This document shows, one piece after another, positions 1 through 64,000 of a stretch of DNA of 64,000 bases; position 1 is the stretch's first letter, and the number at the start of each line of letters is the position of its first letter. The notes below the pieces were generated by a model that was not told the DNA's origin, made no database searches, and saw only the letters and a list, made by a program, of their open reading frames with translations. Source of the stretch: Odoribacter sp. (lineage in GTDB: Bacteria; Bacteroidota; Bacteroidia; Bacteroidales; Prolixibacteraceae); contig PNOH01000009.1 in assembly GCA_013824715.1 (NCBI GenBank), positions 1 through 64,000 of the forward strand, in the 5' to 3' direction. The position numbers were made by a program, and so were the translations under genes.

Positions 1-77
1 TGATTTAACACTTTTCTTTTAATTTTCCGTCTTCCATGATTGGAGTTCATCGAATGAATATGCGAAATATCACTAGA

Positions 78-110
78 ACTGATTCGATGAGCCAAAATCA
101 TCGAATCAGT
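78..110. terminator. Perfect 13-bp hairpin downstream of pbpC
   Basis: Bases 78-90 and 98-110 are perfect inverted complements around a 7-base loop, directly after the pbpC stop codon. A T-rich stretch follows on the plus strand, so it may terminate a plus-strand gene entering from the left, or act in both directions. Function is inferred from position only. Confidence 0.55.
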
Positions 111-112
111 CT

Positions 113-2467
113 TTATTTCACCACCTTAAAATAGCGTGTGCTGCTATTTCCGAGTTCATCAACAATTACCAATTTATGATCTCCGGGTAAAGGTGAAGCT
201 GCCATTTGATGGATGTCGCGCGTACTTCCAAGATAGGTATCGTCGAGATGCCAGAAAATGGGTGCTCCGGATCTGCGGTGCGCTGCCTGAAAAATCACCT
301 GTCCTTTTTGTCCATCATTGTTTCGCGGGAGATAAACCATTAACCGGTCGTCAGGATAAATTAGTTCGACCATTTGAATTTCGCTGCCCTGCCGCGCTCC
401 GGGCAGCCATGGAGGCAAAGTCCGGTAAGCTGGATGATACTTCCGATAATAATATTCCATGGCTGGAGGAAGAATAAACCAGTTTTCGTTTACTATCCGA
501 CCTGAAGGATAACATTCGGCATTGACCAGATACTGCCGATTGGCATCGAGATGAACTTTATGATGGTAAGGGCAGGGCGTGCTGTTCAGGCACGATTCAG
601 GAACCATTATAGTGTCCACTTCATTACAATTAACCGAAGCCCGATAACCACTTTCGCGACAAACTTCTACAGGCATCATTCCGGAGAGTGGTTTTTCGAA
701 CCAACATTGAGAGCTGAGCAATGAGCTGACTTCAAAAAGAATCGGAGCAGCAGCCTGCCCTCCTGTCAATCCGGGACGGCCTTCTCCACTGGCATTTCCG
801 GCCCAAACGCCAATCACATATTCAGGATTTACCCCGATTGCCCAGGCATCGCGAAAGCCAAAACTGGTGCCTGTTTTCCATGCCAATCGTCCTGACGATG
901 AAAGTTGCTGCCAGCCAGCTTCTTCCTCCGGACGGTTCAATTCAGTTAGTATATTGAAAGTTTGCCAGATTGAAGCTGCGCGATAAACAAACTTTCCGTC
1001 AGGCAATTCAGTATTTGGCGTTGAAGGAAGAAAATCAACAAGACGATAATCTCCAGAATAATATTCACTTTTTTTATTGTACCGATTGAGTACCCGAGCC
1101 ATTGAACCATAGGCAGATACCAGTTCCCTGAGTGTTGCTTCTCCCCCGCCAAGAATCAGCGACAATCCGTAATGACCGGCATCCTTGGTAAAAGTAGTCA
1201 AACCGACTCGTCTCAGAATATCCAGGAAGCGGACGGGCGTATAATTTTTGAGCATAAAAACGGCAGGAACATTCAGAGAGCGGATTAATGCTTCGGAAGC
1301 CGGCACAGCGCCGCTAAACTGCAGATCGAAGTTTTGCGGGGCATATCCTGAAAAATAGAGCGGCAAATCGGGCGTCAGCGCATTAGGCATCATCTTGCCG
1401 CCATCCAACATTGCCGTGTACAGAAATGGCTTCAGGATACTTCCGGTACTACGGCGCGCTTCAATCATATCAACAGCCCCGCCATGTGAATCGCTCCAAT
1501 CAGCATTTCCAATGTAAGCCAGAATTTTTCCAGTCCTGATTTCGGCAACCAAACAGGCGGCATTGTAAATATGATTACCTTTTAGCTGCGGCATCTGCTG
1601 ATCGATAATTCTCTGGGCAGCAATCTGTAAACTCCGGTCGATGGTTGTTTTAACGATGGCTGCATTGGTTGGCGAGGCACATCGATTCATCAGATGATGG
1701 GCCAGATCGGGTAACTTTCCGGGCTTTCCGGGCAAAGGTTCAGAAACGGCGAGTTCGTATGTTACTGAATCGATGGTGTGATCAATCAACAAATGATGCA
1801 GTAGCCTGTCGCGCTTGGTTTTGAGCAACTCGTTGTTTTTGCCGGGAAAAATATACGATGGGGCATTAGGTAAAACTGCCAGTCCGGCAGATTCGCCCCA
1901 CGAAAGCTGGTCGGCTGAACACCCGAAATAGCGCCAGGCAGCAGCTTCCAAACCAACTACATTCCCTCCAAACGGTGCGATTGCCGCATAAAGCGAAAGG
2001 ATTTCCCGTTTTGGTTTAGCCAACTCCAGCCGAAGCGTCAGTCCCATTTCAAGAAACTTTTCCCAAAGCGTTCGCGGCTCTCCTTTCCTCGAAAGTCGCA
2101 CTACCTGCATCGACAGGGTACTCGCGCCACTGACAATTTTCCGGGCACGGATATTCTGGAGAATAGCTCTTCCAAGGGCAAAAGGATCGATTCCCGGATG
2201 AAAATAGAACTTCCGGTCTTCGAAACGGATAATGCATTTCCTGAATTTTTCGGGTACTATATCCTGAAGTGGAAACCTCCATTGCCCGTCTGTTGCAATT
2301 TTGGCGCCCAGCAACGAACCATCACTGGCCTCGACAACTGTACTGTAAGGCACATCAAAGCGGATTACCGGAACAAACAGAAACAGGCAAAACAGCACAG
2401 CAATGCTTGAGAACATCTTGTGTCGCGAGAGTATGTTTAGAAGGATTTTTCCTGAAAATTGTTTCAT
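113..2467 (-). CDS. pbpC: Penicillin-binding protein 1C (bifunctional glycosyltransferase/transpeptidase)
   Basis: A 784-residue class A PBP that would polymerise glycan strands and cross-link peptides on the outer face of the inner membrane. One N-terminal membrane anchor (about residues 18-36) is followed by a GT51 domain with the EDRKFYFHPG motif (catalytic Glu83) and GASTLSMQ. The transpeptidase domain shows SILK (the SxxK serine, about 342), SLN, and KTGTS (about 529). A C-terminal BiPBP_C domain (last ~90 residues) is the hallmark of the PBP1C subfamily. The next gene on the same strand is an alpha-2-macroglobulin, as in the E. coli pbpC-yfhM pair, where PBP1C is thought to repair wall damage. 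The ATG at 2467 places the membrane anchor correctly. Confidence 0.95.
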   Translation of the reverse strand: MKQFSGKILLNILSRHKMFSSIAVLFCLFLFVPVIRFDVPYSTVVEASDGSLLGAKIATDGQWRFPLQDIVPEKFRKCIIRFEDRKFYFHPGIDPFALGRAILQNIRARKIVSGASTLSMQVVRLSRKGEPRTLWEKFLEMGLTLRLELAKPKREILSLYAAIAPFGGNVVGLEAAAWRYFGCSADQLSWGESAGLAVLPNAPSYIFPGKNNELLKTKRDRLLHHLLIDHTIDSVTYELAVSEPLPGKPGKLPDLAHHLMNRCASPTNAAIVKTTIDRSLQIAAQRIIDQQMPQLKGNHIYNAACLVAEIRTGKILAYIGNADWSDSHGGAVDMIEARRSTGSILKPFLYTAMLDGGKMMPNALTPDLPLYFSGYAPQNFDLQFSGAVPASEALIRSLNVPAVFMLKNYTPVRFLDILRRVGLTTFTKDAGHYGLSLILGGGEATLRELVSAYGSMARVLNRYNKKSEYYSGDYRLVDFLPSTPNTELPDGKFVYRAASIWQTFNILTELNRPEEEAGWQQLSSSGRLAWKTGTSFGFRDAWAIGVNPEYVIGVWAGNASGEGRPGLTGGQAAAPILFEVSSLLSSQCWFEKPLSGMMPVEVCRESGYRASVNCNEVDTIMVPESCLNSTPCPYHHKVHLDANRQYLVNAECYPSGRIVNENWFILPPAMEYYYRKYHPAYRTLPPWLPGARQGSEIQMVELIYPDDRLMVYLPRNNDGQKGQVIFQAAHRRSGAPIFWHLDDTYLGSTRDIHQMAASPLPGDHKLVIVDELGNSSTRYFKVVK

Positions 2468-2481
2468 TATAATAATCTATT

Positions 2482-2640
2482 TAACAACCCTTTGGCTAAA
2501 GCCCATTCGCTTTTTCCTTTTATCCACTAGCTAAAGCTAGTGGCAATTCATTCTGTGCTCAAACATTCAAGGCTTTGAATTGCCTCCTGCTTTAGGAGGA
2601 TTAAAAGAATTTATCATCAAATTTGGCTTTAGCCAAAATG
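2482..2640. repeat. Cluster of small palindromic intergenic repeats
   Basis: The 283-bp gap between pbpC and the macroglobulin gene holds three short perfect hairpins: 2524-2543 (CCACTAGCTAAAGCTAGTGG), 2583-2599 (CCTCCTGCTTTAGGAGG) and 2622-2637 (TTTGGCTTTAGCCAAA). All share a CTTTAG/CTAAAG core, which recurs near 36.3, 39.8 and 44.6 kb. They resemble dispersed REP-like elements of Bacteroidota. No gene is visible here. Confidence 0.5.
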
Positions 2641-2750
2641 GCTAGAATCAATTTTGATTCATTTGATTTATTTTCCTATGGCAAAATCAGGATTCCCATT
2701 TCCTTTTTAGTGTTTCCTTTTCCTAATTACCAATAACTTTTTCCTCTTTT

Positions 2751-5700
2751 CTATTTCACTTCCACCTTCATTCCTGAATTATTGGCCGTGACTAAGTTGT
2801 TGTACATCGCTTCGCATTGCACAGGTGGCAGAAAATACGAACCGGAATAAGTTGCATTCAGCTTCACTTTAAACAATTTTTCCTCATTCATTTTCAGGCT
2901 GAAATAAGTAAGTACACGATCATCGCGAATATCACGGTAGCTAAACTGTGATCCAGCCTCGCCACCGAATAACCGCTCGTTGATAATCTCCCAACCCGAA
3001 GGGAAAACCTGTGTAAGCGCCAGATTATCAACCTCAGTAAAACCTATATTTCTCACTTTCACTATCGCGGTAAAATCTGTTCCTTTCTGAATGTTGGCAA
3101 CATCAATCGGCTTTCCTTCAGAAGAAATATAAGCAACATCGAGTTTCAACCCGTTTTGTTTGGCTGGAATATCCACCCGTAACGGCAAGCCTTTCTGAAT
3201 AATGGTGACGTACAAATCAACTCCTGATGAATTGGCAAGTGTGACAGTGAATTTGCCTTCAAACTCAGGAAGAGTTCTGGTAAATGTCACTTTATCGCTC
3301 ACAATATCTTCTGAAATTCCCTTTGCCGTTAACCTGAATTTCATCTTTTCGCCTGGGTTCGTGTTTTTACCTGCAAACCGCGACATGGCCAACAAACAAT
3401 TCGCCGTAGTTTGAGTGCTCATCCATTGGTCGTTACAAAGTGCTGCAGAAATGGTTTTGGCAACTCCAAAAGCAAAGGTCTTTTTCTTCATCAAGGTTAA
3501 TGTTTCAAGTAGAATGGCACGGTCGCGCAAAGACGAACCAAAAGTAATTCCTTCATTCTTGTATTCAATGGGTTCAAGCTTTGTCATATCAACTAACTGT
3601 TCTGCAACTTCCGGCCTCGAAACCATCACATAAGCCGCTGCCAATTTCCAGCGGGCTTCCAAAGGCAAATCAGGAGTTTCGCGAAGCCGATTCATGGCTC
3701 CAATAGCCGGAGCATTGGCCAATGCCAGCGTATAAAGCCTGTATGCCTGATCGAGGATCATTCCCCTGTCGCTTAATTCTTTTCGCCATGCATTGGCTGC
3801 ATTTTTCTGATAACTAATCCATCTTTTCTTCATCTCACCCGGAATGACAAATCCAACCATTTCAGCTTCATTCATGAAATTACCCGCCCATGAAGTTCCC
3901 CAAAACGACGGATATTTATCGCCCGGCCAATACGTAAAACTACCGTCGGCCAACTGAAATTTGCGAAGACGATCAATTCCAGCCCTTATATTCGACTCAA
4001 TTCCAGCCTTTTTCTTTGAATCAAGACTTACAAACTGACTGATGAATAACTGAGCAAATGCAGCCGAAACCGTTTGCTCAATGCAGCCATGGGGATAACT
4101 GACCAAATAATCGAGTCGTTTTCCAAGGTTCATTGGTGGAGTTGAAGATACTTCAACTATGGTTGATCCGGTTCCGAGAGCGCCGGGAGGCTGAAGTGAA
4201 AATTCTTTTGTTTGCGAACCTTTCACCACATCAGTCTGACTGGTTACAATCAATGGATTCGGATTCCGTATATCAACTTCAACGCTGTAAACTGCCTTTT
4301 CGTTTCCGGAGCGGGCAGTGACTACAATCACACCTTTTCCGGTTGCCGTCCCCGACCGAAGACTAAACCGACCATCCTTTTCTCCAACCGCGGCAAACGA
4401 AACAGCAAGTTTTGCATTTCCGATCACAGTAAGCAGTTCATTTGGGCTCACCGAAACCTCAACATTCCTGATTTTGGTATCCTGAGCAAAAATACTCACC
4501 GGCAGTTCAATTGTTTCGTTAATTCCGATGACCCGCGGAACTGTTGCCAGGATCATGAGCGGATCGCGAACTGGCACTGCTTTTTCAGCCGAACCATAAG
4601 CATTACCGGAGGCGCCAACCACCATAAAACGCACTGATCCGGTATATTGTGGCAAAGTGATGGTATGTTTCTGTTTCGAATTCGGGCCAAGACTGAAAGG
4701 GCCAAGAAAACGAACTACTGGTTTGAATCGCTGGGCTTTTTGTTTGGAGGGATCAGGCAACTGATCGCTACCACCGACAGCAAAAAGTTTTTCCAAGGTT
4801 CCGCCGTAAGCGCCAAGGACATAATCATAAAAATCCCAGGTTTTTACGCCTAAGGCTTCGCGAGCAAAAAAAGTATTCCACGGATCCGGAGTTTTATAAC
4901 CGGTAAGGTCGAGCAATCCTTCATCCACAATGGCAAGGGTATAATTCATCCCAACACCTTTTGTTTCGCTCACCTCAACAGTAAAAGGCTGCTGTGAACG
5001 AAGCTCGTCCGGAACTTTAATTACCGGAAGAAGATGTGTTTCCGAATTTTCGACATAAATCGGGATCACTCCGTAAAGTCGGATTGGGCGATCATTAACC
5101 GTTTGATTGTGTGGCTGCAAATAAGTGATGTACAGATAAATATTGGGAGCCATTTCGGGTTTCGCCTTGAAACTAACCTTGGTTTGTCCGGATGTGGTTT
5201 CGACCCAGAATTTATCCAGAACAGTTGAACCATTTTCAATCGAAACCAAAGCCCTTCCATTAGCCGAACTTGGAAAATTCATTGAAATATCCTCTCCAAC
5301 TTTATATTTTTCCTGATTGACTGAAAAGCTCAACATGGTGGCGCCACCATTTTGTCCGGCAGAACTTCCGTAAGGCCAGTCGAGATAAACTGTGCGCGAT
5401 ACGCTGTGTCCGTCTGGAAGTTTGGCAATAAACAGATACCGCCCCCATTCCTGATTTGTCACATTAAATTTCAAAATCGCTTTACCTGTTGAAGTTGAGA
5501 TTCTTTTAGTAAGAAACGGTTTGTAATGTTCCTGTGAAACATAGTTGCCCAGATAATCTTCCGATGCATCCCACCACCAGCGCCAATCAATCTTATAGGC
5601 CGTAACCTCAACCGACGATTCAGCCGGATTTCCGTCAGGATTAACGACAACAAGTTCCAAATCGTTGACTCTTCCCGACGAAAGTAAGGACCTGTCCGGA

Positions 5701-6182
5701 TCTTCGTCAGGGAACCGCATGCCCACATATTTCGGGAATGGAGATACCGACTTGTTGAATTGTGAGATACTGAAATCGCCTCCGGGTTCAAAAACACGGG
5801 TGGTGAAAACAGCTTCCAGCTTTCCTGGTGCGTTGGTCAAAGCTCCAAAATTGACCGAAAAACTAATATCACCTTTTTCATTTAATGTACCGTCTAAAAT
5901 GGTTTGCTCAGCCGACTCAAATTTTACGATCTGACTGTCAAACGAATAATTTCTGAATTTCGGGAATACAGTCTTTCCCCTTTTGAGCAGCATTTCCACT
6001 TTGGCTTTCATGCTACCAGCCGATGCACCATGAAGCCATTTGGCATTCAGGATAGCTGTTTGATTTACGCCTGCCTGAATTTGCTCTGAAGTGGTCGTAA
6101 ACAACAATTTCAGACGGTTGGGTTTCACGGTTTCTATCCTGATTCGTTTAGTGAACTCTGCCCCACCGACTTTTGCGACCAA
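2751..6182 (-). CDS. Alpha-2-macroglobulin, C-terminal part (frameshifted gene)
   Basis: This 1143-codon segment is the C-terminal two thirds of a bacterial alpha-2-macroglobulin, a periplasmic lipoprotein that traps proteases through a reactive thioester. It contains the macroglobulin beta domains, the A2M complement-like region, and the thioester motif GCIEQ (about residue 699) in an all-helical thioester domain, then a receptor-binding-like C-terminus. The apparent start is a TTG inside the MG2 domain, not a real gene start: the protein sequence continues from the upstream segment (6224-8245) after a change of reading frame near 6205-6225. The intact protein would be about 1830 residues, normal for the family. 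Neighbour pbpC lies downstream on the same strand. Confidence 0.85.
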   Translation of the reverse strand: MVAKVGGAEFTKRIRIETVKPNRLKLLFTTTSEQIQAGVNQTAILNAKWLHGASAGSMKAKVEMLLKRGKTVFPKFRNYSFDSQIVKFESAEQTILDGTLNEKGDISFSVNFGALTNAPGKLEAVFTTRVFEPGGDFSISQFNKSVSPFPKYVGMRFPDEDPDRSLLSSGRVNDLELVVVNPDGNPAESSVEVTAYKIDWRWWWDASEDYLGNYVSQEHYKPFLTKRISTSTGKAILKFNVTNQEWGRYLFIAKLPDGHSVSRTVYLDWPYGSSAGQNGGATMLSFSVNQEKYKVGEDISMNFPSSANGRALVSIENGSTVLDKFWVETTSGQTKVSFKAKPEMAPNIYLYITYLQPHNQTVNDRPIRLYGVIPIYVENSETHLLPVIKVPDELRSQQPFTVEVSETKGVGMNYTLAIVDEGLLDLTGYKTPDPWNTFFAREALGVKTWDFYDYVLGAYGGTLEKLFAVGGSDQLPDPSKQKAQRFKPVVRFLGPFSLGPNSKQKHTITLPQYTGSVRFMVVGASGNAYGSAEKAVPVRDPLMILATVPRVIGINETIELPVSIFAQDTKIRNVEVSVSPNELLTVIGNAKLAVSFAAVGEKDGRFSLRSGTATGKGVIVVTARSGNEKAVYSVEVDIRNPNPLIVTSQTDVVKGSQTKEFSLQPPGALGTGSTIVEVSSTPPMNLGKRLDYLVSYPHGCIEQTVSAAFAQLFISQFVSLDSKKKAGIESNIRAGIDRLRKFQLADGSFTYWPGDKYPSFWGTSWAGNFMNEAEMVGFVIPGEMKKRWISYQKNAANAWRKELSDRGMILDQAYRLYTLALANAPAIGAMNRLRETPDLPLEARWKLAAAYVMVSRPEVAEQLVDMTKLEPIEYKNEGITFGSSLRDRAILLETLTLMKKKTFAFGVAKTISAALCNDQWMSTQTTANCLLAMSRFAGKNTNPGEKMKFRLTAKGISEDIVSDKVTFTRTLPEFEGKFTVTLANSSGVDLYVTIIQKGLPLRVDIPAKQNGLKLDVAYISSEGKPIDVANIQKGTDFTAIVKVRNIGFTEVDNLALTQVFPSGWEIINERLFGGEAGSQFSYRDIRDDRVLTYFSLKMNEEKLFKVKLNATYSGSYFLPPVQCEAMYNNLVTANNSGMKVEVK

Positions 6183-6223
6183 ACGCCAGTTTCCGGTTGG
6201 CGAATCGACCTTGGTTGCCGTTT

Positions 6224-8245
6224 TTAAAGTGGTATATTTCCGTTTAACGGTAAAACAACCTTTTGTTCGAGTTGCTCGGTTGGGGAATATAATTCGAAAA
6301 TTACTGGATGATTTGGCGCCAACTTCTGGATTTTGTCTTCAATGATTAAAGAAACAAATAGCGAATCGCCTGGTCGCCAAACTCCCCGTTCACCGTACAA
6401 AAATCCCTTCAGGCCCTTCTGAACTTCGTTACCACCGACATCAAAGCGGCTCAATTGCAACGAAGCTTCATCGGTAATTTTGAGATAGCCAATATCGTTG
6501 CCGTTTTTAGCAACAATCAGAAAAGGAGTCCGGTCGATGGTAAGTGTGGCCATACCATCAGATAATACTTGCCCCGAAGTAATCAATTGTGACTGATAAT
6601 CGTAAACTGAAATATTGGTACTTGGCTGAGGCTGAGCCGACAACAGGTTCGTTGCCACCACCAACAACTGATTATCGATTCCACGCTTGGCCAAAAGGCC
6701 GATATTCGAAGCAATTACATTTTTTGCAGTGTTACGGTGTTCGATAAAATAGGAAAGATAACACGGATTTTCGCGGTTCTGCCAGTCGTAATTCCCGTCA
6801 TATTCGTTCCATCGTTCATCCTCGTCGATGTATGAATCTGAAAGCCATTGCTCATCATCTTTTGTAACTGATTTGCGTTTTGCACTTTTAACCTGGGCAT
6901 CTTCGCTGCACGGATATAGCGAAAATTCAGGACGCATAGAAAGCTGAACCTGATAGATCGCGCCCGGTTCCACTTTAATCAGATCATTGATTTTCAAACT
7001 ATACGAACTCCATTTATTCAACACAACAGCATGTATTCCGGATAAAGGAAGGACTCCACGATAAACCGGACGACCTACATTCTTCAGCGAATTATCTTCA
7101 TCGAGATTATTCACCTGAAAAAATTGGTGATAATTATTTGCAAATATCTTGACAATCCGGACTCCTACCGAACTCAGGTTTACCGCTTGAAATGGGATAA
7201 CCAAACCGTCGGTTGAAGGAACAATATTTCCTTTTCCAATGAACCGAATAGCAGGTTTTTCAGGCTCGAGTGATAAGGTTATGACCTCATTTATACCTAA
7301 TCTATCGCCCGCAAAATTCTTCAAACCGCTGAAGATTTCAAGTTTTCGTTCGCCGACAACTTCCTGCCCGGGAACCAGTTTAACCTTATTATCCTCAATC
7401 GATACCTCAAAATCAACATCCTGCATCATAAACAGCCCTTCAGTTTCCTGATCAGGATCCAACGGATCAGAAAAAGTCAGTTCGATGGAAGGACTTGAAC
7501 CTGGCATCACTTCGGTACTCAACAACATAAATTTGTCGATGGCAGGTATCACGATATCCTGAGTACCTTTTCGATCAGAGCCTATCGGATTTCCATTCCA
7601 GCGTATCTCTACATTTCCTGCCTCTTTCTCCCTTTTCAAATCAGAAATTACAAACGGATGTACCGTTTTGCTCACAGTATGATCCCATTGCAGCGGAAGC
7701 ACTGCTCCCTCCTGCTCAGCCTGAATAAGTTGTTCAATTTTTTCAATTGGGAACACATCGCTGGTTGTAACAGTACCTGTAATTTCAGTATTCAACTCAC
7801 CATTCATCCTGAAACTTCTGATTTCGACCGACTCAACCGAAAAATCGGCAACAGTAGTTTTGATCAGGAAATTAAACTGCTTCAACTTTTCGGGAACCGC
7901 TTTTAGCAAGCCTAAATTTAAGGTCACGTTGTAGCTTTGCCCTGATTGAAATGGGTTATCAGGATGAAAGATTAGCGTATGGCCGTTAGCAAGCGAAGTT
8001 TTGCCCGAAACTGAAGGATCGATTAAAATTAAATCAGAAGGAAGCTGTTCCGCTATCTCTTCTTTGGGAGCCAAATTCAGATCGATCTGAATATCGTCAT
8101 TGATGCTAATTACTCCGGAAGTATAGGCTGAAATGTATTCGGTAAATATCACCGCATCTGATACCGGTTTTTTATTGCCGGTTTTGCAGGTTACAAACAA
8201 ACAACATGAAATCATTACCAGAATGAAGGAAACGGAGCGGCTCAT
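6224..8245 (-). CDS. Alpha-2-macroglobulin lipoprotein, N-terminal part (frameshifted gene)
   Basis: N-terminal segment of the same alpha-2-macroglobulin. The best start is the ATG at 8245, giving a signal peptide ending in the lipobox LFVTC, so the mature protein is a lipoprotein; the open frame extends upstream to 8353 but that extension is not signal-like. It carries the MG1-type N-terminal domains and the start of MG2 with the family motif GERGVWRPGDS. The frame ends at a TAA at about 6224. Removing one A from the AAA at about 6229-6231 and one from the A5 run at about 6213-6217 restores a smooth reading (NGIYHFKTATKVDSPTGNWR) into the downstream segment. Sequencing error or recent decay are both possible. 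Confidence 0.85.
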   Translation of the reverse strand: MSRSVSFILVMISCCLFVTCKTGNKKPVSDAVIFTEYISAYTSGVISINDDIQIDLNLAPKEEIAEQLPSDLILIDPSVSGKTSLANGHTLIFHPDNPFQSGQSYNVTLNLGLLKAVPEKLKQFNFLIKTTVADFSVESVEIRSFRMNGELNTEITGTVTTSDVFPIEKIEQLIQAEQEGAVLPLQWDHTVSKTVHPFVISDLKREKEAGNVEIRWNGNPIGSDRKGTQDIVIPAIDKFMLLSTEVMPGSSPSIELTFSDPLDPDQETEGLFMMQDVDFEVSIEDNKVKLVPGQEVVGERKLEIFSGLKNFAGDRLGINEVITLSLEPEKPAIRFIGKGNIVPSTDGLVIPFQAVNLSSVGVRIVKIFANNYHQFFQVNNLDEDNSLKNVGRPVYRGVLPLSGIHAVVLNKWSSYSLKINDLIKVEPGAIYQVQLSMRPEFSLYPCSEDAQVKSAKRKSVTKDDEQWLSDSYIDEDERWNEYDGNYDWQNRENPCYLSYFIEHRNTAKNVIASNIGLLAKRGIDNQLLVVATNLLSAQPQPSTNISVYDYQSQLITSGQVLSDGMATLTIDRTPFLIVAKNGNDIGYLKITDEASLQLSRFDVGGNEVQKGLKGFLYGERGVWRPGDSLFVSLIIEDKIQKLAPNHPVIFELYSPTEQLEQKVVLPLNGNIPL

Positions 8246-8514
8246 AAGGTGAAATTTGGATGGGTTAATAATTTGCAGGAAGATAACCTGAAACATAATA
8301 TACAAATATACCAAATCGATGGTAATCATCAAAGTGAATATAACGATAATCAAAAAAAAAATTCAGGTACGGTGTCGGTTTCCAATCACAAATAAAAAAA
8401 CTATTTTGACCGATAAAAACAAAAGACTTTTTGATCCAAATCTTTTAAGTAAAATGCGTTAACTTGGTACTATCAAAAAAAATCCGAATCCTAAATTTCA
8501 TTAAACACAAGCTA

Positions 8515-8832
8515 ATGAAAACGAAAACATTCCAATTCCTGATTACGCTGTTCTTGCTTATTCTCAGTTTAAATTCGGTACTGTTTGCTCAATCTTCCGA
8601 CGACAGGATAAAAAGCATTGAAGCTACTTTCCCAGTCATCGACGAACTTTTCAGCGCCTATGTCAAACAAAATCACTTCCCCGGAATGGCTTATGGCCTG
8701 GTGTTGGATGGGAAATTGGTTCACAAAGGAAGCGTCGGCTATTCCAATCTTTCAGACAACATATTCGCTAACAGCAACACTGCTTTCCGGATTGCTTCGA
8801 TGACCAAAAGCTTTACGGCCATGGCATCCTGA
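8515..8832 (+). CDS. Serine hydrolase (class C beta-lactamase family), N-terminal part, frameshifted
   Basis: N-terminal 105 codons of a secreted beta-lactamase-fold hydrolase. The ATG at 8515 begins a clean signal peptide (residues 1-24, ending SVLFAQ); an ATG-less extension to 8464 is less likely. The catalytic SxxK motif is visible as SMTK in RIASMTKSF. The frame ends at a TGA at 8830-8832, just after the SxxK helix; adding one base at about 8826 (ATGGCATCCTG read as ATGGCAATCCTG) continues into the next segment as MAILKLRDEGKLKLDDP, the usual sequence at this point in the family. The two segments are therefore one gene broken by a one-base deletion. Confidence 0.8.
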   Translation: MKTKTFQFLITLFLLILSLNSVLFAQSSDDRIKSIEATFPVIDELFSAYVKQNHFPGMAYGLVLDGKLVHKGSVGYSNLSDNIFANSNTAFRIASMTKSFTAMAS

Positions 8833-8852
8833 AACTTCGGGACGAGGGAAAA

Positions 8853-10049
8853 TTGAAGCTCGATGATCCGGTTTACCTGTATATTCCTGAAATGAAAAAC
8901 CAAAAGTATCTAACCAAAGATGCCACACCGGCAACCATTCGCCACCTGCTTACACATGGCGCTGGATTTCCGGAGGACAATCCCTGGGGAGACCGCCAAC
9001 TGGCCAGAACATATGAAGAATTGATTGATCTGATCAGAAAAGGAATTTCATTCTCCAACAATCCCGGATTAAAGTTTGAATATAGCAACCTTGGTTTTAC
9101 CATGCTGGGATACATCATTAAAAAGGTTTCAGGTCAATCTTATGAAAATTATATCACCAAAAACATTCTGGAACCGTTGGGAATGTCTCATACCTATTGG
9201 GAATATTCCAAAGTTCCGGAAAAAGAACTGGCACATGGGTATCGCTGGATCAACGGGAATTGGTCAGAACAACCCTTGCTTCATGACGGAATTTATGGCG
9301 CCATGGGCGGAATGATCACTTCAATGGAAGATTTCAGCAAATACGTGGCGCTGCATCTTTCAGCATGGCCACCACGGGATGACGAGGATAGTGGTTCGGT
9401 CAGGCGAAGTTCAATACGCGAAATGCATTTCTCATGGAACATGAGCAATTTTAATTCCCAGTCAATAAAATACGATGGAAGCCCCTGCCCAACTGTTTCA
9501 GCCTACGGCTATGGCCTGAGTTGGACAAAAGATTGCGAAGAAAAAGTGTTTATCAGTCACGGTGGCGGATTACCCGGTTTTGGTAGCAACTGGAGGATCA
9601 TGCCGGATTTTGGTATCGGAATTATTTCACTGAGCAACCTGACTTATGCTTCAGCCGGAAGTATCAACGCGAAAGTTTTGGATACCGTTGTGCGAATGGC
9701 CAAACTTCAGCCCAGGAAATTGCCTGTTTCCCCTATTTTGAATCAAAGAAAAAGCGAATTGACTGCATTACTGCCCGGATGGGAAAATCCGGAAAAAACA
9801 GGGATTTTTGCTGAAAACTTCTTTTTGGATTATTTCACCGATTCACTAAAAAAGGAAGCTGAAACCATTTTTAAAAATGCCGGAAAAATCGTTCGTGTTC
9901 AGGAACTTAGTCCTGAAAACAACCTGCGCGGATCATTCATCCTGGAAGGAGAAAACAGCGACATTGAAATCAGCTTTACCCTGACACCAGAAAACCCTCC
10001 ATTAATTCAGGAATACCACATCGAAGAAAAAGCAAAGGCAGATAAGTAA
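8853..10049 (+). CDS. Serine hydrolase (class C beta-lactamase family), C-terminal part, frameshifted
   Basis: C-terminal 398 codons of the same hydrolase. It holds the second catalytic motif YSN (in FEYSNLGF) and the third motif HGG (in ISHGGGLPGFG), followed by a short C-terminal extension. Relatives include AmpC-type beta-lactamases, AmpH, D-aminopeptidases and esterases; with no lactamase-specific feature visible, a peptidase or esterase acting on cell-wall peptides is as likely as antibiotic hydrolysis. Gene direction is opposite to the flanking genes, so it is probably transcribed alone from the gap at 8354-8514. Confidence 0.85.
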   Translation: MKLDDPVYLYIPEMKNQKYLTKDATPATIRHLLTHGAGFPEDNPWGDRQLARTYEELIDLIRKGISFSNNPGLKFEYSNLGFTMLGYIIKKVSGQSYENYITKNILEPLGMSHTYWEYSKVPEKELAHGYRWINGNWSEQPLLHDGIYGAMGGMITSMEDFSKYVALHLSAWPPRDDEDSGSVRRSSIREMHFSWNMSNFNSQSIKYDGSPCPTVSAYGYGLSWTKDCEEKVFISHGGGLPGFGSNWRIMPDFGIGIISLSNLTYASAGSINAKVLDTVVRMAKLQPRKLPVSPILNQRKSELTALLPGWENPEKTGIFAENFFLDYFTDSLKKEAETIFKNAGKIVRVQELSPENNLRGSFILEGENSDIEISFTLTPENPPLIQEYHIEEKAKADK

Positions 10050-10076
10050 GTTAGCTTTTCAACTCTGCCAGATTCA

Positions 10077-12905
10077 TTACATATCCTGTTTTTTTGCACT
10101 GCTCACACGATCAACCAAATAAACAATTGACTGGTGCGAAACTCCAGAGTGCAAACTCAGACCGATTTCACAGGTACGACTGGTCGAGTAGCCTTGTTTT
10201 ACCTCTGCCGGCAGTTGCATTTTCAGTTCGCTCAAACCATGCTTATTTAGCTCCGGAAACGAAAATCCACGGTCGCCGGCAAAACCACAGCAATTGGTTT
10301 TAGGAACAATCACTTTGGCAGCGCATTTTTCGGCCAGTTCAACCAGTTTGTCTTCCATTCCCATCTTTTTCATGCTGCACACCGGGAACACCGTAATGGT
10401 TTCCTGCAAAGGCGTAATTTCCAGATTCGGCAACAAATAATCGAGAATAAACTCAACCGGTTCATACAGTTTAAGCCCCGATTGCATATTTTCTTTCATG
10501 GTGTAAAGGCACGGACTCATGTCGCACAAAACGGGGTATTTACCGTCTTCACTTGCTTTAAGCAGCGCGGCTACCAGTTCATTCGATTTCTTTTGTCCAG
10601 CTTCGGTGTAACCTTTGCTCGAAAAGGCCATTCCGCAGCACAAAGTGTTCAGGTTTTCAGGATAAATCACCTCGAAACCGCCCTTATTTAGTAGCTCCTG
10701 CATTTTTTCGGAAAGCTGTTTTTCGTTTCGGTGTTCATGAGAAACACCCATCGCCCGGTTTATGCACGAGGGGAAATAAACCACCTTGTTCGCTGATTTC
10801 AGGCTTTGGTTTGTCCTGATTTTCTTTGCCCCGAGAGGCATATATTCATTCCAGAGCGGAATACGGTTTCTTGATAATTTTCTCATCCCTCCTGAAAGGC
10901 TTTTCATTACTGGGGTTCCCAAAATGGCATGAAAGAAACCGACTGTTGAAAGCGCTATACGCACTGCTATAGTTGTTCTGGCCATGCGGTTGGCAACCCA
11001 AACTGCACGTTTTTGGCTACCGCCAATTTCTTCGGTTCGCAAGGTTTTGATGAGCTTTCCGGTGTCGATTTTTACCGGACAAGCTGTGGCACAAAGTCCA
11101 TCGGTAGCGCAGGTTTCATTTCCTGAATATCGGTATGCTTTGGCCAGGGATGCCGCAATATGTGGTTCGTGGCCGCTTTTAGCCAGACTGGCCATCTCAC
11201 GGTAAACCACAATACGCTGACGGGGTGTAAGCGTTAATTCAGATGAAACGCAGGTTGGTTCGCAAAAACCACATTCAGTGCATTTGTCAATCGTTTCGCT
11301 GGCGGCCGGAATTGGCTTCAGGTTTTTCAGGTGAACCTCAGGATCGTTATTCAGGATAACTCCGGGATTGAGCAGGTTTTTCGGATCAAAAATTTTCTTG
11401 ATGCGTTTCATTATATCGTATGCTTCCCTGCCCCACTCCATCTCAACAAACGGAGCTATATTGCGACCTGTGCCATGTTCGGCTTTTAGCGATCCGTCGT
11501 ATTTATAAACCACCATTTCCGAAACATCGGCCATGAACCGGCTGTATCGTTCAATTTCGCTGGGAGTACCAAAATCCTGCGTAAACACAAAATGCAGGTT
11601 TCCTTCGAGAGCGTGACCAAAAATCACTGCTTCGTGATACTCCCATTTTTCAAACAACCGCTGCAGGTCGAGAGTTGCTTCGGCCAGTCGCGGAACCGGG
11701 AAAGCCACATCTTCAATAATCACTGTTGTCCCGGTTCTACGCATAGCTCCCACTGAAGGGAAAAGTCCTTTGCGAATTTTCCAGAACAAGGCACATTCTT
11801 TGGGATCATCAGTAAACTGAATAGGAATTTCAAATGGAACCGATTTCACCGTTTGGAGAATTTCGGCGATTTGGATGTTTAGCTGTTCGTCTTTTGTAGC
11901 GCGGGTTTCCACCAGAATGGCGCAAGCTGTCGGGCTCAGGGTTTTCAGGTAGGCGGGCATTCCATCCTGATTTTGTACCGAGCGTAAACCAGCGCGATCC
12001 ATCAGTTCAACGGCAGCCACAGGAGCCGATTTCAGGAGCGAAACGGCAGAACAGGCTTTTTCAATATCCGGAAAAATCATCAGTGAGCTGGCGCGAAATG
12101 GATGTTCGACCACCGTTTTGTAGGTGATTTCGGCAATAAAACCCAATGTACCTTCGGAGCCAATCATCAGGTGTTGAATCACCTCGAAGGGATCGGAAAA
12201 ATCAACCAGCGCATTAAGGCTGTATCCGGTCGTATTTTTCATTTTGAATTTGCGCGCAATGCGGGCCGAAAGCTCTTCGTTGGCTTTTACCTCTGCCACC
12301 ATTTCCTGAATTTCCTGAATCAGTTGTGTGTGAGTTTGCCTGAATTGTTCTTTGCTTTCTTCACTGGCTGTGTCGAGCGCCGAACCATCAGCCAGAATTA
12401 TGCGCATCGTATCGAGTGTTTTATAGGAATTCTCAGCCGTTCCGCAGCACATGCCGCTGGCATTGTTAGCCGCGATTCCGCCGATCATGGCCGCATTAAT
12501 TGAAGCCGGATCGGGACCAATCTTCCGTCCGTATGGAGCAAGCAAAAAGTTTACTTTGGCACCAGTCAACCCTGGTTGCAGACGGATTTTTAGGCCGTCT
12601 TCATCAATTTTGAAATTTTTCCAGTGGTTTCCGGCAATCACCAGAACTGAATCGGAAATTGCCTGTCCTGAAAGGCTGGTTCCGGCTGCCCGAAAAGTGA
12701 CCGGAATATCCAGCTTCGAACTTTCCTTCAGAATCAGTGATACTTCATCCTCGTTTTTGGCTTTGATCACCATTTTGGGGATCAGCCGGTAAAAGCTGGC
12801 ATCGGTCCCAAAAGCCAGGGTATGAAGCGGATCGTGAAAGATTCTTTTTGAATCGATTGATGATATAAGTTGCTGGTAAAGAAGTTGGTAATTTCCGGTG
12901 AGCAT
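10077..12905 (-). CDS. FAD-binding/Fe-S D-2-hydroxyacid (D-lactate type) dehydrogenase
   Basis: A 942-residue fusion of a GlcD/Dld-like FAD oxidase with an Fe-S subunit. The N-terminal FAD_binding_4 domain and FAD-oxidase C domain occupy roughly residues 1-540, with the GTGRNIAPFVEMEWG segment near the end. Ferredoxin-like Cys clusters follow (CTECGFCEPTC and CATDGLCATACP), then two CCG motifs (CCGMAFSSKG and CCGFAGDRGF) of the GlpC/LutA type. Proteins with this architecture oxidise D-lactate, D-2-hydroxyglutarate or glycolate and pass electrons to the respiratory chain. D-lactate would fit the window, since MurQ encoded at 49.8 kb releases it, but substrate is not readable from sequence. It starts 2 bp after the upstream Bro-N gene ends, so the two may be cotranscribed. 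Confidence 0.85.
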   Translation of the reverse strand: MLTGNYQLLYQQLISSIDSKRIFHDPLHTLAFGTDASFYRLIPKMVIKAKNEDEVSLILKESSKLDIPVTFRAAGTSLSGQAISDSVLVIAGNHWKNFKIDEDGLKIRLQPGLTGAKVNFLLAPYGRKIGPDPASINAAMIGGIAANNASGMCCGTAENSYKTLDTMRIILADGSALDTASEESKEQFRQTHTQLIQEIQEMVAEVKANEELSARIARKFKMKNTTGYSLNALVDFSDPFEVIQHLMIGSEGTLGFIAEITYKTVVEHPFRASSLMIFPDIEKACSAVSLLKSAPVAAVELMDRAGLRSVQNQDGMPAYLKTLSPTACAILVETRATKDEQLNIQIAEILQTVKSVPFEIPIQFTDDPKECALFWKIRKGLFPSVGAMRRTGTTVIIEDVAFPVPRLAEATLDLQRLFEKWEYHEAVIFGHALEGNLHFVFTQDFGTPSEIERYSRFMADVSEMVVYKYDGSLKAEHGTGRNIAPFVEMEWGREAYDIMKRIKKIFDPKNLLNPGVILNNDPEVHLKNLKPIPAASETIDKCTECGFCEPTCVSSELTLTPRQRIVVYREMASLAKSGHEPHIAASLAKAYRYSGNETCATDGLCATACPVKIDTGKLIKTLRTEEIGGSQKRAVWVANRMARTTIAVRIALSTVGFFHAILGTPVMKSLSGGMRKLSRNRIPLWNEYMPLGAKKIRTNQSLKSANKVVYFPSCINRAMGVSHEHRNEKQLSEKMQELLNKGGFEVIYPENLNTLCCGMAFSSKGYTEAGQKKSNELVAALLKASEDGKYPVLCDMSPCLYTMKENMQSGLKLYEPVEFILDYLLPNLEITPLQETITVFPVCSMKKMGMEDKLVELAEKCAAKVIVPKTNCCGFAGDRGFSFPELNKHGLSELKMQLPAEVKQGYSTSRTCEIGLSLHSGVSHQSIVYLVDRVSSAKKQDM

Positions 12906-12907
12906 GA

Positions 12908-13735
12908 TTATGGTTCAGGTAAGGCGTCTATAATTTTAGCGTTCAATGGTGTCACTATGCTTTTACCAATGTTAGCTTCAATCTCTTTACGTGTATTGCC
13001 AACAATAGAACCGCCGCGGGCAGCTACCCGCCGATTTTCGGCCAATGTTTTAGGCTTGTGTTTCTTCGATATTTCGGTAGTAGTCGCCTCAGCAAGCGTA
13101 TTGAGCGCTAATTCGAGATTGGTCATATTATCACGTAAACTCTCCTTCTTTAGTCCTTTGTATTGCTTGTACTGTTTGGTTGTCAATCCCGACCAGCCAT
13201 GCGTAATAATATCAGTTAAGTTAGCATATTCCTGACCTTTTTTAACTCCTCTCTGCTCCCATTCATCAGTTAGCTCTTTACGTACCTCTATGCTTTTAAG
13301 GCGTTGATTGATCCAGTTGGTAGAGTATCCTTTTCGGTGGTAATATTCCAATAGGCGATCAATTCCTTGTTCCGGATCGTCCATTTCGTCCAAACGTTCC
13401 CTGGCAATTTCAGCAAGCCACATCTTAAACGGCTCAGCTTTAGGCGATGGGATCGATTGAATTATGCGGAAAAGCTGTTCAACATCAGCCACATCTGTAT
13501 TGTAAAACTTTCCATCTGCTGATTGCATTTTCAGTTGACTACAATTTGTAGCCAACTGACTTCCTTCTTTTTTGAGCCGGTTTTTTAGTACACTCCAGTA
13601 TTTTCGGGGGTTTGGGCTATCTGTTAATACCAAAATAACATCAACAATCGATAAATACCATTTTTTCTGTTCGTTGTCCCAGATTGTACGAACTTTTTTA
13701 TCTTCAAATAACTTTAAGGTGTTTTGTTTGGCCAT
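12908..13735 (-). CDS. Bro-N family (phage antirepressor-like) protein
   Basis: A 275-residue protein with an N-terminal Bro-N domain (about residues 10-110), seen in the VRTIWDNEQKKWYLSIVDV and KNRLKKEGSQL segments. A long conserved helical C-terminal region contains RKELTDEWEQRG, GLKKESLRDNMTN and TTTEISK. This is a common Bacteroidota family related to BRO proteins and DinD-like proteins; Bro-N domains in viruses bind DNA, but the cellular members have no established role. It is probably a formerly mobile gene that settled here; no phage genes accompany it. It lies 2 bp upstream of the dehydrogenase, which may reflect chance insertion more than shared function. Confidence 0.8.
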   Translation of the reverse strand: MAKQNTLKLFEDKKVRTIWDNEQKKWYLSIVDVILVLTDSPNPRKYWSVLKNRLKKEGSQLATNCSQLKMQSADGKFYNTDVADVEQLFRIIQSIPSPKAEPFKMWLAEIARERLDEMDDPEQGIDRLLEYYHRKGYSTNWINQRLKSIEVRKELTDEWEQRGVKKGQEYANLTDIITHGWSGLTTKQYKQYKGLKKESLRDNMTNLELALNTLAEATTTEISKKHKPKTLAENRRVAARGGSIVGNTRKEIEANIGKSIVTPLNAKIIDALPEP

Positions 13736-13860
13736 ATTGGGTAAAAATAAAAAATAGTGATTAAGATCGTTGAAACACCTACTAATATAGCGAGTTTTAG
13801 AGACAATTACTGGATAATATCCAAGGATTCAAGTAAAAAAATGAAACTCCCAACTCATAT

Positions 13861-15012
13861 CTAAATCTTCCATTTCGTATCTAAAGCAGAAAGTCCAATC
13901 CCCGGTTGATCAATCAAAGTCACCTTTCCTTTAACGACCTGAACCCCCTGATACGGATCGTTTGAAATCAACAAATTACCGTCCAGATCGGCCCACTCGC
14001 ATTTGGGCGATAACTGGGCTGCAGCCGAAATTGCGCACGAAGTTTCGGTCATACAACCAATCATCACTTTCATATCCAGTGATTTGGCCAGCGTAAGCAT
14101 TTGATGGGCTTCACGCATGCCGGTACATTTCATCAGTTTGATGTTGATGCCATTGTACACACCTTTGGCTTTCATTACATCGGGCAGGCGTTGTACAGAT
14201 TCATCACCTATGGTTGGCAGTGGGCTATGTTCGGTAAGCCAGGCCATCTCATCAATGGAAGTTTTAGGCATCGGCTGCTCAACGAAAACCACGCCCTTTT
14301 CCTTCAACCAGTGAATCATGTCGAGCGCCATTTGTTTGTCTGTCCAGCCCTGATTGACGTCAACACAAAGGGGTTTATCAGAAACAGAACGAATGGTTTC
14401 GATCATTTCGCGATCGGTTTTTTGACCAAGTTTTACCTTTAGTACCTGATAAGGAACAGCTTCGGCCACTTTCTGCCTGACTACATCCGGAGTATCAATA
14501 CCGATGGTGAACGAAGTATTGGGCGTATCTGCCGGATTGAAACCCCATATTTTGTACCAGGGTTGCCCCATTAACTTACCAACCAAATCGTGTAAGGCAA
14601 TATCAACCGAAGCTTTTGCAGCACAGTTTCCGGGCATAACCGAATCAACATACTGAAGGATATCATCCATTTGAAACGGGTCATTAAACTGACTTAAATT
14701 CAACGACGACAGAAATTTCGACGCTGACTCAATGCTTTCCCCTAAATAAGGAGGCATCGAAGCTTCACCGTAACCTGTAACTCCTTCAAATTCCAGGCTA
14801 ATTAATACATCCGGTGTCGTTTTGCGTGAACTGTTGGCCAGGGTAAAAGTATGTCTCAGTTGGAGTTCGTAGGGAATAAAACGTAAAATCAATCCTTTTC
14901 CTGAAGTTTTACCTGATTTCTTTTTGGAAGCTGCAAACAAGGTTTCAATTCCAGTCATTCCAGCCAGGGCTGTCAATCCGGTAGTCCGTAAAAAATTGCG
15001 ACGTGAATTCAT
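13861..15012 (-). CDS. L-Ala-D/L-Glu-type dipeptide epimerase, Tat-exported
   Basis: An enolase-superfamily enzyme of about 383 residues, expected to epimerise L-Ala-D-Glu from peptidoglycan to L-Ala-L-Glu. The ATG at 15012 gives a twin-arginine signal (MNSRRNFLRTTGLTALAG), so it should be exported folded. Active-site signatures of the muconate-lactonising/dipeptide epimerase group are all present: LKVKLG (KxK general base), DVNQGW and EQPMP and GDES (the three metal ligands), NIKLMK (KxxK second base), and a C-terminal IGCMTETS loop. It is the last gene of an apparent minus-strand run (20998 to 13861), just after the NlpC/P60 endopeptidase, which would supply its dipeptide. Dipeptide specificity is inferred from family and context. 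Confidence 0.85.
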   Translation of the reverse strand: MNSRRNFLRTTGLTALAGMTGIETLFAASKKKSGKTSGKGLILRFIPYELQLRHTFTLANSSRKTTPDVLISLEFEGVTGYGEASMPPYLGESIESASKFLSSLNLSQFNDPFQMDDILQYVDSVMPGNCAAKASVDIALHDLVGKLMGQPWYKIWGFNPADTPNTSFTIGIDTPDVVRQKVAEAVPYQVLKVKLGQKTDREMIETIRSVSDKPLCVDVNQGWTDKQMALDMIHWLKEKGVVFVEQPMPKTSIDEMAWLTEHSPLPTIGDESVQRLPDVMKAKGVYNGINIKLMKCTGMREAHQMLTLAKSLDMKVMIGCMTETSCAISAAAQLSPKCEWADLDGNLLISNDPYQGVQVVKGKVTLIDQPGIGLSALDTKWKI

Positions 15013-15023
15013 AAATATGAGAT

Positions 15024-15165
15024 TAACAGCCCCTCCCAAACCCTCCCCACAAGGGAGGGCTTAAAAATGCTGCGATTATTTTTATTTCATTAAAAATACA
15101 TTCTTATTCAACGTGACCCTTTAAGCCCCCTCCTACGGACGGAGGGGGTTTGGGGGAGGCTGTTA
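15024..15165. repeat. Long inverted repeat of GC-rich intergenic element
   Basis: Arms at about 15024-15065 and 15120-15165 are near-complementary over about 42-46 bp (left arm AACAGCCCCTCCCAAACCC, right arm GGGTTTGGGGGAGGCTGTT), enclosing a short AT-rich spacer. The right arm overlaps the end of the NlpC/P60 gene and encodes its last ~16 residues. Related G/C tracts recur at 34.75, 54.98 and 57.72 kb. A strong hairpin would form in mRNA and could attenuate expression of the epimerase gene. Confidence 0.6.
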
Positions 15166-16340
15166 TACCATGGATGATCCTTTACCAGCATAATTCCTTC
15201 TGTGTTCAATGAGTTCAAAATCCGGCCAGAGGCCACTAATTTTTTCTTCAAAGTCTCATTATATACCGGATCATTCGGATCGAGACTGTTTATACGTACC
15301 AACCCGGAAGAATGGATAAATTTACCATTTCCCATGTACAAACCTACATGCGTAACCCGCTGGGCATTGCGCCCAAAGAACAATAAATCACCGGGCTGAA
15401 GCGCTTCCATGTTATTAAAATCGGGATGTTCACCGTACCTGGCTTGCTGCGATGCATCACGGGCCAGAATAATACCCTGCGAATAATAGGAATTTTTGGT
15501 AAAGCCGGAACAATCAACTCCTTTTGTTGAAGTTCCACCCCACAAATAGGGAGTTCCCAACATTTGCCGGGCTATTGAAATCATGGCCTGAACATCCGGT
15601 TTTCGGGTCGTCCATTCCAGCCACGATATACATTCCGATTTTCGTACAAATCCGGTTCTTCCATCGGGCAATCTGATTTTCAGGAATCCTTTTACTTCAG
15701 ATTGCTTTTCAAACAAATCACCTAAAACCAGGTCGGTAACAGCCATGCCTTTTCGGTTTGGCGAATCCATAGCTTTTCCGCTGATACGATTATACACAAA
15801 ACGATCCGATTTCTTCCAGCGATCCATCTCATCTGAAGTCAAACTTACCAGCCCGTTTCCTTCCATCCAGCCCAAATACTGGTCAGGAGTTTGAACATGG
15901 TACCAGCCATTCAAAGATTCAAGTACTTTAAGCGGTGTTCCCATCAACGCCTGAGAAACCATTTCCGCCGGATGATCGGGCTGTGAGCGCAGGTTAATAA
16001 CCGAAAGGGTTACCAATCCCCAGGTTTTTTCTCCCAAAGAAACAACTGGAAATACCTTTATTGAATCGGCAAAATGAATTCCCTGGTTTTTCAGGAGTTC
16101 TAAAACTGCACTTTCCCCTTCCGGAAGATTGGTTTCTCCCCTCACAGTAACCGGTGATTTCAGGGTATCGGCAATCGAAACATCGAGAATAGCCACCCGC
16201 TTATCAGGCACCAATTGTTTTTGAAGCGTTTGGATGGCGACGTTGAGGGCTTTAAAATTTGAATGCTGAGCGCTGACTATCATTCCGAAGAATAAAACCA
16301 GCACAAAATTCAGTAAAAATTTTAAAATTGAATTTTTCAT
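15108..16340 (-). CDS. NlpC/P60 family endopeptidase with SH3 domains
   Basis: A secreted cysteine peptidase of about 410 residues, starting at the ATG at 16340 with a signal peptide ending in VSAQ. Bacterial SH3-like modules (about residues 110-270) precede an NlpC/P60 domain: catalytic Cys in GVDCSGFTKN, His in THVGLYMG, and a third polar position near HSSGLVR. This arrangement matches the YkfC-type gamma-D-glutamyl-L-diamino acid endopeptidases that cut stem peptides to L-Ala-D-Glu. The adjacent dipeptide epimerase supports this specificity. The last ~16 residues (SLPQTPSVRRRGLKGSR) are encoded by an intergenic repeat arm and are probably not part of the ancestral protein, which would end around HPWYN. 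Confidence 0.88.
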   Translation of the reverse strand: MKNSILKFLLNFVLVLFFGMIVSAQHSNFKALNVAIQTLQKQLVPDKRVAILDVSIADTLKSPVTVRGETNLPEGESAVLELLKNQGIHFADSIKVFPVVSLGEKTWGLVTLSVINLRSQPDHPAEMVSQALMGTPLKVLESLNGWYHVQTPDQYLGWMEGNGLVSLTSDEMDRWKKSDRFVYNRISGKAMDSPNRKGMAVTDLVLGDLFEKQSEVKGFLKIRLPDGRTGFVRKSECISWLEWTTRKPDVQAMISIARQMLGTPYLWGGTSTKGVDCSGFTKNSYYSQGIILARDASQQARYGEHPDFNNMEALQPGDLLFFGRNAQRVTHVGLYMGNGKFIHSSGLVRINSLDPNDPVYNETLKKKLVASGRILNSLNTEGIMLVKDHPWYNSLPQTPSVRRRGLKGSR

Positions 16341-16362
16341 TTTTTCTATTTTGCGGTGCAAT

Positions 16363-17832
16363 TTATTTTTTAATCGTAAAAACAGGTGATCGGACAGATT
16401 CAACATTGTCCGAATTTACTGCCGTCACAAAATAACTCTTTCCTGCCAATCCTACAAATTGAAGATCGGAACTTATTTGAATGGCATTGGCATTGAAGGT
16501 TTTAAAATTAACCTTATCCCTTTCAAGCAAATAAACGGCATATTTTACTGCTCCGGCAGTTACTTTCCAGCTCAAAACAGGCCCATTCAGCGCTACTTCC
16601 GGCATTCCAACTGCTGGGACAATTAACCTTCCCATGACCGGAAGCAGCGATTTATACTCATATTTACCTTTCAGAAAAGAATAAAGTTCATTATTTTCCA
16701 AATACTTCATCCTGAAGTAAAAACATCCACACAAGTTGGCACTTTGGCGTACAGTTTCAATCTGACGGCCGATTTCACCAACGGTACCATAAGCCGGATA
16801 AGCGGGATCCTGAAATTTATAAGCGGCAATGCCAATAACCATCGGAATTCCACGCGCATTGCTGTTCCAGAAAGCCGCTTGTTTGCCATAGTCGGCGGTT
16901 GCATGACCAAACTCCCAGTAAACCTGTGGCGCCAGATAATCAACCCATTTATTGTCGAGCCAAACAAACGGATCGGCATATAAATCAATGCTGTTTTCGC
17001 GTCGGCCTGAAGGCGAAATCCCGAACAAAACACCCGGTTTATTTGCTTTGATCACCTGACTGACTTCAGCAACCATCAAGTTGACATTATCGGCCCGCCA
17101 GGTATGGACATCTTTTCCGTTTCCATATTTTTCAAAGGCTGCCTTATCGTCGAATCCAAATGGAGTACTGGTTGACTTTGCGCCTGAAGGATAAAAGTAA
17201 TCATCGAAATGAATGGCATCCACATCATAGCGGGTAATGATATCTTTCACAACTGCCATAAGGTGAGCTCTTACTTCAGGCAAACCGGGATTAAAATACC
17301 GAACGCCATTGTATGTTACCACCCAGGAAGGATTTTTTACCGCAACATGGCTGGAGGCAAGTATTGCCGAAGTACTTCCAATCCGGTAAGGATTTAGCCA
17401 GGCATGAAATTCCATACCTCGCTTGTGGGACTCGTCAATCGCGAACTTCATCGGATCGTATCCGGGATCCTGCCCCTGAACGCCAGTCAGGTACACCGAC
17501 CATGGTTCAAGATCAGAAGGATAAAAAGCATCGGCAACCGGACGGACCTGCAAAATAACGGCATTAAAATTCAGGTTCTGGCAACGGGTCAGTTGCGAGG
17601 CAAGCTCCACCTTTTGTGTTGAGGCATCGCCTTTGGTAATTGGCCAGTCGTAATTGCCAACCGTAGCAATCCATGCAGCCCTGATTTCCTTTTTATCGGG
17701 TTTGATCTGGTCGGTTAAAGCGTCATAAGGCCGATCTGTTTCAACAACCTCATCCGGAATTATCTCGTCTTTGCGACATGACCATGCGACAAGGACGAGA
17801 AGAAGAATAATGGATATTTTTTTTAATTTCAT
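16363..17832 (-). CDS. GHL10 family (PF02638) glycosyl hydrolase-like lipoprotein
   Basis: A lipoprotein of about 489 residues with lipobox VAWSC; the ATG at 17832 is chosen because it starts the signal peptide. The catalytic barrel belongs to the GHL10/YngK-type family, recognised from IRAAWIATVGNYDWP, VILQVRPVADAFYPS, FHAWLNPYRI, HFDDYFYP and the GISPSGRREN loop. A C-terminal fibronectin-III-like module (last ~90 residues) follows. Members have been proposed to act on bacterial glycans; substrate is not established here. A homologue with the same architecture is encoded at 43.0-44.5 kb. The gene ends 22 bp before the NlpC/P60 start, suggesting cotranscription. Confidence 0.85.
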   Translation of the reverse strand: MKLKKISIILLLVLVAWSCRKDEIIPDEVVETDRPYDALTDQIKPDKKEIRAAWIATVGNYDWPITKGDASTQKVELASQLTRCQNLNFNAVILQVRPVADAFYPSDLEPWSVYLTGVQGQDPGYDPMKFAIDESHKRGMEFHAWLNPYRIGSTSAILASSHVAVKNPSWVVTYNGVRYFNPGLPEVRAHLMAVVKDIITRYDVDAIHFDDYFYPSGAKSTSTPFGFDDKAAFEKYGNGKDVHTWRADNVNLMVAEVSQVIKANKPGVLFGISPSGRRENSIDLYADPFVWLDNKWVDYLAPQVYWEFGHATADYGKQAAFWNSNARGIPMVIGIAAYKFQDPAYPAYGTVGEIGRQIETVRQSANLCGCFYFRMKYLENNELYSFLKGKYEYKSLLPVMGRLIVPAVGMPEVALNGPVLSWKVTAGAVKYAVYLLERDKVNFKTFNANAIQISSDLQFVGLAGKSYFVTAVNSDNVESVRSPVFTIKK

Positions 17833-17848
17833 GTGCTTACTTTTCATG

Positions 17849-17911
17849 AACCACATAGGCACATAGGTCACATAGAAAAATTAACTATGTGTTCCATGTG
17901 TCTATGTGGTT
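17849..17911. repeat. Long imperfect hairpin repeat
   Basis: Arms 17849-17875 (AACCACATAGGCACATAGG...) and 17885-17911 (...CATGTGTCTATGTGGTT) are inverted complements with about five mismatches over 27 bp. It sits between the phosphoesterase and GHL10 genes within an apparent operon. A degenerate relative (CACTAAGTGTTTCTATGTG) lies near 57570. This CACATAG/CACTAAG type of repeat is commonly seen between genes in Bacteroidota. Confidence 0.5.
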
Positions 17912-17915
17912 GTTT

Positions 17916-19754
17916 CTAATATTCAAGGCAAACCACTTTTCCATCGAACGAGGTAACCAGAACCTGATTTTTACCGATCGGGGTGATGGCATTGATCAAC
18001 GCATTCGAAAGCTTGTATCTCCACACCATCTGATGAAACTGTTTGCTAATTGCCACGATTAACCCATTGCAGGTAGGAACAAAAACCAAATCTCCGTTTT
18101 CCGCTATTGGCGATGGCCCGATTTCGTAACCCAAATCTGCCTGACAGTCCCAAACCAGTTTTTGTTCTTTTGAGCCGGTTTCGAAAGCCAGCACGTGTCC
18201 CTCTTCCATATTTTTGATGTAAACCAATTTACCATCGCCGGATATGCCAATTGATTCGCGACAGGAATACTTTCCTGAATCCCAGATTTCCGCCCCGGTT
18301 TTTGCATCCAGTGCGGTCATCCGGCGGTCGGGAGCAACGATAAATATCTTTCCGTTTGCAGCTACAGGCCAAACTGCTGCCGGAGAAAGCATCCTGTTGG
18401 CGTATTTTTCGCGTTTCCAGATAAGTCTCCCTGTTTGTTGGTCGAGCGCATAAAAAGCATTGCCCCACGAACCAAAATAAACCTTTCCGGCGTACACCAA
18501 AGGCTTCGATTCCACAAAGTTTTTCACGCCATCAAATTGCCAGACCAGCTTTCCGGTCAACAGATCAATTGCTCTGAATATTCCTTCGGAAGACCCGACA
18601 TACACGGTTTTCCGGTCAATTACCGGCGAAGCAACAATCGGTTTATTCGTTTTAAACTTCCATTCAGGCTTACCTATTTTCAGGTTCAGGCAGTAAATAT
18701 TCTTGTCGGTTGAAGCGCAAACCACCCTGTTTTCGCCGATCGCCGGAGTGGAGTATATTTTTCCTGAAGTCTGAAATCGCCAGCATGTTTTTCCGGAGGT
18801 TTTATTCAGGGCAACAATTTCGCCTTTGGTGTTGGCATAAACAGCTTTTTTTCCTGAAGAGGTAATTCCGGTTCCGATATCACTCTTTTCCTGAAATTGC
18901 CACTTTACTTTCACCTGAGGATATTTTGAATTGACAGAAAAATCGGGACGAGGCCATATAATGGTGTCATTTTTAAAAAATCTTTTTCCAAGCGGCACTT
19001 TACACCAGACAGGATTTGTTTTTGCACCAGGCGTGCGTTCGGCATAAAATAAGGTATCGGCAGTAACAGTAGCAAAGTTGTACCCGCCAATTTCATTTTT
19101 TGCCCGCAGGTTCGAACGGCCCATCACTCCCGGAATTCCTTCAAAATTAAACAGTTTATTGCTGTGCCCGTGACCGAGTAAACTAACCTGAATGTTCCTG
19201 GTTTTAAGCAAATCAATTACTTCGTACCAATTCGAAAGAGATTCGTCCAGAGGATAATGGTTGACAAAAATGATGGGTTGCTCAGGATTTTTTATATGTC
19301 CAAGAATGGAATCCAAAAACACCATTTGCTCGCGGGGAACCAACCCCGGAGCCATGCGCATGTTGGGGCCGCTGGCGGTTCCGATAAATAAATACCCGTT
19401 CTTTTCAAAAGAGAACCCTTCGGCCCCAAATATCCTGACAAAGCTGTTGTTCCCGCTTTCCGACCATTTTGAATCATGGTTTCCGGGCAGAACGTAAAAA
19501 GGCTTGTTGAGCTTGCTGATTATCTCCTTTGCTTCCAGTAATTCCTGATCGCATCCAAATTCGGTAATATCACCTGATAGGATCACAAAATCTATATCGG
19601 CCTGACGGTTAATATCATCAACTGTACGGATCAGGTCGTCCGTTGCTGTCGAACCGCCAATATGAGTATCGGTAACATGTGCAAAACGGAAGGATTGTGC
19701 CGAAACAAGTCCGATTTGCAATATAATGAATACAAGTAGAGTTGAAATTCGCAT
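17916..19754 (-). CDS. Exported calcineurin-like phosphoesterase fused to a PQQ-type beta-propeller
   Basis: A 612-residue exported protein (signal peptide residues 1-19, ending VSAQ). The N-terminal metallophosphoesterase domain has its full set of metal-binding motifs: DTHIGG, SGDITE, GNHDSKW, VNHYPL and GHGHSN. From about residue 290 on, repeated segments such as YANTKGEIVALNKTSGKTCW and YCLNLKIGKPEW mark a PQQ-like/WD40-like beta-propeller of about seven blades. The propeller lacks an obvious enzyme signature and may bind a ligand or surface. The gene sits 14 bp after the amidase gene in the minus-strand run with NlpC/P60 and epimerase, so a role in cell-wall fragment dephosphorylation or sensing is possible but unproven. 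Confidence 0.85.
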   Translation of the reverse strand: MRISTLLVFIILQIGLVSAQSFRFAHVTDTHIGGSTATDDLIRTVDDINRQADIDFVILSGDITEFGCDQELLEAKEIISKLNKPFYVLPGNHDSKWSESGNNSFVRIFGAEGFSFEKNGYLFIGTASGPNMRMAPGLVPREQMVFLDSILGHIKNPEQPIIFVNHYPLDESLSNWYEVIDLLKTRNIQVSLLGHGHSNKLFNFEGIPGVMGRSNLRAKNEIGGYNFATVTADTLFYAERTPGAKTNPVWCKVPLGKRFFKNDTIIWPRPDFSVNSKYPQVKVKWQFQEKSDIGTGITSSGKKAVYANTKGEIVALNKTSGKTCWRFQTSGKIYSTPAIGENRVVCASTDKNIYCLNLKIGKPEWKFKTNKPIVASPVIDRKTVYVGSSEGIFRAIDLLTGKLVWQFDGVKNFVESKPLVYAGKVYFGSWGNAFYALDQQTGRLIWKREKYANRMLSPAAVWPVAANGKIFIVAPDRRMTALDAKTGAEIWDSGKYSCRESIGISGDGKLVYIKNMEEGHVLAFETGSKEQKLVWDCQADLGYEIGPSPIAENGDLVFVPTCNGLIVAISKQFHQMVWRYKLSNALINAITPIGKNQVLVTSFDGKVVCLEY

Positions 19755-19768
19755 TGCTTAAATTTATC

Positions 19769-20998
19769 TTATCTGGCCTTTCTGAGCCAGTCGTTAATCC
19801 CTCTCCGAATTTGTTTGGCAACCTTCGACTGAAAATTTTGATCCATGATCAGCTTTTCATCTGCTTCATTGCTTAAAAAGGCTACCTCAACCAGGCAGTT
19901 CGGATATTCAGTCGGGCCATTCAGCGAAAAATTAAAACTACCAATGTTTCCGAAGTTATTCAATTCCAAATCCAGCAACCTGTCTAAAACAGTTAATGAA
20001 AGCGGCCTGAATCCGATGTACCGGTAATACGTACTTACCCCTTTTACGTTCGGATTTGAAGCCGCGTTGTTATGGATGCTGATCAAAAGATCAGGATTTG
20101 CTTCTCGAAGCAACAAAGAGCGATCAATCATACTAAGATCAATATCCTCATTCCTGGTCATAAATACTTCAGCCCCCTTGCGTATCAATTGTTTTTCCAA
20201 TTTTTTGGCAATCTGAAGATTCAACTCCTTCTCTTTAATTCCACTTCCAACACCGGTAGCGCCTGAGTTTGTTCCGCCATGTCCGGCATCAACTGCAATT
20301 TTCAAATGACTGATTGAAAGATGCTCCGGCTGACGTTTAACGGCAACAACCAGGGCCTTTTTTTTGTATGTGATCGAATAGCCCCAATGTTGTGCATGCT
20401 TCAGCTCGATCGTCACCCGAAAAAGATTATCTTCAACCTGCTCATAATACACATTTTTAATCTCTTTGGCCGATTTGAGCTGGGTAATCCAATTCGTATT
20501 TCCGGTTGCCCCATAGATATCGACCACAATCCGTGAAGGATTATTCATCTGAATACTTTGATAGGGAAGCCGCTCGTCGAGACCGATGGTAACATAGTCG
20601 TACTTTTCGTCCCCGTAAACACTCCACGATGAAGTGAGATAATAATCGGGCCTCCTGAAATTACTCAACAGCTTCATATTCTCTTTCGGAATAAAAGCCT
20701 GATGATTGGGCGCAAGACGAACGATATAGTCGTCCCTGAGGCTGTCAACAACCTGCAAAACAATAGCCGTATCGAGATAAGTCATTTTGGCCCCGCCGAG
20801 CCGGTCAGTTCCGGGGCCAAACTTCAGGAAAGGCATTTGCCCCTGAGTTTTTCCGGCAAGGACCTTTTCTTTCTTTTGAATCGAAATGCTGTCGTTTTGT
20901 GCAAACGAACCGGTAAAACAAGCTATTCCAACAACAAGGGCTACCGCTTTTAGAATTCCTTTTTGTCTGAACAGACACTTGGTTTTTTGTGAACTCAT
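19769..20998 (-). CDS. N-acetylmuramoyl-L-alanine amidase (Amidase_3)
   Basis: A 409-residue exported zinc amidase that would cleave the MurNAc-L-Ala bond. The signal peptide ends GSFAQ, followed by an AMIN-like beta domain (about residues 110-215) and a C-terminal Amidase_3 domain. Zinc ligands are visible as His in DAGHGGTNSG, Glu in KEKELNLQIA and His in SIHNNAA; the catalytic Glu is in LVEVAFLSNEAD. It is the first gene of the run 20998-13861 and is separated from the upstream SusCD operon by a strong hairpin (21032-21063), so it probably has its own promoter. It could be a housekeeping amidase (AmiC-like) or part of the muropeptide scavenging system. Confidence 0.92.
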   Translation of the reverse strand: MSSQKTKCLFRQKGILKAVALVVGIACFTGSFAQNDSISIQKKEKVLAGKTQGQMPFLKFGPGTDRLGGAKMTYLDTAIVLQVVDSLRDDYIVRLAPNHQAFIPKENMKLLSNFRRPDYYLTSSWSVYGDEKYDYVTIGLDERLPYQSIQMNNPSRIVVDIYGATGNTNWITQLKSAKEIKNVYYEQVEDNLFRVTIELKHAQHWGYSITYKKKALVVAVKRQPEHLSISHLKIAVDAGHGGTNSGATGVGSGIKEKELNLQIAKKLEKQLIRKGAEVFMTRNEDIDLSMIDRSLLLREANPDLLISIHNNAASNPNVKGVSTYYRYIGFRPLSLTVLDRLLDLELNNFGNIGSFNFSLNGPTEYPNCLVEVAFLSNEADEKLIMDQNFQSKVAKQIRRGINDWLRKAR

Positions 20999-21031
20999 TG
21001 CATAAAATTACGAAGTAAGAATTTACCAAAT

Positions 21032-21063
21032 ATAAAGGCTATCAATAGTTTGATAGCCTTTAT
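21032..21063 (-). terminator. Perfect 14-bp hairpin ending the SusCD operon
   Basis: ATAAAGGCTATCAA (21032-21045) and its exact complement (21050-21063) flank a 4-base loop, in the gap between the DUF4251 gene and the amidase gene. It lies 24 bp beyond the DUF4251 stop codon, which suits a transcription terminator for the four-gene susC-susD-DUF4397-DUF4251 operon on the minus strand. Confidence 0.7.
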
Positions 21064-21086
21064 CTGATTAATTACCAATAGAAGGA

Positions 21087-21593
21087 TTAAACTTCGCCTG
21101 GCCTTTTGAAATATTTCGATTCAGCCCGTGGAATAACTTCCCCTGAAAAACGTTTTGCGTCCCCTTTGGTTGGGGAAACAATGATATCAGCATAATTGCC
21201 ACCATTTTTCATTGAAATTTCAACCTTTGCACTTACGAAAGAGCCTTTACACTGCATTTCAATTTTAATGTTACCTTTTTTGTCAGCAACCTGCTTGTAA
21301 TCAGACACTGTTACTTTGTTTGTATAACCATTACCAGCGGGGAAACCTTGTAAGATAACGAAGTCCTTTTCGTAAGAGATAAAATTTGCAATATCAGTAT
21401 TTGTCTGAATGGTTCTATCACTTGCTTCATAGGTGTCAACTATGATAACAAAATCTTTTGCTTCAATTGCTGCAACAGCTTTTTCTAATTGGGCCTTTGC
21501 TACTGCTTCTTTCTCTGCTTTTTTATTCTGAGCAAATGAAATTGTTGAAGTGATACAAACTAATCCAACAAGTATGAATAATTTCCTCATCAC
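21087..21593 (-). CDS. DUF4251 domain exported protein
   Basis: A 168-residue secreted protein with a signal peptide (residues 1-21, ending ISFAQ). The rest resembles DUF4251, a Bacteroidota-restricted beta-rich domain: AIEAKDFVI at the N-terminal side and the glycine-containing segment ISMKNGGNYADIIVSP near the C-terminus. Function is unknown. It begins 3 bp after the DUF4397 gene ends, making it the last gene of the susCD operon, so it probably acts in the periplasm with that uptake system. The start could be either of two adjacent ATG codons (21593 or 21590). Confidence 0.7.
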   Translation of the reverse strand: MMRKLFILVGLVCITSTISFAQNKKAEKEAVAKAQLEKAVAAIEAKDFVIIVDTYEASDRTIQTNTDIANFISYEKDFVILQGFPAGNGYTNKVTVSDYKQVADKKGNIKIEMQCKGSFVSAKVEISMKNGGNYADIIVSPTKGDAKRFSGEVIPRAESKYFKRPGEV

Positions 21594-21596
21594 TAT

Positions 21597-22442
21597 TTAG
21601 TTTAATGTGATTGTGCTCATTCGGATAGCCTGATCAGCAAATTTGGCTCCGATTTTTCCGTTCATGTGGAAAATGTAGTTCCTCCCTTTTCCGAGCGAAA
21701 AACCGGTAGCTGAATAATCGGTCAAAGCGCCTGAGGAAGAAGGATAGTGCTTGAGGAGCGCTCCCGCAGCATCAAAAACTACAAAAACCATCCCCGTCTC
21801 AGTTCCAGACCACACAGTACCACTCTTCACTAATTTGTATGGAGTAAGTTTGGAGGCTTCTTTGAATCCACATGAGGCAATATCAATGTATTTATAAGGG
21901 CTGGCAGTGGTTCCGGCACCCCTTCTCCCTTTCAAAAAAAGCGTTCCGTAAGGAGTTGCCCCATCGGCTTTGTAAAGAAGGTTTACAAATTGAATATGGG
22001 CAAGTGTGTCAGTCCAGGCATCGGTAGAAGGAAATACGTCGGCATCTTTAATCACAAAAGGAACATCAGACAGATTGTGAATAAAGGCCGTATATTTTCC
22101 GGCTCCAACATCAAAGGTTTTGCTGTATTGAACCACATCTTTTGTTGTTCCCTTGTAAGCATCAACTTTTACAGTACCTTGAGGTACTACATGATATTTA
22201 GCTACACTATTCGGAAAAATACCGCCAATAGCTGTTGAAACTTCAGATACCAATTGATCATTGTACTTAAGTCTTGTAATATTCAGCGTGGTGGATGAAA
22301 CTACAGGAATGTCATAAACTAACCTCACTTGAGCAGATTTTGCCAGATCAATGTTAGTGGTTCCAAATGTAATTTCATTGGTTTCACAAGAGGCTAGTAG
22401 TAACACCATGCAGACAGAAACTAATGCTAATATTGTTTTCAT
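21597..22442 (-). CDS. DUF4397-like lipoprotein, third gene of susCD operon
   Basis: A 281-residue lipoprotein with lipobox LLASC (Cys19). The mature part is beta-rich, with repeated segments about apparent ligands such as VRLVYDIPVVSSTTLNITRL and VAKYHVVPQGTVKVDAYKG; the pattern resembles DUF4397 domains found in many Bacteroidota surface lipoproteins. No catalytic motif is visible. The gene follows susD by 26 bp and precedes DUF4251 by 3 bp. Surface glycan-binding proteins occupy this position in many polysaccharide utilisation loci, so a ligand-binding role at the cell surface is plausible but inferred from position. Confidence 0.65.
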   Translation of the reverse strand: MKTILALVSVCMVLLLASCETNEITFGTTNIDLAKSAQVRLVYDIPVVSSTTLNITRLKYNDQLVSEVSTAIGGIFPNSVAKYHVVPQGTVKVDAYKGTTKDVVQYSKTFDVGAGKYTAFIHNLSDVPFVIKDADVFPSTDAWTDTLAHIQFVNLLYKADGATPYGTLFLKGRRGAGTTASPYKYIDIASCGFKEASKLTPYKLVKSGTVWSGTETGMVFVVFDAAGALLKHYPSSSGALTDYSATGFSLGKGRNYIFHMNGKIGAKFADQAIRMSTITLN

Positions 22443-22468
22443 TATCAGTCGTTTTAAAATTAATGTTA

Positions 22469-24265
22469 TTATTTACCAGCCGGAATTGTAAACCAAACCT
22501 GCGAGGTATTATAGTTATCTTTATCGCCCGGAATAGGCAGAAGCTTCTGCAACGAAGGGAGGTTCCACATGTATTCGGAATTGTATCTTGGCCGAAGCCG
22601 GTATGCTGGTGAACCCAGGTTAGCTGTTGCAAACTTAGTTCGTCTGTTAACCACATCAGCAGAAGGCAGAAAGAATCCTTTATACACTCTGGCCGGGTCA
22701 GAATCTAACTTATGATAGGCCACATCGTTGGTCCAGGATGTTCCGGATACCGGAACACCACCCGAACCAAGTACCAGATCGTAATGATAACGGCGAAGGT
22801 CATTCCAGGTGTCGAGGCTCCATGGGAACAATGCCACATATTTTTGCATCATGATATTAGAAAGTGTGAAATCCGCAAGTTGCATGCCGTTTACAAACTT
22901 ACTGTTCAAATACTCAGTCGCCAACTGACTGAATCTGGCAGCAGTAATCTTATCGCCAATGACCGAAGTCTGTTTGTTTTTTGCATTTTTAACTAATATT
23001 CCGGGAACAATAAGCCTTTTTACAAATTCCATGTGACCGGCAACTCCATTTTTAAATGCCACGAACGCTTCAGCTTTTTGACCTTTCAGGTAGAGCGCTT
23101 CAGCTTTAACAAATTGGATTTCTGCATAGCTGGAAAGTGGCCAGGGTGCATCGTCGCGGTAAAGCCACCTTCCTGTGCCGGAAGTTGCCACTGTTGGGGC
23201 AGTAGTTAAACCCCAGAAAGTACATGCGGCAGCATTGGTCAGTCTGGTTCCAACAAATTTATAAGTACCCTTCTTTATTTTAGCCTGATCAACCTGCATG
23301 GTGTCCAAAGTTCCCAATAATAGAATTGCCCGTGGGTCAAGGGTTGCGGTATCAGTAACCATCTGGTAGGGACTTAATCCTTCAATTGCACCAGATGCAC
23401 TGTAATTAGGAATAGTACCGGTCATTACCTGTGTAATATAGTCGCTCTGTGCAAAAACATTGGTGAGATTTCCCCTGAGTACTCCAAAGAAGTTCGACGT
23501 TGATGATACACCTGTTGCCTGAAAGGTAAGTGACGGATCATCAGATGCACTTGCAAATGATAGGTCAGCACAAATAACTGCAGAATCGAGATAAGCTACA
23601 TTTTTCTTCGACATGGCAATGTAATTTCTGGCCAAAACAGCGTATGCGAATTTTTTCCACTTAGCAGCGTCTCCTTTATAGATAAGGTCCGCTGTGGATA
23701 AACTGGCAGGATAAATGGTTGCATCTGCCTTTTCAAATTCGGCAATGGCCTGCCTCGCCCATGAACGGACTTTTGAAAATGCATATTCCTGACTGTCGTA
23801 ATTATGTGACAGAAGACCCGGTACATAGGCATCCTTAACAGGAATATCTCCGTGCAAAGAGGCCAGAATATGCCATGAATAAGCTTTAACTGTTAAACCA
23901 ATACCGGCAAGTCTAAATTGTCCAAGGTCCCTGCTGTCATTAATAATATTCTCGACATTCATTCCCTGCAACCAGTAGGTCATTCTCCAGCTCTCGCCAG
24001 CAGCATCGCTTCCGGCAATGTAAGAATGCGAAACGCCAAAATTAGACACATAAGTTGAAGTGCCGCTAAAATATTGGGAAAGGGGTGCAGCGGCTCTAAG
24101 GTCAAATTGAATTCCTTCGTAGGATGCAAGAACTGGTCCAAGCCTAAGGATTGGGTTCACCCAGTCGGGAGCATCAACGTTCTTATTTACATCCAGCCAG
24201 GTGTCGGTACATGAGCTAAAACCAATGACCAGAAGTATTATGAATGATATTAATATTTTTCTCAT
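22469..24265 (-). CDS. susD: SusD/RagB-like outer-membrane lipoprotein
   Basis: A 598-residue lipoprotein with lipobox FSSC and the typical SusD-like N-terminus TDTWLDVNKN. It belongs to the SusD-like group related to PF12771, recognised from QGMNVENIINDSRD, a TPR-like helical body, and the C-terminal LPSLQKLLPIPGDKDN. SusD homologues sit on the outer leaflet and form the lid of the SusC transporter, capturing oligosaccharides or peptides. It starts 12 bp after susC ends. The surrounding locus argues for a peptidoglycan-derived ligand, but binding specificity cannot be read from the sequence. Confidence 0.92.
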   Translation of the reverse strand: MRKILISFIILLVIGFSSCTDTWLDVNKNVDAPDWVNPILRLGPVLASYEGIQFDLRAAAPLSQYFSGTSTYVSNFGVSHSYIAGSDAAGESWRMTYWLQGMNVENIINDSRDLGQFRLAGIGLTVKAYSWHILASLHGDIPVKDAYVPGLLSHNYDSQEYAFSKVRSWARQAIAEFEKADATIYPASLSTADLIYKGDAAKWKKFAYAVLARNYIAMSKKNVAYLDSAVICADLSFASASDDPSLTFQATGVSSTSNFFGVLRGNLTNVFAQSDYITQVMTGTIPNYSASGAIEGLSPYQMVTDTATLDPRAILLLGTLDTMQVDQAKIKKGTYKFVGTRLTNAAACTFWGLTTAPTVATSGTGRWLYRDDAPWPLSSYAEIQFVKAEALYLKGQKAEAFVAFKNGVAGHMEFVKRLIVPGILVKNAKNKQTSVIGDKITAARFSQLATEYLNSKFVNGMQLADFTLSNIMMQKYVALFPWSLDTWNDLRRYHYDLVLGSGGVPVSGTSWTNDVAYHKLDSDPARVYKGFFLPSADVVNRRTKFATANLGSPAYRLRPRYNSEYMWNLPSLQKLLPIPGDKDNYNTSQVWFTIPAGK

Positions 24266-24277
24266 TTCTGTGATAAA

Positions 24278-27200
24278 TTAAAATGTTACACTTAAACCAA
24301 ATGATATTCTTCTGGGAGCAGCAATTGACATCATATCGAAACCGGCCCCGCCTGTTCCACCTAATGCCGCTGAGTTAGAGTTACCTACCACATCAATTCC
24401 GGAATAGTTTGTCCATACAAACAAATCAGTTCCGGAAACAAAGATTGTAGCGGCAGAAATAAGTTTCTTAGTACCACTTTCAAGCAATTTTTTGTTTACT
24501 GAATACGAAAGTCGTAATTCCTGCAATCTCATATAGTTTATATCTTTTTCTATCCAGTTAGGGTCAAGTCCGGCGTATCCATATTGCAAATCACCCAGCT
24601 TTACACCAATTGTATTTATAGTCGGTGTTTCCGTATTCTCATAAGTATCTTTCAAAATTCCGTCGAAAACTACAGGCGGCGCTTCGCGTTGGGTTACTGA
24701 TTCCTGGCTATATCCAAATTGTTGCATATACCGTTTGGTTCCATTTACCACCGTTGCTCCAATACGTCCGTCAAGCAGTGCAGCCAGAGTAAAATCTTTA
24801 TATTTTACAGAAGCATTGAATCCAATCAGTAATTTTGGTTCACGATCGCCCAAATAACTCCAGGTGCCTGCTGCAAGAGGCAGTCCGGATGAAGGATCAA
24901 TCAATACCTGACCAAAGGTTTCTCTTTGATAAACCTGCTCAGGTACTTTTACGCTTCTTTGATAACCTAGCCCGGTTAATGAAGTAATAGGATAGCCTAC
25001 CATAATTCCATTTCGGATATTTCCTGAAACCCATGTGTATGCATTATAATATTCCGATAAATTTTTCGGAAGTGATATTACATTGCTCCCGTTTTTGGTT
25101 AAATTCAAGCCAGCATTAACTGTCCAGTTACGGTTCTTTACAATATCACCGTCTATTCTGAACTCAACCCCATTGGTTTTGAACGAACCAACATTCATGT
25201 TATTCAGTATAAACCCTGTGGCATAACTCATACGGAATCCTGTAATAATCTGATCTTTTGAGAATGTATTATAATACGATACGTCAATATTCATCCTGTT
25301 ATTAAAGAGACGGGCTTCAATACCAGTTTCCCATGCTGTGTTCATTTCAGGACGCAGGTTCGGGTTTGGTCCGGTAAAACCGTAACGGTAACCACCATAA
25401 GAGGTTGGGGCAGCTTCAAGCGCCGGATAAATTGAAAGTGGTGGCGCATCTTTACCTACCTGGGTAACAGAACCTCTAAGCTTCAGATAGCTGATCGGAC
25501 CTAAATTGGATTTTAAAAAAGGAAGATCAGAAACAATAATACTCAAGTCGGCTGCCGGATAGAAATAGCTGTTGTTATTAGCCGGCAGGGTTGACGACCA
25601 GTCATTACGACCGCGAAGTGTCAGGAAAGCCAGGTTATCATACGAAAATTCAAACGATCCTGAAACTCCCTGAAGCCGTCTGGTTGCCGTTCTTGTTGTA
25701 TTGACCAAAGTGGCAATGTCGCAGTTATTTATTGATTGAAAATCAATCACCATAAATTTTTCACCATGCACAGATAATGTTTTCGAGCTCTGTTCATTTT
25801 GGTGATAGCCAAGTTGTGCAGATGTGTTAAACTTGCCAAACTCCTTTTTATATGTTGAAATAATGTTTATAGTAGGGTTGGATTCATTTAACTTCGACTG
25901 GTCATAAGAGCCAGTGCCGGTAGCCGTTGAAGACCACTGTGGATGACGAACAATGGTCATTGTAGTAGCTATGATATCGTAACCCACCTGGGCTCGTATG
26001 AGCATATCTTTTATTGGGGTAATATTTACGACCATATTTGAAATGAAACGTTGAGTTTCGTCGTAATTTTTATTCTTGTACAGATCAAAATATGGATTTA
26101 AAATATCAACATCTACATATTTGTTTGGATACCGGATACTCCCTGCAGGATTCAGATAAACCCTCATATCGTCTGTCAAAGGCCAGTTCATAGCCCGGTA
26201 CAAAATACCGCCAGTACCTCTGTCAACCTTTGTATTGGTCGAATTGGCATAGTTAAGTGAAGCCTCAATATTCATCCATTTAGAAAGCTTGGCAGTTCCT
26301 GCTACCGTGATATTATCACGCGTATAACCAGAAGTAGCCACAACTCCGGTTTGCTTTAGCGTACTGGCAGCAGCACGAAATGTCATAGCCTCGGTACCTG
26401 CTTCGAAAGAAATATTGTGCTTTTGCCCAATCCCGGTTTGAAAAAGGTTCTTCAGATTGTCATAGAGTACAGTTCCTGCCGGATATTGTGCTCCCCAGTG
26501 CCTTGATGTATAATAATTGGTATTACCATACATTCCGTTATCATACTTGGTTTGAATTTCCGGGTAACGATAAGCCTGGTCGAAACTAAAGGAATTGCTG
26601 TATTTTACTATCCCACGTCCGATTTTTCCCTTCTTTGTAGTAATAATGATAGCACCATTCGAAGCATCACTTCCATATAGTGCAGCAGCAGCAGCGCCTT
26701 TCAGAACAGTCATGCTCTCAATGTCTTCAGGATTAAGGTCCGATCCACGGTTTGTGAAGTCAAGTTCCCTGGTACTCACAACCGGGTCTGAACCTTGTTT
26801 TGAGGCAAGCCCTCCAATGGGATTGAAACTTGAGTTGCTCATTGGAATACCATCAATTACAAAGAGAGGCTGGTTATTTCCTGAAATTGAGGTCGCCCCA
26901 CGGATAATAATGGAGCTTGAAGATCCGGGTGTTCCACCTGAATTGGTAATCTGAATTCCGGAGACACGGCCTTGAAGTGCATTTACAAAATTCTCACGTC
27001 CTGAATCGGCAATATCGGAACCCTTTACGGTTTGAGTGGCTGCACCAACTGCACGGGCAGGCCTTTTTATTCCGAACTCACCCACAATGTTAGTCGCATC
27101 CAGCATTACATCGGTAGGTTCAAGTCTTACGTTAATCACACTTGAATTCCCAATTTTGACTTCCTGAGAATTGTAACCAATTGATGTAAAGACAAGGATT

Positions 27201-27409
27201 TGACCAATTGGGGCCTGAATAATGTACTCACCTGATCCATCTGCGATGGTGGCTTTCGTGGTACCTTTAATACTCACTGTAGCACCTATTAAGGCATCAT
27301 TACTTTTCGCATCAACCACCTGACCTTTTACAGTAAGTGTTTGTGCACTGGCAGTCTGCGTTAGCATAACCCCCAGCCCTATTAAACACAATAGAAAGAT
27401 AGCTTTCAT
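24278..27409 (-). CDS. susC: SusC/RagA-like TonB-dependent outer-membrane transporter
   Basis: A 1043-residue TonB-dependent transporter. Signal peptide residues 1-22 (ending ASAQ), then a carboxypeptidase-regulatory-like domain (TVKGQVVDAKSNDALIGATV, about 26-105), a plug domain (about 115-260, with ALQGRVSGIQI and LKGAAAAALYG), and a beta-barrel ending in the aromatic outer-membrane signal RRISFGLSVTF. SusC proteins import ligands bound by SusD using TonB energy. It heads a four-gene operon, and its upstream region carries a motif shared with the murK/murQ operon (see 27503-27520). Import of muropeptides or glycan fragments is the likely role. Confidence 0.95.
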   Translation of the reverse strand: MKAIFLLCLIGLGVMLTQTASAQTLTVKGQVVDAKSNDALIGATVSIKGTTKATIADGSGEYIIQAPIGQILVFTSIGYNSQEVKIGNSSVINVRLEPTDVMLDATNIVGEFGIKRPARAVGAATQTVKGSDIADSGRENFVNALQGRVSGIQITNSGGTPGSSSSIIIRGATSISGNNQPLFVIDGIPMSNSSFNPIGGLASKQGSDPVVSTRELDFTNRGSDLNPEDIESMTVLKGAAAAALYGSDASNGAIIITTKKGKIGRGIVKYSNSFSFDQAYRYPEIQTKYDNGMYGNTNYYTSRHWGAQYPAGTVLYDNLKNLFQTGIGQKHNISFEAGTEAMTFRAAASTLKQTGVVATSGYTRDNITVAGTAKLSKWMNIEASLNYANSTNTKVDRGTGGILYRAMNWPLTDDMRVYLNPAGSIRYPNKYVDVDILNPYFDLYKNKNYDETQRFISNMVVNITPIKDMLIRAQVGYDIIATTMTIVRHPQWSSTATGTGSYDQSKLNESNPTINIISTYKKEFGKFNTSAQLGYHQNEQSSKTLSVHGEKFMVIDFQSINNCDIATLVNTTRTATRRLQGVSGSFEFSYDNLAFLTLRGRNDWSSTLPANNNSYFYPAADLSIIVSDLPFLKSNLGPISYLKLRGSVTQVGKDAPPLSIYPALEAAPTSYGGYRYGFTGPNPNLRPEMNTAWETGIEARLFNNRMNIDVSYYNTFSKDQIITGFRMSYATGFILNNMNVGSFKTNGVEFRIDGDIVKNRNWTVNAGLNLTKNGSNVISLPKNLSEYYNAYTWVSGNIRNGIMVGYPITSLTGLGYQRSVKVPEQVYQRETFGQVLIDPSSGLPLAAGTWSYLGDREPKLLIGFNASVKYKDFTLAALLDGRIGATVVNGTKRYMQQFGYSQESVTQREAPPVVFDGILKDTYENTETPTINTIGVKLGDLQYGYAGLDPNWIEKDINYMRLQELRLSYSVNKKLLESGTKKLISAATIFVSGTDLFVWTNYSGIDVVGNSNSAALGGTGGAGFDMMSIAAPRRISFGLSVTF

Positions 27410-27487
27410 TTCATTTCTTTTAGTTTTGGTTATATAAAAATTAGATTTATTAATATTAGTGGCACTAAATTAAAAATTAATTTCCAA

Positions 27488-27520
27488 TTAACATGTGTTT
27501 TTGTAACATGTAATACCAAT
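27488..27520 (-). promoter_or_regulatory. Candidate operator upstream of susC
   Basis: Reading toward susC, the minus strand has ATTGGTATTACATGTTA (27520-27504), followed after a 7-base spacer by a second ACATGTTA. The 17-mer matches 16 of 17 bases with ATTGGTAATACATGTTA at 48901-48917 upstream of the kinase/murQ operon. Both copies read toward the downstream gene and end about 85-95 bp before its ATG. The core ACATGT is palindromic, suiting a dimeric regulator. No regulator gene is obvious in the locus. Confidence 0.45.
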
Positions 27521-27620
27521 TTATTTTTTATGAATTTTTAATGCTTTTTAACAATTGAATATCAACCAATTACAAAATATAAAAAATGGTACTATTTTCT
27601 ATAACATATCAGGTAGTACT

Positions 27621-28844
27621 TTAAGGATACAACAAATACTTTTCACGAAGCTTTTTAAAATCAGATAGGCCTGGTTCCCATGAATCACGAATCATCTTTT
27701 CCGATTTTCCGGCTATAATTTGTTCTTTTAACTCTGTGGTTCCTGCCAGTTTATCGAAATTACCTATCTGATTGCTTTGTTTGTAATCGAAGAATTTATC
27801 TTTGAATGGATAAGCCTGATACAACTCCATGAGCCATTTCAGATTAATCTGGCCGGTTTTTCTGAATTCGCTGGTATCATACTTCCGTAAGTCGAGCCCA
27901 TAACAAACTTTATCCTGATGAAGCGGTGTTTCGCTCATCCCTTTGATACTTGCCGGAGTGAATGAAAATTCATATTTCCCTTTCAAATCCGGGTTTCCAA
28001 GTATTGTAAAAGGGGAATAAGTTCCCCGCCCCTGACTGATAATAGTCCCTTCAAACAAACAAAGCGAAGGATATAAAAGGATAGACTGCGGAGTATTCAG
28101 ATTCGGGGATGGGGCAACTGGCAATACATATTCCATCGCATGTGTGTAGTTTGCGATCGGAATAATGGTTACCCGGCATTTTACCCGATTTGTCAGCCAA
28201 CCTTCGCCATTATACATTTGAGCCAGTTCTCCCATAGTCATTCCATGGGTAACCGGAATCGGGAACATACCAATTCCGGATTTCAGTTTCATGTCGAGAA
28301 TGGGCCCATCAACCGAAAAACCATTTGGGTTTGGCCGGTCAAGGATGATCAATTCTTTGTTGTTTTCAGCACAAGCCTCCATCACACGCGCAAGCAAATT
28401 GATATAAGTATAAAACCTTGCCCCCACATCCTGGATATCAAAAATCATCAGGTCAACATCGGCCAAATCTTCTTTCGAGGGTTTACTTTTTTTGCCATAA
28501 AGCGAAATTTCCGGTATTCCGGTTTTAGCATCAATACTATCGGCCACCACTGCCCCGGCGCTGGCAGTTCCGCGAAAACCGTGTTCCGGACCAAAAACCT
28601 TAACGATGTTTATTCCAAGTGTCTTCAGGCTGTCAATCAGCGAAGTTTTTCCAATTATAGAAGTTGGATTGGCAACAATAGCAAGCCGTTTGCCTTTCAA
28701 AAATGGAAGATATTTCTCTGTTTGTTCTGCCCCGGTTTTGATTGCCGAATTTTCAACATTTGATTGTTTCTTTGGTGATATAGCAAAAGAAATAAATACT
28801 GTGGAAATTAAGATTAAAACCAATAGTGAGCGGATTGTTTTCAT
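27621..28844 (-). CDS. namZ: Exo-beta-N-acetylmuramidase NamZ-like (DUF1343, GH171)
   Basis: A 407-residue exported enzyme of the DUF1343/NamZ family, which removes MurNAc from the non-reducing end of peptide-free peptidoglycan glycans. An N-terminal signal (residues 1-22) precedes the family signatures: AIVANPTSIIG, FGPEHGFRG (carrying the proposed catalytic Glu), GIPEISLYG, DLMIFDIQDVGARFYTYI, LDRPNPNG, VTHGMTMGELA and LYPSLCLFEGT. A second copy lies at 29.9-31.1 kb, and a URO-D-like gene sits between them. It is placed directly upstream of susC, consistent with a periplasmic step that produces free MurNAc for the symporter, kinase and etherase encoded further on. Confidence 0.92.
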   Translation of the reverse strand: MKTIRSLLVLILISTVFISFAISPKKQSNVENSAIKTGAEQTEKYLPFLKGKRLAIVANPTSIIGKTSLIDSLKTLGINIVKVFGPEHGFRGTASAGAVVADSIDAKTGIPEISLYGKKSKPSKEDLADVDLMIFDIQDVGARFYTYINLLARVMEACAENNKELIILDRPNPNGFSVDGPILDMKLKSGIGMFPIPVTHGMTMGELAQMYNGEGWLTNRVKCRVTIIPIANYTHAMEYVLPVAPSPNLNTPQSILLYPSLCLFEGTIISQGRGTYSPFTILGNPDLKGKYEFSFTPASIKGMSETPLHQDKVCYGLDLRKYDTSEFRKTGQINLKWLMELYQAYPFKDKFFDYKQSNQIGNFDKLAGTTELKEQIIAGKSEKMIRDSWEPGLSDFKKLREKYLLYP

Positions 28845-28876
28845 ATAAATGATTTAATTGTATGACTATTCCAATT

Positions 28877-29908
28877 TTATTCGTTGGTAACTTCTATCAT
28901 TGCCAAATAATTTTCGATGGGCACATAGGTTGGAATACTATTTCCGGAGCCTAAAGCATAGGCTTTTGATCCTGTCGCTTCCAACATTTTACGACATCTT
29001 ACTTTGATTGTTTCAGGCGAACTCCGAACGAGAAAATCCATGTCAATTCCGCCAAGGATGGCAATCCGGTCGTGCCAAAGTTTATAAGCTTGTTCTACAG
29101 GCAGGATTATATCCTCAAACGAATGTTTGGCATCGTATTTCATATCGTTAACGACATCATCTATCACATCCATTAGGTTTCCGCAGGAATGAAGAATAGC
29201 GTACTTCTTGTTTTGATGAATAAGCTCAACTATCTTTTTGTGCCAGGGAAATACAAATTGCCGAAGCATTTCAGGAGAAAGCATGGTTTGGGTTTTAAAA
29301 CCCCAGTCGTCGTTTACAATTAGTGCGCCAACAGAATCGAGAGCGCTGCATATTTCGTAAAACCTTAGCAACCGTGAGCCAACCTCATCAAAAATTTTGC
29401 CGGTCAATTCCTCATCTTCATAAATCATGAAACAAAGCCGTTCAAAACCAACCAGATCAATCACATTTTCGAGGACACCTCCGGGAGCTGATACAATGAA
29501 TTTCATTCCTTCATTCAGTTCCGTAGCTAAATGATTCAGCAATTCAAAATCACCTTTTTCCGGATTTGGCCAGTTGTACGATTCAAACGATTTCCAGTCA
29601 GTTATCGCGGAACCTTCGTTAAGTGATACGGTAGCTTTCTTTTCATGTTCGGTGTTTTCGAACGAAAATGCGCCAAAATAGCGTGAGGGGATTGTGGCAT
29701 AATCGTACCCGGTCTTATGAAAAAAACTGATAATTGCCTTGATCTGATCCGCCGGATTGTTCAGCTCAGCAAACGGTTCGCCATTGATTAATGAAATCAG
29801 ATCACCATTCATAAAATATTCAAAAAGCACCGGCCGGTCAGGTTTCTGTCGGCAAAGCACTTTCTCCAGTTGATGAAAGTCGGCAGGATATTTCCGGGCT
29901 ATAATCAT
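28877..29908 (-). CDS. Uroporphyrinogen decarboxylase (URO-D) family protein
   Basis: A 343-residue cytoplasmic protein with the URO-D/MtaA-CmuA fold, recognised from PDRPVLFEYFMNGD at the N-terminus, a central GALIVNDDWGFKTQTMLSP, the HSCGNLMDVIDD segment (His-x-Cys as in corrinoid-methyltransferase-like members), and GGIDMDFLV plus ALGSGNSIPTYVP at the C-terminus. It is not a haem biosynthesis HemE: the length and HSCGN resemble the methyltransferase-like branch. No corrinoid protein is encoded nearby. It is wedged between two namZ genes, immediately adjacent to the downstream end of one (no gap), so it is probably translated with them. Its role in the locus is unknown. Confidence 0.8.
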   Translation of the reverse strand: MIIARKYPADFHQLEKVLCRQKPDRPVLFEYFMNGDLISLINGEPFAELNNPADQIKAIISFFHKTGYDYATIPSRYFGAFSFENTEHEKKATVSLNEGSAITDWKSFESYNWPNPEKGDFELLNHLATELNEGMKFIVSAPGGVLENVIDLVGFERLCFMIYEDEELTGKIFDEVGSRLLRFYEICSALDSVGALIVNDDWGFKTQTMLSPEMLRQFVFPWHKKIVELIHQNKKYAILHSCGNLMDVIDDVVNDMKYDAKHSFEDIILPVEQAYKLWHDRIAILGGIDMDFLVRSSPETIKVRCRKMLEATGSKAYALGSGNSIPTYVPIENYLAMIEVTNE

Positions 29909-31141
29909 CTATTTGTACAAATAATATTTCTTCGACAACTGTTGAAATGCTGCTTCATCTTTTCTCCAATAAGTTAACATGTCGTCCACTTTCATATTCT
30001 GCGACATCAGCAAACGGATTTGATCGGAGCCACAAACCTTGTCGAACATATCATATCGTTTTTCAGTTTCAGAACCAAAGCATTTCTTACCGGGATACAA
30101 AGAAGCCATCTCCTGCATCACGTAAAACTGGATTTCAGTCAGCCTGGCCTTTTTATAATCTGTGAGATAGAACTGAACACCCGAATAATTCTTTCCCTGG
30201 CCAACAGCATAAAATGGTTTCAGGAAAATAGGGCGAAACAAAACTCCCGGCAATTGCAGATCATTCAATCGTTTGGACAATGCTGATGCGTCAATCGAAT
30301 CTTTGGCAAATAGTTGGAACGGAAGGGTATAACCCACTCCTATCGACATGAAACTGAATTCGCCCAAAATTCCGGAAGCGGCATAATAATAGGCCGATGT
30401 GGCTTGCGGAACATGAGGCGAAGTCAATACCCAGGGTAGTCCGGTTTGATCGAATGTCATATTTCGCTTCCAGCCTTTCATCGGAACGACAGTGAGCTTA
30501 CACGATTTTTTCAGCATATTTTCATTGTTCAGTAACTTCGCCAGTTCACCACAGGTAAGACCATAGATATATGGAATTTTAAACTGACTCACAAAAGATA
30601 AAAACTTGTCTTCGGCCAGGTTGCCTTCCACTTTCAATCCTCCAACCGGATTTGGACGGTCGAGCACAACAAATTCAATATTGTTTTCGGCAGCGGCTTC
30701 CATAGCCAAACCCATTGTGCTGATGTAGGTATATGATCGGCAGCCGATATCCTGTATATCGTAAACCAAAACATCCACCCCCTTCAGCATTTCAGCATTT
30801 GCTTTGCGGGTTTTTCCGTAAAGCGAATACACTGGGATTCCGGTTTGTTTATCGGTGGTTGTTTCAATTTTATCGCCGGCATAAACGTCGCCACGTACGC
30901 CATGTTCTGGTCCATAAAGTGCAACCAGCTTCATTCCTGAAGCCTCGCTCAGAATATCAACCGTTGATTTTAATTGAGAATCTACACCTGTTGGATTGGT
31001 GATTAAACCCACCCGTTTGCCCTGAAGTATTTCAAAGCCGTTTTCACGCAACACCTCAATTCCGGTTTTTACCTTTGGTGAGGCAAAGGCATTTAAAATC
31101 AGGAATGAGAACAGGGTAATCAGTAAAGTTTTGGTTTTCAT
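29909..31141 (-). CDS. namZ: Exo-beta-N-acetylmuramidase NamZ-like, second copy (DUF1343, GH171)
   Basis: A 410-residue exported NamZ homologue (signal peptide ending NAFAS). It shows GLITNPTGV, YGPEHGVRG, GIPVYSLYG, DVLVYDIQDIGCRSYTYI, LDRPNPVGG, YGLTCGELA and the C-terminal TEIQFYVMQEM. It is clearly paralogous to the copy at 27.6-28.8 kb but divergent: the segments after LDRPNP differ and the FEGT motif region is replaced by ILGEFSFMSIGVGYTLPF. T. forsythia also has two NamZ paralogues, so the pair may split endo- or substrate-length preferences. The stop codon abuts the URO-D start. The upstream gap (31142-31573) may hold the promoter. Confidence 0.92.
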   Translation of the reverse strand: MKTKTLLITLFSFLILNAFASPKVKTGIEVLRENGFEILQGKRVGLITNPTGVDSQLKSTVDILSEASGMKLVALYGPEHGVRGDVYAGDKIETTTDKQTGIPVYSLYGKTRKANAEMLKGVDVLVYDIQDIGCRSYTYISTMGLAMEAAAENNIEFVVLDRPNPVGGLKVEGNLAEDKFLSFVSQFKIPYIYGLTCGELAKLLNNENMLKKSCKLTVVPMKGWKRNMTFDQTGLPWVLTSPHVPQATSAYYYAASGILGEFSFMSIGVGYTLPFQLFAKDSIDASALSKRLNDLQLPGVLFRPIFLKPFYAVGQGKNYSGVQFYLTDYKKARLTEIQFYVMQEMASLYPGKKCFGSETEKRYDMFDKVCGSDQIRLLMSQNMKVDDMLTYWRKDEAAFQQLSKKYYLYK

Positions 31142-31573
31142 GTTTTTTGTATTTCGTTGTTTTAGGTTTTATCTATTACGTCCACATTCAGGTTTTCGTA
31201 ATAATAATGCGATTCAAGGGTTGGTTTTTAAAACCTGAAGGGTTGAAATGATTATAGAAAATGGCGGAAAAAGCGTTCTAAAACCACGAGTGGTGACATA
31301 GTCCTGCCATGCCTTCGGCATTTCGACTCTTTTTCTTCCTAATTTGTTACAATCCTAACATGCCTTCGGCATTAACATTTCATTTTTCATCAACTCTTGA
31401 TTCTATTTTTATAAGAACTTTTACAACCGATCGGGTTTTAATGATCGTCGTTTTTCTATTAATATTTTACACCTCTTGAGTTTCTTTGACAAGCTGTCAA
31501 CTCCACAACATTTTCAACTCAATGCAATTGCTTTCAATCGTTTTCAATTGTCTTCCACTGCCTTCAACCGCTT
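31142..31573. repeat. 432-bp intergenic region with REP-like palindromes
   Basis: No gene is seen. Two copies of the palindrome ATGCCTTCGGCAT lie at 31309-31321 and 31360-31372, preceded by CCACGAGTGGTGACATAGTC, which resembles the dispersed repeat near 34.7 and 36.5 kb. Bases 31500-31573 are a low-complexity run of TTTTCAA/CTTTCAA units. Confidence 0.5.
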
Positions 31574-33475
31574 TCACTTCTTCATATTCCTGTAAATGGC
31601 CGACAATATATCCGTCCTGACATTCAAATCGCTGATCAGGTTATTGTTGCGGGTGGGGTAAACCCGGTTCGAAAGGAAAATGTACATCATCTGTGTTTTC
31701 GGATCCATCCATACAAATGTGCCGGTATATCCCGAATGACCAAAACTCTCATCACTCACCTCCGGACAAGGATATGCACTGGAAGGTTTCAACGACTTGT
31801 TGTTGAGTGATGGTTTATCAAAAATCAATCCCCGACGATTGTTGTTCTGCGGAAATTGTACCCGGGTGAATTCCTTCATGGTCGCTTCACTTACATACTG
31901 CTTTCCGCCGTAAGTTCCCATTTGCAGGTACATTTGCATAAGTTTCGCTAAATCGTTTGCCGAAGCAAACAGACCGGCATTACCTGATATACCGCCCAAA
32001 ACCGCAGCCGATTCGTCGTGAACTGTTCCCTGCAACTGCTGAAACCGATAATACTCATCATTTTCGGTCGGGACAATCCGATCGCGCGGAAACTTCTGCA
32101 ATGGAAGATAAGTTAACTCAAATGCTCCCAAAGGCCGGTAAAAATTGGATTCTAAATATTCCTGAAAATCAATTCCTGAAGTGTTTTTTACGATTTGTGG
32201 CGTAATGACCAATGGCAAATCGCTGTACACATATTTACCACGGGTTTTCAGAAGCGTTTTTCTAATTTCCTGATTCACTATTTTCAAGAATTTATTATCC
32301 AAATAAATTCCGGGAGCTACACAGAGTGTATGTTTTTCATCGGCTTGCATCCAATACCATTTGTGCGACAGTTTCCCGGCTATGAGTGTTTTTTTCCAAA
32401 AACCGATAAAAGGCACCAGTCCCGACTGATGTGCATACAATTCGCGGACAGTCACATCTGCCTTGTCAGAACGATGAAACAAGCGGTTTTTCCAATCAGG
32501 GAAATACGTTGAAACCGGTTTGTCAAGGTCAATTTTTCCTTCATCGTACAATTTCAGAATTGCTGGCGCACCACCACTCACTTTGGTTACCGAAGCCAGG
32601 TCGTACAAGTCATATTTCATTGCCGGAGTGCGGTTTTCGAAAGTATGAAAACCATAAGCCTGATGAAAAATAATCTTTCCATCTTTTGCCACCAGCACAT
32701 TACATCCGGGGAAAGCCTTTTTCTCCAAAGCGTTATTCACAATCGAATCAATATCAGAATTCAATTTAGCGGATTGCATCCCGACTTCTTCAGTAATGGT
32801 GTATTTCAGGCGAATCGGTTTTTCAATATTGATTCCTGCACCTTTTGAATAGCTGGTTCCAATATTTTCCGGGAGTTTTCCTGATACGCCAATTCCGCCA
32901 AAAATCAGTTGCGCCGATAAGGACTGGGTCAGGCGGTCGTTGTTAAAAGCCATGATCAAACCGGCAGGTTTACCCGAACTTTGTAAGCTATCCAAAACTT
33001 CAGGCTTACAGAAATAAGCGATGACGGAAGTTTTTTCATGGATCAAATCGGTTAGCAACTGCTCAAAATTGGTAGTTGGAACCAAATGAATACCTGCAAT
33101 TATCAGATTGAAACCCTTTAGTTTCTGCTTAATTTCTGCCAAACCCTGAGATGTAAAATTTGCCGGAAGATTGAAAAAATCCACCTTCATATAATTGGCC
33201 AACATCTGCTGAAATTCTGTCGGATTGGATTCGCCTACCGAGAGTGCAGCAATTTTCAGGGTATCCAGCCGGTCAAGTGGAATCAGTTGGTTTTTGTTTT
33301 CGAGCAAAGTCAGTGAAGCTTCAATTTGTTTCCGTCTTTTCAATTCAGCATCCGGCGAATTCGAATTATTTTGCGACAGGCTGAAAACCGGAATAGTTGA
33401 CCAGAAAAGAATAACTAATCCAATTTTAAATAAAAAGATTGAATACCACCTTGATTTTAAACCGATTGATTTCAT
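31574..33475 (-). CDS. GH3 C-terminal domain fused to class C beta-lactamase-like serine hydrolase
   Basis: A 633-residue exported protein. After the signal peptide (about residues 1-35) it enters a GH3 C-terminal-like alpha/beta sandwich directly (ASLTLLENKNQLIPL, about 50-210). A beta-lactamase-fold domain follows (about 240-630) with SxxK as SVTK in DLASVTKVSGG, a YSD second motif, and HSG in FGHSGYTGTF. Bacteroidota often encode an approximately 1000-residue fusion of a NagZ-like GH3 with an AmpC-like domain; here the catalytic GH3 barrel is absent although its C-terminal domain remains. Hydrolase activity would therefore come from the serine domain alone, probably on stem peptides or ester groups of peptidoglycan. 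Confidence 0.82.
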   Translation of the reverse strand: MKSIGLKSRWYSIFLFKIGLVILFWSTIPVFSLSQNNSNSPDAELKRRKQIEASLTLLENKNQLIPLDRLDTLKIAALSVGESNPTEFQQMLANYMKVDFFNLPANFTSQGLAEIKQKLKGFNLIIAGIHLVPTTNFEQLLTDLIHEKTSVIAYFCKPEVLDSLQSSGKPAGLIMAFNNDRLTQSLSAQLIFGGIGVSGKLPENIGTSYSKGAGINIEKPIRLKYTITEEVGMQSAKLNSDIDSIVNNALEKKAFPGCNVLVAKDGKIIFHQAYGFHTFENRTPAMKYDLYDLASVTKVSGGAPAILKLYDEGKIDLDKPVSTYFPDWKNRLFHRSDKADVTVRELYAHQSGLVPFIGFWKKTLIAGKLSHKWYWMQADEKHTLCVAPGIYLDNKFLKIVNQEIRKTLLKTRGKYVYSDLPLVITPQIVKNTSGIDFQEYLESNFYRPLGAFELTYLPLQKFPRDRIVPTENDEYYRFQQLQGTVHDESAAVLGGISGNAGLFASANDLAKLMQMYLQMGTYGGKQYVSEATMKEFTRVQFPQNNNRRGLIFDKPSLNNKSLKPSSAYPCPEVSDESFGHSGYTGTFVWMDPKTQMMYIFLSNRVYPTRNNNLISDLNVRTDILSAIYRNMKK

Positions 33476-33486
33476 TTTCCTGAAAA

Positions 33487-34479
33487 TTAAAATTTAGCTA
33501 AATCGTCACCGATTTTCTCAGTCAATTCCAGGAATGTATCCTGATCAACACAAACCTGGTCTAAAATATCGATTATATCGTGACTGGTAATCTTTTCAAA
33601 ATCTTCCTGCCTTGGAAGTATAAAAACGCCGCCAAAATCAACCGATCCGGGACTGATCAGAATATGTTTGTTGCCTTTGGCAAAGAATTGCGTTGGCCGG
33701 TGAGCTTTTCTCGGAAAAAGGTGAATTGTCCATTTGCCTCCGGAAAAAGTACACAGGGCATTCATCATGGGCTCCATCTTTTCGGGTTGCATCTTTTGAA
33801 AGTGATTGTAATAAATTTCAACCATTTTCAAGGCTTCCTCCATCGAGGTGGATTCAACTGAAATCATTTTACGGAGATAATTATCGAAAGCACAAACATT
33901 AGTTTCTGCTCCCGAAAAAAGTCTACCTGCACTTTGTTTCAATGCGCCGAACTCTTCAGTAATTGGCATAAATGAACTCTCTCCAGCCTGAAAATGCAGG
34001 TGATCGGGCGCAGAAGCGCCACATTCCGGACCATTGTAAAACACAGTGAAACCCTCCAAAGCCCTTGATAACTCAAACAGATCACGAACATTCGGCATAA
34101 ACCGCTGATCGGTATGAGTGTTGGATGATATGGTAAAATGATAGTTAAAAATCGGAAAAGGATTGACCAGAATCAGGTACTGATCTCCAAAAGCTATGGC
34201 ATCCTGTTCTGGAGGACGGTTTTCGCTGCACAAAAAACACTGGCGGGCCAAAATAGACTTTTTGTCCACCCCGGCCACCGACGAGCGCATCCGTTCAGGA
34301 TTAAACTGAACCCGAATTTCAAATCCGTCAAACTGGAAACTTTTTTCCTTCACCTTCGCCAATCCTTTATAATTTGCAGCCGCCAAAGGCCAAATAAGCT
34401 TTTCTGCCTCAACAAATTCGAGAAGAATCTGGATGGATGATTTATTTGTTTTTGAAATTATATCCAGTAATTGTTGCAT
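33487..34479 (-). CDS. DUF4922 protein, HIT-like nucleotidyl phosphorylase-type
   Basis: A cytoplasmic protein of about 330 residues (ATG at 34479 preferred; the frame continues 10 codons upstream). It matches DUF4922. A CFLC pair (about 81-84), the segment LVNPFPIFNYHFTI, and DHLHFQA (HxHxQ, His160/His162/Gln164) together resemble the GalT/HIT branch that includes Ap4A phosphorylase and GDP-hexose phosphorylases such as VTC2. The predicted activity is nucleotidyl transfer or phosphorolysis of a nucleotide sugar; the substrate is unknown. It lies between the GT2 gene and the GH3C-beta-lactamase gene (11-bp gap), so it probably shares their transcript. Confidence 0.7.
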   Translation of the reverse strand: MQQLLDIISKTNKSSIQILLEFVEAEKLIWPLAAANYKGLAKVKEKSFQFDGFEIRVQFNPERMRSSVAGVDKKSILARQCFLCSENRPPEQDAIAFGDQYLILVNPFPIFNYHFTISSNTHTDQRFMPNVRDLFELSRALEGFTVFYNGPECGASAPDHLHFQAGESSFMPITEEFGALKQSAGRLFSGAETNVCAFDNYLRKMISVESTSMEEALKMVEIYYNHFQKMQPEKMEPMMNALCTFSGGKWTIHLFPRKAHRPTQFFAKGNKHILISPGSVDFGGVFILPRQEDFEKITSHDIIDILDQVCVDQDTFLELTEKIGDDLAKF

Positions 34480-34640
34480 GATAATAAATTTATCGGGCTG
34501 AAAGCCCATTATATCTTAGCCTAATAACCAGCATATCTGCCTTGCCATGAAAAATTCTGATAATGGATTCCTTTTGTTTTAATCCATCTGCTACTGTTTT
34601 TCTTAATGTCTTCTAAAAGGTCTGACATGTCTCTAAATAT

Positions 34641-34730
34641 ACCGTCCTTTCAGGACTAACTATTGCCAACCATATTTTTAATTCCCAAGGCGTTGCCATT
34701 GGGCTAGGCTATATTGCCACTTCGTGGCGA
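34641..34730. repeat. REP-like intergenic repeat
   Basis: Contains CGTCCTTTCAGGACTAAC, a spacer, then TTCCCAAGGCGTTGCCATTGG and GCCACTTCGTGGC hairpins. The same modular pattern (tract of CCTTTCAGG, CCCAAGG...TTGGGCTA, small terminal hairpin) appears at 36476-36547 and 57616-57700. It resembles a dispersed repeat common in Bacteroidota genomes. Confidence 0.55.
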
Positions 34731-34744
34731 AAATCGATTGCACA

Positions 34745-36235
34745 TCACCGCCTTGAGCTTTCCCCTTTTGACGGAACGGGAAGGGGGCTTTGTTTCCTTG
34801 CTTTTAATTCGATGGTGCGAATCCGGTCTTTGTACAAATTATGTGCGTTCATTACTTCAACACTCAAAGCAGCGTCAGAATTTTCGTCCCAGCGGCGGCA
34901 CAGGTAAATGGGGTTGTAAATGCGGCCAATCTGGTACTGACGCGAAATAGCCAGCCCGAGCGCATAATCCTCTCCATAATTAACATTCGGAACCGGAATC
35001 CGGCGCAAAACCGGCGTGTAAAATGCCCGTGGAGCGCCCAGTCCGTTGATACGTAGCGCATTGTTCCGTCCATTTTCAGGAGTCCATTCCTTGTGGTCAA
35101 TGATTCCCGGAGGAATTTCTTCCAAATCAAAGTTGACCATTTGATACGTTCCAACAACCATCGCGCAATTCTGCTGATAAAACGCGTCAACCACCTGTTG
35201 AACGGTAGTTTCGTCCATATACAAATCGTCGCTATCGAGCTGAATGGCAAACTTTCCGCATTCCGGGTGATTGGCCGCAAGGTTCCAGCAACCTCCAATT
35301 CCCAGGTCAGTACGATCAGGAATGATATGAATTAAGCGATCATCCAAAGCGGCATATTTATGTATCAGCTCAGTTGTGCCATCAGTCGAAAAATTATCAG
35401 CAATGATCAGGTTAAATTTGAAATCAGCTTTTTGAGACAAAACGGATTTAATGGCATCCTCGATAGTCCGCACCCGGTTTTTTACCGGAATTATCACCGA
35501 AGCTTCCACCTCAAAATCCTGCTCATCAAACTGAACTGGCGCAAAGACCGGTTCAAGGAAGCCGCCAATATTTTTCAGATGTTGCGTGCAGGCTTTTTCC
35601 ATTTCGATTTGTACAGCCCGGTTTTTTGGATCTACATAATCGAAAATCTTTTCTCCCGATTTCCGGAGATCAGATTCCTTTTCGGTATATAAATATTCTG
35701 GTATCCGGAACAATTCGGAATACTGCGAAACGCCCAGACGAAGGGCATACAAGCCTGCAAAAGCATAATCTTCAGGAATACTTTCAACCGCTTTTTTAAA
35801 TATTTCAGTGCGATAAAAGAGTAATGACCCGAAGTTAAAATCATCGCGCAAACTTCCTTCCTGATAATCAATCACCGGCTGGTTTTCAACCTTACCTCCT
35901 TTTACGGCCAGATAATTTGAATAAACCATGCCGCTTTGCGTATCGTCGGCTACCTGTACAAAACGTTCGAGCGCCAATTGCCCCAACTGAAGCGAACTTT
36001 GGCGGGTATAAATCAGGGTATATCTTGTATTAGCCAGAGTAGCCATTCGCCGGATGGTTTTGCCGTTGGTCATTACTTCCGATTTCAATACCTCTGCACC
36101 CTCAATCTGGCAGTTTTGCCCTGCACTGCACAACACATAAACCTGCGAAACCAGGTCCGACTTTCTTAATTCCTGAACGGTAGCAATCGTTTCTTCATGA
36201 GTACCAAACGGAATAAAGCATGTAATTTTTTTCAT
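34745..36235 (-). CDS. Family 2 glycosyltransferase
   Basis: A GT-A-fold glycosyltransferase of about 496 residues; the start is the ATG at 36235 (MKKITCFIPF) rather than the TTG two codons earlier. Residues 1-220 form a degenerate first GT-like domain; the second (about 235-440) is a canonical GT2 with ASVIIPVKNRVRTIEDAI, FNLIIADNFSTDGTTELI and the DSDD metal-binding motif in IQLDSDDLYMDE. Donor and acceptor are unknown. The C-terminus (KQSPLPVPSKGESSRR) is encoded by a GC-rich repeat also seen at 57.72 kb. A biosynthetic enzyme within a degradative locus is unusual and may form a module with DUF4922. Confidence 0.85.
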   Translation of the reverse strand: MKKITCFIPFGTHEETIATVQELRKSDLVSQVYVLCSAGQNCQIEGAEVLKSEVMTNGKTIRRMATLANTRYTLIYTRQSSLQLGQLALERFVQVADDTQSGMVYSNYLAVKGGKVENQPVIDYQEGSLRDDFNFGSLLFYRTEIFKKAVESIPEDYAFAGLYALRLGVSQYSELFRIPEYLYTEKESDLRKSGEKIFDYVDPKNRAVQIEMEKACTQHLKNIGGFLEPVFAPVQFDEQDFEVEASVIIPVKNRVRTIEDAIKSVLSQKADFKFNLIIADNFSTDGTTELIHKYAALDDRLIHIIPDRTDLGIGGCWNLAANHPECGKFAIQLDSDDLYMDETTVQQVVDAFYQQNCAMVVGTYQMVNFDLEEIPPGIIDHKEWTPENGRNNALRINGLGAPRAFYTPVLRRIPVPNVNYGEDYALGLAISRQYQIGRIYNPIYLCRRWDENSDAALSVEVMNAHNLYKDRIRTIELKARKQSPLPVPSKGESSRR

Positions 36236-36241
36236 TTTCAA

Positions 36242-36579
36242 TTTTTAATTTCAGTTCTTAATTTCTCCTTTCTACTGAAAGAAGCACTATCCTTTGCCGG
36301 TCGCCTTCAGGCTACGGATATGGGATTACAAAATTATCTTTCATGTCCGTTCGCTAAAGCCCCGCGTACTCGGGGGCAAAGGATATTTTTCATTTGTCAG
36401 CCTTCTCTTTCATTCCGTCCGAAATACCGATTTCTTTTCAAAAAACATTTATTCGCGGACGGGTTATTTGTATTTTATTATTTTATACCCCGGGTTCCGT
36501 TTCACTGCACCCGGGGCTACAATACTTGCCACCACTACGTGGTTTCTTTTTCTGTTAACTGCGACTGACCACTGATCAC
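36242..36579. repeat. 338-bp intergenic region built of repeats
   Basis: No gene is seen. It holds GTCCGTTCGCTAAAGC (36346 on), a CATTCCGTCC...CGCGGACGGG inverted pair (36410-36462; a relative lies at 39712-39765), a REP-like unit CCCCGGGTTCCG...CACCCGGGGCTAC (36487-36520), and CTGCGACTGACCACTGATC (36559-36577), which recurs at 56029-56047. Confidence 0.5.
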
Positions 36580-39500
36580 TTATTTCATTCCCCAATACTT
36601 CAATATCTGCCCCATCAGTTCATTCCTTTCTTTTTCTGTAGTGATTGTTTCAAAAGGAAATCCAAGTACAACCGTTCGATATAGTCCGTCGTAACAAATA
36701 CCTGCTGTTTTGTTATCAACCTGATAGCGGAACAGAACTTTGGCCTTGTCGCCTTTGGGTTCAATGGCATCAGGCGATTCTACTTTGTAAATTTCAGGAT
36801 GATAGCCCTGCACAAAACTAAAATCAGCAGGAAATGCAGACCTGAATTCGTTCACCGGATAAATGGCGCCACTCTTACTCGCATGATTGGTCATAAAACG
36901 ATAATGCAATACATCGGCAGCAAACTTTTTAGCCAGTGTATCGCCACAAAGCTCAAGATCGGTTCCGAGGTAAGCTCCTGTTAAAAAAACTTTAGCGCCT
37001 TCACCTGATGAAAATTCAGTAATAGCTGCTCTCATCGGAAGTGTAAATACGGTAAAATCGTTCTTTTTGTAACCGTAAAATCGTTCAACCGTTTTCTCTT
37101 CACCAAAAATCAAATCCAATGCAGCGAAAGCGTTTTTATCCCAATTCCGCTGTTCAAAGGCTTCATCGCTCATCGAAATAAAACCAATACCGTTATTCCT
37201 GAAAGCTTCACCGTGCAGCAAAGGATAATCAAACGAATTCCCCTGAACCACCCTTGTTTCCTGATCGGCATGACTGGAACCAAAACCTGAGGCATCATCG
37301 TCTTTCCAGGGCGATTTCCGGTTAAAATCATATTGATCGCCGATAAAAGCAAAGTCCCTTTTGTATGCAACACCTTCGTCTTCGCAGGTCAAAAAACCAG
37401 CCTGTTTGCCATTATCAAATGCTTCCGGGCCACTAATCCGGTCGAATCCATTAACAATCAAGACAGGCTTTTTATCGTCGGTTGGCAGGCTGCAGGCCAG
37501 AATTTCAGAAGGAAAACTTTCGCCACCTTCATTAACTGCCGTGATTTTAAAACTGGCGATAACTCCCGGTTGTAATCCTGAAATCAGGTAAGTCGTATCC
37601 GAAACCGCTCTCCCGTTATCAAATCCTCCGTTTTCGATGCGGGTATAAATCCGGTACGATTTGGGTGTTGCTGTTGGTTCCAACTGATCCTGAACAGGCC
37701 GCCAGCTCAGCCGGATCGAGTTTCCTTCCATATCCATCCTGAAATATGAAACAGACAATGGCTGAACTACATATTCCTGATTATTTTGCGAAGCCAGAAA
37801 CTTCAGGATTCCCTTATAATATGCCCGGCTCACATCAAATTTGAAACGGGGATCGTAAGCCTGATACATATCGGCAAAATTCTGGTGCGACAACAATTCA
37901 GAAAGCAAGGTTGGCACTTTCGGGCGATTGGCCTCCGAATAAGCCTTGTTCCACATTCCCCTTCGGGTCCATTCGGGTTCATAAATAGTCCGCAAATCGT
38001 TCACAACCTGGGTTTGCACAATATCGGCCAAATCGCGGCTGGCCCATCTGGACTGTCCTCCCGGGAATTTGGAGGGTTCCTGAGCAGTGTCATAAATCAT
38101 CAAACTACCGATGATCGAACTATCCGGAGTCGTGCCGGCATCGGTATGAAAGGCCATCGCCATATCAACCGGAATGCCCAGTCCTTTTACATTCGGGTTG
38201 GCTGCCGGTCCGTTAGGCGCACCCATCAGGTAATTCACCCATTCGCCCCGACTCTGGTAATCGTCTTTATAATCATTTTTTCCGCTTTCACGTTTGGCGT
38301 AAACGGCGGCATCCTGTCCCCGGTTCGAATAATCGGTTTTTTGTTTGTTCAGCAAATAAACCAGGGTATCGGGCATCCCAATATATTGCAGGTAATAGCG
38401 TGCCCCTTCCTGATAACGCGGACGTTTACTGGCAAAAGGTAACCATACTGATGAATCCAGGGTAAAACCTTTTTCATCGCGAAGTTTTTGCAAACGCTCC
38501 ATATCCTGAAGTTTTCCGCGAACTACATTGCCCATTCCGCCACCTAAACGAACAGCATCAGCCGAAACATATTTGCCGGTTTCTTCAGATAGATTAGAAA
38601 GTTCTACCCTACCGGTTTCCTTGTTAAGGCCTTTTTCAAAGCGGAAAGTTCCCAGATAAATCCAGGTTCCGCCACCAATGGTTTGATTCACCAGCAATTC
38701 TGTTTTTCCTCCTGAATGAAAAACTGTATAGCGTGCATCAGTCACATTTTGCGCATTTTGTGTATAGGAAATATAGACAGCATATTCACCTGTTTCAGGA
38801 ATATCAGGTGTATAGATTACTTGCGAACTGGCTTTATTCTCCGCATTCATTAAGCGCGTTACACCCATCCCGAAAAGATTTTCACTTTCGAGCAAAAAAG
38901 GTACTTTCAGTCCAAAACCTTTTTCTTTTCCGGCCTGAATTGCTTCGCCGGTTTCCTGATACGCCGAGCCTTTGGTCGAACCATCAGCATCAATAATTAT
39001 TTCATTTCTCTGAATATCGCGTTCGCGTGGAAGGAAAACACTGGCGCCTGCATTTTCGAGCATCGGGGCAATATAAGGAACCACAAAACTCATGGACCAT
39101 AAATCTTCCACAGTCAGGAAAACCCTTGCGCGCTGCCACTCCCACCGATCCAGCGTATTTTCGTAATACCAGCCGTGACTTTGCCACATTGCGATATTCC
39201 GGTTGCTCAAACCATTCGATGGAACAAGGTTTTTCGAAATGTTCCGGACAATTGGGATCACAGTTCTTCCTGATTTCGAAAATCTGGATGAATCAATCTT
39301 CACTGAATTTCCCCGATAAAAATTAGGAATAAGTTCCTGGATTTCCTTTCCCGTACTTTCGATGGTAACTGAATATTTCCTGAATTTTCGCCCAAGGAAA
39401 TCTTTATACCAATCGTAATACTGTGTTGTATTTTCGGGCCTGAACGGAATGTACGAGAACGACTCCTTCATTTTCATATTGACTTTTTTCGACTGGCTAT

Positions 39501-39684
39501 CAACAATAACCGTATCCGGTTTAAATTTATAAACCGTTCCTTCGGAAGCTTTGAAAGCAAATTCAGCAGATGCCTGATTGGCCTTTTTCAGGAGGCGTTT
39601 GGATTTATCGGCTTTTACTGATGAAGCCGTCAGGCAAAAGAAAAGGCAAGCAAATCCGATATTCAGCAAAAATCCAAGTTTCAT
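36580..39684 (-). CDS. Amidase_3-like zinc amidase with inserted golvesin/xanthan-lyase domain and FN3
   Basis: A 1034-residue exported protein of the type often labelled xanthan lyase in Bacteroidota. The sequence supports a split N-acetylmuramoyl-L-alanine amidase fold: candidate zinc ligands His170 (MWQSHGWYY), Glu193 (LTVEDLW) and His513 (AFHTDAG), with a catalytic-type Glu596 (LLSELLSHQN). A golvesin/Xly-type beta domain (about 255-385) is inserted between the first and second halves. A fibronectin-III module (about 640-740) and a C-terminal GATase-like alpha/beta domain (about 750-1034) follow. Cleavage of stem peptides from MurNAc is the likely role. It lies between the GT2 and NagX-like genes on the same strand. 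Confidence 0.75.
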   Translation of the reverse strand: MKLGFLLNIGFACLFFCLTASSVKADKSKRLLKKANQASAEFAFKASEGTVYKFKPDTVIVDSQSKKVNMKMKESFSYIPFRPENTTQYYDWYKDFLGRKFRKYSVTIESTGKEIQELIPNFYRGNSVKIDSSRFSKSGRTVIPIVRNISKNLVPSNGLSNRNIAMWQSHGWYYENTLDRWEWQRARVFLTVEDLWSMSFVVPYIAPMLENAGASVFLPRERDIQRNEIIIDADGSTKGSAYQETGEAIQAGKEKGFGLKVPFLLESENLFGMGVTRLMNAENKASSQVIYTPDIPETGEYAVYISYTQNAQNVTDARYTVFHSGGKTELLVNQTIGGGTWIYLGTFRFEKGLNKETGRVELSNLSEETGKYVSADAVRLGGGMGNVVRGKLQDMERLQKLRDEKGFTLDSSVWLPFASKRPRYQEGARYYLQYIGMPDTLVYLLNKQKTDYSNRGQDAAVYAKRESGKNDYKDDYQSRGEWVNYLMGAPNGPAANPNVKGLGIPVDMAMAFHTDAGTTPDSSIIGSLMIYDTAQEPSKFPGGQSRWASRDLADIVQTQVVNDLRTIYEPEWTRRGMWNKAYSEANRPKVPTLLSELLSHQNFADMYQAYDPRFKFDVSRAYYKGILKFLASQNNQEYVVQPLSVSYFRMDMEGNSIRLSWRPVQDQLEPTATPKSYRIYTRIENGGFDNGRAVSDTTYLISGLQPGVIASFKITAVNEGGESFPSEILACSLPTDDKKPVLIVNGFDRISGPEAFDNGKQAGFLTCEDEGVAYKRDFAFIGDQYDFNRKSPWKDDDASGFGSSHADQETRVVQGNSFDYPLLHGEAFRNNGIGFISMSDEAFEQRNWDKNAFAALDLIFGEEKTVERFYGYKKNDFTVFTLPMRAAITEFSSGEGAKVFLTGAYLGTDLELCGDTLAKKFAADVLHYRFMTNHASKSGAIYPVNEFRSAFPADFSFVQGYHPEIYKVESPDAIEPKGDKAKVLFRYQVDNKTAGICYDGLYRTVVLGFPFETITTEKERNELMGQILKYWGMK

Positions 39685-39802
39685 ATTTTAAATCCATTTT
39701 GTAGTTTAATTCCATTCCGTCCGAAAGGAAATTTTTCCTCTTTTGAATGTTTTATCGCGGACGGTTTCTTTTCTTTTTTAATGTCCGTTCACTAAAGTGA
39801 AC

Positions 39803-39956
39803 GGCAAAGGATAACGCTTCGATTGTAATCAACTCTTATTCAGAATGTTATCCCTTGCCTTTGGCTTCAGCCAACGGACGGCAAAGGATAACGCTTCGAT
39901 TGTAATCAACTCTTATTCAGAATGTTATCCCTTGCCGTTGGCTTCAGCCAACGGAC
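39803..39956. repeat. Tandem duplication, 2 x 77 bp
   Basis: Units 39803-39879 and 39880-39956 are identical except for one base (TTGCCTTTGG against TTGCCGTTGG). Each starts GGCAAAGGATAACGCTTCG and ends with the hairpin-forming GGCTTCAGCCAACGGAC. It lies between the amidase-like and NagX-like genes. A related single copy (CAAAGGATACTGCTTCGAT) is at about 44613-44631. Confidence 0.85.
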
Positions 39957-39964
39957 ATGCAATC

Positions 39965-41074
39965 CTATACTTTAATAAAAATCTTCTTCCTGTACAGCAC
40001 ATAGCCGATCAGCCAGAAAACCAACACATGCGAAATGGCAAACAAAAGCGAACCGTTCAGTTCGCCAGCCATCGGCAGGAAAATTTGTTTGTATAACCAG
40101 TTTGAACCGCTGACCAATTCCCCATCGGAACCTGTAATCTTAATCATTCTCCCCAAAATTCTGGCCCATAATCCCGAGAGTGCAAAAATGAACAGCGGGT
40201 TCATGCCAAAAACTACGAAAAACGAAGTCCATTTTGAATAACCTTTCAGATCAATGATCCAAATCAGCAAAGACAGCACCAGGCAAGCCCATCCGGCGGT
40301 ATAGAGAACATACGAACTGGTCCATATTGGTTTGTTGATCGGGAAAACCTGATCCCAAACCAAGCCGGCAAGGATAGTCACAACACCAAAAACAATCAGT
40401 TTTTTTGGTACCAGTTTCTTTTCAGTATCTTTTACAACAGAACCAATGAGATAACCGATAATCACCGTTACAATTGCCGGGATGGTGCTGAAAAGTCCTT
40501 CAGGATCGAATGGAATTCCGAAGCCTTTATACAAGTGGGATACCCCAAAAATTGCTTTGTCAATGCTGGCAACAATATTTCCTTCAAGCGAAAAAGGATC
40601 GGTTCCGCCCAAAGCATAAAGCAATCCCCAGTATAATAAAAGGATTGCTCCGCCAATATAGGGAAGATACTTGCGCGGTGAAGCAAGAACGATGACAGCG
40701 CCAATTCCGTATGCCAGCGCAATCCGCTGAAGTACGCCCATTATCCGCAGTTTTGAAAAATCGGCCGCCCACTGCGGAAATGAATTCAGGAATAAACCGA
40801 TCGCAAAAATCAATAAAGTTCGTTTGCCAATTTTCAGAAGCGATTCCTTGTTTAAGGTATTGCCATATTTAGAAAATGAAAAAAACATGGAAACACCAAC
40901 TACAAAGAGGAAAAACGGGAAAACCAGATCAGTTGGGGTGCATCCGTGCCATTTGGCATGCTCAAGCGGGGCGTAAATATGGTCCCAACTCCCGGGGGTA
41001 TTGACTAAAATCATCAGTGCGATGGTCATTCCACGCAGCACATCGAGCGCGAGGTAGCGTTGTGCAGTTTTCAT
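39965..41074 (-). CDS. NagX-like membrane acyltransferase (DUF5009, HGSNAT-type)
   Basis: A 369-residue polytopic membrane protein with about ten hydrophobic segments. It starts with the family motif LALDVLRGMTIALMILVNTPG and contains LEHAKWHGCTPTDLVFPFFLF, whose His is the conserved acetyl-transfer residue of heparan-alpha-glucosaminide N-acetyltransferase relatives. NagX in Xanthomonas and related bacteria is encoded with GlcNAc-uptake genes. Its ATG overlaps the stop codon of the SSS symporter by 4 bp (ATGA), implying translational coupling. It may acetylate an amino sugar such as glucosamine or de-acetylated MurNAc before or during uptake; the exact substrate is unknown. Confidence 0.85.
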   Translation of the reverse strand: MKTAQRYLALDVLRGMTIALMILVNTPGSWDHIYAPLEHAKWHGCTPTDLVFPFFLFVVGVSMFFSFSKYGNTLNKESLLKIGKRTLLIFAIGLFLNSFPQWAADFSKLRIMGVLQRIALAYGIGAVIVLASPRKYLPYIGGAILLLYWGLLYALGGTDPFSLEGNIVASIDKAIFGVSHLYKGFGIPFDPEGLFSTIPAIVTVIIGYLIGSVVKDTEKKLVPKKLIVFGVVTILAGLVWDQVFPINKPIWTSSYVLYTAGWACLVLSLLIWIIDLKGYSKWTSFFVVFGMNPLFIFALSGLWARILGRMIKITGSDGELVSGSNWLYKQIFLPMAGELNGSLLFAISHVLVFWLIGYVLYRKKIFIKV

Positions 41075-42516
41075 TGTATAGCTTGTTTTTTAGTTAGTAG
41101 AAGCAATCCTGTAAACATGATCAGTCCGTTCAGGAGCAAGAGTTCGAAGCCAAATTTGTACCCGCCCAGCCATGCTTCTGAATTGATATTGATGATATAA
41201 GTCAATACAGGCGACATTAATCCGAGAATGGGCACAAAGCGGTCTTTCACCTGCCGTTTGGTCAAAATTCCGAAGGCAAAAAGTCCCAGCAATGGTCCGT
41301 AAGTATAGCCGGCAACTTTAAAGACCGCTGTCACCACGCTGTCGTTGTTTATAAAACGAAACAAAACAATCACCAAAAACATCAGTATCGAAAAGGCTAC
41401 ATGAACCTTGATCCTGGTTGGTTTACTGCCGGGATTTTTGGGATCCATGCTCAGAAAATCGATGCAAAAAGAAGTGGTCAAAGCCGTTAAAGCTGAATCG
41501 GCGCTGGAATATGCTGCCGAAATGATTCCCAACAGAAATAAAACTCCGGCAATCAGGCCAAAATGGTTCAGGGCCAGAACTGCAAATAAATCGTCGGATT
41601 TTACTGGTAAGGGAATTCCTTTTTGCTGAACAAAGATATAAAGCATCACGCCAAGGCATAAGAAAAGAACGTTGGCTATGATGAAGGCAAAACTGAAGAC
41701 GAAGATGTTTTTCTGCGCTTCTTTTTGGTTTTTGCAGGTCAAACTTTTCTGCATCATGTTCTGGTCCAGCCCGTTCATTACAATCATGATCCCCAAGCCG
41801 GCAAAAAATTGTTTGAAGAAATTGGTTTTCGAGCGCCAATCCCAGTCAAACATTTTGCTGTATGGATGCTCATCAATGGCCTTGACCATTTTCCCCAGGC
41901 TCATATCTAGTTGGGTCGAAATAATGATGATGGTCAGCACAACCGAGGCCAGTATAAAAATGGTTTGTAGCGAATCGGTCCACACCACGGTTTTTATCCC
42001 GGCTCGAAAAGTATAGGCCCAAATCATAAGGATGGTGAACAGTACCGTTGCCCAGAAAGGGATACCGATTGCATTAAAAAAGGCAATTTGCAACACACCG
42101 GCCACCAAATACATTCGGAAAGATGCGCCAATGGTTTGTGAAATCAGAAAAAAAAACGAGCCGGTTTTATAGGAAGCAATCCCGAATCGTTGGTTGAGAT
42201 AGGTATAAATGGAAACCAGTTGCAATCTGTAATATAAGGGGATAAGCACCAGCCCAACAGCCCAATAGCCCACGAAATTTCCCAGCAGGAACTGAAGGTA
42301 AGTCCAGTCTGAATTGCCGACTTCGCCCGGAACCGAGATAAAAGTCACTCCCGAAATAGTGGTCCCGATCATGGCGAAGGCAACCAGATACCACGGCGAC
42401 TTGCGGTTGCCGGTAAAAAAAGTTTCGCTGTTCACATTTTTTGAGGTGAAATACGAAACGCCAAGCAACATCCCGAAAAAGGAAATGATGATGATTAAAA
42501 CGATGGTTGTACTCAT
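41071..42516 (-). CDS. Sodium:solute symporter (SSS family), candidate MurNAc/amino-sugar importer
   Basis: A 481-residue inner-membrane protein with about 13 transmembrane segments typical of the SSS family. Family signatures include FFTGNRKSPWYLVAFAMIG, the Na+-site segment GTTISGVTFISVPG near the N-terminus, and FLLGIISAAYSSADSALTAL in the middle. SSS relatives in Bacteroidota import sugars, sialic acid and, in Tannerella, possibly MurNAc. Placement next to a NagX-like protein, amidases, NamZ enzymes and (6.5 kb away) kinase and murQ makes unphosphorylated MurNAc or GlcNAc the best guess for substrate. Overlap with the NagX-like start indicates an operon. Confidence 0.9.
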   Translation of the reverse strand: MSTTIVLIIIISFFGMLLGVSYFTSKNVNSETFFTGNRKSPWYLVAFAMIGTTISGVTFISVPGEVGNSDWTYLQFLLGNFVGYWAVGLVLIPLYYRLQLVSIYTYLNQRFGIASYKTGSFFFLISQTIGASFRMYLVAGVLQIAFFNAIGIPFWATVLFTILMIWAYTFRAGIKTVVWTDSLQTIFILASVVLTIIIISTQLDMSLGKMVKAIDEHPYSKMFDWDWRSKTNFFKQFFAGLGIMIVMNGLDQNMMQKSLTCKNQKEAQKNIFVFSFAFIIANVLFLCLGVMLYIFVQQKGIPLPVKSDDLFAVLALNHFGLIAGVLFLLGIISAAYSSADSALTALTTSFCIDFLSMDPKNPGSKPTRIKVHVAFSILMFLVIVLFRFINNDSVVTAVFKVAGYTYGPLLGLFAFGILTKRQVKDRFVPILGLMSPVLTYIININSEAWLGGYKFGFELLLLNGLIMFTGLLLLTKKQAIQ

Positions 42517-43002
42517 TAAAATAACTATTAAAAGCCCCCTAATTCCCCAAACTTGGGACTTTCAGGAATTGCAAGATAAAAAACATTTATACTTTAATGA
42601 TCAATTTTCTGAACCTCCAATACCCAAACTCCCTTCCCTGTTTTGGGCTTCTCTTTTTAAATATCTTTTTGAGATATCCCGTATCCAAATAACCTTGATC
42701 GTCTTTTCTTTAAACCTTATTTTAAATGGCTACCTCAGTAGAAAATTCGCACTCACAGCCCAAAACCTTATTACCTTATTTGGGCTTTATCGTCTTCTGA
42801 TAGAACTTGATAAATGTCTCATATTCTTCCGTGTAACTAATATTTCGATGATGTTCTGGCTGGTTAATGATGTAAATAAGGTAATAAGGTTTGATCCTAG
42901 TGGTTATATACTTACTACTGAGGTTATTTTCTTTAAAAATAAGGTTTTTTAAGACATCGTATTATTGTTTATCCGATTTGATGTACATTTCCTTTGTTTA
43001 TA
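42517..43002. repeat. 486-bp intergenic region with nested inverted repeats
   Basis: No gene is seen. Outer arms at about 42712-42741 (AAACCTTATTTTAAA...ACCTCAGTAG) and 42916-42947 (CTACTGAGG...AAATAAGGTTT) are near-complementary over about 30 bp. Inner arms AAACCTTATTACCTTATTT (42763-42781) and AAATAAGGTAATAAGGTTT (42874-42892) are perfectly complementary over 19 bp. The roughly 236-bp unit could be a MITE-like element or a structured RNA. No second copy was noticed in the window. Confidence 0.7.
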
Positions 43003-44529
43003 CTACTTCTTCCCTTCTCCAAAAATCACCGGTTCGCTTTCCTGATGCGTAGAACTGATGGCTGTTACCGCGTAATTAAACTTCGATGGCCTGGTATTTT
43101 TATTCTTTCTGATAACCAACAATGTTTCGTCGGAAACTTTTAAAATATTCTCAGGATTTCCGATGTCCAATTTTGACTTTTTGCTGATTTTATAGATCAC
43201 GAACATACGACTGTTACCCGCATTTTCCCAGTTTAATTTTATCGCTTTCCTCTTTTTGTGTATCTGTGCATTGACTGGCGCTACTGGTTGAATCGGTGCA
43301 ACCCGTGGATTTGGAGGAGACAGTGCCGGATACTTATACATTTCTTTCAGGAGGTTTTCTTTTACCCCTAACGGATTGTTCTTCATGAATTTGGCGCTGA
43401 AAAACATACTCCCGGCAATATTCGGATAGCTGCGGTTCAGCCTGATTTGTTTGGTCAGTTCATCGGAAGTTTGCCAGGCCACATCCCGCGATTTTTCATT
43501 AATCAGGTATGGCGCCTGACCAATATACAACTGGCAACCATACGTATTTTTGCTCCACCAGTCGGCCAGAATAGCGTAATCGGCAACCGTTTTTCCGATG
43601 AACCAGTACAATTGTGGGGTAACGTAATCAATCCAGCCTTCTTTTTGCCACAACAAAATGTCGGCATACAAATCATCATAATTGGTTACTCCGGCTTTGG
43701 TAGCAGATCCAGCCGGGTCAGTCGAGTTATTCTTCCAAACCCCAAAAGGCGAAATTCCAAATTCAACACTTTGCCTGATTGATTTAATGCTGTCGTGCAA
43801 TTGTTTAATGATCAAATCCACATTATTCCGGCGCCAGTCGTCTTTTTTGTCCGGCGCAAATCCATTCGGCCAGGAGGCAAATGAGTTCTGATCAGGAAAT
43901 TCCTGATTGGCCACACGGTACGGATAGAAATAATCGTCGAAATGAATGGCATCAATGTCGTATCTCCTAACAATATCGCTCACCACCCGGGCCACATGGT
44001 CGCGTACTTCCTGGATTCCGGGGTCAAAATACTTTTTGCCTCCGTAACTTAACATCCACTCCGGATGGGTATTGGCCACATGCCCCGGCGCCGGAACCGA
44101 TTTTTCAATGTTTTGAACAGCCCGGTACGGATTCAGCCAAACATGAATATCCAACCCCCGCTTACGGCATTCTGAAATAGCAAAGGCCAGAGGATCGTAA
44201 TACGGATCAGGTGCAACTCCCTGCGTCCCCGAAAGCCATTCAGACCAGGGTTCCAACTTCGAATCATACAACGCATCAGCATCAGGTCGAATCTGAAATA
44301 CAATTGTATTCATATTATATGCCTTCACCTGATTTAGCATTTCGATCATTTCAAGTTTCTGCTGTTCGGTCGTCAATCCTTTCGCCGATGGCCAGTCAAT
44401 GTTTTCAACCGTGGCAATCCAAATGGCCCGCATTTCGTGTTTGGGATAGGTTTGGGAATAGGTTGAAGAGGCAATTCCAATGAGTATGAATACCGTTATA
44501 ATGAATTGAATTAATAGGATTCGGTTCAT
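43003..44529 (-). CDS. GHL10 family (PF02638) glycosyl hydrolase-like protein, second copy
   Basis: An exported protein of about 508 residues, starting at the ATG at 44529 with a signal peptide ending STYSQ (an open extension to 44643 is not signal-like). It has the same hydrolase barrel as the copy at 16.4-17.8 kb: MRAIWIATVENIDWPSAKG, IVFQIRPDADALYDS, HVWLNPYRAV, HFDDYFYPYR and FGISPFGVWKN. A C-terminal FN3-like module follows (WENAGNSRMFVIYKI...). Here the anchor is a cleavable signal, not a lipobox, so the two copies may act in different places (periplasm against membrane-attached). Substrate unproven. Confidence 0.85.
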   Translation of the reverse strand: MNRILLIQFIITVFILIGIASSTYSQTYPKHEMRAIWIATVENIDWPSAKGLTTEQQKLEMIEMLNQVKAYNMNTIVFQIRPDADALYDSKLEPWSEWLSGTQGVAPDPYYDPLAFAISECRKRGLDIHVWLNPYRAVQNIEKSVPAPGHVANTHPEWMLSYGGKKYFDPGIQEVRDHVARVVSDIVRRYDIDAIHFDDYFYPYRVANQEFPDQNSFASWPNGFAPDKKDDWRRNNVDLIIKQLHDSIKSIRQSVEFGISPFGVWKNNSTDPAGSATKAGVTNYDDLYADILLWQKEGWIDYVTPQLYWFIGKTVADYAILADWWSKNTYGCQLYIGQAPYLINEKSRDVAWQTSDELTKQIRLNRSYPNIAGSMFFSAKFMKNNPLGVKENLLKEMYKYPALSPPNPRVAPIQPVAPVNAQIHKKRKAIKLNWENAGNSRMFVIYKISKKSKLDIGNPENILKVSDETLLVIRKNKNTRPSKFNYAVTAISSTHQESEPVIFGEGKK

Positions 44530-44575
44530 GAAATTATATGGTTTTATTTTCAACATTTGAAATAATTTATTTTGC

Positions 44576-44714
44576 CATGTCCGTTCGCTAAAGTCCCAAG
44601 TACTCGGGACAAAGGATACTGCTTCGATCAAGATTTTTTTCAATTTCGTTTTTTTATGTCCTTACAAACAACTTGCAACGCCTGACTTGGAATTTGGAAC
44701 CTGAAATTTGGAAC
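44576..44714. repeat. Intergenic repeats between transglutaminase and GHL10 genes
   Basis: GTCCGTTCGCTAAAGTCCCAA (44580 on) with a nearby CAAAGGATACTGCTTCG unit matches elements at 36.35 and 39.80 kb. A second unit alternates GGAATTTGGAACCT and GAAATTTGGAACTT (44690-44714). No coding potential noticed. Confidence 0.5.
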
Positions 44715-46196
44715 TTATTGATATTCCACTTCCATGTGCCAATCCCACTTATCGAAATAGAGATTTCCTCGCTCCCATTCCAATTCACCGCGCTGAAAAT
44801 CGTAAGGTTCGCTGCGTATGTATTTTTTATCAGGAGTTAATTTACGAGCATAATCATCGTTCACAATCAGACGATAAGCATCAATTCCTGAACGGTAAAA
44901 ATTTCGGACCTTTTCACCGGCATCATTCTGCAAACCAAACGACTGATCAACAGGAACCCAGCCCACAGCTTCGAAATACACTTCGCACCAATCGTGCAGA
45001 TTAACCTCCCCTGGATGAAGCATCCAACCACTTTGCCATTTCACCGGAATCCCCTGCGATCGTGCCAAAGTCATGAACAACAAAGTTTGCATGCCACAAT
45101 CGCCGTGGTGATTTTTCAGAACATATTCCGGAATATTCGGAATTGTTCCATACTCCAAAGCGCTTGCCCAGCGAATTGAACCGTTGATCCAGTTATAAAT
45201 TTTCTGAGTTTGCAGCAAAGGGTTGGTTTCGCCATCCAAAATAAGGTTGGCCAATTGTTTAATTTCATCTGTAAAAACAATCTGAGGAGGGCGCTCCGCT
45301 GTAAATTCCTTGTAAACAGCGCTCGATGTATCGTAAGGCTTCAGGTGTTCAGGTTTTAAATCGAAATATTGAGCTGCAGTTTCAAATTCAAATTCAATGT
45401 TAAAAACGGTTGGCCGATCTTTTTCGGCCTTCTTTTCAAGGTAAATTGTCCGTTGCAAATCACTTGCAGGAGCAACTGATGCCTGTTCCGGATTCGATTT
45501 TAAAAGCCGGATATCCTTCTGCCGGGAGTGTCCTTCCCTCGGGAAAGGCATCCAGCAGCGGATTGTTTTCCCATTTGGAATAACATTGGGTTTTACCGTA
45601 ATGGTGTAATTAAGCTTCATTCGGACAGGCAAAACAGGCCCGCCTATCGTTTTAGTCAGTTCAGTTACTTTTCGGGTGTGATTGATACAGAATATATCGA
45701 GCGAATCAACGTGCAACCCATCAACCTTAGTTTTACAGATTTTCGCCTCATCATCAAGCAGGAATAAATTACTTACAGCCATATTGAAATAACGCTTTTC
45801 ACCATCAATAAGGCGCATTTCAAGTTTTCTGTTTCTCTCCCAACGGTGCATCATTCCCGAATCCAAATAAGGAAAATAATTGTTAAGCCGTGTAATTACA
45901 TCAGCTTCTTTCAGGCTAAAATCAATCGGTATGCGCCGGGCAATTTCAACAATTGAATCCAGTTTAAACAAATTTATTTCGCCCAAAATCCGGGTTTCTT
46001 TAATAGAATCGGCCAGCAATCCCGCCTTTTTCAGTTCGCCGGAATGCACCAGTTTCTCAATTCCCGAAAAATCAAACGGCTTTTCGGGAGTTGCTTTGCA
46101 GGCACCCAAAAGAAAAAGTAATGTGCCTGTTTTCAGCAAACTATTTGCCCAATTTCCAAATTGGTATGACCAATATTTTTGATTCAATCTTATCAT
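44715..46196 (-). CDS. Transglutaminase-like cysteine protease lipoprotein
   Basis: A 493-residue probable lipoprotein: an N-terminal hydrophobic stretch ends in LLGAC (Cys33). The C-terminal half is a transglutaminase-core domain: catalytic Cys in NHHGDCGMQTLLF, His in LHDWCEVYFE and the Asp in GWVPVDQSF. The N-terminal part (about residues 40-250) is a beta-rich domain seen with such proteins in Bacteroidota. Bacterial members are usually proteases or peptidases. Placed between GHL10 and GH9-deacetylase genes it may cleave peptide cross-bridges in wall fragments, but substrate is unknown. Confidence 0.82.
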   Translation of the reverse strand: MIRLNQKYWSYQFGNWANSLLKTGTLLFLLGACKATPEKPFDFSGIEKLVHSGELKKAGLLADSIKETRILGEINLFKLDSIVEIARRIPIDFSLKEADVITRLNNYFPYLDSGMMHRWERNRKLEMRLIDGEKRYFNMAVSNLFLLDDEAKICKTKVDGLHVDSLDIFCINHTRKVTELTKTIGGPVLPVRMKLNYTITVKPNVIPNGKTIRCWMPFPREGHSRQKDIRLLKSNPEQASVAPASDLQRTIYLEKKAEKDRPTVFNIEFEFETAAQYFDLKPEHLKPYDTSSAVYKEFTAERPPQIVFTDEIKQLANLILDGETNPLLQTQKIYNWINGSIRWASALEYGTIPNIPEYVLKNHHGDCGMQTLLFMTLARSQGIPVKWQSGWMLHPGEVNLHDWCEVYFEAVGWVPVDQSFGLQNDAGEKVRNFYRSGIDAYRLIVNDDYARKLTPDKKYIRSEPYDFQRGELEWERGNLYFDKWDWHMEVEYQ

Positions 46197-46276
46197 GAAA
46201 TAGATTCTGAATTGAATTAATACACTAAAAATTTGTTATTCGCTTCGAGCTATAAGCAACAAAACAGAAATTAACA

Positions 46277-48736
46277 CTAGAATCGTTCCGTTTTGTAGCC
46301 TCTTTGCTTCAGGTATTTCAATAAATCATCCAATCGGCCGTAAAACTTATCGGTCCGTTCGGGAGCTGTTCCCAAATGAATCAACATGATACACCCATTT
46401 AAACCATTCGGATCTTTCTTTTCAAAATTTTTGATGTCATTCATAATTGTTTCCGACGAACGGTAGCCGGGCATATCCGGCGTGGTATAGTCGGCATTAG
46501 AACGAATTCCGGGTGTAAAGTTGACGACTTTCAATCCAATTTGCCTGCTCCAGTCAACGCTTTCGGTATTGTACCACTCGTATGGTGGCAAAAATACCTT
46601 CGCTTTTTCAGGCGTAATTCCAAAAGCGCCCATTTTTTTGAAGTTGGCTTTCAAGTCTTCGGATAATTGATGCTGACTAACCAATGTCGAATCGCGTTTA
46701 CTCCAGTCGGCATACAGCAAATGCCTGTCGGAATGTGCGCCCAAATAATGGCCATCTGTAATCAAGTCGTTAATAAGTTTACTATTTTCCGGATTACTAT
46801 AAAAAGTTCCGGTAAAGAAAAATGAAGATTTGACCTTGTTCTTTTTCAGTGTTTGAGCAATCACTTTGCCACCTTCAGCATATTCGTGAGCCGAAAAAAT
46901 GAGGTAAATTTTCTTGTCTTTCTGGTTCATTCGGACTACTGCACCTTGACTATCACACTGATCCTGATTATTTTCCTGATCAGCTTCAAGTGAAGAAAGC
47001 AAATAACTTAAGCTGGCTGTTCCATCCATCGTGGGTTCGTTGGTCGAATAATCGCCCATATCGTCATGATATACCGCTTTTCCATTCTGAAATTCAGCAT
47101 ATTCATCAGCATCGTGCAAACTTATTCCGAGCAGGCTATTATAAATATGCGAGTAAACCGGACCATCAACCAGTCCGCCTGTTGTAGTTTTTTTCAGGAT
47201 GTAAGTAAGCGACGAATGGGGAATTTCAGGATAATCGCCACCAGCCGGAAGTCCGCAAATCATGGATGTTCCCCACGGATTGCAACCGAATAACCAGTCA
47301 GTCAAGGCAGCTTCCATTAGTTCGTAACTCGCGTCGCCAGTTATTTTCCGGTACAATTTGGCCTGGGTTGCAGCAGCAACTACCAGATTATTAGAGCACC
47401 ATATAAATGGCACTCCGATACGAAAAGGATCGTTTCCCGCATATTTTTTCAACTGATCGAGGCCCTGTTTCATCAAACCGGAAAACTGTTTTGCTATTGC
47501 CGGATCGTTGGACTGAGCCATTAAAACATGACCCAGGTTCACAAACGGATAATACTGGTAATGACGTGCGCGGTTCAGTTCCATCCAGGGAGTTACCGGT
47601 TCCAGTTCGCCCCAGTATTTGGCCTGCTTCTGAAAATCGGTCGTTTTATCCAGAGGAATAAGGGTGGCAGCCGCCAGTTCCATATCGTCAACGTAATTAT
47701 CTTCCTCGTAAAAATACGGTGAAGCGATACAGGCAGTCTGGCAATTACCCAAATCTGATTTGGCAAAATCCCAGGCATCGTACGACTTATGAAGCATCTG
47801 ACCGGCAAAAGCGGGATCAATCTGTTTGAAAACGGAAGCTCCCAATGCAAACGATGAAGCAAATTTTGCTGCGATAGATGAAACGCCGGTCGTGCGGTTT
47901 TTATATTTGCCAAGTCCCTGCGATTTTCCTGATACAAAGTAAACCGGCCGGTATTTTCCAAGTCCGTAACTGCCTATAGTGTCGTTCGTTGGCAATCGCA
48001 AACCAATGTGATCGCGGTCGTCGGCAATCTGGTTATACATTTCATTTTTAGCCGGATTCATCCGCATCAGCCATTCAAGTCCCCAGCGCGCTTCGTCCAG
48101 AATATCGGGAATACCATTTATCCCAGGCCTTCCGTTTGCATCGAACCGGTCGCTATAAACTGTTGGATTTTGCTGATAAGCAAACAACAACTGATAAATG
48201 GCATTCGCCGAAGTGGTCGTATATTGTAAATAATCTGATGCATCGTGCCATCCACCAATAGCATTGATTTTTTCGCCGGTACGGGATGGATGTTCAACTA
48301 TAATTCCATCATGGGTATGGCAGGAATCATTCAGGAAAGGATTAAACCCGCATCGTTGCTGGCGCATATAATTCAGGATGAAATCGGCTGTGCCCTGATA
48401 AACGTCGGGTGATATGCGAAACGAAGGAGAGACGCATTTACCGATCTGGAGATAAAATCCACCGATTTGTTCAACCGACGAAAAATTCAACCTTAAAGCA
48501 ATTTTTTGCCCCCAGACTGAAGCATCAGCAGGTTCTGTTTGCCCTTCCAAAATCAGTTTTCCGGAAAGTGTTTCGAATAATTGAAACGTGGAAACATTTT
48601 GCTCCCTGTCAGAAATAAACACGGCAACTTTCGATGAATGAGGCAAATAACCAAGCTGATTGATCCGGATAACTTCGTATGCTGAAACTTTAAAAGCAAC
48701 CAGAGAAATCAGGATAAACAACAAATTAATTTTCAT
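46277..48736 (-). CDS. GH9 glycoside hydrolase fused to NodB-type polysaccharide deacetylase
   Basis: An 819-residue exported fusion. After a signal peptide (residues 1-19) an Ig-like CelD_N domain (about 20-110) leads into a GH9 barrel (about 115-605) with GGWHDASDY (Asp165 and Asp168 as base) and a C-terminal NEPTMDGTAS carrying the general-acid Glu. Residues 608-819 form a CE4/NodB-like domain: HSDRH (His668/His672), LPPY, and LIHLG, but motif 1 reads FSAHE instead of TFDDG. GH9 members include exo-glucosaminidases, so a deacetylase plus glucosaminidase acting on GlcNAc-containing oligosaccharides fits the locus. It begins the long minus-strand array and is divergent from the kinase gene. 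Confidence 0.85.
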   Translation of the reverse strand: MKINLLFILISLVAFKVSAYEVIRINQLGYLPHSSKVAVFISDREQNVSTFQLFETLSGKLILEGQTEPADASVWGQKIALRLNFSSVEQIGGFYLQIGKCVSPSFRISPDVYQGTADFILNYMRQQRCGFNPFLNDSCHTHDGIIVEHPSRTGEKINAIGGWHDASDYLQYTTTSANAIYQLLFAYQQNPTVYSDRFDANGRPGINGIPDILDEARWGLEWLMRMNPAKNEMYNQIADDRDHIGLRLPTNDTIGSYGLGKYRPVYFVSGKSQGLGKYKNRTTGVSSIAAKFASSFALGASVFKQIDPAFAGQMLHKSYDAWDFAKSDLGNCQTACIASPYFYEEDNYVDDMELAAATLIPLDKTTDFQKQAKYWGELEPVTPWMELNRARHYQYYPFVNLGHVLMAQSNDPAIAKQFSGLMKQGLDQLKKYAGNDPFRIGVPFIWCSNNLVVAAATQAKLYRKITGDASYELMEAALTDWLFGCNPWGTSMICGLPAGGDYPEIPHSSLTYILKKTTTGGLVDGPVYSHIYNSLLGISLHDADEYAEFQNGKAVYHDDMGDYSTNEPTMDGTASLSYLLSSLEADQENNQDQCDSQGAVVRMNQKDKKIYLIFSAHEYAEGGKVIAQTLKKNKVKSSFFFTGTFYSNPENSKLINDLITDGHYLGAHSDRHLLYADWSKRDSTLVSQHQLSEDLKANFKKMGAFGITPEKAKVFLPPYEWYNTESVDWSRQIGLKVVNFTPGIRSNADYTTPDMPGYRSSETIMNDIKNFEKKDPNGLNGCIMLIHLGTAPERTDKFYGRLDDLLKYLKQRGYKTERF

Positions 48737-48900
48737 ATCAAGTCAGGTTTTGGGTTAGGGTTCAGATTAATTCCTTTAAAAAATTGCTTGCTATAAAGAT
48801 AGATATCTATATAATACCGACAGTTTTGTCAGACATCTTTTCTGTTTTACTTTTAATCCAATTCCGCATCAAAAATAGTCTATTAAATGAATTTACAAAT

Positions 48901-48930
48901 ATTGGTAATACATGTTATATGATACATTTA
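48901..48930 (+). promoter_or_regulatory. Candidate operator upstream of kinase/murQ operon
   Basis: ATTGGTAATACATGTTA (48901-48917) matches 16 of 17 bases with the motif upstream of susC (27520-27504, minus strand). A weaker second half-site, ACATTTAT, follows at 48924-48931. The motif ends 84 bp before the kinase ATG and reads toward it. It lies in the divergent region shared with the GH9-deacetylase gene, so it could affect both directions. Confidence 0.45.
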
Positions 48931-49001
48931 TTTTCTAATCTAAATCCTTATATTTACAACATTGAAATGAAAAATATGACCTGTCAAAATCATTATTCAA
49001 A

Positions 49002-49841
49002 ATGAAATTAATTGCTGATAGTGGTTCGACCAAAACAGCCTGGAAACTTATCAGTCGTTCAGGAACTATTAAAGATATAAAAACCTCAGGGATTAACCCA
49101 TTTTTTCGTACGGAAGATGACATTTTCCTGGAATTAAGAAAGTCTCTTTTGCCTGAAACCGGTATAGAGATCACAGAAATCTACTTTTACGGAACTGGTA
49201 TTATCAATGCTGAAAAAGGTGACATTATAAAAAGGGCCTTAAGTAGAATTTACCATCAGGCCGCCATCGAAACCTACAGCGATGTTCTTGGCGCTGCCAG
49301 GGCATTATTCGGGAATAAAGCCGGAATTGCCTGCATTTTAGGGACCGGATCGAATGTTTGCCTGTACGATGGCGAAAAAATTACCGAAGGAATTTCACCT
49401 CTTGGATTTATATTGGGCGATGAAGGCAGCGGCGCAGTGATGGGCCGAAAACTATTGGGCGACTATTTTAAAGAAGTGATGCCTCCCGATTTGCGCGATG
49501 ATTTTACTAAAAAGTATAACCTGGCCCGTGAAGAAGCTTTAAACAGCGTTTACCGAAGCGAAAAGCCCAATCAATTTTTGGCTCAGTTTACGCCATTTTT
49601 GTCGGAGCATGCAGGTTCGGTTTATTGTCAGGAATTTGTTCAACGAAATTTCATGGAATTCTTCGACCGGAATGTAAGCCACATTCCGGGCTACAAGAAT
49701 TATCCGATCGGATTTGTTGGTTCAGTAGCTTTTTATTTCAGCCAGATTTTAAATAATACAGCCAGTTATTTTGGATTCGATCAAACCATTATCATTAAAG
49801 ATCCGATTGAAGGACTGGAAAAATATTATAACAACTTATAA
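49002..49841 (+). CDS. murK: BadF/BadG/BcrA/BcrD-type kinase, probable N-acetylmuramate (or GlcNAc) kinase
   Basis: A 279-residue actin-fold kinase. The N-terminal phosphate-binding loop is ADSGSTKTAW (about residues 5-14), and the adenosine-side motif GTGSNVCLYDG and GDEGSGAVMG are typical of the BadF/BadG-GlcNAc kinase family. It would phosphorylate imported MurNAc at C6. It lies 4 bp upstream of murQ, as in Tannerella forsythia, where the homologous kinase (MurK) supplies MurNAc-6-phosphate in the absence of a PTS. The length is a little short of typical GlcNAc kinases but matches this group. The ATG at 49002 is the first in frame after the intergenic motif. Substrate preference between MurNAc and GlcNAc cannot be seen in the sequence. 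Confidence 0.82.
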   Translation: MKLIADSGSTKTAWKLISRSGTIKDIKTSGINPFFRTEDDIFLELRKSLLPETGIEITEIYFYGTGIINAEKGDIIKRALSRIYHQAAIETYSDVLGAARALFGNKAGIACILGTGSNVCLYDGEKITEGISPLGFILGDEGSGAVMGRKLLGDYFKEVMPPDLRDDFTKKYNLAREEALNSVYRSEKPNQFLAQFTPFLSEHAGSVYCQEFVQRNFMEFFDRNVSHIPGYKNYPIGFVGSVAFYFSQILNNTASYFGFDQTIIIKDPIEGLEKYYNNL

Positions 49842-49845
49842 CAGA

Positions 49846-50670
49846 ATGACAACAGAAAGTACAACCGAAGCCGATTCATTGTATCATGATCTGGAACAGA
49901 AATCGGTAAAAGAGCTTTTATTAAGCATTCACGAAGAAGATAAAAAAGTACTTCCGGCAATTCACGAGGCTATCCCCCAAATCGAAAAACTGGTAGAACA
50001 GGTTTACCTTCGCATGAAGAAAGGTGGTCGGCTATTCTACATGGGGGCCGGCACCAGTGGAAGACTTGGAATTCTTGATGCCTCTGAGATTCCACCAACT
50101 TTCGGTGTCGGTCACGATCTGGTCATCGGCCTGATTGCCGGCGGTGACCGTGCCATACGTAAAGCTGTTGAAATGGCTGAAGATGATGAAGAACAAGGCT
50201 GGAAAGACCTAGAAAAATACGAGGTAACCAAGTTAGACACAATTGTTGGAATAGCAGCATCAGGTAGAACTCCTTATGTAATTGGAGCAGTAAAAAAAGC
50301 CCGCTTAGGAGGCCTCCTGACAGGCTGTATCGTGAATAACAAGAACAGCGCTTTGGCACAAAATGTCGAAATTGCCATTGAAGCGGTTGTAGGTCCCGAA
50401 TTCCTTACAGGCAGCACCCGTATGAAATCGGGCACTTCGCAAAAGTTAATCCTGAATATGATCACCACTTCGCTGATGATTAAACTCGGAAGGGTAAAAG
50501 GCAACAAAATGGTGAACATGCAACTCACCAATCAAAAGCTTATTAACCGTGGAACCCGCATGATCCGAACAGAACTGGGCTACGATGAAGTAAAAGCCAA
50601 ACGGCTGCTATTGCTTCACGGGTCGGTAAATAATGTATTGCTGGCCGAAAAAGAAGAGAACAGGCAATAA
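49846..50670 (+). CDS. murQ: N-acetylmuramic acid 6-phosphate etherase
   Basis: A 274-residue cytoplasmic SIS-domain enzyme that cleaves the lactyl ether of MurNAc-6-phosphate to GlcNAc-6-phosphate and D-lactate. The ATG at 49846 is preferred, 4 bp after the kinase stop; the frame is open further upstream but only overlaps the kinase. Family signatures include GGRLFYMGAGTSGRLGILDA, EIPPTFGV, IGLIAGGDRAI, VGIAASGRTPYVIGA, the segment GPEFLTGSTRMKSGTSQK, and LHGSVNNVLL. Length and motif order match MurQ of E. coli and Bacillus. It commits the whole locus to MurNAc salvage. GlcNAc-6-phosphate would then enter NagA/NagB, which are not in the window. Confidence 0.97.
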   Translation: MTTESTTEADSLYHDLEQKSVKELLLSIHEEDKKVLPAIHEAIPQIEKLVEQVYLRMKKGGRLFYMGAGTSGRLGILDASEIPPTFGVGHDLVIGLIAGGDRAIRKAVEMAEDDEEQGWKDLEKYEVTKLDTIVGIAASGRTPYVIGAVKKARLGGLLTGCIVNNKNSALAQNVEIAIEAVVGPEFLTGSTRMKSGTSQKLILNMITTSLMIKLGRVKGNKMVNMQLTNQKLINRGTRMIRTELGYDEVKAKRLLLLHGSVNNVLLAEKEENRQ

Positions 50671-50686
50671 CAAAAGAATTATCTAT

Positions 50687-51169
50687 TTATCTACCGCTTC
50701 TGATTTTTTTAACCATTTCAGGAAGAACTGGCTCAAAATTATTGCCAAAACTTGACCGAATGTAGGAAAGTACCCCGGCAATTTCTTCATCGGTCAATTG
50801 TGCCTGTGAGGGCATAAAACTATTATAAACTTCGCCATTCACCTCAATTTTTCCACTAAGCCCCTTCATCATAATCGCAATTAATTCTGCGGGATCTTTA
50901 CCAACCCAACTTCCGGGAATGAGCGGCGGATGCATATTAGGAACTCCTGAACCATCAGACTGGTGGCAGGACAAACAATACTTCGTATAAACAGCTTTCC
51001 CCGGATGCACTTTTTCAGTAACCTGTGCGGGCAGATTTTTATTGATTTCGGAGGTTAATTGTTCAGAACCAACAGCCTCAACTTTTTTATTATCAGTCTT
51101 TTTCTGGCAAGATATGATTGCCACCAACAATAAAACACTGAATATTAACCGACTAGTTTTTCTCTTCAT
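50687..51169 (-). CDS. Cytochrome c lipoprotein
   Basis: A 160-residue periplasmic mono-haem cytochrome c. Its N-terminus has a lipoprotein-like hydrophobic segment ending AIISC. The haem site is CLSCH in YTKYCLSCHQSDGSG, and the axial Met is likely in NSFMPSQAQLTD. It probably shuttles electrons to a terminal oxidase or serves an associated dehydrogenase. The start overlaps the stop codon of the upstream acyltransferase gene (ATGA), so it is translationally coupled to it. It converges with murQ, with 16 bp between the stop codons and no obvious terminator. Confidence 0.9.
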   Translation of the reverse strand: MKRKTSRLIFSVLLLVAIISCQKKTDNKKVEAVGSEQLTSEINKNLPAQVTEKVHPGKAVYTKYCLSCHQSDGSGVPNMHPPLIPGSWVGKDPAELIAIMMKGLSGKIEVNGEVYNSFMPSQAQLTDEEIAGVLSYIRSSFGNNFEPVLPEMVKKIRSGR

Positions 51170-52977
51170 ATAATTACTCCTTTTCCCCGATTCGAATAAA
51201 ATTGCTGAAGGATCGAATCGTCGTTGGCTTCCTTCGATAATGACTCAATTGTATTTGGCGGAACATCACACAAATCCAGGGCCATCAATCCATCCAGACA
51301 ATTATTAAATTTCGGATCAACATTAAATCCGATAATTTTCGCATTCAGCTTGATGTATTTCTTTAAAAGCACAGGCAAGCCAGAGTTCAGTTCGTCCACA
51401 TCGCCAATAAATTTATCAAGCGAATTGATATCATTGTCCATCGACTGCATGATCACATTCAGGTTCTGATCATCGGTTTTAAACTTGTATGAATTGCGCG
51501 GTGTAATGCTTTTTGCCAAGTTCCAGTCGAAATGATGAGCCATGAGGAACTTGATGATCATTTCCTTGGAAGTAGCTGAGTAGTCGTCGCTTACACTGAC
51601 TGGACCCATAAGATAGCGGTATTCAGGATTTTTAAGCGTAAAATACAGAATACCTTTCCATAACAGAAATAAAGGCATGGGTTTTCGCTGATATTCCCTG
51701 ACCACAAATGAACGCCCCAGTTCCATCGTTTGCCTGAGCATATCCTGAAGGTCGTCCCTGATCTTAAACAGGCTATGAATATAAAAACCACGGACCCCAA
51801 ACTTGTGCATAATTTCGGCGCCTTTTCCAATCCGGTAAGCTCCAGCAATCATTTCGGCCTCAGCATCCCAGATGAACATCTGGTTGTAATACAAATCAAA
51901 TTCATCGAGATCAATGCTACGGTTGGTACCTTCGCCAACCTGCCTGAAAGTGACTTCGCGAAGACGTCCAATTTCTAAAAGAATGCAGGGAATTCGTTTT
52001 GATGGCGCACAATAAACCGTATAATTTTTCATTCTGAACAACAAAAATTCTGTTCCCAATTCCTGAAGTTCCTGAATAATCTTTTCGTGTGGTACTGGTT
52101 CTGCAACAGGTTCAATCCGTTGCTGGCGTTTCAGTGAATAATTGAAAAATTTTTTTACCTCAATCTTCGAACACAGCAGATAAGTCCTGGCGCGCAGATA
52201 TCTGCCATACTGGTAAATATCTGCAAATTTATCCTGTTCTTTAACCGAAATAGTGCTTCCAATCCTGATCTTGACCGGATTTTTATGTTGGTATAAAATT
52301 TCAGTCGGAAGTTTCATGCTTTTCAACAAAGAGTGAATATTTCCCATCAGGTAGAACAAACGGCTGTTATAACCCTGAAAATGAATCGGGACAACCGGTA
52401 CCTTTTGCTGCTTGATGTATCTTATCGTATTTTGATGCCACTGTTTATCCGACAATAAATGCGACGCATCGAACTGAGAAACCTCTCCGGCGGGAAAAAG
52501 GCAAAGCAATCCGCCTTTCTCCAAATGTGAGGTAGCTTTATCCCATCCGGAATGATCGCCCCGTTTATCTGACTTTTTTTTGACCACCTGCTCTTCCAGA
52601 AAAAACTCACTGATTGGTTCGATCTTTTGCAGCAATTGAGAGGACACTATTTTCAAATCGAAACGAACCTGACTTAAAATTTTGATGAGCAAAAAACCTT
52701 CGAGGCCACCAAATGGATAATTGCAAATAACTATGGCCGGACCTGTTTTTGGAACCCGCTTATGCAATTCTTCCATATCAAATACATAGTTGATCTTCAG
52801 AATTTTGATTAGTTCATCAACAAAATCAAGTCCTTTCTTGTCGCCAATCTGATTATAAACCCGGTTTAATTTATCGAATCGCAGAAAAAACATCAGGAAC
52901 CGGGCAAAATGTTCGCCACCAATATAACTAAGCTTTGGGTTTGCTTTCAGGAAGTCTTTTGGTTTAAAAAGTTCCAT
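51166..52977 (-). CDS. Fused PlsC-like and GNAT-type acyltransferase (OlsF-like aminolipid synthase)
   Basis: A cytoplasmic-face protein of about 603 residues (ATG at 52977 chosen; the frame extends 13 codons more). The N-terminal ~290 residues resemble a lysophospholipid acyltransferase, with CNYPFGGLEG at the H-x4/5-D position and LFPAGEVSQF as the glycerol-phosphate motif. The second half is an N-acyl transferase domain of the OlsB/GNAT-hemolysin type, recognised from the LLEIGRLREVTFRQVGEG segment. This order fits bifunctional OlsF/glycine-lipid synthases (N- then O-acylation of an amino acid). The usual catalytic His is Tyr87 here and the Asp is Glu93, so O-acylation activity is in doubt. 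Confidence 0.8.
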   Translation of the reverse strand: MELFKPKDFLKANPKLSYIGGEHFARFLMFFLRFDKLNRVYNQIGDKKGLDFVDELIKILKINYVFDMEELHKRVPKTGPAIVICNYPFGGLEGFLLIKILSQVRFDLKIVSSQLLQKIEPISEFFLEEQVVKKKSDKRGDHSGWDKATSHLEKGGLLCLFPAGEVSQFDASHLLSDKQWHQNTIRYIKQQKVPVVPIHFQGYNSRLFYLMGNIHSLLKSMKLPTEILYQHKNPVKIRIGSTISVKEQDKFADIYQYGRYLRARTYLLCSKIEVKKFFNYSLKRQQRIEPVAEPVPHEKIIQELQELGTEFLLFRMKNYTVYCAPSKRIPCILLEIGRLREVTFRQVGEGTNRSIDLDEFDLYYNQMFIWDAEAEMIAGAYRIGKGAEIMHKFGVRGFYIHSLFKIRDDLQDMLRQTMELGRSFVVREYQRKPMPLFLLWKGILYFTLKNPEYRYLMGPVSVSDDYSATSKEMIIKFLMAHHFDWNLAKSITPRNSYKFKTDDQNLNVIMQSMDNDINSLDKFIGDVDELNSGLPVLLKKYIKLNAKIIGFNVDPKFNNCLDGLMALDLCDVPPNTIESLSKEANDDSILQQFYSNRGKGVII

Positions 52978-53138
52978 ATTCGTAATAACAGGTGTTTCTA
53001 ATTCAAAAAGAAGCAATTACATTTTTCAATCCTTGCTCAACCAGATCAGATTGATATCGAAAAAAGAATTCTTAAAAATGAACATTTTTTTTGGTCAATT
53101 GTAGTTGAAATAGCTTAATTCGCATAAAAATTTAGAAA

Positions 53139-55040
53139 TTGAACATACTATATCAAAAATACGACATCAATCAGTGGTTACCTACCACCAGAAAAGAGGT
53201 AGAATCGAGGGGTTGGGACAGTGTGGATGTGATTTTTTTTACCGGCGATGCCTATGTTGACCATCCATCGTTTGGCGCTGCAGTAATTGGCAGGATACTT
53301 GAAGCAGAAGGCCTTCGGGTCGCAATTGTTCCCCAGCCCAACTGGCAGGATGATTTACGCGATTTCAAAAAACTAGGCAAACCCAACCTTTATTTCGCGG
53401 TAACAGCCGGAAATATGGATTCGATGGTGAACCATTACACCGCCAATAAGCGAAAAAGATCAAACGATTCTTATACACCGGGGGGAAAGGCAGGCCAGCG
53501 GCCTGATTATGCTACTACTGTTTATTGCAATATCCTGAAAGAACTTTTTCCTGATGTGCCCCTGGTGGTGGGCGGTATTGAGGCTTCGCTCCGCCGTGTG
53601 ACTCATTACGATTACTGGAGCGACAAACTGAAGCCTTCCATTTTAATTGAATCGAAAGCGGATATGCTCTTTTACGGAATGGGAGAAAAGTCAATTCTGG
53701 AGTATTCCCGGCTGATCCAAAAAGGAGTTGATCCTTCAAAGCTGACCAATATTCCGCAAACAGCCTTTCTGGTTCCGAAGGACGGCGAGTATGTGACCAA
53801 CAAAAAGTGGAACAGCCTTAAACTTTATTCCTATCAGGAATGTCAGGAAGATAAAAAGAAATATGCCAAAAACTTCATGCACATTGAAGAGGAATCGAAC
53901 AAGGTGGAAGCCAATGTGCTCGTTCAGGAAACAGGCAATCAGCGGGTTATTGTAAATCCGCCCTGGCCGCCATTGGAAGAAAAGGAAATTGATCGTTTTT
54001 ATGATCTTCCGTTTACACGCCTTCCACACCCCCGCTATAAAAATAAAGAAGAGATTCCGGCCTATAAAATGATTCGCCACTCGGTAAATATTCACCGGGG
54101 GTGTTTTGGCGGCTGTACATTTTGTACTATTTCGGCCCATCAGGGGAAATTTATTGCCAGCCGCTCCGAGGAATCAATCCTGAAAGAGGTGGATAAACTG
54201 GTGTTGATGCCCGATTTCAAAGGATATATTTCCGATTTGGGAGGGCCTTCGGCTAACATGTATAAAATGAAAGGTATTCATCAGGAAATATGCAATAAAT
54301 GTAAACGTCCATCGTGCGTTTTTCCTGATGTGTGCAAAAACCTGAATACCGATCACAAACCAATGCTCGACTTGTACAAAAAAGTTCGCCAGCATCCCGA
54401 CGTTAAAAAGGCCTTTATTGGCAGCGGAATCCGATACGATATGATTTTGAAGGAAACCAGCGATCCGCAGGTGAATAAAAACAACATGGAATACCTGCGC
54501 GAAGTCATTAAGTACCATGTCTCCGGAAGGCTGAAAGTTGCTCCTGAACATACTTCCGATCAGGTACTTGATTTGATGCGGAAACCTTCATTTAAACTTT
54601 TTCATAAACTGAATAAGGTTTTTCAGGAAATAAACAAGGAAGAAGGGCTGAACCAACAGCTAATTCCTTATTTCATTTCCAGCCACCCCGGTTGCGAAAA
54701 TGTTGACATGGCCAATCTGGCAGTCGAAACCAAACAACTCGACTTCAAACTCGAACAAATCCAGGACTTCACTCCTACCCCTATGACCCTGGCTACCGTG
54801 ATTTATTATACCGGATACCATCCATACACCATGCAAAAAGTTTTTACAGCGAAAAGCCAGAAAGAAAAGCTGGCCCAACGCAAATACTTTTTCTGGTATC
54901 AGCGCGAATATCATCAGGAAATAAAAAGTGAGCTTTTGCGTCTGAACAGGAGAGATTTGCTGGACGGGCTTTTTGGGGGAAAGGCCTCCCCTAACCCATC
55001 CAAAGGAGGGGAATTGAGCCGCAATCCAAAACAAAAGTGA
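53139..55040 (+). CDS. ygiQ: YgiQ family radical SAM protein
   Basis: A 633-residue cytoplasmic radical SAM protein of the YgiQ (UPF0313) family. An N-terminal B12-binding-like domain (about residues 5-200: WDSVDVIFFTGDAYVDHPSF, GGIEASLRRVTHYDYWSD) precedes the radical SAM core with the [4Fe-4S] motif CFGGCTFC in HRGCFGGCTFCTISAHQG. DUF3362 follows (GLNQQLIPYFISSHPGC, TPTPMTLATVIYYTG). The start codon is TTG at 53139, since the N-terminus matches the family from there. Physiological reaction is unknown. The tail GGKASPNPSKGGELSRNPKQ is encoded by a GC-rich intergenic repeat. Confidence 0.92.
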   Translation: MNILYQKYDINQWLPTTRKEVESRGWDSVDVIFFTGDAYVDHPSFGAAVIGRILEAEGLRVAIVPQPNWQDDLRDFKKLGKPNLYFAVTAGNMDSMVNHYTANKRKRSNDSYTPGGKAGQRPDYATTVYCNILKELFPDVPLVVGGIEASLRRVTHYDYWSDKLKPSILIESKADMLFYGMGEKSILEYSRLIQKGVDPSKLTNIPQTAFLVPKDGEYVTNKKWNSLKLYSYQECQEDKKKYAKNFMHIEEESNKVEANVLVQETGNQRVIVNPPWPPLEEKEIDRFYDLPFTRLPHPRYKNKEEIPAYKMIRHSVNIHRGCFGGCTFCTISAHQGKFIASRSEESILKEVDKLVLMPDFKGYISDLGGPSANMYKMKGIHQEICNKCKRPSCVFPDVCKNLNTDHKPMLDLYKKVRQHPDVKKAFIGSGIRYDMILKETSDPQVNKNNMEYLREVIKYHVSGRLKVAPEHTSDQVLDLMRKPSFKLFHKLNKVFQEINKEEGLNQQLIPYFISSHPGCENVDMANLAVETKQLDFKLEQIQDFTPTPMTLATVIYYTGYHPYTMQKVFTAKSQKEKLAQRKYFFWYQREYHQEIKSELLRLNRRDLLDGLFGGKASPNPSKGGELSRNPKQK

Positions 55041-55134
55041 ACCATTTAACAATTTACTATTTAGCCATTGACCATTTAACCATTGAAATCGTAAATCGTA
55101 AATAAACAAATCGTAAATAATTCGATCATTTAAC

Positions 55135-55898
55135 ATGCATAAACTAAAAATCTTCACCGTTATAATATCCCTATTTTTTTGAATTCGTGTGCCGAATTAT
55201 CTCAAATCGCTCAATCAGTGGCCAGTCAGAATTTGCCATTAACCAATGCCGAAATTATTGGCGGTCTGAAAGAGGCACTTTTGGTTGGAACGGATAGTTC
55301 GGTAAACCGCTTATCGGCTATCGATGGTTATCTGAAGGATCAGTCCGTTAAAATTCTATTGCCCCCGGAAGCTAAAACCATTACCGATCATCTTTCGAAG
55401 TTACCTGGTGGAGCAAAACTGGTCGAAGATGTAATTATGCGGATTAACCGTGCTGCCGAGGATGCAGCTAAAGGTGCCAAACCAATTTTTGTGAATAGCG
55501 TGAAGGAAATGACTTTTACCGATGCCCTGCAAATTCTGAAAGGCCCTGACAATGCGGCAACTCAATATTTCAGGCAAAAAACTTCAGCTCAACTTGGCGA
55601 ATTGTACCGACCAAAAATTCGTGAATCGTTGAATAAAAACCTTGTTGCAGGCATTTCGACCCAACAATCGTGGAATGAACTGACCATCCGCTGGAATAAA
55701 CTGGCAGGCTCATCAATTGGCCAAATCGGCGGTTTAAAAACCGTGGATGTAAAACTGGAAGATTACATTCTGCAACAGGCTTTAAACGGAATGTTCCTGA
55801 AAATTGCAGAGCGTGAAAAAGACATACGAAACAATGCCAATGCCCGGGTAACTAACTTGCTGAAAAGAGTGTTTGGAAGTCAGACTGCGATGAATTGA
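55135..55898 (+). CDS. DUF4197 lipoprotein (one-base frameshift in signal peptide)
   Basis: DUF4197 protein of about 255 residues, seen from ALKEALLVG-type segments (GGLKEALLVGTDSSVNRL, LPGGAKLVEDVIMRINRAAED, FRQKTSAQLGELYRPKI) and the C-terminal helix. The open frame starts at a TTG (55179), but an ATG at 55135 in another frame starts MHKLKIFTVIISLFF. Adding one T to the T7 run at 55174-55180 joins it to LNSCAELSQ and yields a perfect lipoprotein signal with lipobox LNSC. The gene is therefore probably intact in nature and broken here by a homopolymer error, unless the site is phase-variable. Confidence 0.78.
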
Positions 55899-56051
55899 TG
55901 TCATTAAGTAGTCATTAAATGGTCATTAAATAGTCATTTATTGTATCAAAATCACAACCTATTCAATGTGCCTTTTACAATAAATGACACGAAGTAAATG
56001 ACTATAAATGACTATTCCTCTGGCCACTGCGACTGAACACTGATCACTTCC
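55899..56051. repeat. Low-complexity intergenic repeats
   Basis: Four GTCATTAAATA-type units (55902-55940) are mirrored by AAATGACTA units (55981-56013), giving a region able to fold back. CTGCGACTGAACACTGATC (56029-56047) matches the unit just downstream of the amidase-like gene (36559-36577). No gene is seen. Confidence 0.5.
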
Positions 56052-56275
56052 TCACAAATATAACCTTCCCTGCCAGGTATCCCGTTCTTCCAACAATTTT
56101 TCCAGTTTGGCCGTAAATTCAAAGTTTTTCATGCCCCATCGTGGAGCAACCAGTAAATCATCCAACGCTTCACTCACAAAATGCTCAACAATATTTTTTG
56201 GATTTAACAATTCCAGATATCCTACAGACAAAATCCAAATACTCATCAACCATAAACATCTGAAATTTCTCCGGC
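56052..56275 (-). pseudogene. Truncated copy of TIGR01212-type radical SAM gene (C-terminal remnant)
   Basis: About 75 codons remain, homologous to the C-terminus of the intact gene at 61.5-62.5 kb: FVSEALDDLLVAPRWGMKNFEFTAKLEKLLEERDTWQGRL is nearly identical in protein and roughly 80% in DNA by eye. Homology begins near PEKFQMFMVDEYLDF and needs a one-base frame change to reach GYLELLNP. The radical SAM core is missing. It shows that this gene was once duplicated, with the two histidine kinase genes now between the copies. Confidence 0.85.
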
Positions 56276-56325
56276 TACTCTAAGGACAAAAGAAAAAAAA
56301 GTTTGTTTCTCAGAAAATTACTCTT

Positions 56326-57519
56326 TTAATGAACGGGAAGTGTTATAAATAAAACTGTCCCCTGATCTTTCTCCGATTCCAGACGTATCCTTCCACCGAG
56401 TAACTTAACAAGCCCTTTAGTGATTGATAATCCCAGCCCGCTTCCTTCGTAGTTTCGCGTAGCAGTAACGTTTTCCTGCATGAAACCTTCAAAGATGAGC
56501 TCCTGCGCCTCTTCAGATATCCCTTTGCCGGTATCTTTTACGAAGAGTTCAATCTCTTCTTCCTTGAAATCGCAGCCCAGTGTTACCCGACCCCGGGAGG
56601 TAAATTTGATCGCGTTATCGGTTAAATGTGTCACCATTTTTCGTAACAATTCCTTATCCGTTTTCAAGATAAAATTATTATCCGGAACCTGAAGGATTAA
56701 ATCCAGGTTTTTAGCTGAGCATTTATCTTCGAAAGATTCAAATTGCTCCTTCATGAACGAGTGGACATTAACATCTGAAAGTTTCACTTTTTGGTTACCC
56801 GAAACGATCAGCGAAATATCCATATAATTGGTGATGGTATTGATCAGTCGGTCGCAACTTTCTTCCAACATTTCAATAAATCGTTCCTTTTCCTCCAATT
56901 CCAAATCATCTTCGGCAATGATCCTTGAAAAACCAAGAATGCCATTGATGGGTGTCCGAACTTCGTGTGAGATGTTATTGAGAAAAGCGGTTTTCAGACG
57001 GTCGCTCCCTTCGGCCTTCGTTTTGGCCACTTCCAGTTCAATGATTGTATTTTGCAGCTCTAAAGTCCGTTCCTGTACTTTTTCTTCCAGTATTAAATTC
57101 TGGTTTTGAAGCTGGGTATGCAGGTAACGTGTTTGAAGTAAATTGCGGATACGAAGATCAACTTCGGTCAGGTCGAAGGGTTTGGTCAGAAAATCTTTTG
57201 CGCCGCCTGCAAGCGCACGCAACTTTGATTCGGCTGAAACATCGGCCGTTAGTACCAGTATAGGCAGATAAACGCTGTCAGGAACCAGTTCTGCCAACTG
57301 CTCCATCACCTGAAAGCCGGTCAGGTGGGGCATCATCAGGTCCAGTAAAATGATGTCAGGATTTATTTCCTGAAATAACCCTGCAACCAAACGCGAATCG
57401 GTAGTAGTGTACACGTTGGTGTAATCTTTGAATTCAAGAAGGCCACTGAGAACATCTACATTGGCCTGCTCGTCGTCAACAATCAGGATTCGGGCATTTT
57501 TTAAGTTTGAATCGTTCAT
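56326..57519 (-). CDS. Response regulator-histidine kinase hybrid
   Basis: A 397-residue soluble signalling protein with no membrane segment. An N-terminal receiver domain (about 1-125, phospho-acceptor about Asp58 in DIILLDLMMPHLTG, conserved Lys in LTKPFD) is followed by a coiled-coil (about 130-175), a HisKA domain with HEVRTPING (His about 185), and an HATPase_c domain with TDNAIKFTSRG (N box), DTGKGIS and GSGLGLSI. REC-HisKA proteins usually receive phosphate from another kinase and act as relays. The large CHASE-PAS kinase encoded just upstream on the same strand is a natural partner. No output DNA-binding domain is present. Confidence 0.92.
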   Translation of the reverse strand: MNDSNLKNARILIVDDEQANVDVLSGLLEFKDYTNVYTTTDSRLVAGLFQEINPDIILLDLMMPHLTGFQVMEQLAELVPDSVYLPILVLTADVSAESKLRALAGGAKDFLTKPFDLTEVDLRIRNLLQTRYLHTQLQNQNLILEEKVQERTLELQNTIIELEVAKTKAEGSDRLKTAFLNNISHEVRTPINGILGFSRIIAEDDLELEEKERFIEMLEESCDRLINTITNYMDISLIVSGNQKVKLSDVNVHSFMKEQFESFEDKCSAKNLDLILQVPDNNFILKTDKELLRKMVTHLTDNAIKFTSRGRVTLGCDFKEEEIELFVKDTGKGISEEAQELIFEGFMQENVTATRNYEGSGLGLSITKGLVKLLGGRIRLESEKDQGTVLFITLPVH

Positions 57520-57540
57520 TGTTTATTTCGTTTAATTATT

Positions 57541-57706
57541 CTTTTACCACTAAGGTACACTGAGTTTCACTAAGTGTTTCTATGTGTTCAAAGGAAGGTG
57601 TGATTTGGTCACTTCCTTTCCCCAGGGCGACATTCCTTCGTTCCGCCAGTTGGCGGAACCTGGGCTAGTATCTGCCGCCCCTTCAGGGCTGAAAACTTGC
57701 CAACAC
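57541..57706. repeat. Repeat-rich gap between kinase genes
   Basis: Contains CACTAAGTGTTTCTATGTG (relative of the 17.85-kb hairpin) and, at 57616-57700, a REP-like unit with CCCCAGGGCG, TTCCGCCAGTTGGCGGAA, CCTGGGCTAG and GCCCCTTCAGGGCTG. The GC-rich repeat starting at 57718 continues into the 3' end of the upstream kinase gene. Confidence 0.5.
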
Positions 57707-60700
57707 CTATGAACCAAGGCTTTCCCCCTTGTGGGGGAACGGGAAGGGGGCTTTTATCATTTTATCCACCACCTTCAAAAACTCCACAACATCAAGCGGT
57801 TTGGTCAAATAATCTTTAGCTCCGGCTTCCATCAGCTTATTAATTTGCTTTGCCATCGCATCGGCGCTTATGACTACAACCGGAATAGCTGCTGTTTTCG
57901 GTCCGGCCTGAAGAAGCTTTAACACTTCACTGCCGTGGATGTCGGGCAAATCGAGATCAAGAAGAATTAAATCCGGTGCAAAATCAGTTGCAAGTTTAAC
58001 TGCATTCTTCCCGTACATTTCAGTAATCAAACGGATTGACGGGCGGTGAGCCTCTAAAATCTGTTCAACCAATTGCATGTTGGATATATTATCTTCGATA
58101 TATAAAATCGTTCCGCTCACCAGCGCTTTTTCCTGTTCCGGTATGACCTGATCACTTAACCGTTTATGGCGGTCAATCTGGCTTTCAGTTTGTGGCAGTT
58201 CAATCCAAAATGTACTTCCTAAACCTACTTTACTTTCTACACCAATCGTTCCGTGCATCGCTTCAATTAATTTTTTGGCGACTGCCAATCCAAGCCCTGT
58301 TCCTTCGGTTTCGGTTTTCTCCGCCCCGATTCGTTCGAAAGGCGTGAAGAGCTTTTTAATATCCTCCGTAGTGATGCCTGCCCCGGAGTCAGATATACTG
58401 ATCCGGATAGTGGAATTCTGCTTTTCTGCAGCATCTGTTATTTCGCAGTCTATTTTCACAAAACCATTTTGCTGGTTATATTTAATCGCATTGTTAACGA
58501 GGTTGAGCAGAACCTGTTTTAACCGCTGGTAATCTGCCTTTACAAAAAGTTCGTCATGTGGGGCTACTTCCAGTGTTATTTGTTTCTTTGCTGCCAGCGG
58601 GCTGACAATATCCAGCATCTCCTTAACAAGAGGGCACATTGCGATTGGTTCCAAAAAGAGCGAAATATGGCCTGCTTCAATTTTCGAAATATCCAACACT
58701 TCGTTGATCAGATCAAGCAGGTGTTTTCCGCTTTTCAGGATGTGGTCCACCCCTTTTTTATGGGCCGGTTTGAGTTCGCCCATATCCATCAACTGGGCAA
58801 AACCGAGAATTGAATTCATAGGTGTACGGAGCTCGTGGCTCATGCGTGAGAGGAATTCGCTCTTGGCCAGGTTGGCCTGCTCCGCTTCCAGTTTTGCCTG
58901 CTTAATTATATTTTCTGTTTGTCTTCGTTCAGTTATGTCGATGATGTTTGTTAGTACCATCATTTCACCATCGATCTCGATTGGGGTTAAACCTATCTCA
59001 ACAGGAAATACTGAACCATCTTTTTTCAAGGCAAACATTTCGCGGCCTGCCCCCATTTTACGTCTCTTAGGATTTGCAAAGAAATTGCCCATATTGGCAG
59101 GATGATCCATGCCTTCTACTTTTGGCATCAACATACTAATATTCGACCCAATTAGTTGGCTGATATCATACCCAAAATATTCTTCAGTTGTATGGTTCGC
59201 CAGGCGGATTGTACCTTTTGAATCGACTAATAGAATTGAATAAGGAGATGCTTCGTAAACCAGCCGGATCCGTTCCTCTGCCTGGTCGCGTTCTTCAATT
59301 CCTTTTTGCAGGATCAGGTTTATTTCCGCAAGCTCTTTGGTCCTTTTTTCTACTTTTTGTTCCAGGTCTTCGTTTAACAGGCGTATTTCTTCCTCTGCAA
59401 GTTTACGTTTATTATTATTTTCAATAAATTCAATGCCAAAGGAGATATCTATGGCCAGTTCATCAAGCAATTTTACCTCGGCATCATCAAAGAAAAAAGG
59501 CTCGTTTGCATAGAGATTCAGTGTTCCAATCGTTCTGCCAAAAACTATAAGTGGAAAAGCACCAGTTGATTTATAGCCAAGCTTTAACGCGTTTGCGCTC
59601 CACGGGATCATTTCTGGATTGTTAGCTATGTCGTTGGCTAAATAATGAATGCCCGATTTTATTGATCTCCCTGTGGGCCCATTTCCCAGAATTTCATCGT
59701 CCAGATTGATATTGATAGTTTTCAGGTAATCTTCTGTATATCCTGCTGATGCAACCGGGTTTACTATATTCGTTTGCGGGTCAAACATTCCAATCCATAC
59801 CATTCTGAATTTCCCGTCTTCAACTGCAATCCGGCATACTTCCTCAAAAAGTGTCTGCTTATCCTGTTTGTCCTGAACACGGACAATTGCCTGGTTGATG
59901 TTGCTTAAAACTGCATAAATACGGTTTACTTTTTGTATTTCTTCTTCAGCCTGCCTGCGCTTGGTGATATCATAGAAACCTGAGATGATCAGGGGTTCAC
60001 TTCCAAATATCAGGATTTGAAATGAAGCATGGGCCCAGAATAACCGGCCATCTTCTTTTTTAAAATGCATTTCACGTTCGTTCAGCGAGCCATTTTTGGC
60101 CAGCGCTTCTATAATTTCATATCGGTCATCCGGATTGACGTAAAAATCGGACGATTTTTTTCCAATGGCTTCTGTCGTTGAAATACTGAATAGTTTGCCA
60201 AGTTGCTTATTGGCGAGAATGATAATACCATCGGATAGCCTGGTTAATACCAAAGGTACAGGCGAAGCTTCAAAAATCGTTTGAAAACGTTTCTCGCTCT
60301 CTATTAATTCAGATGTTAAAATTTCCGCTTTCAGCCTTGCCTTGCTTTCAATATTGATAAGGATTTTGGCAATAAAAAACAGCAAAATACTGATCAGAAA
60401 CCCGCCAAAAAAGACTGTCCATGCACTGATGTAATCGATGAACATGTTTCCAGCCCTTTGGGTAAATACCAATGTCCATCGGTGGCCATTGAAATCAACC
60501 GGTATCTGAATGGAGAAGCGGATTTTCTCCGAAGCGTTTTGTTCGTCCGGGATGTGAGATTCAAACAGCATAGATTGGGGCGTACATTCCATGCCATCGA
60601 AGATATGAAGATACAATTTTTTATTTTCCTTTAGTTCCCAACCTTCCAAAATACCTGACATAAAGTCATTCATCCGGTAGGGGCTGTAAACCCAGCCAAT

Positions 60701-61360
60701 AATTGCATTGCGGCGTTGTTCAATGGTGTTGGTTTCTGCCCCTTTGCGGTAAACAGGCACATATATTAAATTACCTGTCTGTACATCAGTTCCGGGTTTT
60801 ACCAACATTACTTTTCCCGAGAGCGCCACAACATTCCTGTCTCGTGCGCGTTCCATAGCTTCCCGGCGAACGGGCTCCGAGAACATATCATATCCAAAAG
60901 CACTCAGGTTGCTACTGGAAAAAGGTTCAAGAAAAACGATGGAAGTATAGGTTTCGCGCCTGCCTTCAGGTTTCACCGTATATTCAGGGAAACCTTCGTT
61001 CCTGATTTTTTGAATGTGTTGCTGTAGCTTATCTGCGGTCACGATTATCGAAAAACCAAAATCCTGTATCCGATTTAAATTGAGATTTAACTTTGATTCT
61101 TCGACAAAAGCTTTCCATTCCTTCCGGGTTACGGTATCTGATCCGTTAATAAAAGCGGCCCCGCTCCGAAGTACCTGCTCACCGGTATATAACCGATTGG
61201 TTATTTTGCTGCTGATTTCATTGCACGAATAGGCAAACTCCTTTTTATCGAGGTTGTCAACATCTGACTTTATATAAGATGCTGCATAAATTGTAACGAA
61301 GAAACCTGTTATCAACAACGCCCCTGCCACCCAGCTTCTTTTTTGTTTCATTGTGTTCAA
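57707..61360 (-). CDS. CHASE-PAS-GAF-PAS hybrid sensor histidine kinase
   Basis: A 1217-residue membrane sensor kinase. N-terminal TM (about 12-30), periplasmic CHASE domain (about 70-290, with RIQDFGFS and VVFLEPFSSSNL-like segments), second TM (about 312-335), PAS (350-470), GAF (485-650), PAS/PAC (695-825, with HTTEEYFGYDI and MMVLTNIIDITERRQ), HisKA with MSHELRTPMN (His about 842), HATPase_c (GTGLGLAVAKK), and a C-terminal receiver domain (Asp about 1134 in DLILLDLDLPDIHG). Ligand unknown. The final PFPFPHKGESLGS is encoded by an intergenic repeat. An internal ATG at 61351 is an alternative start. Confidence 0.92.
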   Translation of the reverse strand: MNTMKQKRSWVAGALLITGFFVTIYAASYIKSDVDNLDKKEFAYSCNEISSKITNRLYTGEQVLRSGAAFINGSDTVTRKEWKAFVEESKLNLNLNRIQDFGFSIIVTADKLQQHIQKIRNEGFPEYTVKPEGRRETYTSIVFLEPFSSSNLSAFGYDMFSEPVRREAMERARDRNVVALSGKVMLVKPGTDVQTGNLIYVPVYRKGAETNTIEQRRNAIIGWVYSPYRMNDFMSGILEGWELKENKKLYLHIFDGMECTPQSMLFESHIPDEQNASEKIRFSIQIPVDFNGHRWTLVFTQRAGNMFIDYISAWTVFFGGFLISILLFFIAKILINIESKARLKAEILTSELIESEKRFQTIFEASPVPLVLTRLSDGIIILANKQLGKLFSISTTEAIGKKSSDFYVNPDDRYEIIEALAKNGSLNEREMHFKKEDGRLFWAHASFQILIFGSEPLIISGFYDITKRRQAEEEIQKVNRIYAVLSNINQAIVRVQDKQDKQTLFEEVCRIAVEDGKFRMVWIGMFDPQTNIVNPVASAGYTEDYLKTININLDDEILGNGPTGRSIKSGIHYLANDIANNPEMIPWSANALKLGYKSTGAFPLIVFGRTIGTLNLYANEPFFFDDAEVKLLDELAIDISFGIEFIENNNKRKLAEEEIRLLNEDLEQKVEKRTKELAEINLILQKGIEERDQAEERIRLVYEASPYSILLVDSKGTIRLANHTTEEYFGYDISQLIGSNISMLMPKVEGMDHPANMGNFFANPKRRKMGAGREMFALKKDGSVFPVEIGLTPIEIDGEMMVLTNIIDITERRQTENIIKQAKLEAEQANLAKSEFLSRMSHELRTPMNSILGFAQLMDMGELKPAHKKGVDHILKSGKHLLDLINEVLDISKIEAGHISLFLEPIAMCPLVKEMLDIVSPLAAKKQITLEVAPHDELFVKADYQRLKQVLLNLVNNAIKYNQQNGFVKIDCEITDAAEKQNSTIRISISDSGAGITTEDIKKLFTPFERIGAEKTETEGTGLGLAVAKKLIEAMHGTIGVESKVGLGSTFWIELPQTESQIDRHKRLSDQVIPEQEKALVSGTILYIEDNISNMQLVEQILEAHRPSIRLITEMYGKNAVKLATDFAPDLILLDLDLPDIHGSEVLKLLQAGPKTAAIPVVVISADAMAKQINKLMEAGAKDYLTKPLDVVEFLKVVDKMIKAPFPFPHKGESLGS

Positions 61361-61493
61361 AGTTTAAATAAATCTCTATACCAGCTTCATTTACAATCCT
61401 GATTTATTCTTCGGGATTGTTCCTCAATGAATGTGAATTTGGGGTAATGTAAATAACTGTAACCTAACAATTTTATTACGAATAAGGTTCAAT

Positions 61494-62456
61494 TCACGCC
61501 GGCTTTCTTTCGTTCCCCTGAAACAACCTCCCTTGCCAGGTATCCCGTTCTTCAAGTAACTTTTCGAGTTTGGCGGTAAACTCAAAGTTTTTCAGCCCCC
61601 ATCGTGGTGCAACCAATAGCTCATCAGGCGCTTCGCTTACAAACCTCTCAACCACTATTTCAGGATTCAAAAATTCGAGGTATTTTATCATCAATTCAAG
61701 ATAACCTTCGACGGTAAACATCGGAAAATGCTCCGGGTTTTGAAGGTATTCACGATACATTTGCGTACCTCTGTGAATTTGAAGTTGGTGGAGTTTCAGG
61801 TTTTCGACCGGAAGTTGCGAAATCACCCGCGCCTGTTCAAGCCAGTCAGTTTCCGTTTCGCCAGGCAATCCCAATATCAGGTGGGCACAATTGTGAATAT
61901 TTCTTCGCGCAGTTTCTTCCAGAGCCCAAACCGATTTTTCAAAACTATGGCCGCGGTTCATTCGGTCGAGGCTCAAATTCAGATGCGACTCAATCCCAAA
62001 TTCCAGCATGATGTAATACTGCTGAGCTATTTCCTGAAGATAGTCCAGAATTTCTTCAGTCAGGCAATCCGGACGGGTAGCAATGACCAAGCCGATAACC
62101 CCTTCATGCGCCAATGCTTCTCCATATAGTAATTTCAAGTTTTCGAGTGGTGCATAAGTATTGCTGAACGACTGAAAATAGGCCAGATATTTCATGGATT
62201 TATATTTTCTGGAAAAGAATTCAATGCCTTCTGAAAGTTGATGGGTGACACTTTTTCCCAGATTGCAATATTCGGGTGAGAAGGTCAGGTTATTACAATA
62301 CGAACAGCCTCCGCTACCTCTAGAGCCATCGCGGTTGGGGCAGGTAAAACCGGCATCAATCGAAATTTTCTGCACCCGGCCATTAAATTTTCCCCGAAAA
62401 TAGCCGGAAAAATCATTGTACCGCTTGTTGCTTCCCCACAAAAACCGGTTTGTCAT
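61494..62456 (-). CDS. TIGR01212/YhcC family radical SAM protein
   Basis: A radical SAM protein of about 320 residues. The [4Fe-4S] motif is CSYCNN in GSGGCSYCNNLTF with the earlier Cys in FTCPNRDG; the typical YFQSFSNTYAPLE and ATRPDCLTEEILDYL segments follow. The ATG at 62456 (MTNRFLWG) is preferred because homologues start shortly before the RYNDFSGYF segment. The C-terminus LKNFEFTAKLEKLLEERDTW is also present in the truncated copy at 56.05 kb. Function of the family is not established; some members are linked to tRNA modification. Confidence 0.9.
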   Translation of the reverse strand: MTNRFLWGSNKRYNDFSGYFRGKFNGRVQKISIDAGFTCPNRDGSRGSGGCSYCNNLTFSPEYCNLGKSVTHQLSEGIEFFSRKYKSMKYLAYFQSFSNTYAPLENLKLLYGEALAHEGVIGLVIATRPDCLTEEILDYLQEIAQQYYIMLEFGIESHLNLSLDRMNRGHSFEKSVWALEETARRNIHNCAHLILGLPGETETDWLEQARVISQLPVENLKLHQLQIHRGTQMYREYLQNPEHFPMFTVEGYLELMIKYLEFLNPEIVVERFVSEAPDELLVAPRWGLKNFEFTAKLEKLLEERDTWQGRLFQGNERKPA

Positions 62457-62796
62457 GTTGTTTACATTTAGTGGCAAAAGTAGTCCATTTTACCCAATAC
62501 TCACCGATGACAGCAAAGTGACCCCATGAGTAACATTTCCAATGAACCTAAAAGATTTTGGCCCTCAAAAACCCGGAATAACAGCTCTGTTTTCTTGAAA
62601 ATAAAGTAAAAACACATAAAAGTTATATTCCATGAGAAACAACAACACACAAAATCTCTAATATTCAAATGATTAAATTAAAAACACATCCTGAAAATTG
62701 TTAAAAAGTAGTTTATAACTTTTAGTTCAGAAGGCCGGGAAAGGTATAATTTCTTCGGGTCGAATTCCTAAATTTAAAAAACGATAAAAAGTTGTT
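62457..62796. other. 340-bp divergent intergenic region
   Basis: AT-rich gap between the radical SAM gene (minus) and the DUF4301 gene (plus). No gene, hairpin or repeat stands out. Promoters for both neighbours should lie here; TATAACTTTT at about 62713 loosely resembles a Bacteroidota -7 element but is not convincing. Confidence 0.4.
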
Positions 62797-64000
62797 ATGT
62801 TTAGACAAGAAGATATCAGCCAGATTATAGCCAGGGGTAGTAGTCTGGCCATGATTGAACAACAGATTTTAAATTTTAAATCCGGTTTTCCATTCCTCCA
62901 ATTAACCGAAACGGCTGGTATTTATCACGGGCTTATCACTTTGTCGGACAACGAAATCCAAAAATATATTTCAGTATTTGAAAACAAAGTTTCACAAGGT
63001 TTGTCTCTTCTGAAATTTGTTCCGGCATCGGGTGCAGCGAGCCGCATGTTTAATACCTTGTTTTTTGCACTGGAAGAACTACAAAACGGGACTGTAATAT
63101 CAGAAATTTTAAAAGATAAAGAAGTTGCGTTGTTTTCAGACCAGCTCACCAGGTTTGCATTTTATGGTGACCTGAAAGTTGTTGCATCGAACAGAAATAA
63201 AGCGATTGAAAGTGTTTCGTTTCAGGAATGGTTGGAATGCTTGCTTTTAGAGAATGGACTGGATTACGGCAACCAACCCAAAGGATTGCTTAAATTTCAC
63301 AGTTACCCCGGAGAAGAAAGGACCCCGACAGAAGAACATTTTGTTGAAGGCGCCATGTATGCAAAAAGCCATGAAGGGCAGGTGAGCCTTCATTTTACTG
63401 TTTCACCCGAACATCAGCAAGCCTTTGAAAAACATGTGGCTGAGATCAGTCCCAAATATGAACAATTTTTTGGGGTTCAATATCAGGTAAGCTTTTCGCA
63501 GCAAAAACTTTCGACCGGTTCCATTGCTGTCAATCCTGACAATGAACCTTTCAGAAACAATGATGGCAGCTTGCTTTTCAGGCAAGCAGGGCATGGAGCT
63601 TTACTCGAAAACCTGAATGATCTGGATGCCGACCTTATTTTTATTAAAAACATTGATAATGTCGTTCCCGATCAGCACAAAGCCCCAACCATAGCATATA
63701 AAAAAGCTCTGGCCGGCCTGCTGCTGAACCTTCAGGAGCAGATTTTTTATTATCAGAAGATACTCAGGGAGCATCATCCGGCATCGCTCGAAAGTGGTTT
63801 TTATGCCGAAGCGGCTAATTTTCTTGAGAACGTCCTGAATATTACTCCGCCAAATAATCAGTATTACAGCGAAAAAGAAGAATTATACCATTATTTCAAT
63901 AATAAATTTAACCGGCCAATCCGGGTTTGCGGAATGGTGGAAAACCAGGGAGAACCCGGCGGTGGACCCTTTTTCGCTGTTAATCGCGATGGTTCTGTTT
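62797..64000 (+). CDS. DUF4301 protein (NTP-transferase-like), truncated by window end
   Basis: At least 401 codons from the ATG at 62797, open to the end of the window, so the C-terminus is missing. It matches DUF4301, a Bacteroidota family. A glycine-rich VPASGAASRMFNTL near residue 70 resembles the nucleotide-binding start of GT-A-fold nucleotidyltransferases, and RVCGMVENQGEPGGGPFFA near residue 380 is highly characteristic of the family. Sugar nucleotidyltransferase activity is suggested by fold but not established. It is transcribed away from the radical SAM gene. Confidence 0.82.
   Translation, partial: MFRQEDISQIIARGSSLAMIEQQILNFKSGFPFLQLTETAGIYHGLITLSDNEIQKYISVFENKVSQGLSLLKFVPASGAASRMFNTLFFALEELQNGTVISEILKDKEVALFSDQLTRFAFYGDLKVVASNRNKAIESVSFQEWLECLLLENGLDYGNQPKGLLKFHSYPGEERTPTEEHFVEGAMYAKSHEGQVSLHFTVSPEHQQAFEKHVAEISPKYEQFFGVQYQVSFSQQKLSTGSIAVNPDNEPFRNNDGSLLFRQAGHGALLENLNDLDADLIFIKNIDNVVPDQHKAPTIAYKKALAGLLLNLQEQIFYYQKILREHHPASLESGFYAEAANFLENVLNITPPNNQYYSEKEELYHYFNNKFNRPIRVCGMVENQGEPGGGPFFAVNRDGSV

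Follow-up and report, generated by a model that had tools for sequence, protein, structure and literature searches.

The region between positions 13861 and 50670 of the window (the whole 64,000-nucleotide stretch of contig PNOH01000009.1 that was analysed) is likely to be a peptidoglycan-salvage locus of the Tannerella forsythia type, extended outward by a module for import and digestion. The salvage pathway itself is not new: its counterpart, Tanf_08345-08385 of T. forsythia, is described in three papers, which report a single transcript, a functional AmpG and a MurNAc kinase, as well as MurNAc dependence (PMC5388701, PMC7670621, PMC5790795). The new part relative to that pathway is a cassette of SusC, SusD and a lipoprotein, and the best reading is that foreign peptidoglycan fragments enter by an exchangeable import module of the outer membrane, set on the known pathway.

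The region has 23 genes, most of which were assigned to families by Pfam and NCBIfam profile searches. As had been noted in the initial annotation, almost all lie on one strand: an unbroken run of 21 (13861-48736) occupies the minus strand, to which all features below belong unless stated otherwise, and MurK and MurQ are divergent. The gene order is seen again in congeners, to the limits of their contigs, and parts of it recur in other families, so that a chance assembly of genes is ruled out. Loci from Bacteroides, Marinilabilia, Labilibaculum and elsewhere contain much of the core. Genes in relatives were assigned by best BLAST hit, with which paralogues can be confused. The profiles bear out most of the gene content first proposed, namely the joint occurrence of SusC, SusD, two NamZ, NlpC/P60, an MR-MLE (AEE-like) epimerase, GH9 with a polysaccharide deacetylase and two GHL10 proteins, together with the SSF symporter, HGSNAT_cat/NagX, MurQ, URO-D, DUF4922, GT2, metallophosphatase-PQQ and DUF4251. 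To call the route complete was too strong, because AmpG and SpoIID are an adjacent pair on another contig (G000:C36:10886-13912) and no known exo-GlcNAcase was found in the locus.

The two plus-strand genes are MurK-like (49002-49841) and MurQ (49846-50670). The proposed BadF-type kinase falls below the cut-off for Pfam BcrAD_BadFG (30.2 against 31.5 bits), and PDB matches settle it as MurK-like: these are 8oqw (283 aa, 2.2e-68), which we take to be TfMurK, and 8ow9, a 'putative novel MurNAc kinase' (4.2e-68). GlcNAc-kinase-labelled entries in the same family are only slightly weaker (8oqk, 1.8e-64). The residues named for TfMurK in the accessible text of PMC10465942 (D95, N119, S133-P134-L135 and D141) are matched, with the numbering shifted by one, by D94, N118, S132-P133-L134 and D140, which establishes the MurNAc-site residues. 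Over an alignment of 43 sequences they are found in 43 (D94), 43 (N118), 35 (S132), 41 (P133), 43 (L134) and 42 (D140); this count was used in place of a regular expression for SPL, which returned SPL in 25 of 42 sequences and different residues in 4, and failed to match the other 13. MurQ scores 359.7 bits with NF003915 (cut-off 168) and is just below the cut-off of TIGR00274 (299.9 against 302). Judged from the sequence, it probably starts at the in-frame ATG at 49846 and not at the listed TTG at 49771.

Both NamZ genes of the genome are in the locus. NamZ1 (27621-28844; PF07075 5.7e-76, PF20732 1.4e-36) and NamZ2 (29909-31141; PF07075 5.6e-87, PF20732 1.2e-35) are GH171 exo-N-acetylmuramidases with both domains over cut-off. 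Outside the genus, NamZ is within reach in 22 of 39 MurK/MurQ loci and NagX is present in 17, many of these stretches ending early. The NagX/HGSNAT-family membrane protein (39965-41074; HGSNAT PDB match 2e-24) stands at the MurT position and reaches 158.5 bits with the NagX equivalog model, whose cut-off is 480. Related operons have it before MurK. NagX is described as a distant relative of TfMurT in the accessible part of PMC9007349, and MurT is assigned to the sodium symporter superfamily in that of PMC5790795. NagX His39 aligns with the acetyl-carrying histidine of HGSNAT, named there as His297 (PMC9007349, accessible text), and is kept in 23 of 23 aligned sequences, a count used instead of a regular expression that missed it in 19 of 22. 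An SSS-family sodium/solute symporter lies at 41071-42516 (PF00474).

GT2 and DUF4922 had been listed among extra members lacking an assigned role. In loci of this kind they are the members that recur most constantly, DUF4922 by construction because the set was found by it. For this survey 60 of 80 DUF4922 loci, of at least 12 kb, were used and 3 congeners set aside, which leaves 57, many with stretches ending before 10 kb. GT2 occurs in 55 of them, SpoIID in 45 and AmpG in 46; in L070, GT2 is fused to DUF4922. MurK or MurQ is near the pair in 39 of the 57, which therefore makes it part of the core and rules out unrelated extras. The DUF4922 protein (33487-34509; PF16269) has a model of pLDDT 91.4, for which Foldseek returned Apa2 (1.3e-9), ADP-glucose phosphorylase and GalT, establishing a predicted HIT/GalT fold class, that of a nucleotidyltransferase or phosphorylase. 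Members of this superfamily carry an HxHxQ motif and Cys-Cys residues. C91, C94, H132, H170 and H172 are present in 30 of 30 sequences and Q174 in 28 of 30; on the strength of the model, an Apa2/GalT-type nucleotidyltransferase is predicted. Its constant partner GT2 is at 34745-36241 (PF00535). The URO-D superfamily protein (28877-29908; PF01208), between the two NamZ genes, is tied to salvage genes in 15 of the 20 genomes that have it.

According to the accessible text of PMC5388701, the T. forsythia murTKQ/ampG operon shares ybbC (NamZ), MurK and MurQ with the locus, with MurT at the position of NagX, a 'Xanthan lyase' at that of GolvAmi (described below) and two gtf genes at those of GT2 and DUF4922; this correspondence is one of order and annotation, sequence having been compared for the solved MurK alone. 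The locus has NamZ, GT2, DUF4922, GolvAmi, MurK and MurQ together. Unlike in the T. forsythia operon, SpoIID (lytB) and AmpG are outside the cluster, and SusCD, GHL10, the epimerase, NlpC/P60, GH9 and URO-D are added. Four of five Bacteroides operons (L093, L114, L124, L132, L148) have the order NamZ1-SSS-GolvAmi-PQQphos-GT2-DUF4922-SpoIID-AmpG-NamZ2-FADox-NagX-MurK-MurQ, no GolvAmi being shown in L114; by best hit, SusCD, URO-D, GHL10, NlpC and the epimerase are absent from all five within about 21 kb each. B. subtilis has a NamZ-NagZ-AmiE-MurP/MurQ cluster. The logic of NamZ, amidase and MurQ is shared with it, whereas the locus has no PTS or NagZ and uses the kinase MurK instead. For Bacteroidota, peptidoglycan salvage is known in its inner-membrane and cytosolic steps. 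The accessible text of one T. forsythia paper (PMC7670621) has no outer-membrane step: 'SusD' and 'TonB' each occur zero times, and 'outer membrane' appears a single time, within the title of a reference. Among the matches listed in a literature search, no title or abstract start dealt with SusCD in peptidoglycan salvage.

The SusC/RagA TonB-dependent importer (24278-27409; TIGR04056 622.8 bits) has BT_2264 (2.9e-93) and RagA (2e-47) as its nearest PDB entries. BT2264 and RagA importers carry peptide ligands. The likeness is weak evidence on the ligand, because BT2264 is the best PDB match for 3 of 4 SusCs tested and the SusD partners of BT2264 and RagA are unlike that of the window. For this SusD-like lipoprotein (22469-24265; PF12771 3.1e-27), 5fq6 and 6sli, the entries of the BT2264 and RagA SusC chains, are absent among 16 matches, the best of which is 3fdh. 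The lipoprotein at the SusE/F-like position (21597-22442) has an all-β model (pLDDT 76.9) resembling PepT1 (Foldseek 1.4e-6) and the PepT1 extracellular domain (7.3e-6); it had been labelled DUF4397, a label that is lost, as 21600-22442 matches no Pfam family at E 0.01. Its homologue adjoins SusD in all 13 genomes with a SusD orthologue (27-36% in G578, G668 and G542). A secreted DUF4251 protein (21087-21593; PF14059) often accompanies the cassette, adjoining it in G004, G022, G010, G615, G649, G670, G688, G692 and G698; it was not seen beside it in G578, G542 and G668. The locus thus has an adjoining SusC and SusD together with carbohydrate-active enzymes, the gene content that marks a polysaccharide utilisation locus.

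The conserved linkage of the SusCD pair to murQ and namZ, proposed earlier as a check, is established by the 13 SusD-orthologue genomes: 8 carry the pair inside the locus, alongside murQ/namZ or other core genes, 1 carries it on the same contig, 3 are not judgeable and 1 is unlinked; G698 counts as undecided. The neighbours of the pair differ, being NamZ1 in the genus of the window, the epimerase in G615 and G670, and the PQQ-phosphatase in G649 and G668. The slot is variable, and most congeners examined hold a different SusCD or none. Ten of 22 listed congeners were examined, hand-picked from those with NamZ matches and with G004, G009, G011 and G019 ending at contig ends: 2 have the orthologue, 6 other SusCs, and 2 (G003, G006) no SusCD in the stretch covered, which holds most of the core. 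G010 (orthologue) and G015 (another SusC) were added later for their SusD match and are outside this count. SusC clustering used 20 hand-picked SusCs and that of the window, in three clusters, a preset number, after one fragment below 850 aa was dropped.

This variability would also fit a salvage core that serves turnover of the cell's own wall, with the cassette a neighbour importing something else and merely inserted here. Outside the genus, SusC is within 10 kb of DUF4922 in 6 of 39 MurK/MurQ loci (7 with a weaker match in L100), leaving 33 or 32 without it, and the unlinked genome, G688, has the cassette without any core gene on a 29-kb contig examined whole. However, the same SusCD is retained in the 8 genomes, from several genera, beside different neighbours, so that a passive neighbour is unlikely, and the amidase stays beside the cassette in G688, G692 and G649. 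We therefore regard this explanation as improbable, and prefer import of foreign wall fragments into the salvage pathway. A SusCD whose link to murK/murQ/namZ is kept in several genera offers a direct, testable candidate for the importer of wall fragments from outside; that it is swapped suggests that the system adapts to different sources of wall.

Two zinc amidases had been proposed, of which the AMIN and Amidase_3 N-acetylmuramoyl-L-alanine amidase (19769-20998; PF01520 2.7e-40) stands; the second, GolvAmi (36580-39684), has a strong Golvesin_C domain (PF25275 1.1e-27) with amidase-like and fn3 regions, and its Amidase_3 match is sub-threshold (17.1 bits against 27). An SH3-NlpC/P60 endopeptidase (15108-16406; PF00877 7e-26, SH3) adjoins the AEE-like dipeptide epimerase (13861-15039; PF13378/PF02746), whose superfamily is clear, with 138 bits against a cut-off of 343 for the L-Ala-D/L-Glu epimerase model and 204.4 against 400 for DgcA; its possible Tat leader matches TAT_signal below cut-off. 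GHL10 hydrolases are at 16363-17871 (PF02638 1.5e-68; a lipoprotein-like leader, judged by eye) and 43003-44643 (PF02638 6e-73). There is also a secreted metallophosphatase with a PQQ/BamB β-propeller (17916-19754; PF00149, PF13360); in Bacteroides operons its homologue is flanked by GolvAmi and GT2. Two proteins missed earlier are a secreted PBP4B-like serine hydrolase of the β-lactamase family (31574-33475; PF00144; PBP4B model 158.7 bits, under the cut-off of 385) and a transglutaminase-like lipoprotein (44715-46196; PF01841, lipobox LGAC).

The last minus-strand gene (46277-48736; PF00759, PF02927, PF01522) fuses a GH9 hydrolase to a CE4-like deacetylase domain. CE4 polysaccharide deacetylases have a TFDDG motif with a base aspartate. 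Here the base position is A or G in 19 of 19 homologues, followed by H in the window protein, which weakens the deacetylase label; the HSxxH metal pair is kept in 19 of 19. The gene is away from salvage genes in 9 of the 17 genomes examined, these being the 17 of 20 other genomes with a match, some by a single domain. The presence of GH9 and deacetylase domains might point to a different amino-sugar glycan, for instance fragments of chitin or chitosan, on which NagX, GH9 and the deacetylase would be the main enzymes and the MurNAc genes a side branch, and the accessible text of PMC9007349 gives NagX a role in glucosamine use and often a place in chitin operons. We consider this very improbable. 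No chitinase family was found at E 0.01 among 30 window proteins scanned, the missing base aspartate speaks against it, and two NamZ, MurK, MurQ, the amidase, NlpC/P60 and the epimerase point to peptidoglycan.

For peptidoglycan, we infer the following substrates, locations and directions. Through the cassette, fragments that probably bear peptides, or else loose peptides, would cross the outer membrane. Periplasmic steps would follow: the amidase would remove stem peptides, which NlpC/P60 and the epimerase may turn into usable dipeptides, while the GHL10 enzymes would cut the stripped glycan and NamZ1 and NamZ2 free MurNAc from chain ends. At the inner membrane NagX/MurT and the SSS symporter would handle the sugars, after which MurK would phosphorylate MurNAc and MurQ yield GlcNAc-6-P and D-lactate. 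GT2 and DUF4922 would act in the cytosol as a conserved pair, whose task is probably to make or cleave a nucleotide sugar, and URO-D may perform some step tied to the pathway. More speculatively, Prolixibacteraceae might exploit foreign peptidoglycan by a modular system, scavenging (or predator-like) in character, with a fixed MurNAc-catabolic core, interchangeable SusCD cassettes for different wall fragments, and unrecognised enzymes with undescribed peptidoglycan-specific steps; this is conceivable, if rather doubtful. The SusCD types meant are BT2264-like and one nearer other SusC homologues, for fragments such as peptide-bearing ones and bare glycan, and the enzymes are the URO-D that neighbours NamZ, the fusion of GH9 with a degenerate deacetylase, and GT2-DUF4922. 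The recurrent URO-D, GT2-DUF4922 and GH9 partners are specific enzymes to assay.

TTTG-N-TAnnTTTG is a promoter-like motif of Bacteroidota. A weak match (48870-48899, minus strand) lies upstream of the minus-strand run, and the motif is not enriched: the window has 5 matches where 3.9 would be expected, and 30 of 100 shuffles reach 5. No regulator was recognised in the locus, and no Rfam family reached its gathering threshold in the window. Just outside the locus is an FAD/Fe-S, D-lactate/2-hydroxyacid-dehydrogenase-like protein (10077-12905, minus strand; PF02913/PF01565/Fer4/CCG), also missed earlier, whose best PDB matches are glycolate oxidase, LctD and D-lactate dehydrogenase. It is a candidate for oxidising the D-lactate that MurQ would free. 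As a fixed member it is weakened, because about 385 kb separate it from the locus in G012, a congener assembled as a single contig, and G003, G004, G006 and G009 have it on other contigs. Salvage genes are close to it in G010 and G031, not in G012, G008, G009 and G014, and a homologue (45-49%) stands between NamZ2 and NagX in the Bacteroides operons.

The initial annotation's observation of a peptidoglycan/MurNAc salvage locus with a SusC/SusD pair at 13861-50670 is sound. The genome comprises 4.6 Mb in 85 contigs. On the minus strand, 21 genes follow in a run from 48736 to 13861, and MurK and MurQ are divergent. Nearly all of the gene labels are backed by Pfam or NCBIfam, with two exceptions: 'DUF4397' is matched by no Pfam family, and the amidase match of the second zinc amidase is sub-threshold. 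Two further members of the locus, which the initial annotation did not name, are a hydrolase resembling PBP4B and a lipoprotein of transglutaminase type. Read by eye, the sequences of GHL10a, the 'DUF4397' protein, SusD and the transglutaminase have lipoprotein-like leaders, and a leader is absent in URO-D, DUF4922 and GT2.

SusD orthologues, defined by at least 48% identity over the matched range (which excludes two at 32–34%), occur in 13 genomes including that of the window: 3 of 295 in the order sample and 13 of 120 in the family sample, both counts including the window. In 8 of the 13 the orthologue lies inside the locus with core salvage genes (the window's genome G000, and G004, G010, G022, G615, G649, G668 and G670), so that the SusCD pair is indeed linked to the locus; in G010 a contig break falls inside SusC. 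In G578 it lies about 28 kb from the locus on the same 55-kb contig. In G688 SusCD is unlinked, an amidase being the only locus gene on its 29-kb contig. Linkage could not be judged in G542 and G692, with contigs below 6 kb, or in G698, whose contig starts inside SusC and continues with GHL10 and amidase. The two divergent SusD members, in G009 and G015, likewise adjoin NamZ1.

The SusCD slot is variable. Among 10 congeners it holds the orthologue in 2, a different SusC in 6 and none in 2. Clustering of 21 SusCs gave the window's group, a second group (G011, G012, G013, G019, G698) and a third group of two. In PDB searches BT_2264 is the nearest match of three SusCs (the window's, one of the two from G012 and one from Paludibacter), and the other G012 SusC is closest to the SusC homologues 8aa4/5t3r. 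From the linkage counts, the variation of the slot, and the SusC clustering and PDB matches, the conclusion is that the locus keeps an importer linked to it, yet an exchangeable one.

The core of the locus is already known, as is this kind of pathway. In T. forsythia, Tanf_08345-08385 forms a single transcript with xanthan lyase, two gtf, lytB, ampG, ybbC (NamZ), murT, murK and murQ, and muropeptides are used via AmpG (PMC5388701, PMC7670621). An operon of thirteen genes is common to several Bacteroides species and includes PQQ-phosphatase, NagX, SSS and a homologue of the FAD/Fe-S enzyme discussed below. What is new here is the joining of a SusCD module to the salvage locus, in which URO-D and GH9 recur as its partners.

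With a DUF4922 alignment as query, 80 named loci were fetched, 57 of them non-congeneric and at least 12 kb long, many being cut stretches. GT2 is present in 55 of these, AmpG in 46 and SpoIID in 45. MurK or MurQ occurs in 39, and this last set, again with many stretches cut, has GolvAmi (the Golvesin_C/amidase-like/fn3 protein, 36580-39684 in the window) in 23, NamZ in 22 and NagX in 17. SpoIID and AmpG of the window's genome are together on another contig (C36), and are neighbours of each other in most congeners searched.

The DUF4922 protein of the window is 69–74% identical to those of MAGs titled Prolixibacteraceae (UBA6029) or Bacteroidetes bacterium (nzgw134), which assigns the genome to Prolixibacteraceae. 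Its Cys/His motif is invariant, and modelling predicts an Apa2/GalT fold. In one relative (locus L070, 8183-10663, plus strand) an 826-residue open frame starts with GT2 (58% identity) and continues with DUF4922 (33%); that the two are naturally fused supports their joint action. MurK/MurQ are absent from the stretch read in 18 of the 57 loci (among them L086, L088, L091, L103, L131 and L143), some of which are cut. In several such loci, including those of Ignavibacteria and Melioribacteraceae, the GT2-DUF4922 pair lies amid unrelated genes, and it may therefore have a role beyond MurNAc use.

URO-D was found in 20 of the 120 family genomes, in 15 of them with salvage genes (counting G688, where the distance is about 15 kb); it is unlinked in G671 and could not be judged in G002, G015, G652 and G698. 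It retains an HxCG stretch that is also present in a methylcobalamin:CoM methyltransferase. In a survey of 19 GH9-deacetylase sequences, D165, D168 and E567, which we take to be catalytic, are kept in all 19, and the CE4 base is absent. Of 17 genomes examined, 6 have the gene near core salvage genes and 9 have it unlinked; the other 2 are ambiguous.

The top PDB match of MurK is the hypothetical protein 1zxo (2.4e-74), followed by 8oqw (2.2e-68) and 8ow9 (4.2e-68), both presumably T. forsythia MurK; 8oqk, labelled as a GlcNAc kinase, comes behind these (1.8e-64). The window MurK retains the S-P-L patch, tied to MurNAc specificity in PMC10465942. NagX retains the acetyl-carrying histidine of HGSNAT. 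PMC9007349 proposes that NagX performs transmembrane acetylation of glucosamine, and also describes it as distant kin of TfMurT. The NagX of the window may therefore be either a transporter or an acetyltransferase.

The initial annotation had proposed a complete route from outer membrane to cytoplasm. Completeness is not borne out: the candidate genes for GlcNAc removal, with four GH3 and five GH20 matches in the genome, are all on contigs other than that of the locus. Their proteins might supply this step.

The FAD/Fe-S enzyme (10077-12905) fits as a candidate oxidiser of MurQ-derived D-lactate. It adjoins the epimerase in G010, and is located elsewhere in most congeners where it could be placed. 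Between enzyme and epimerase is a Bro-N domain gene (12908-13735), and the Bro-N gene in the same place in G010 is 88% identical. A second beta-lactamase-family gene is found at 8853-10049 on the plus strand. Since its match covers profile positions 74–321 of 329 with protein residues 2–272, the gene may be truncated, or its listed start may be too late.
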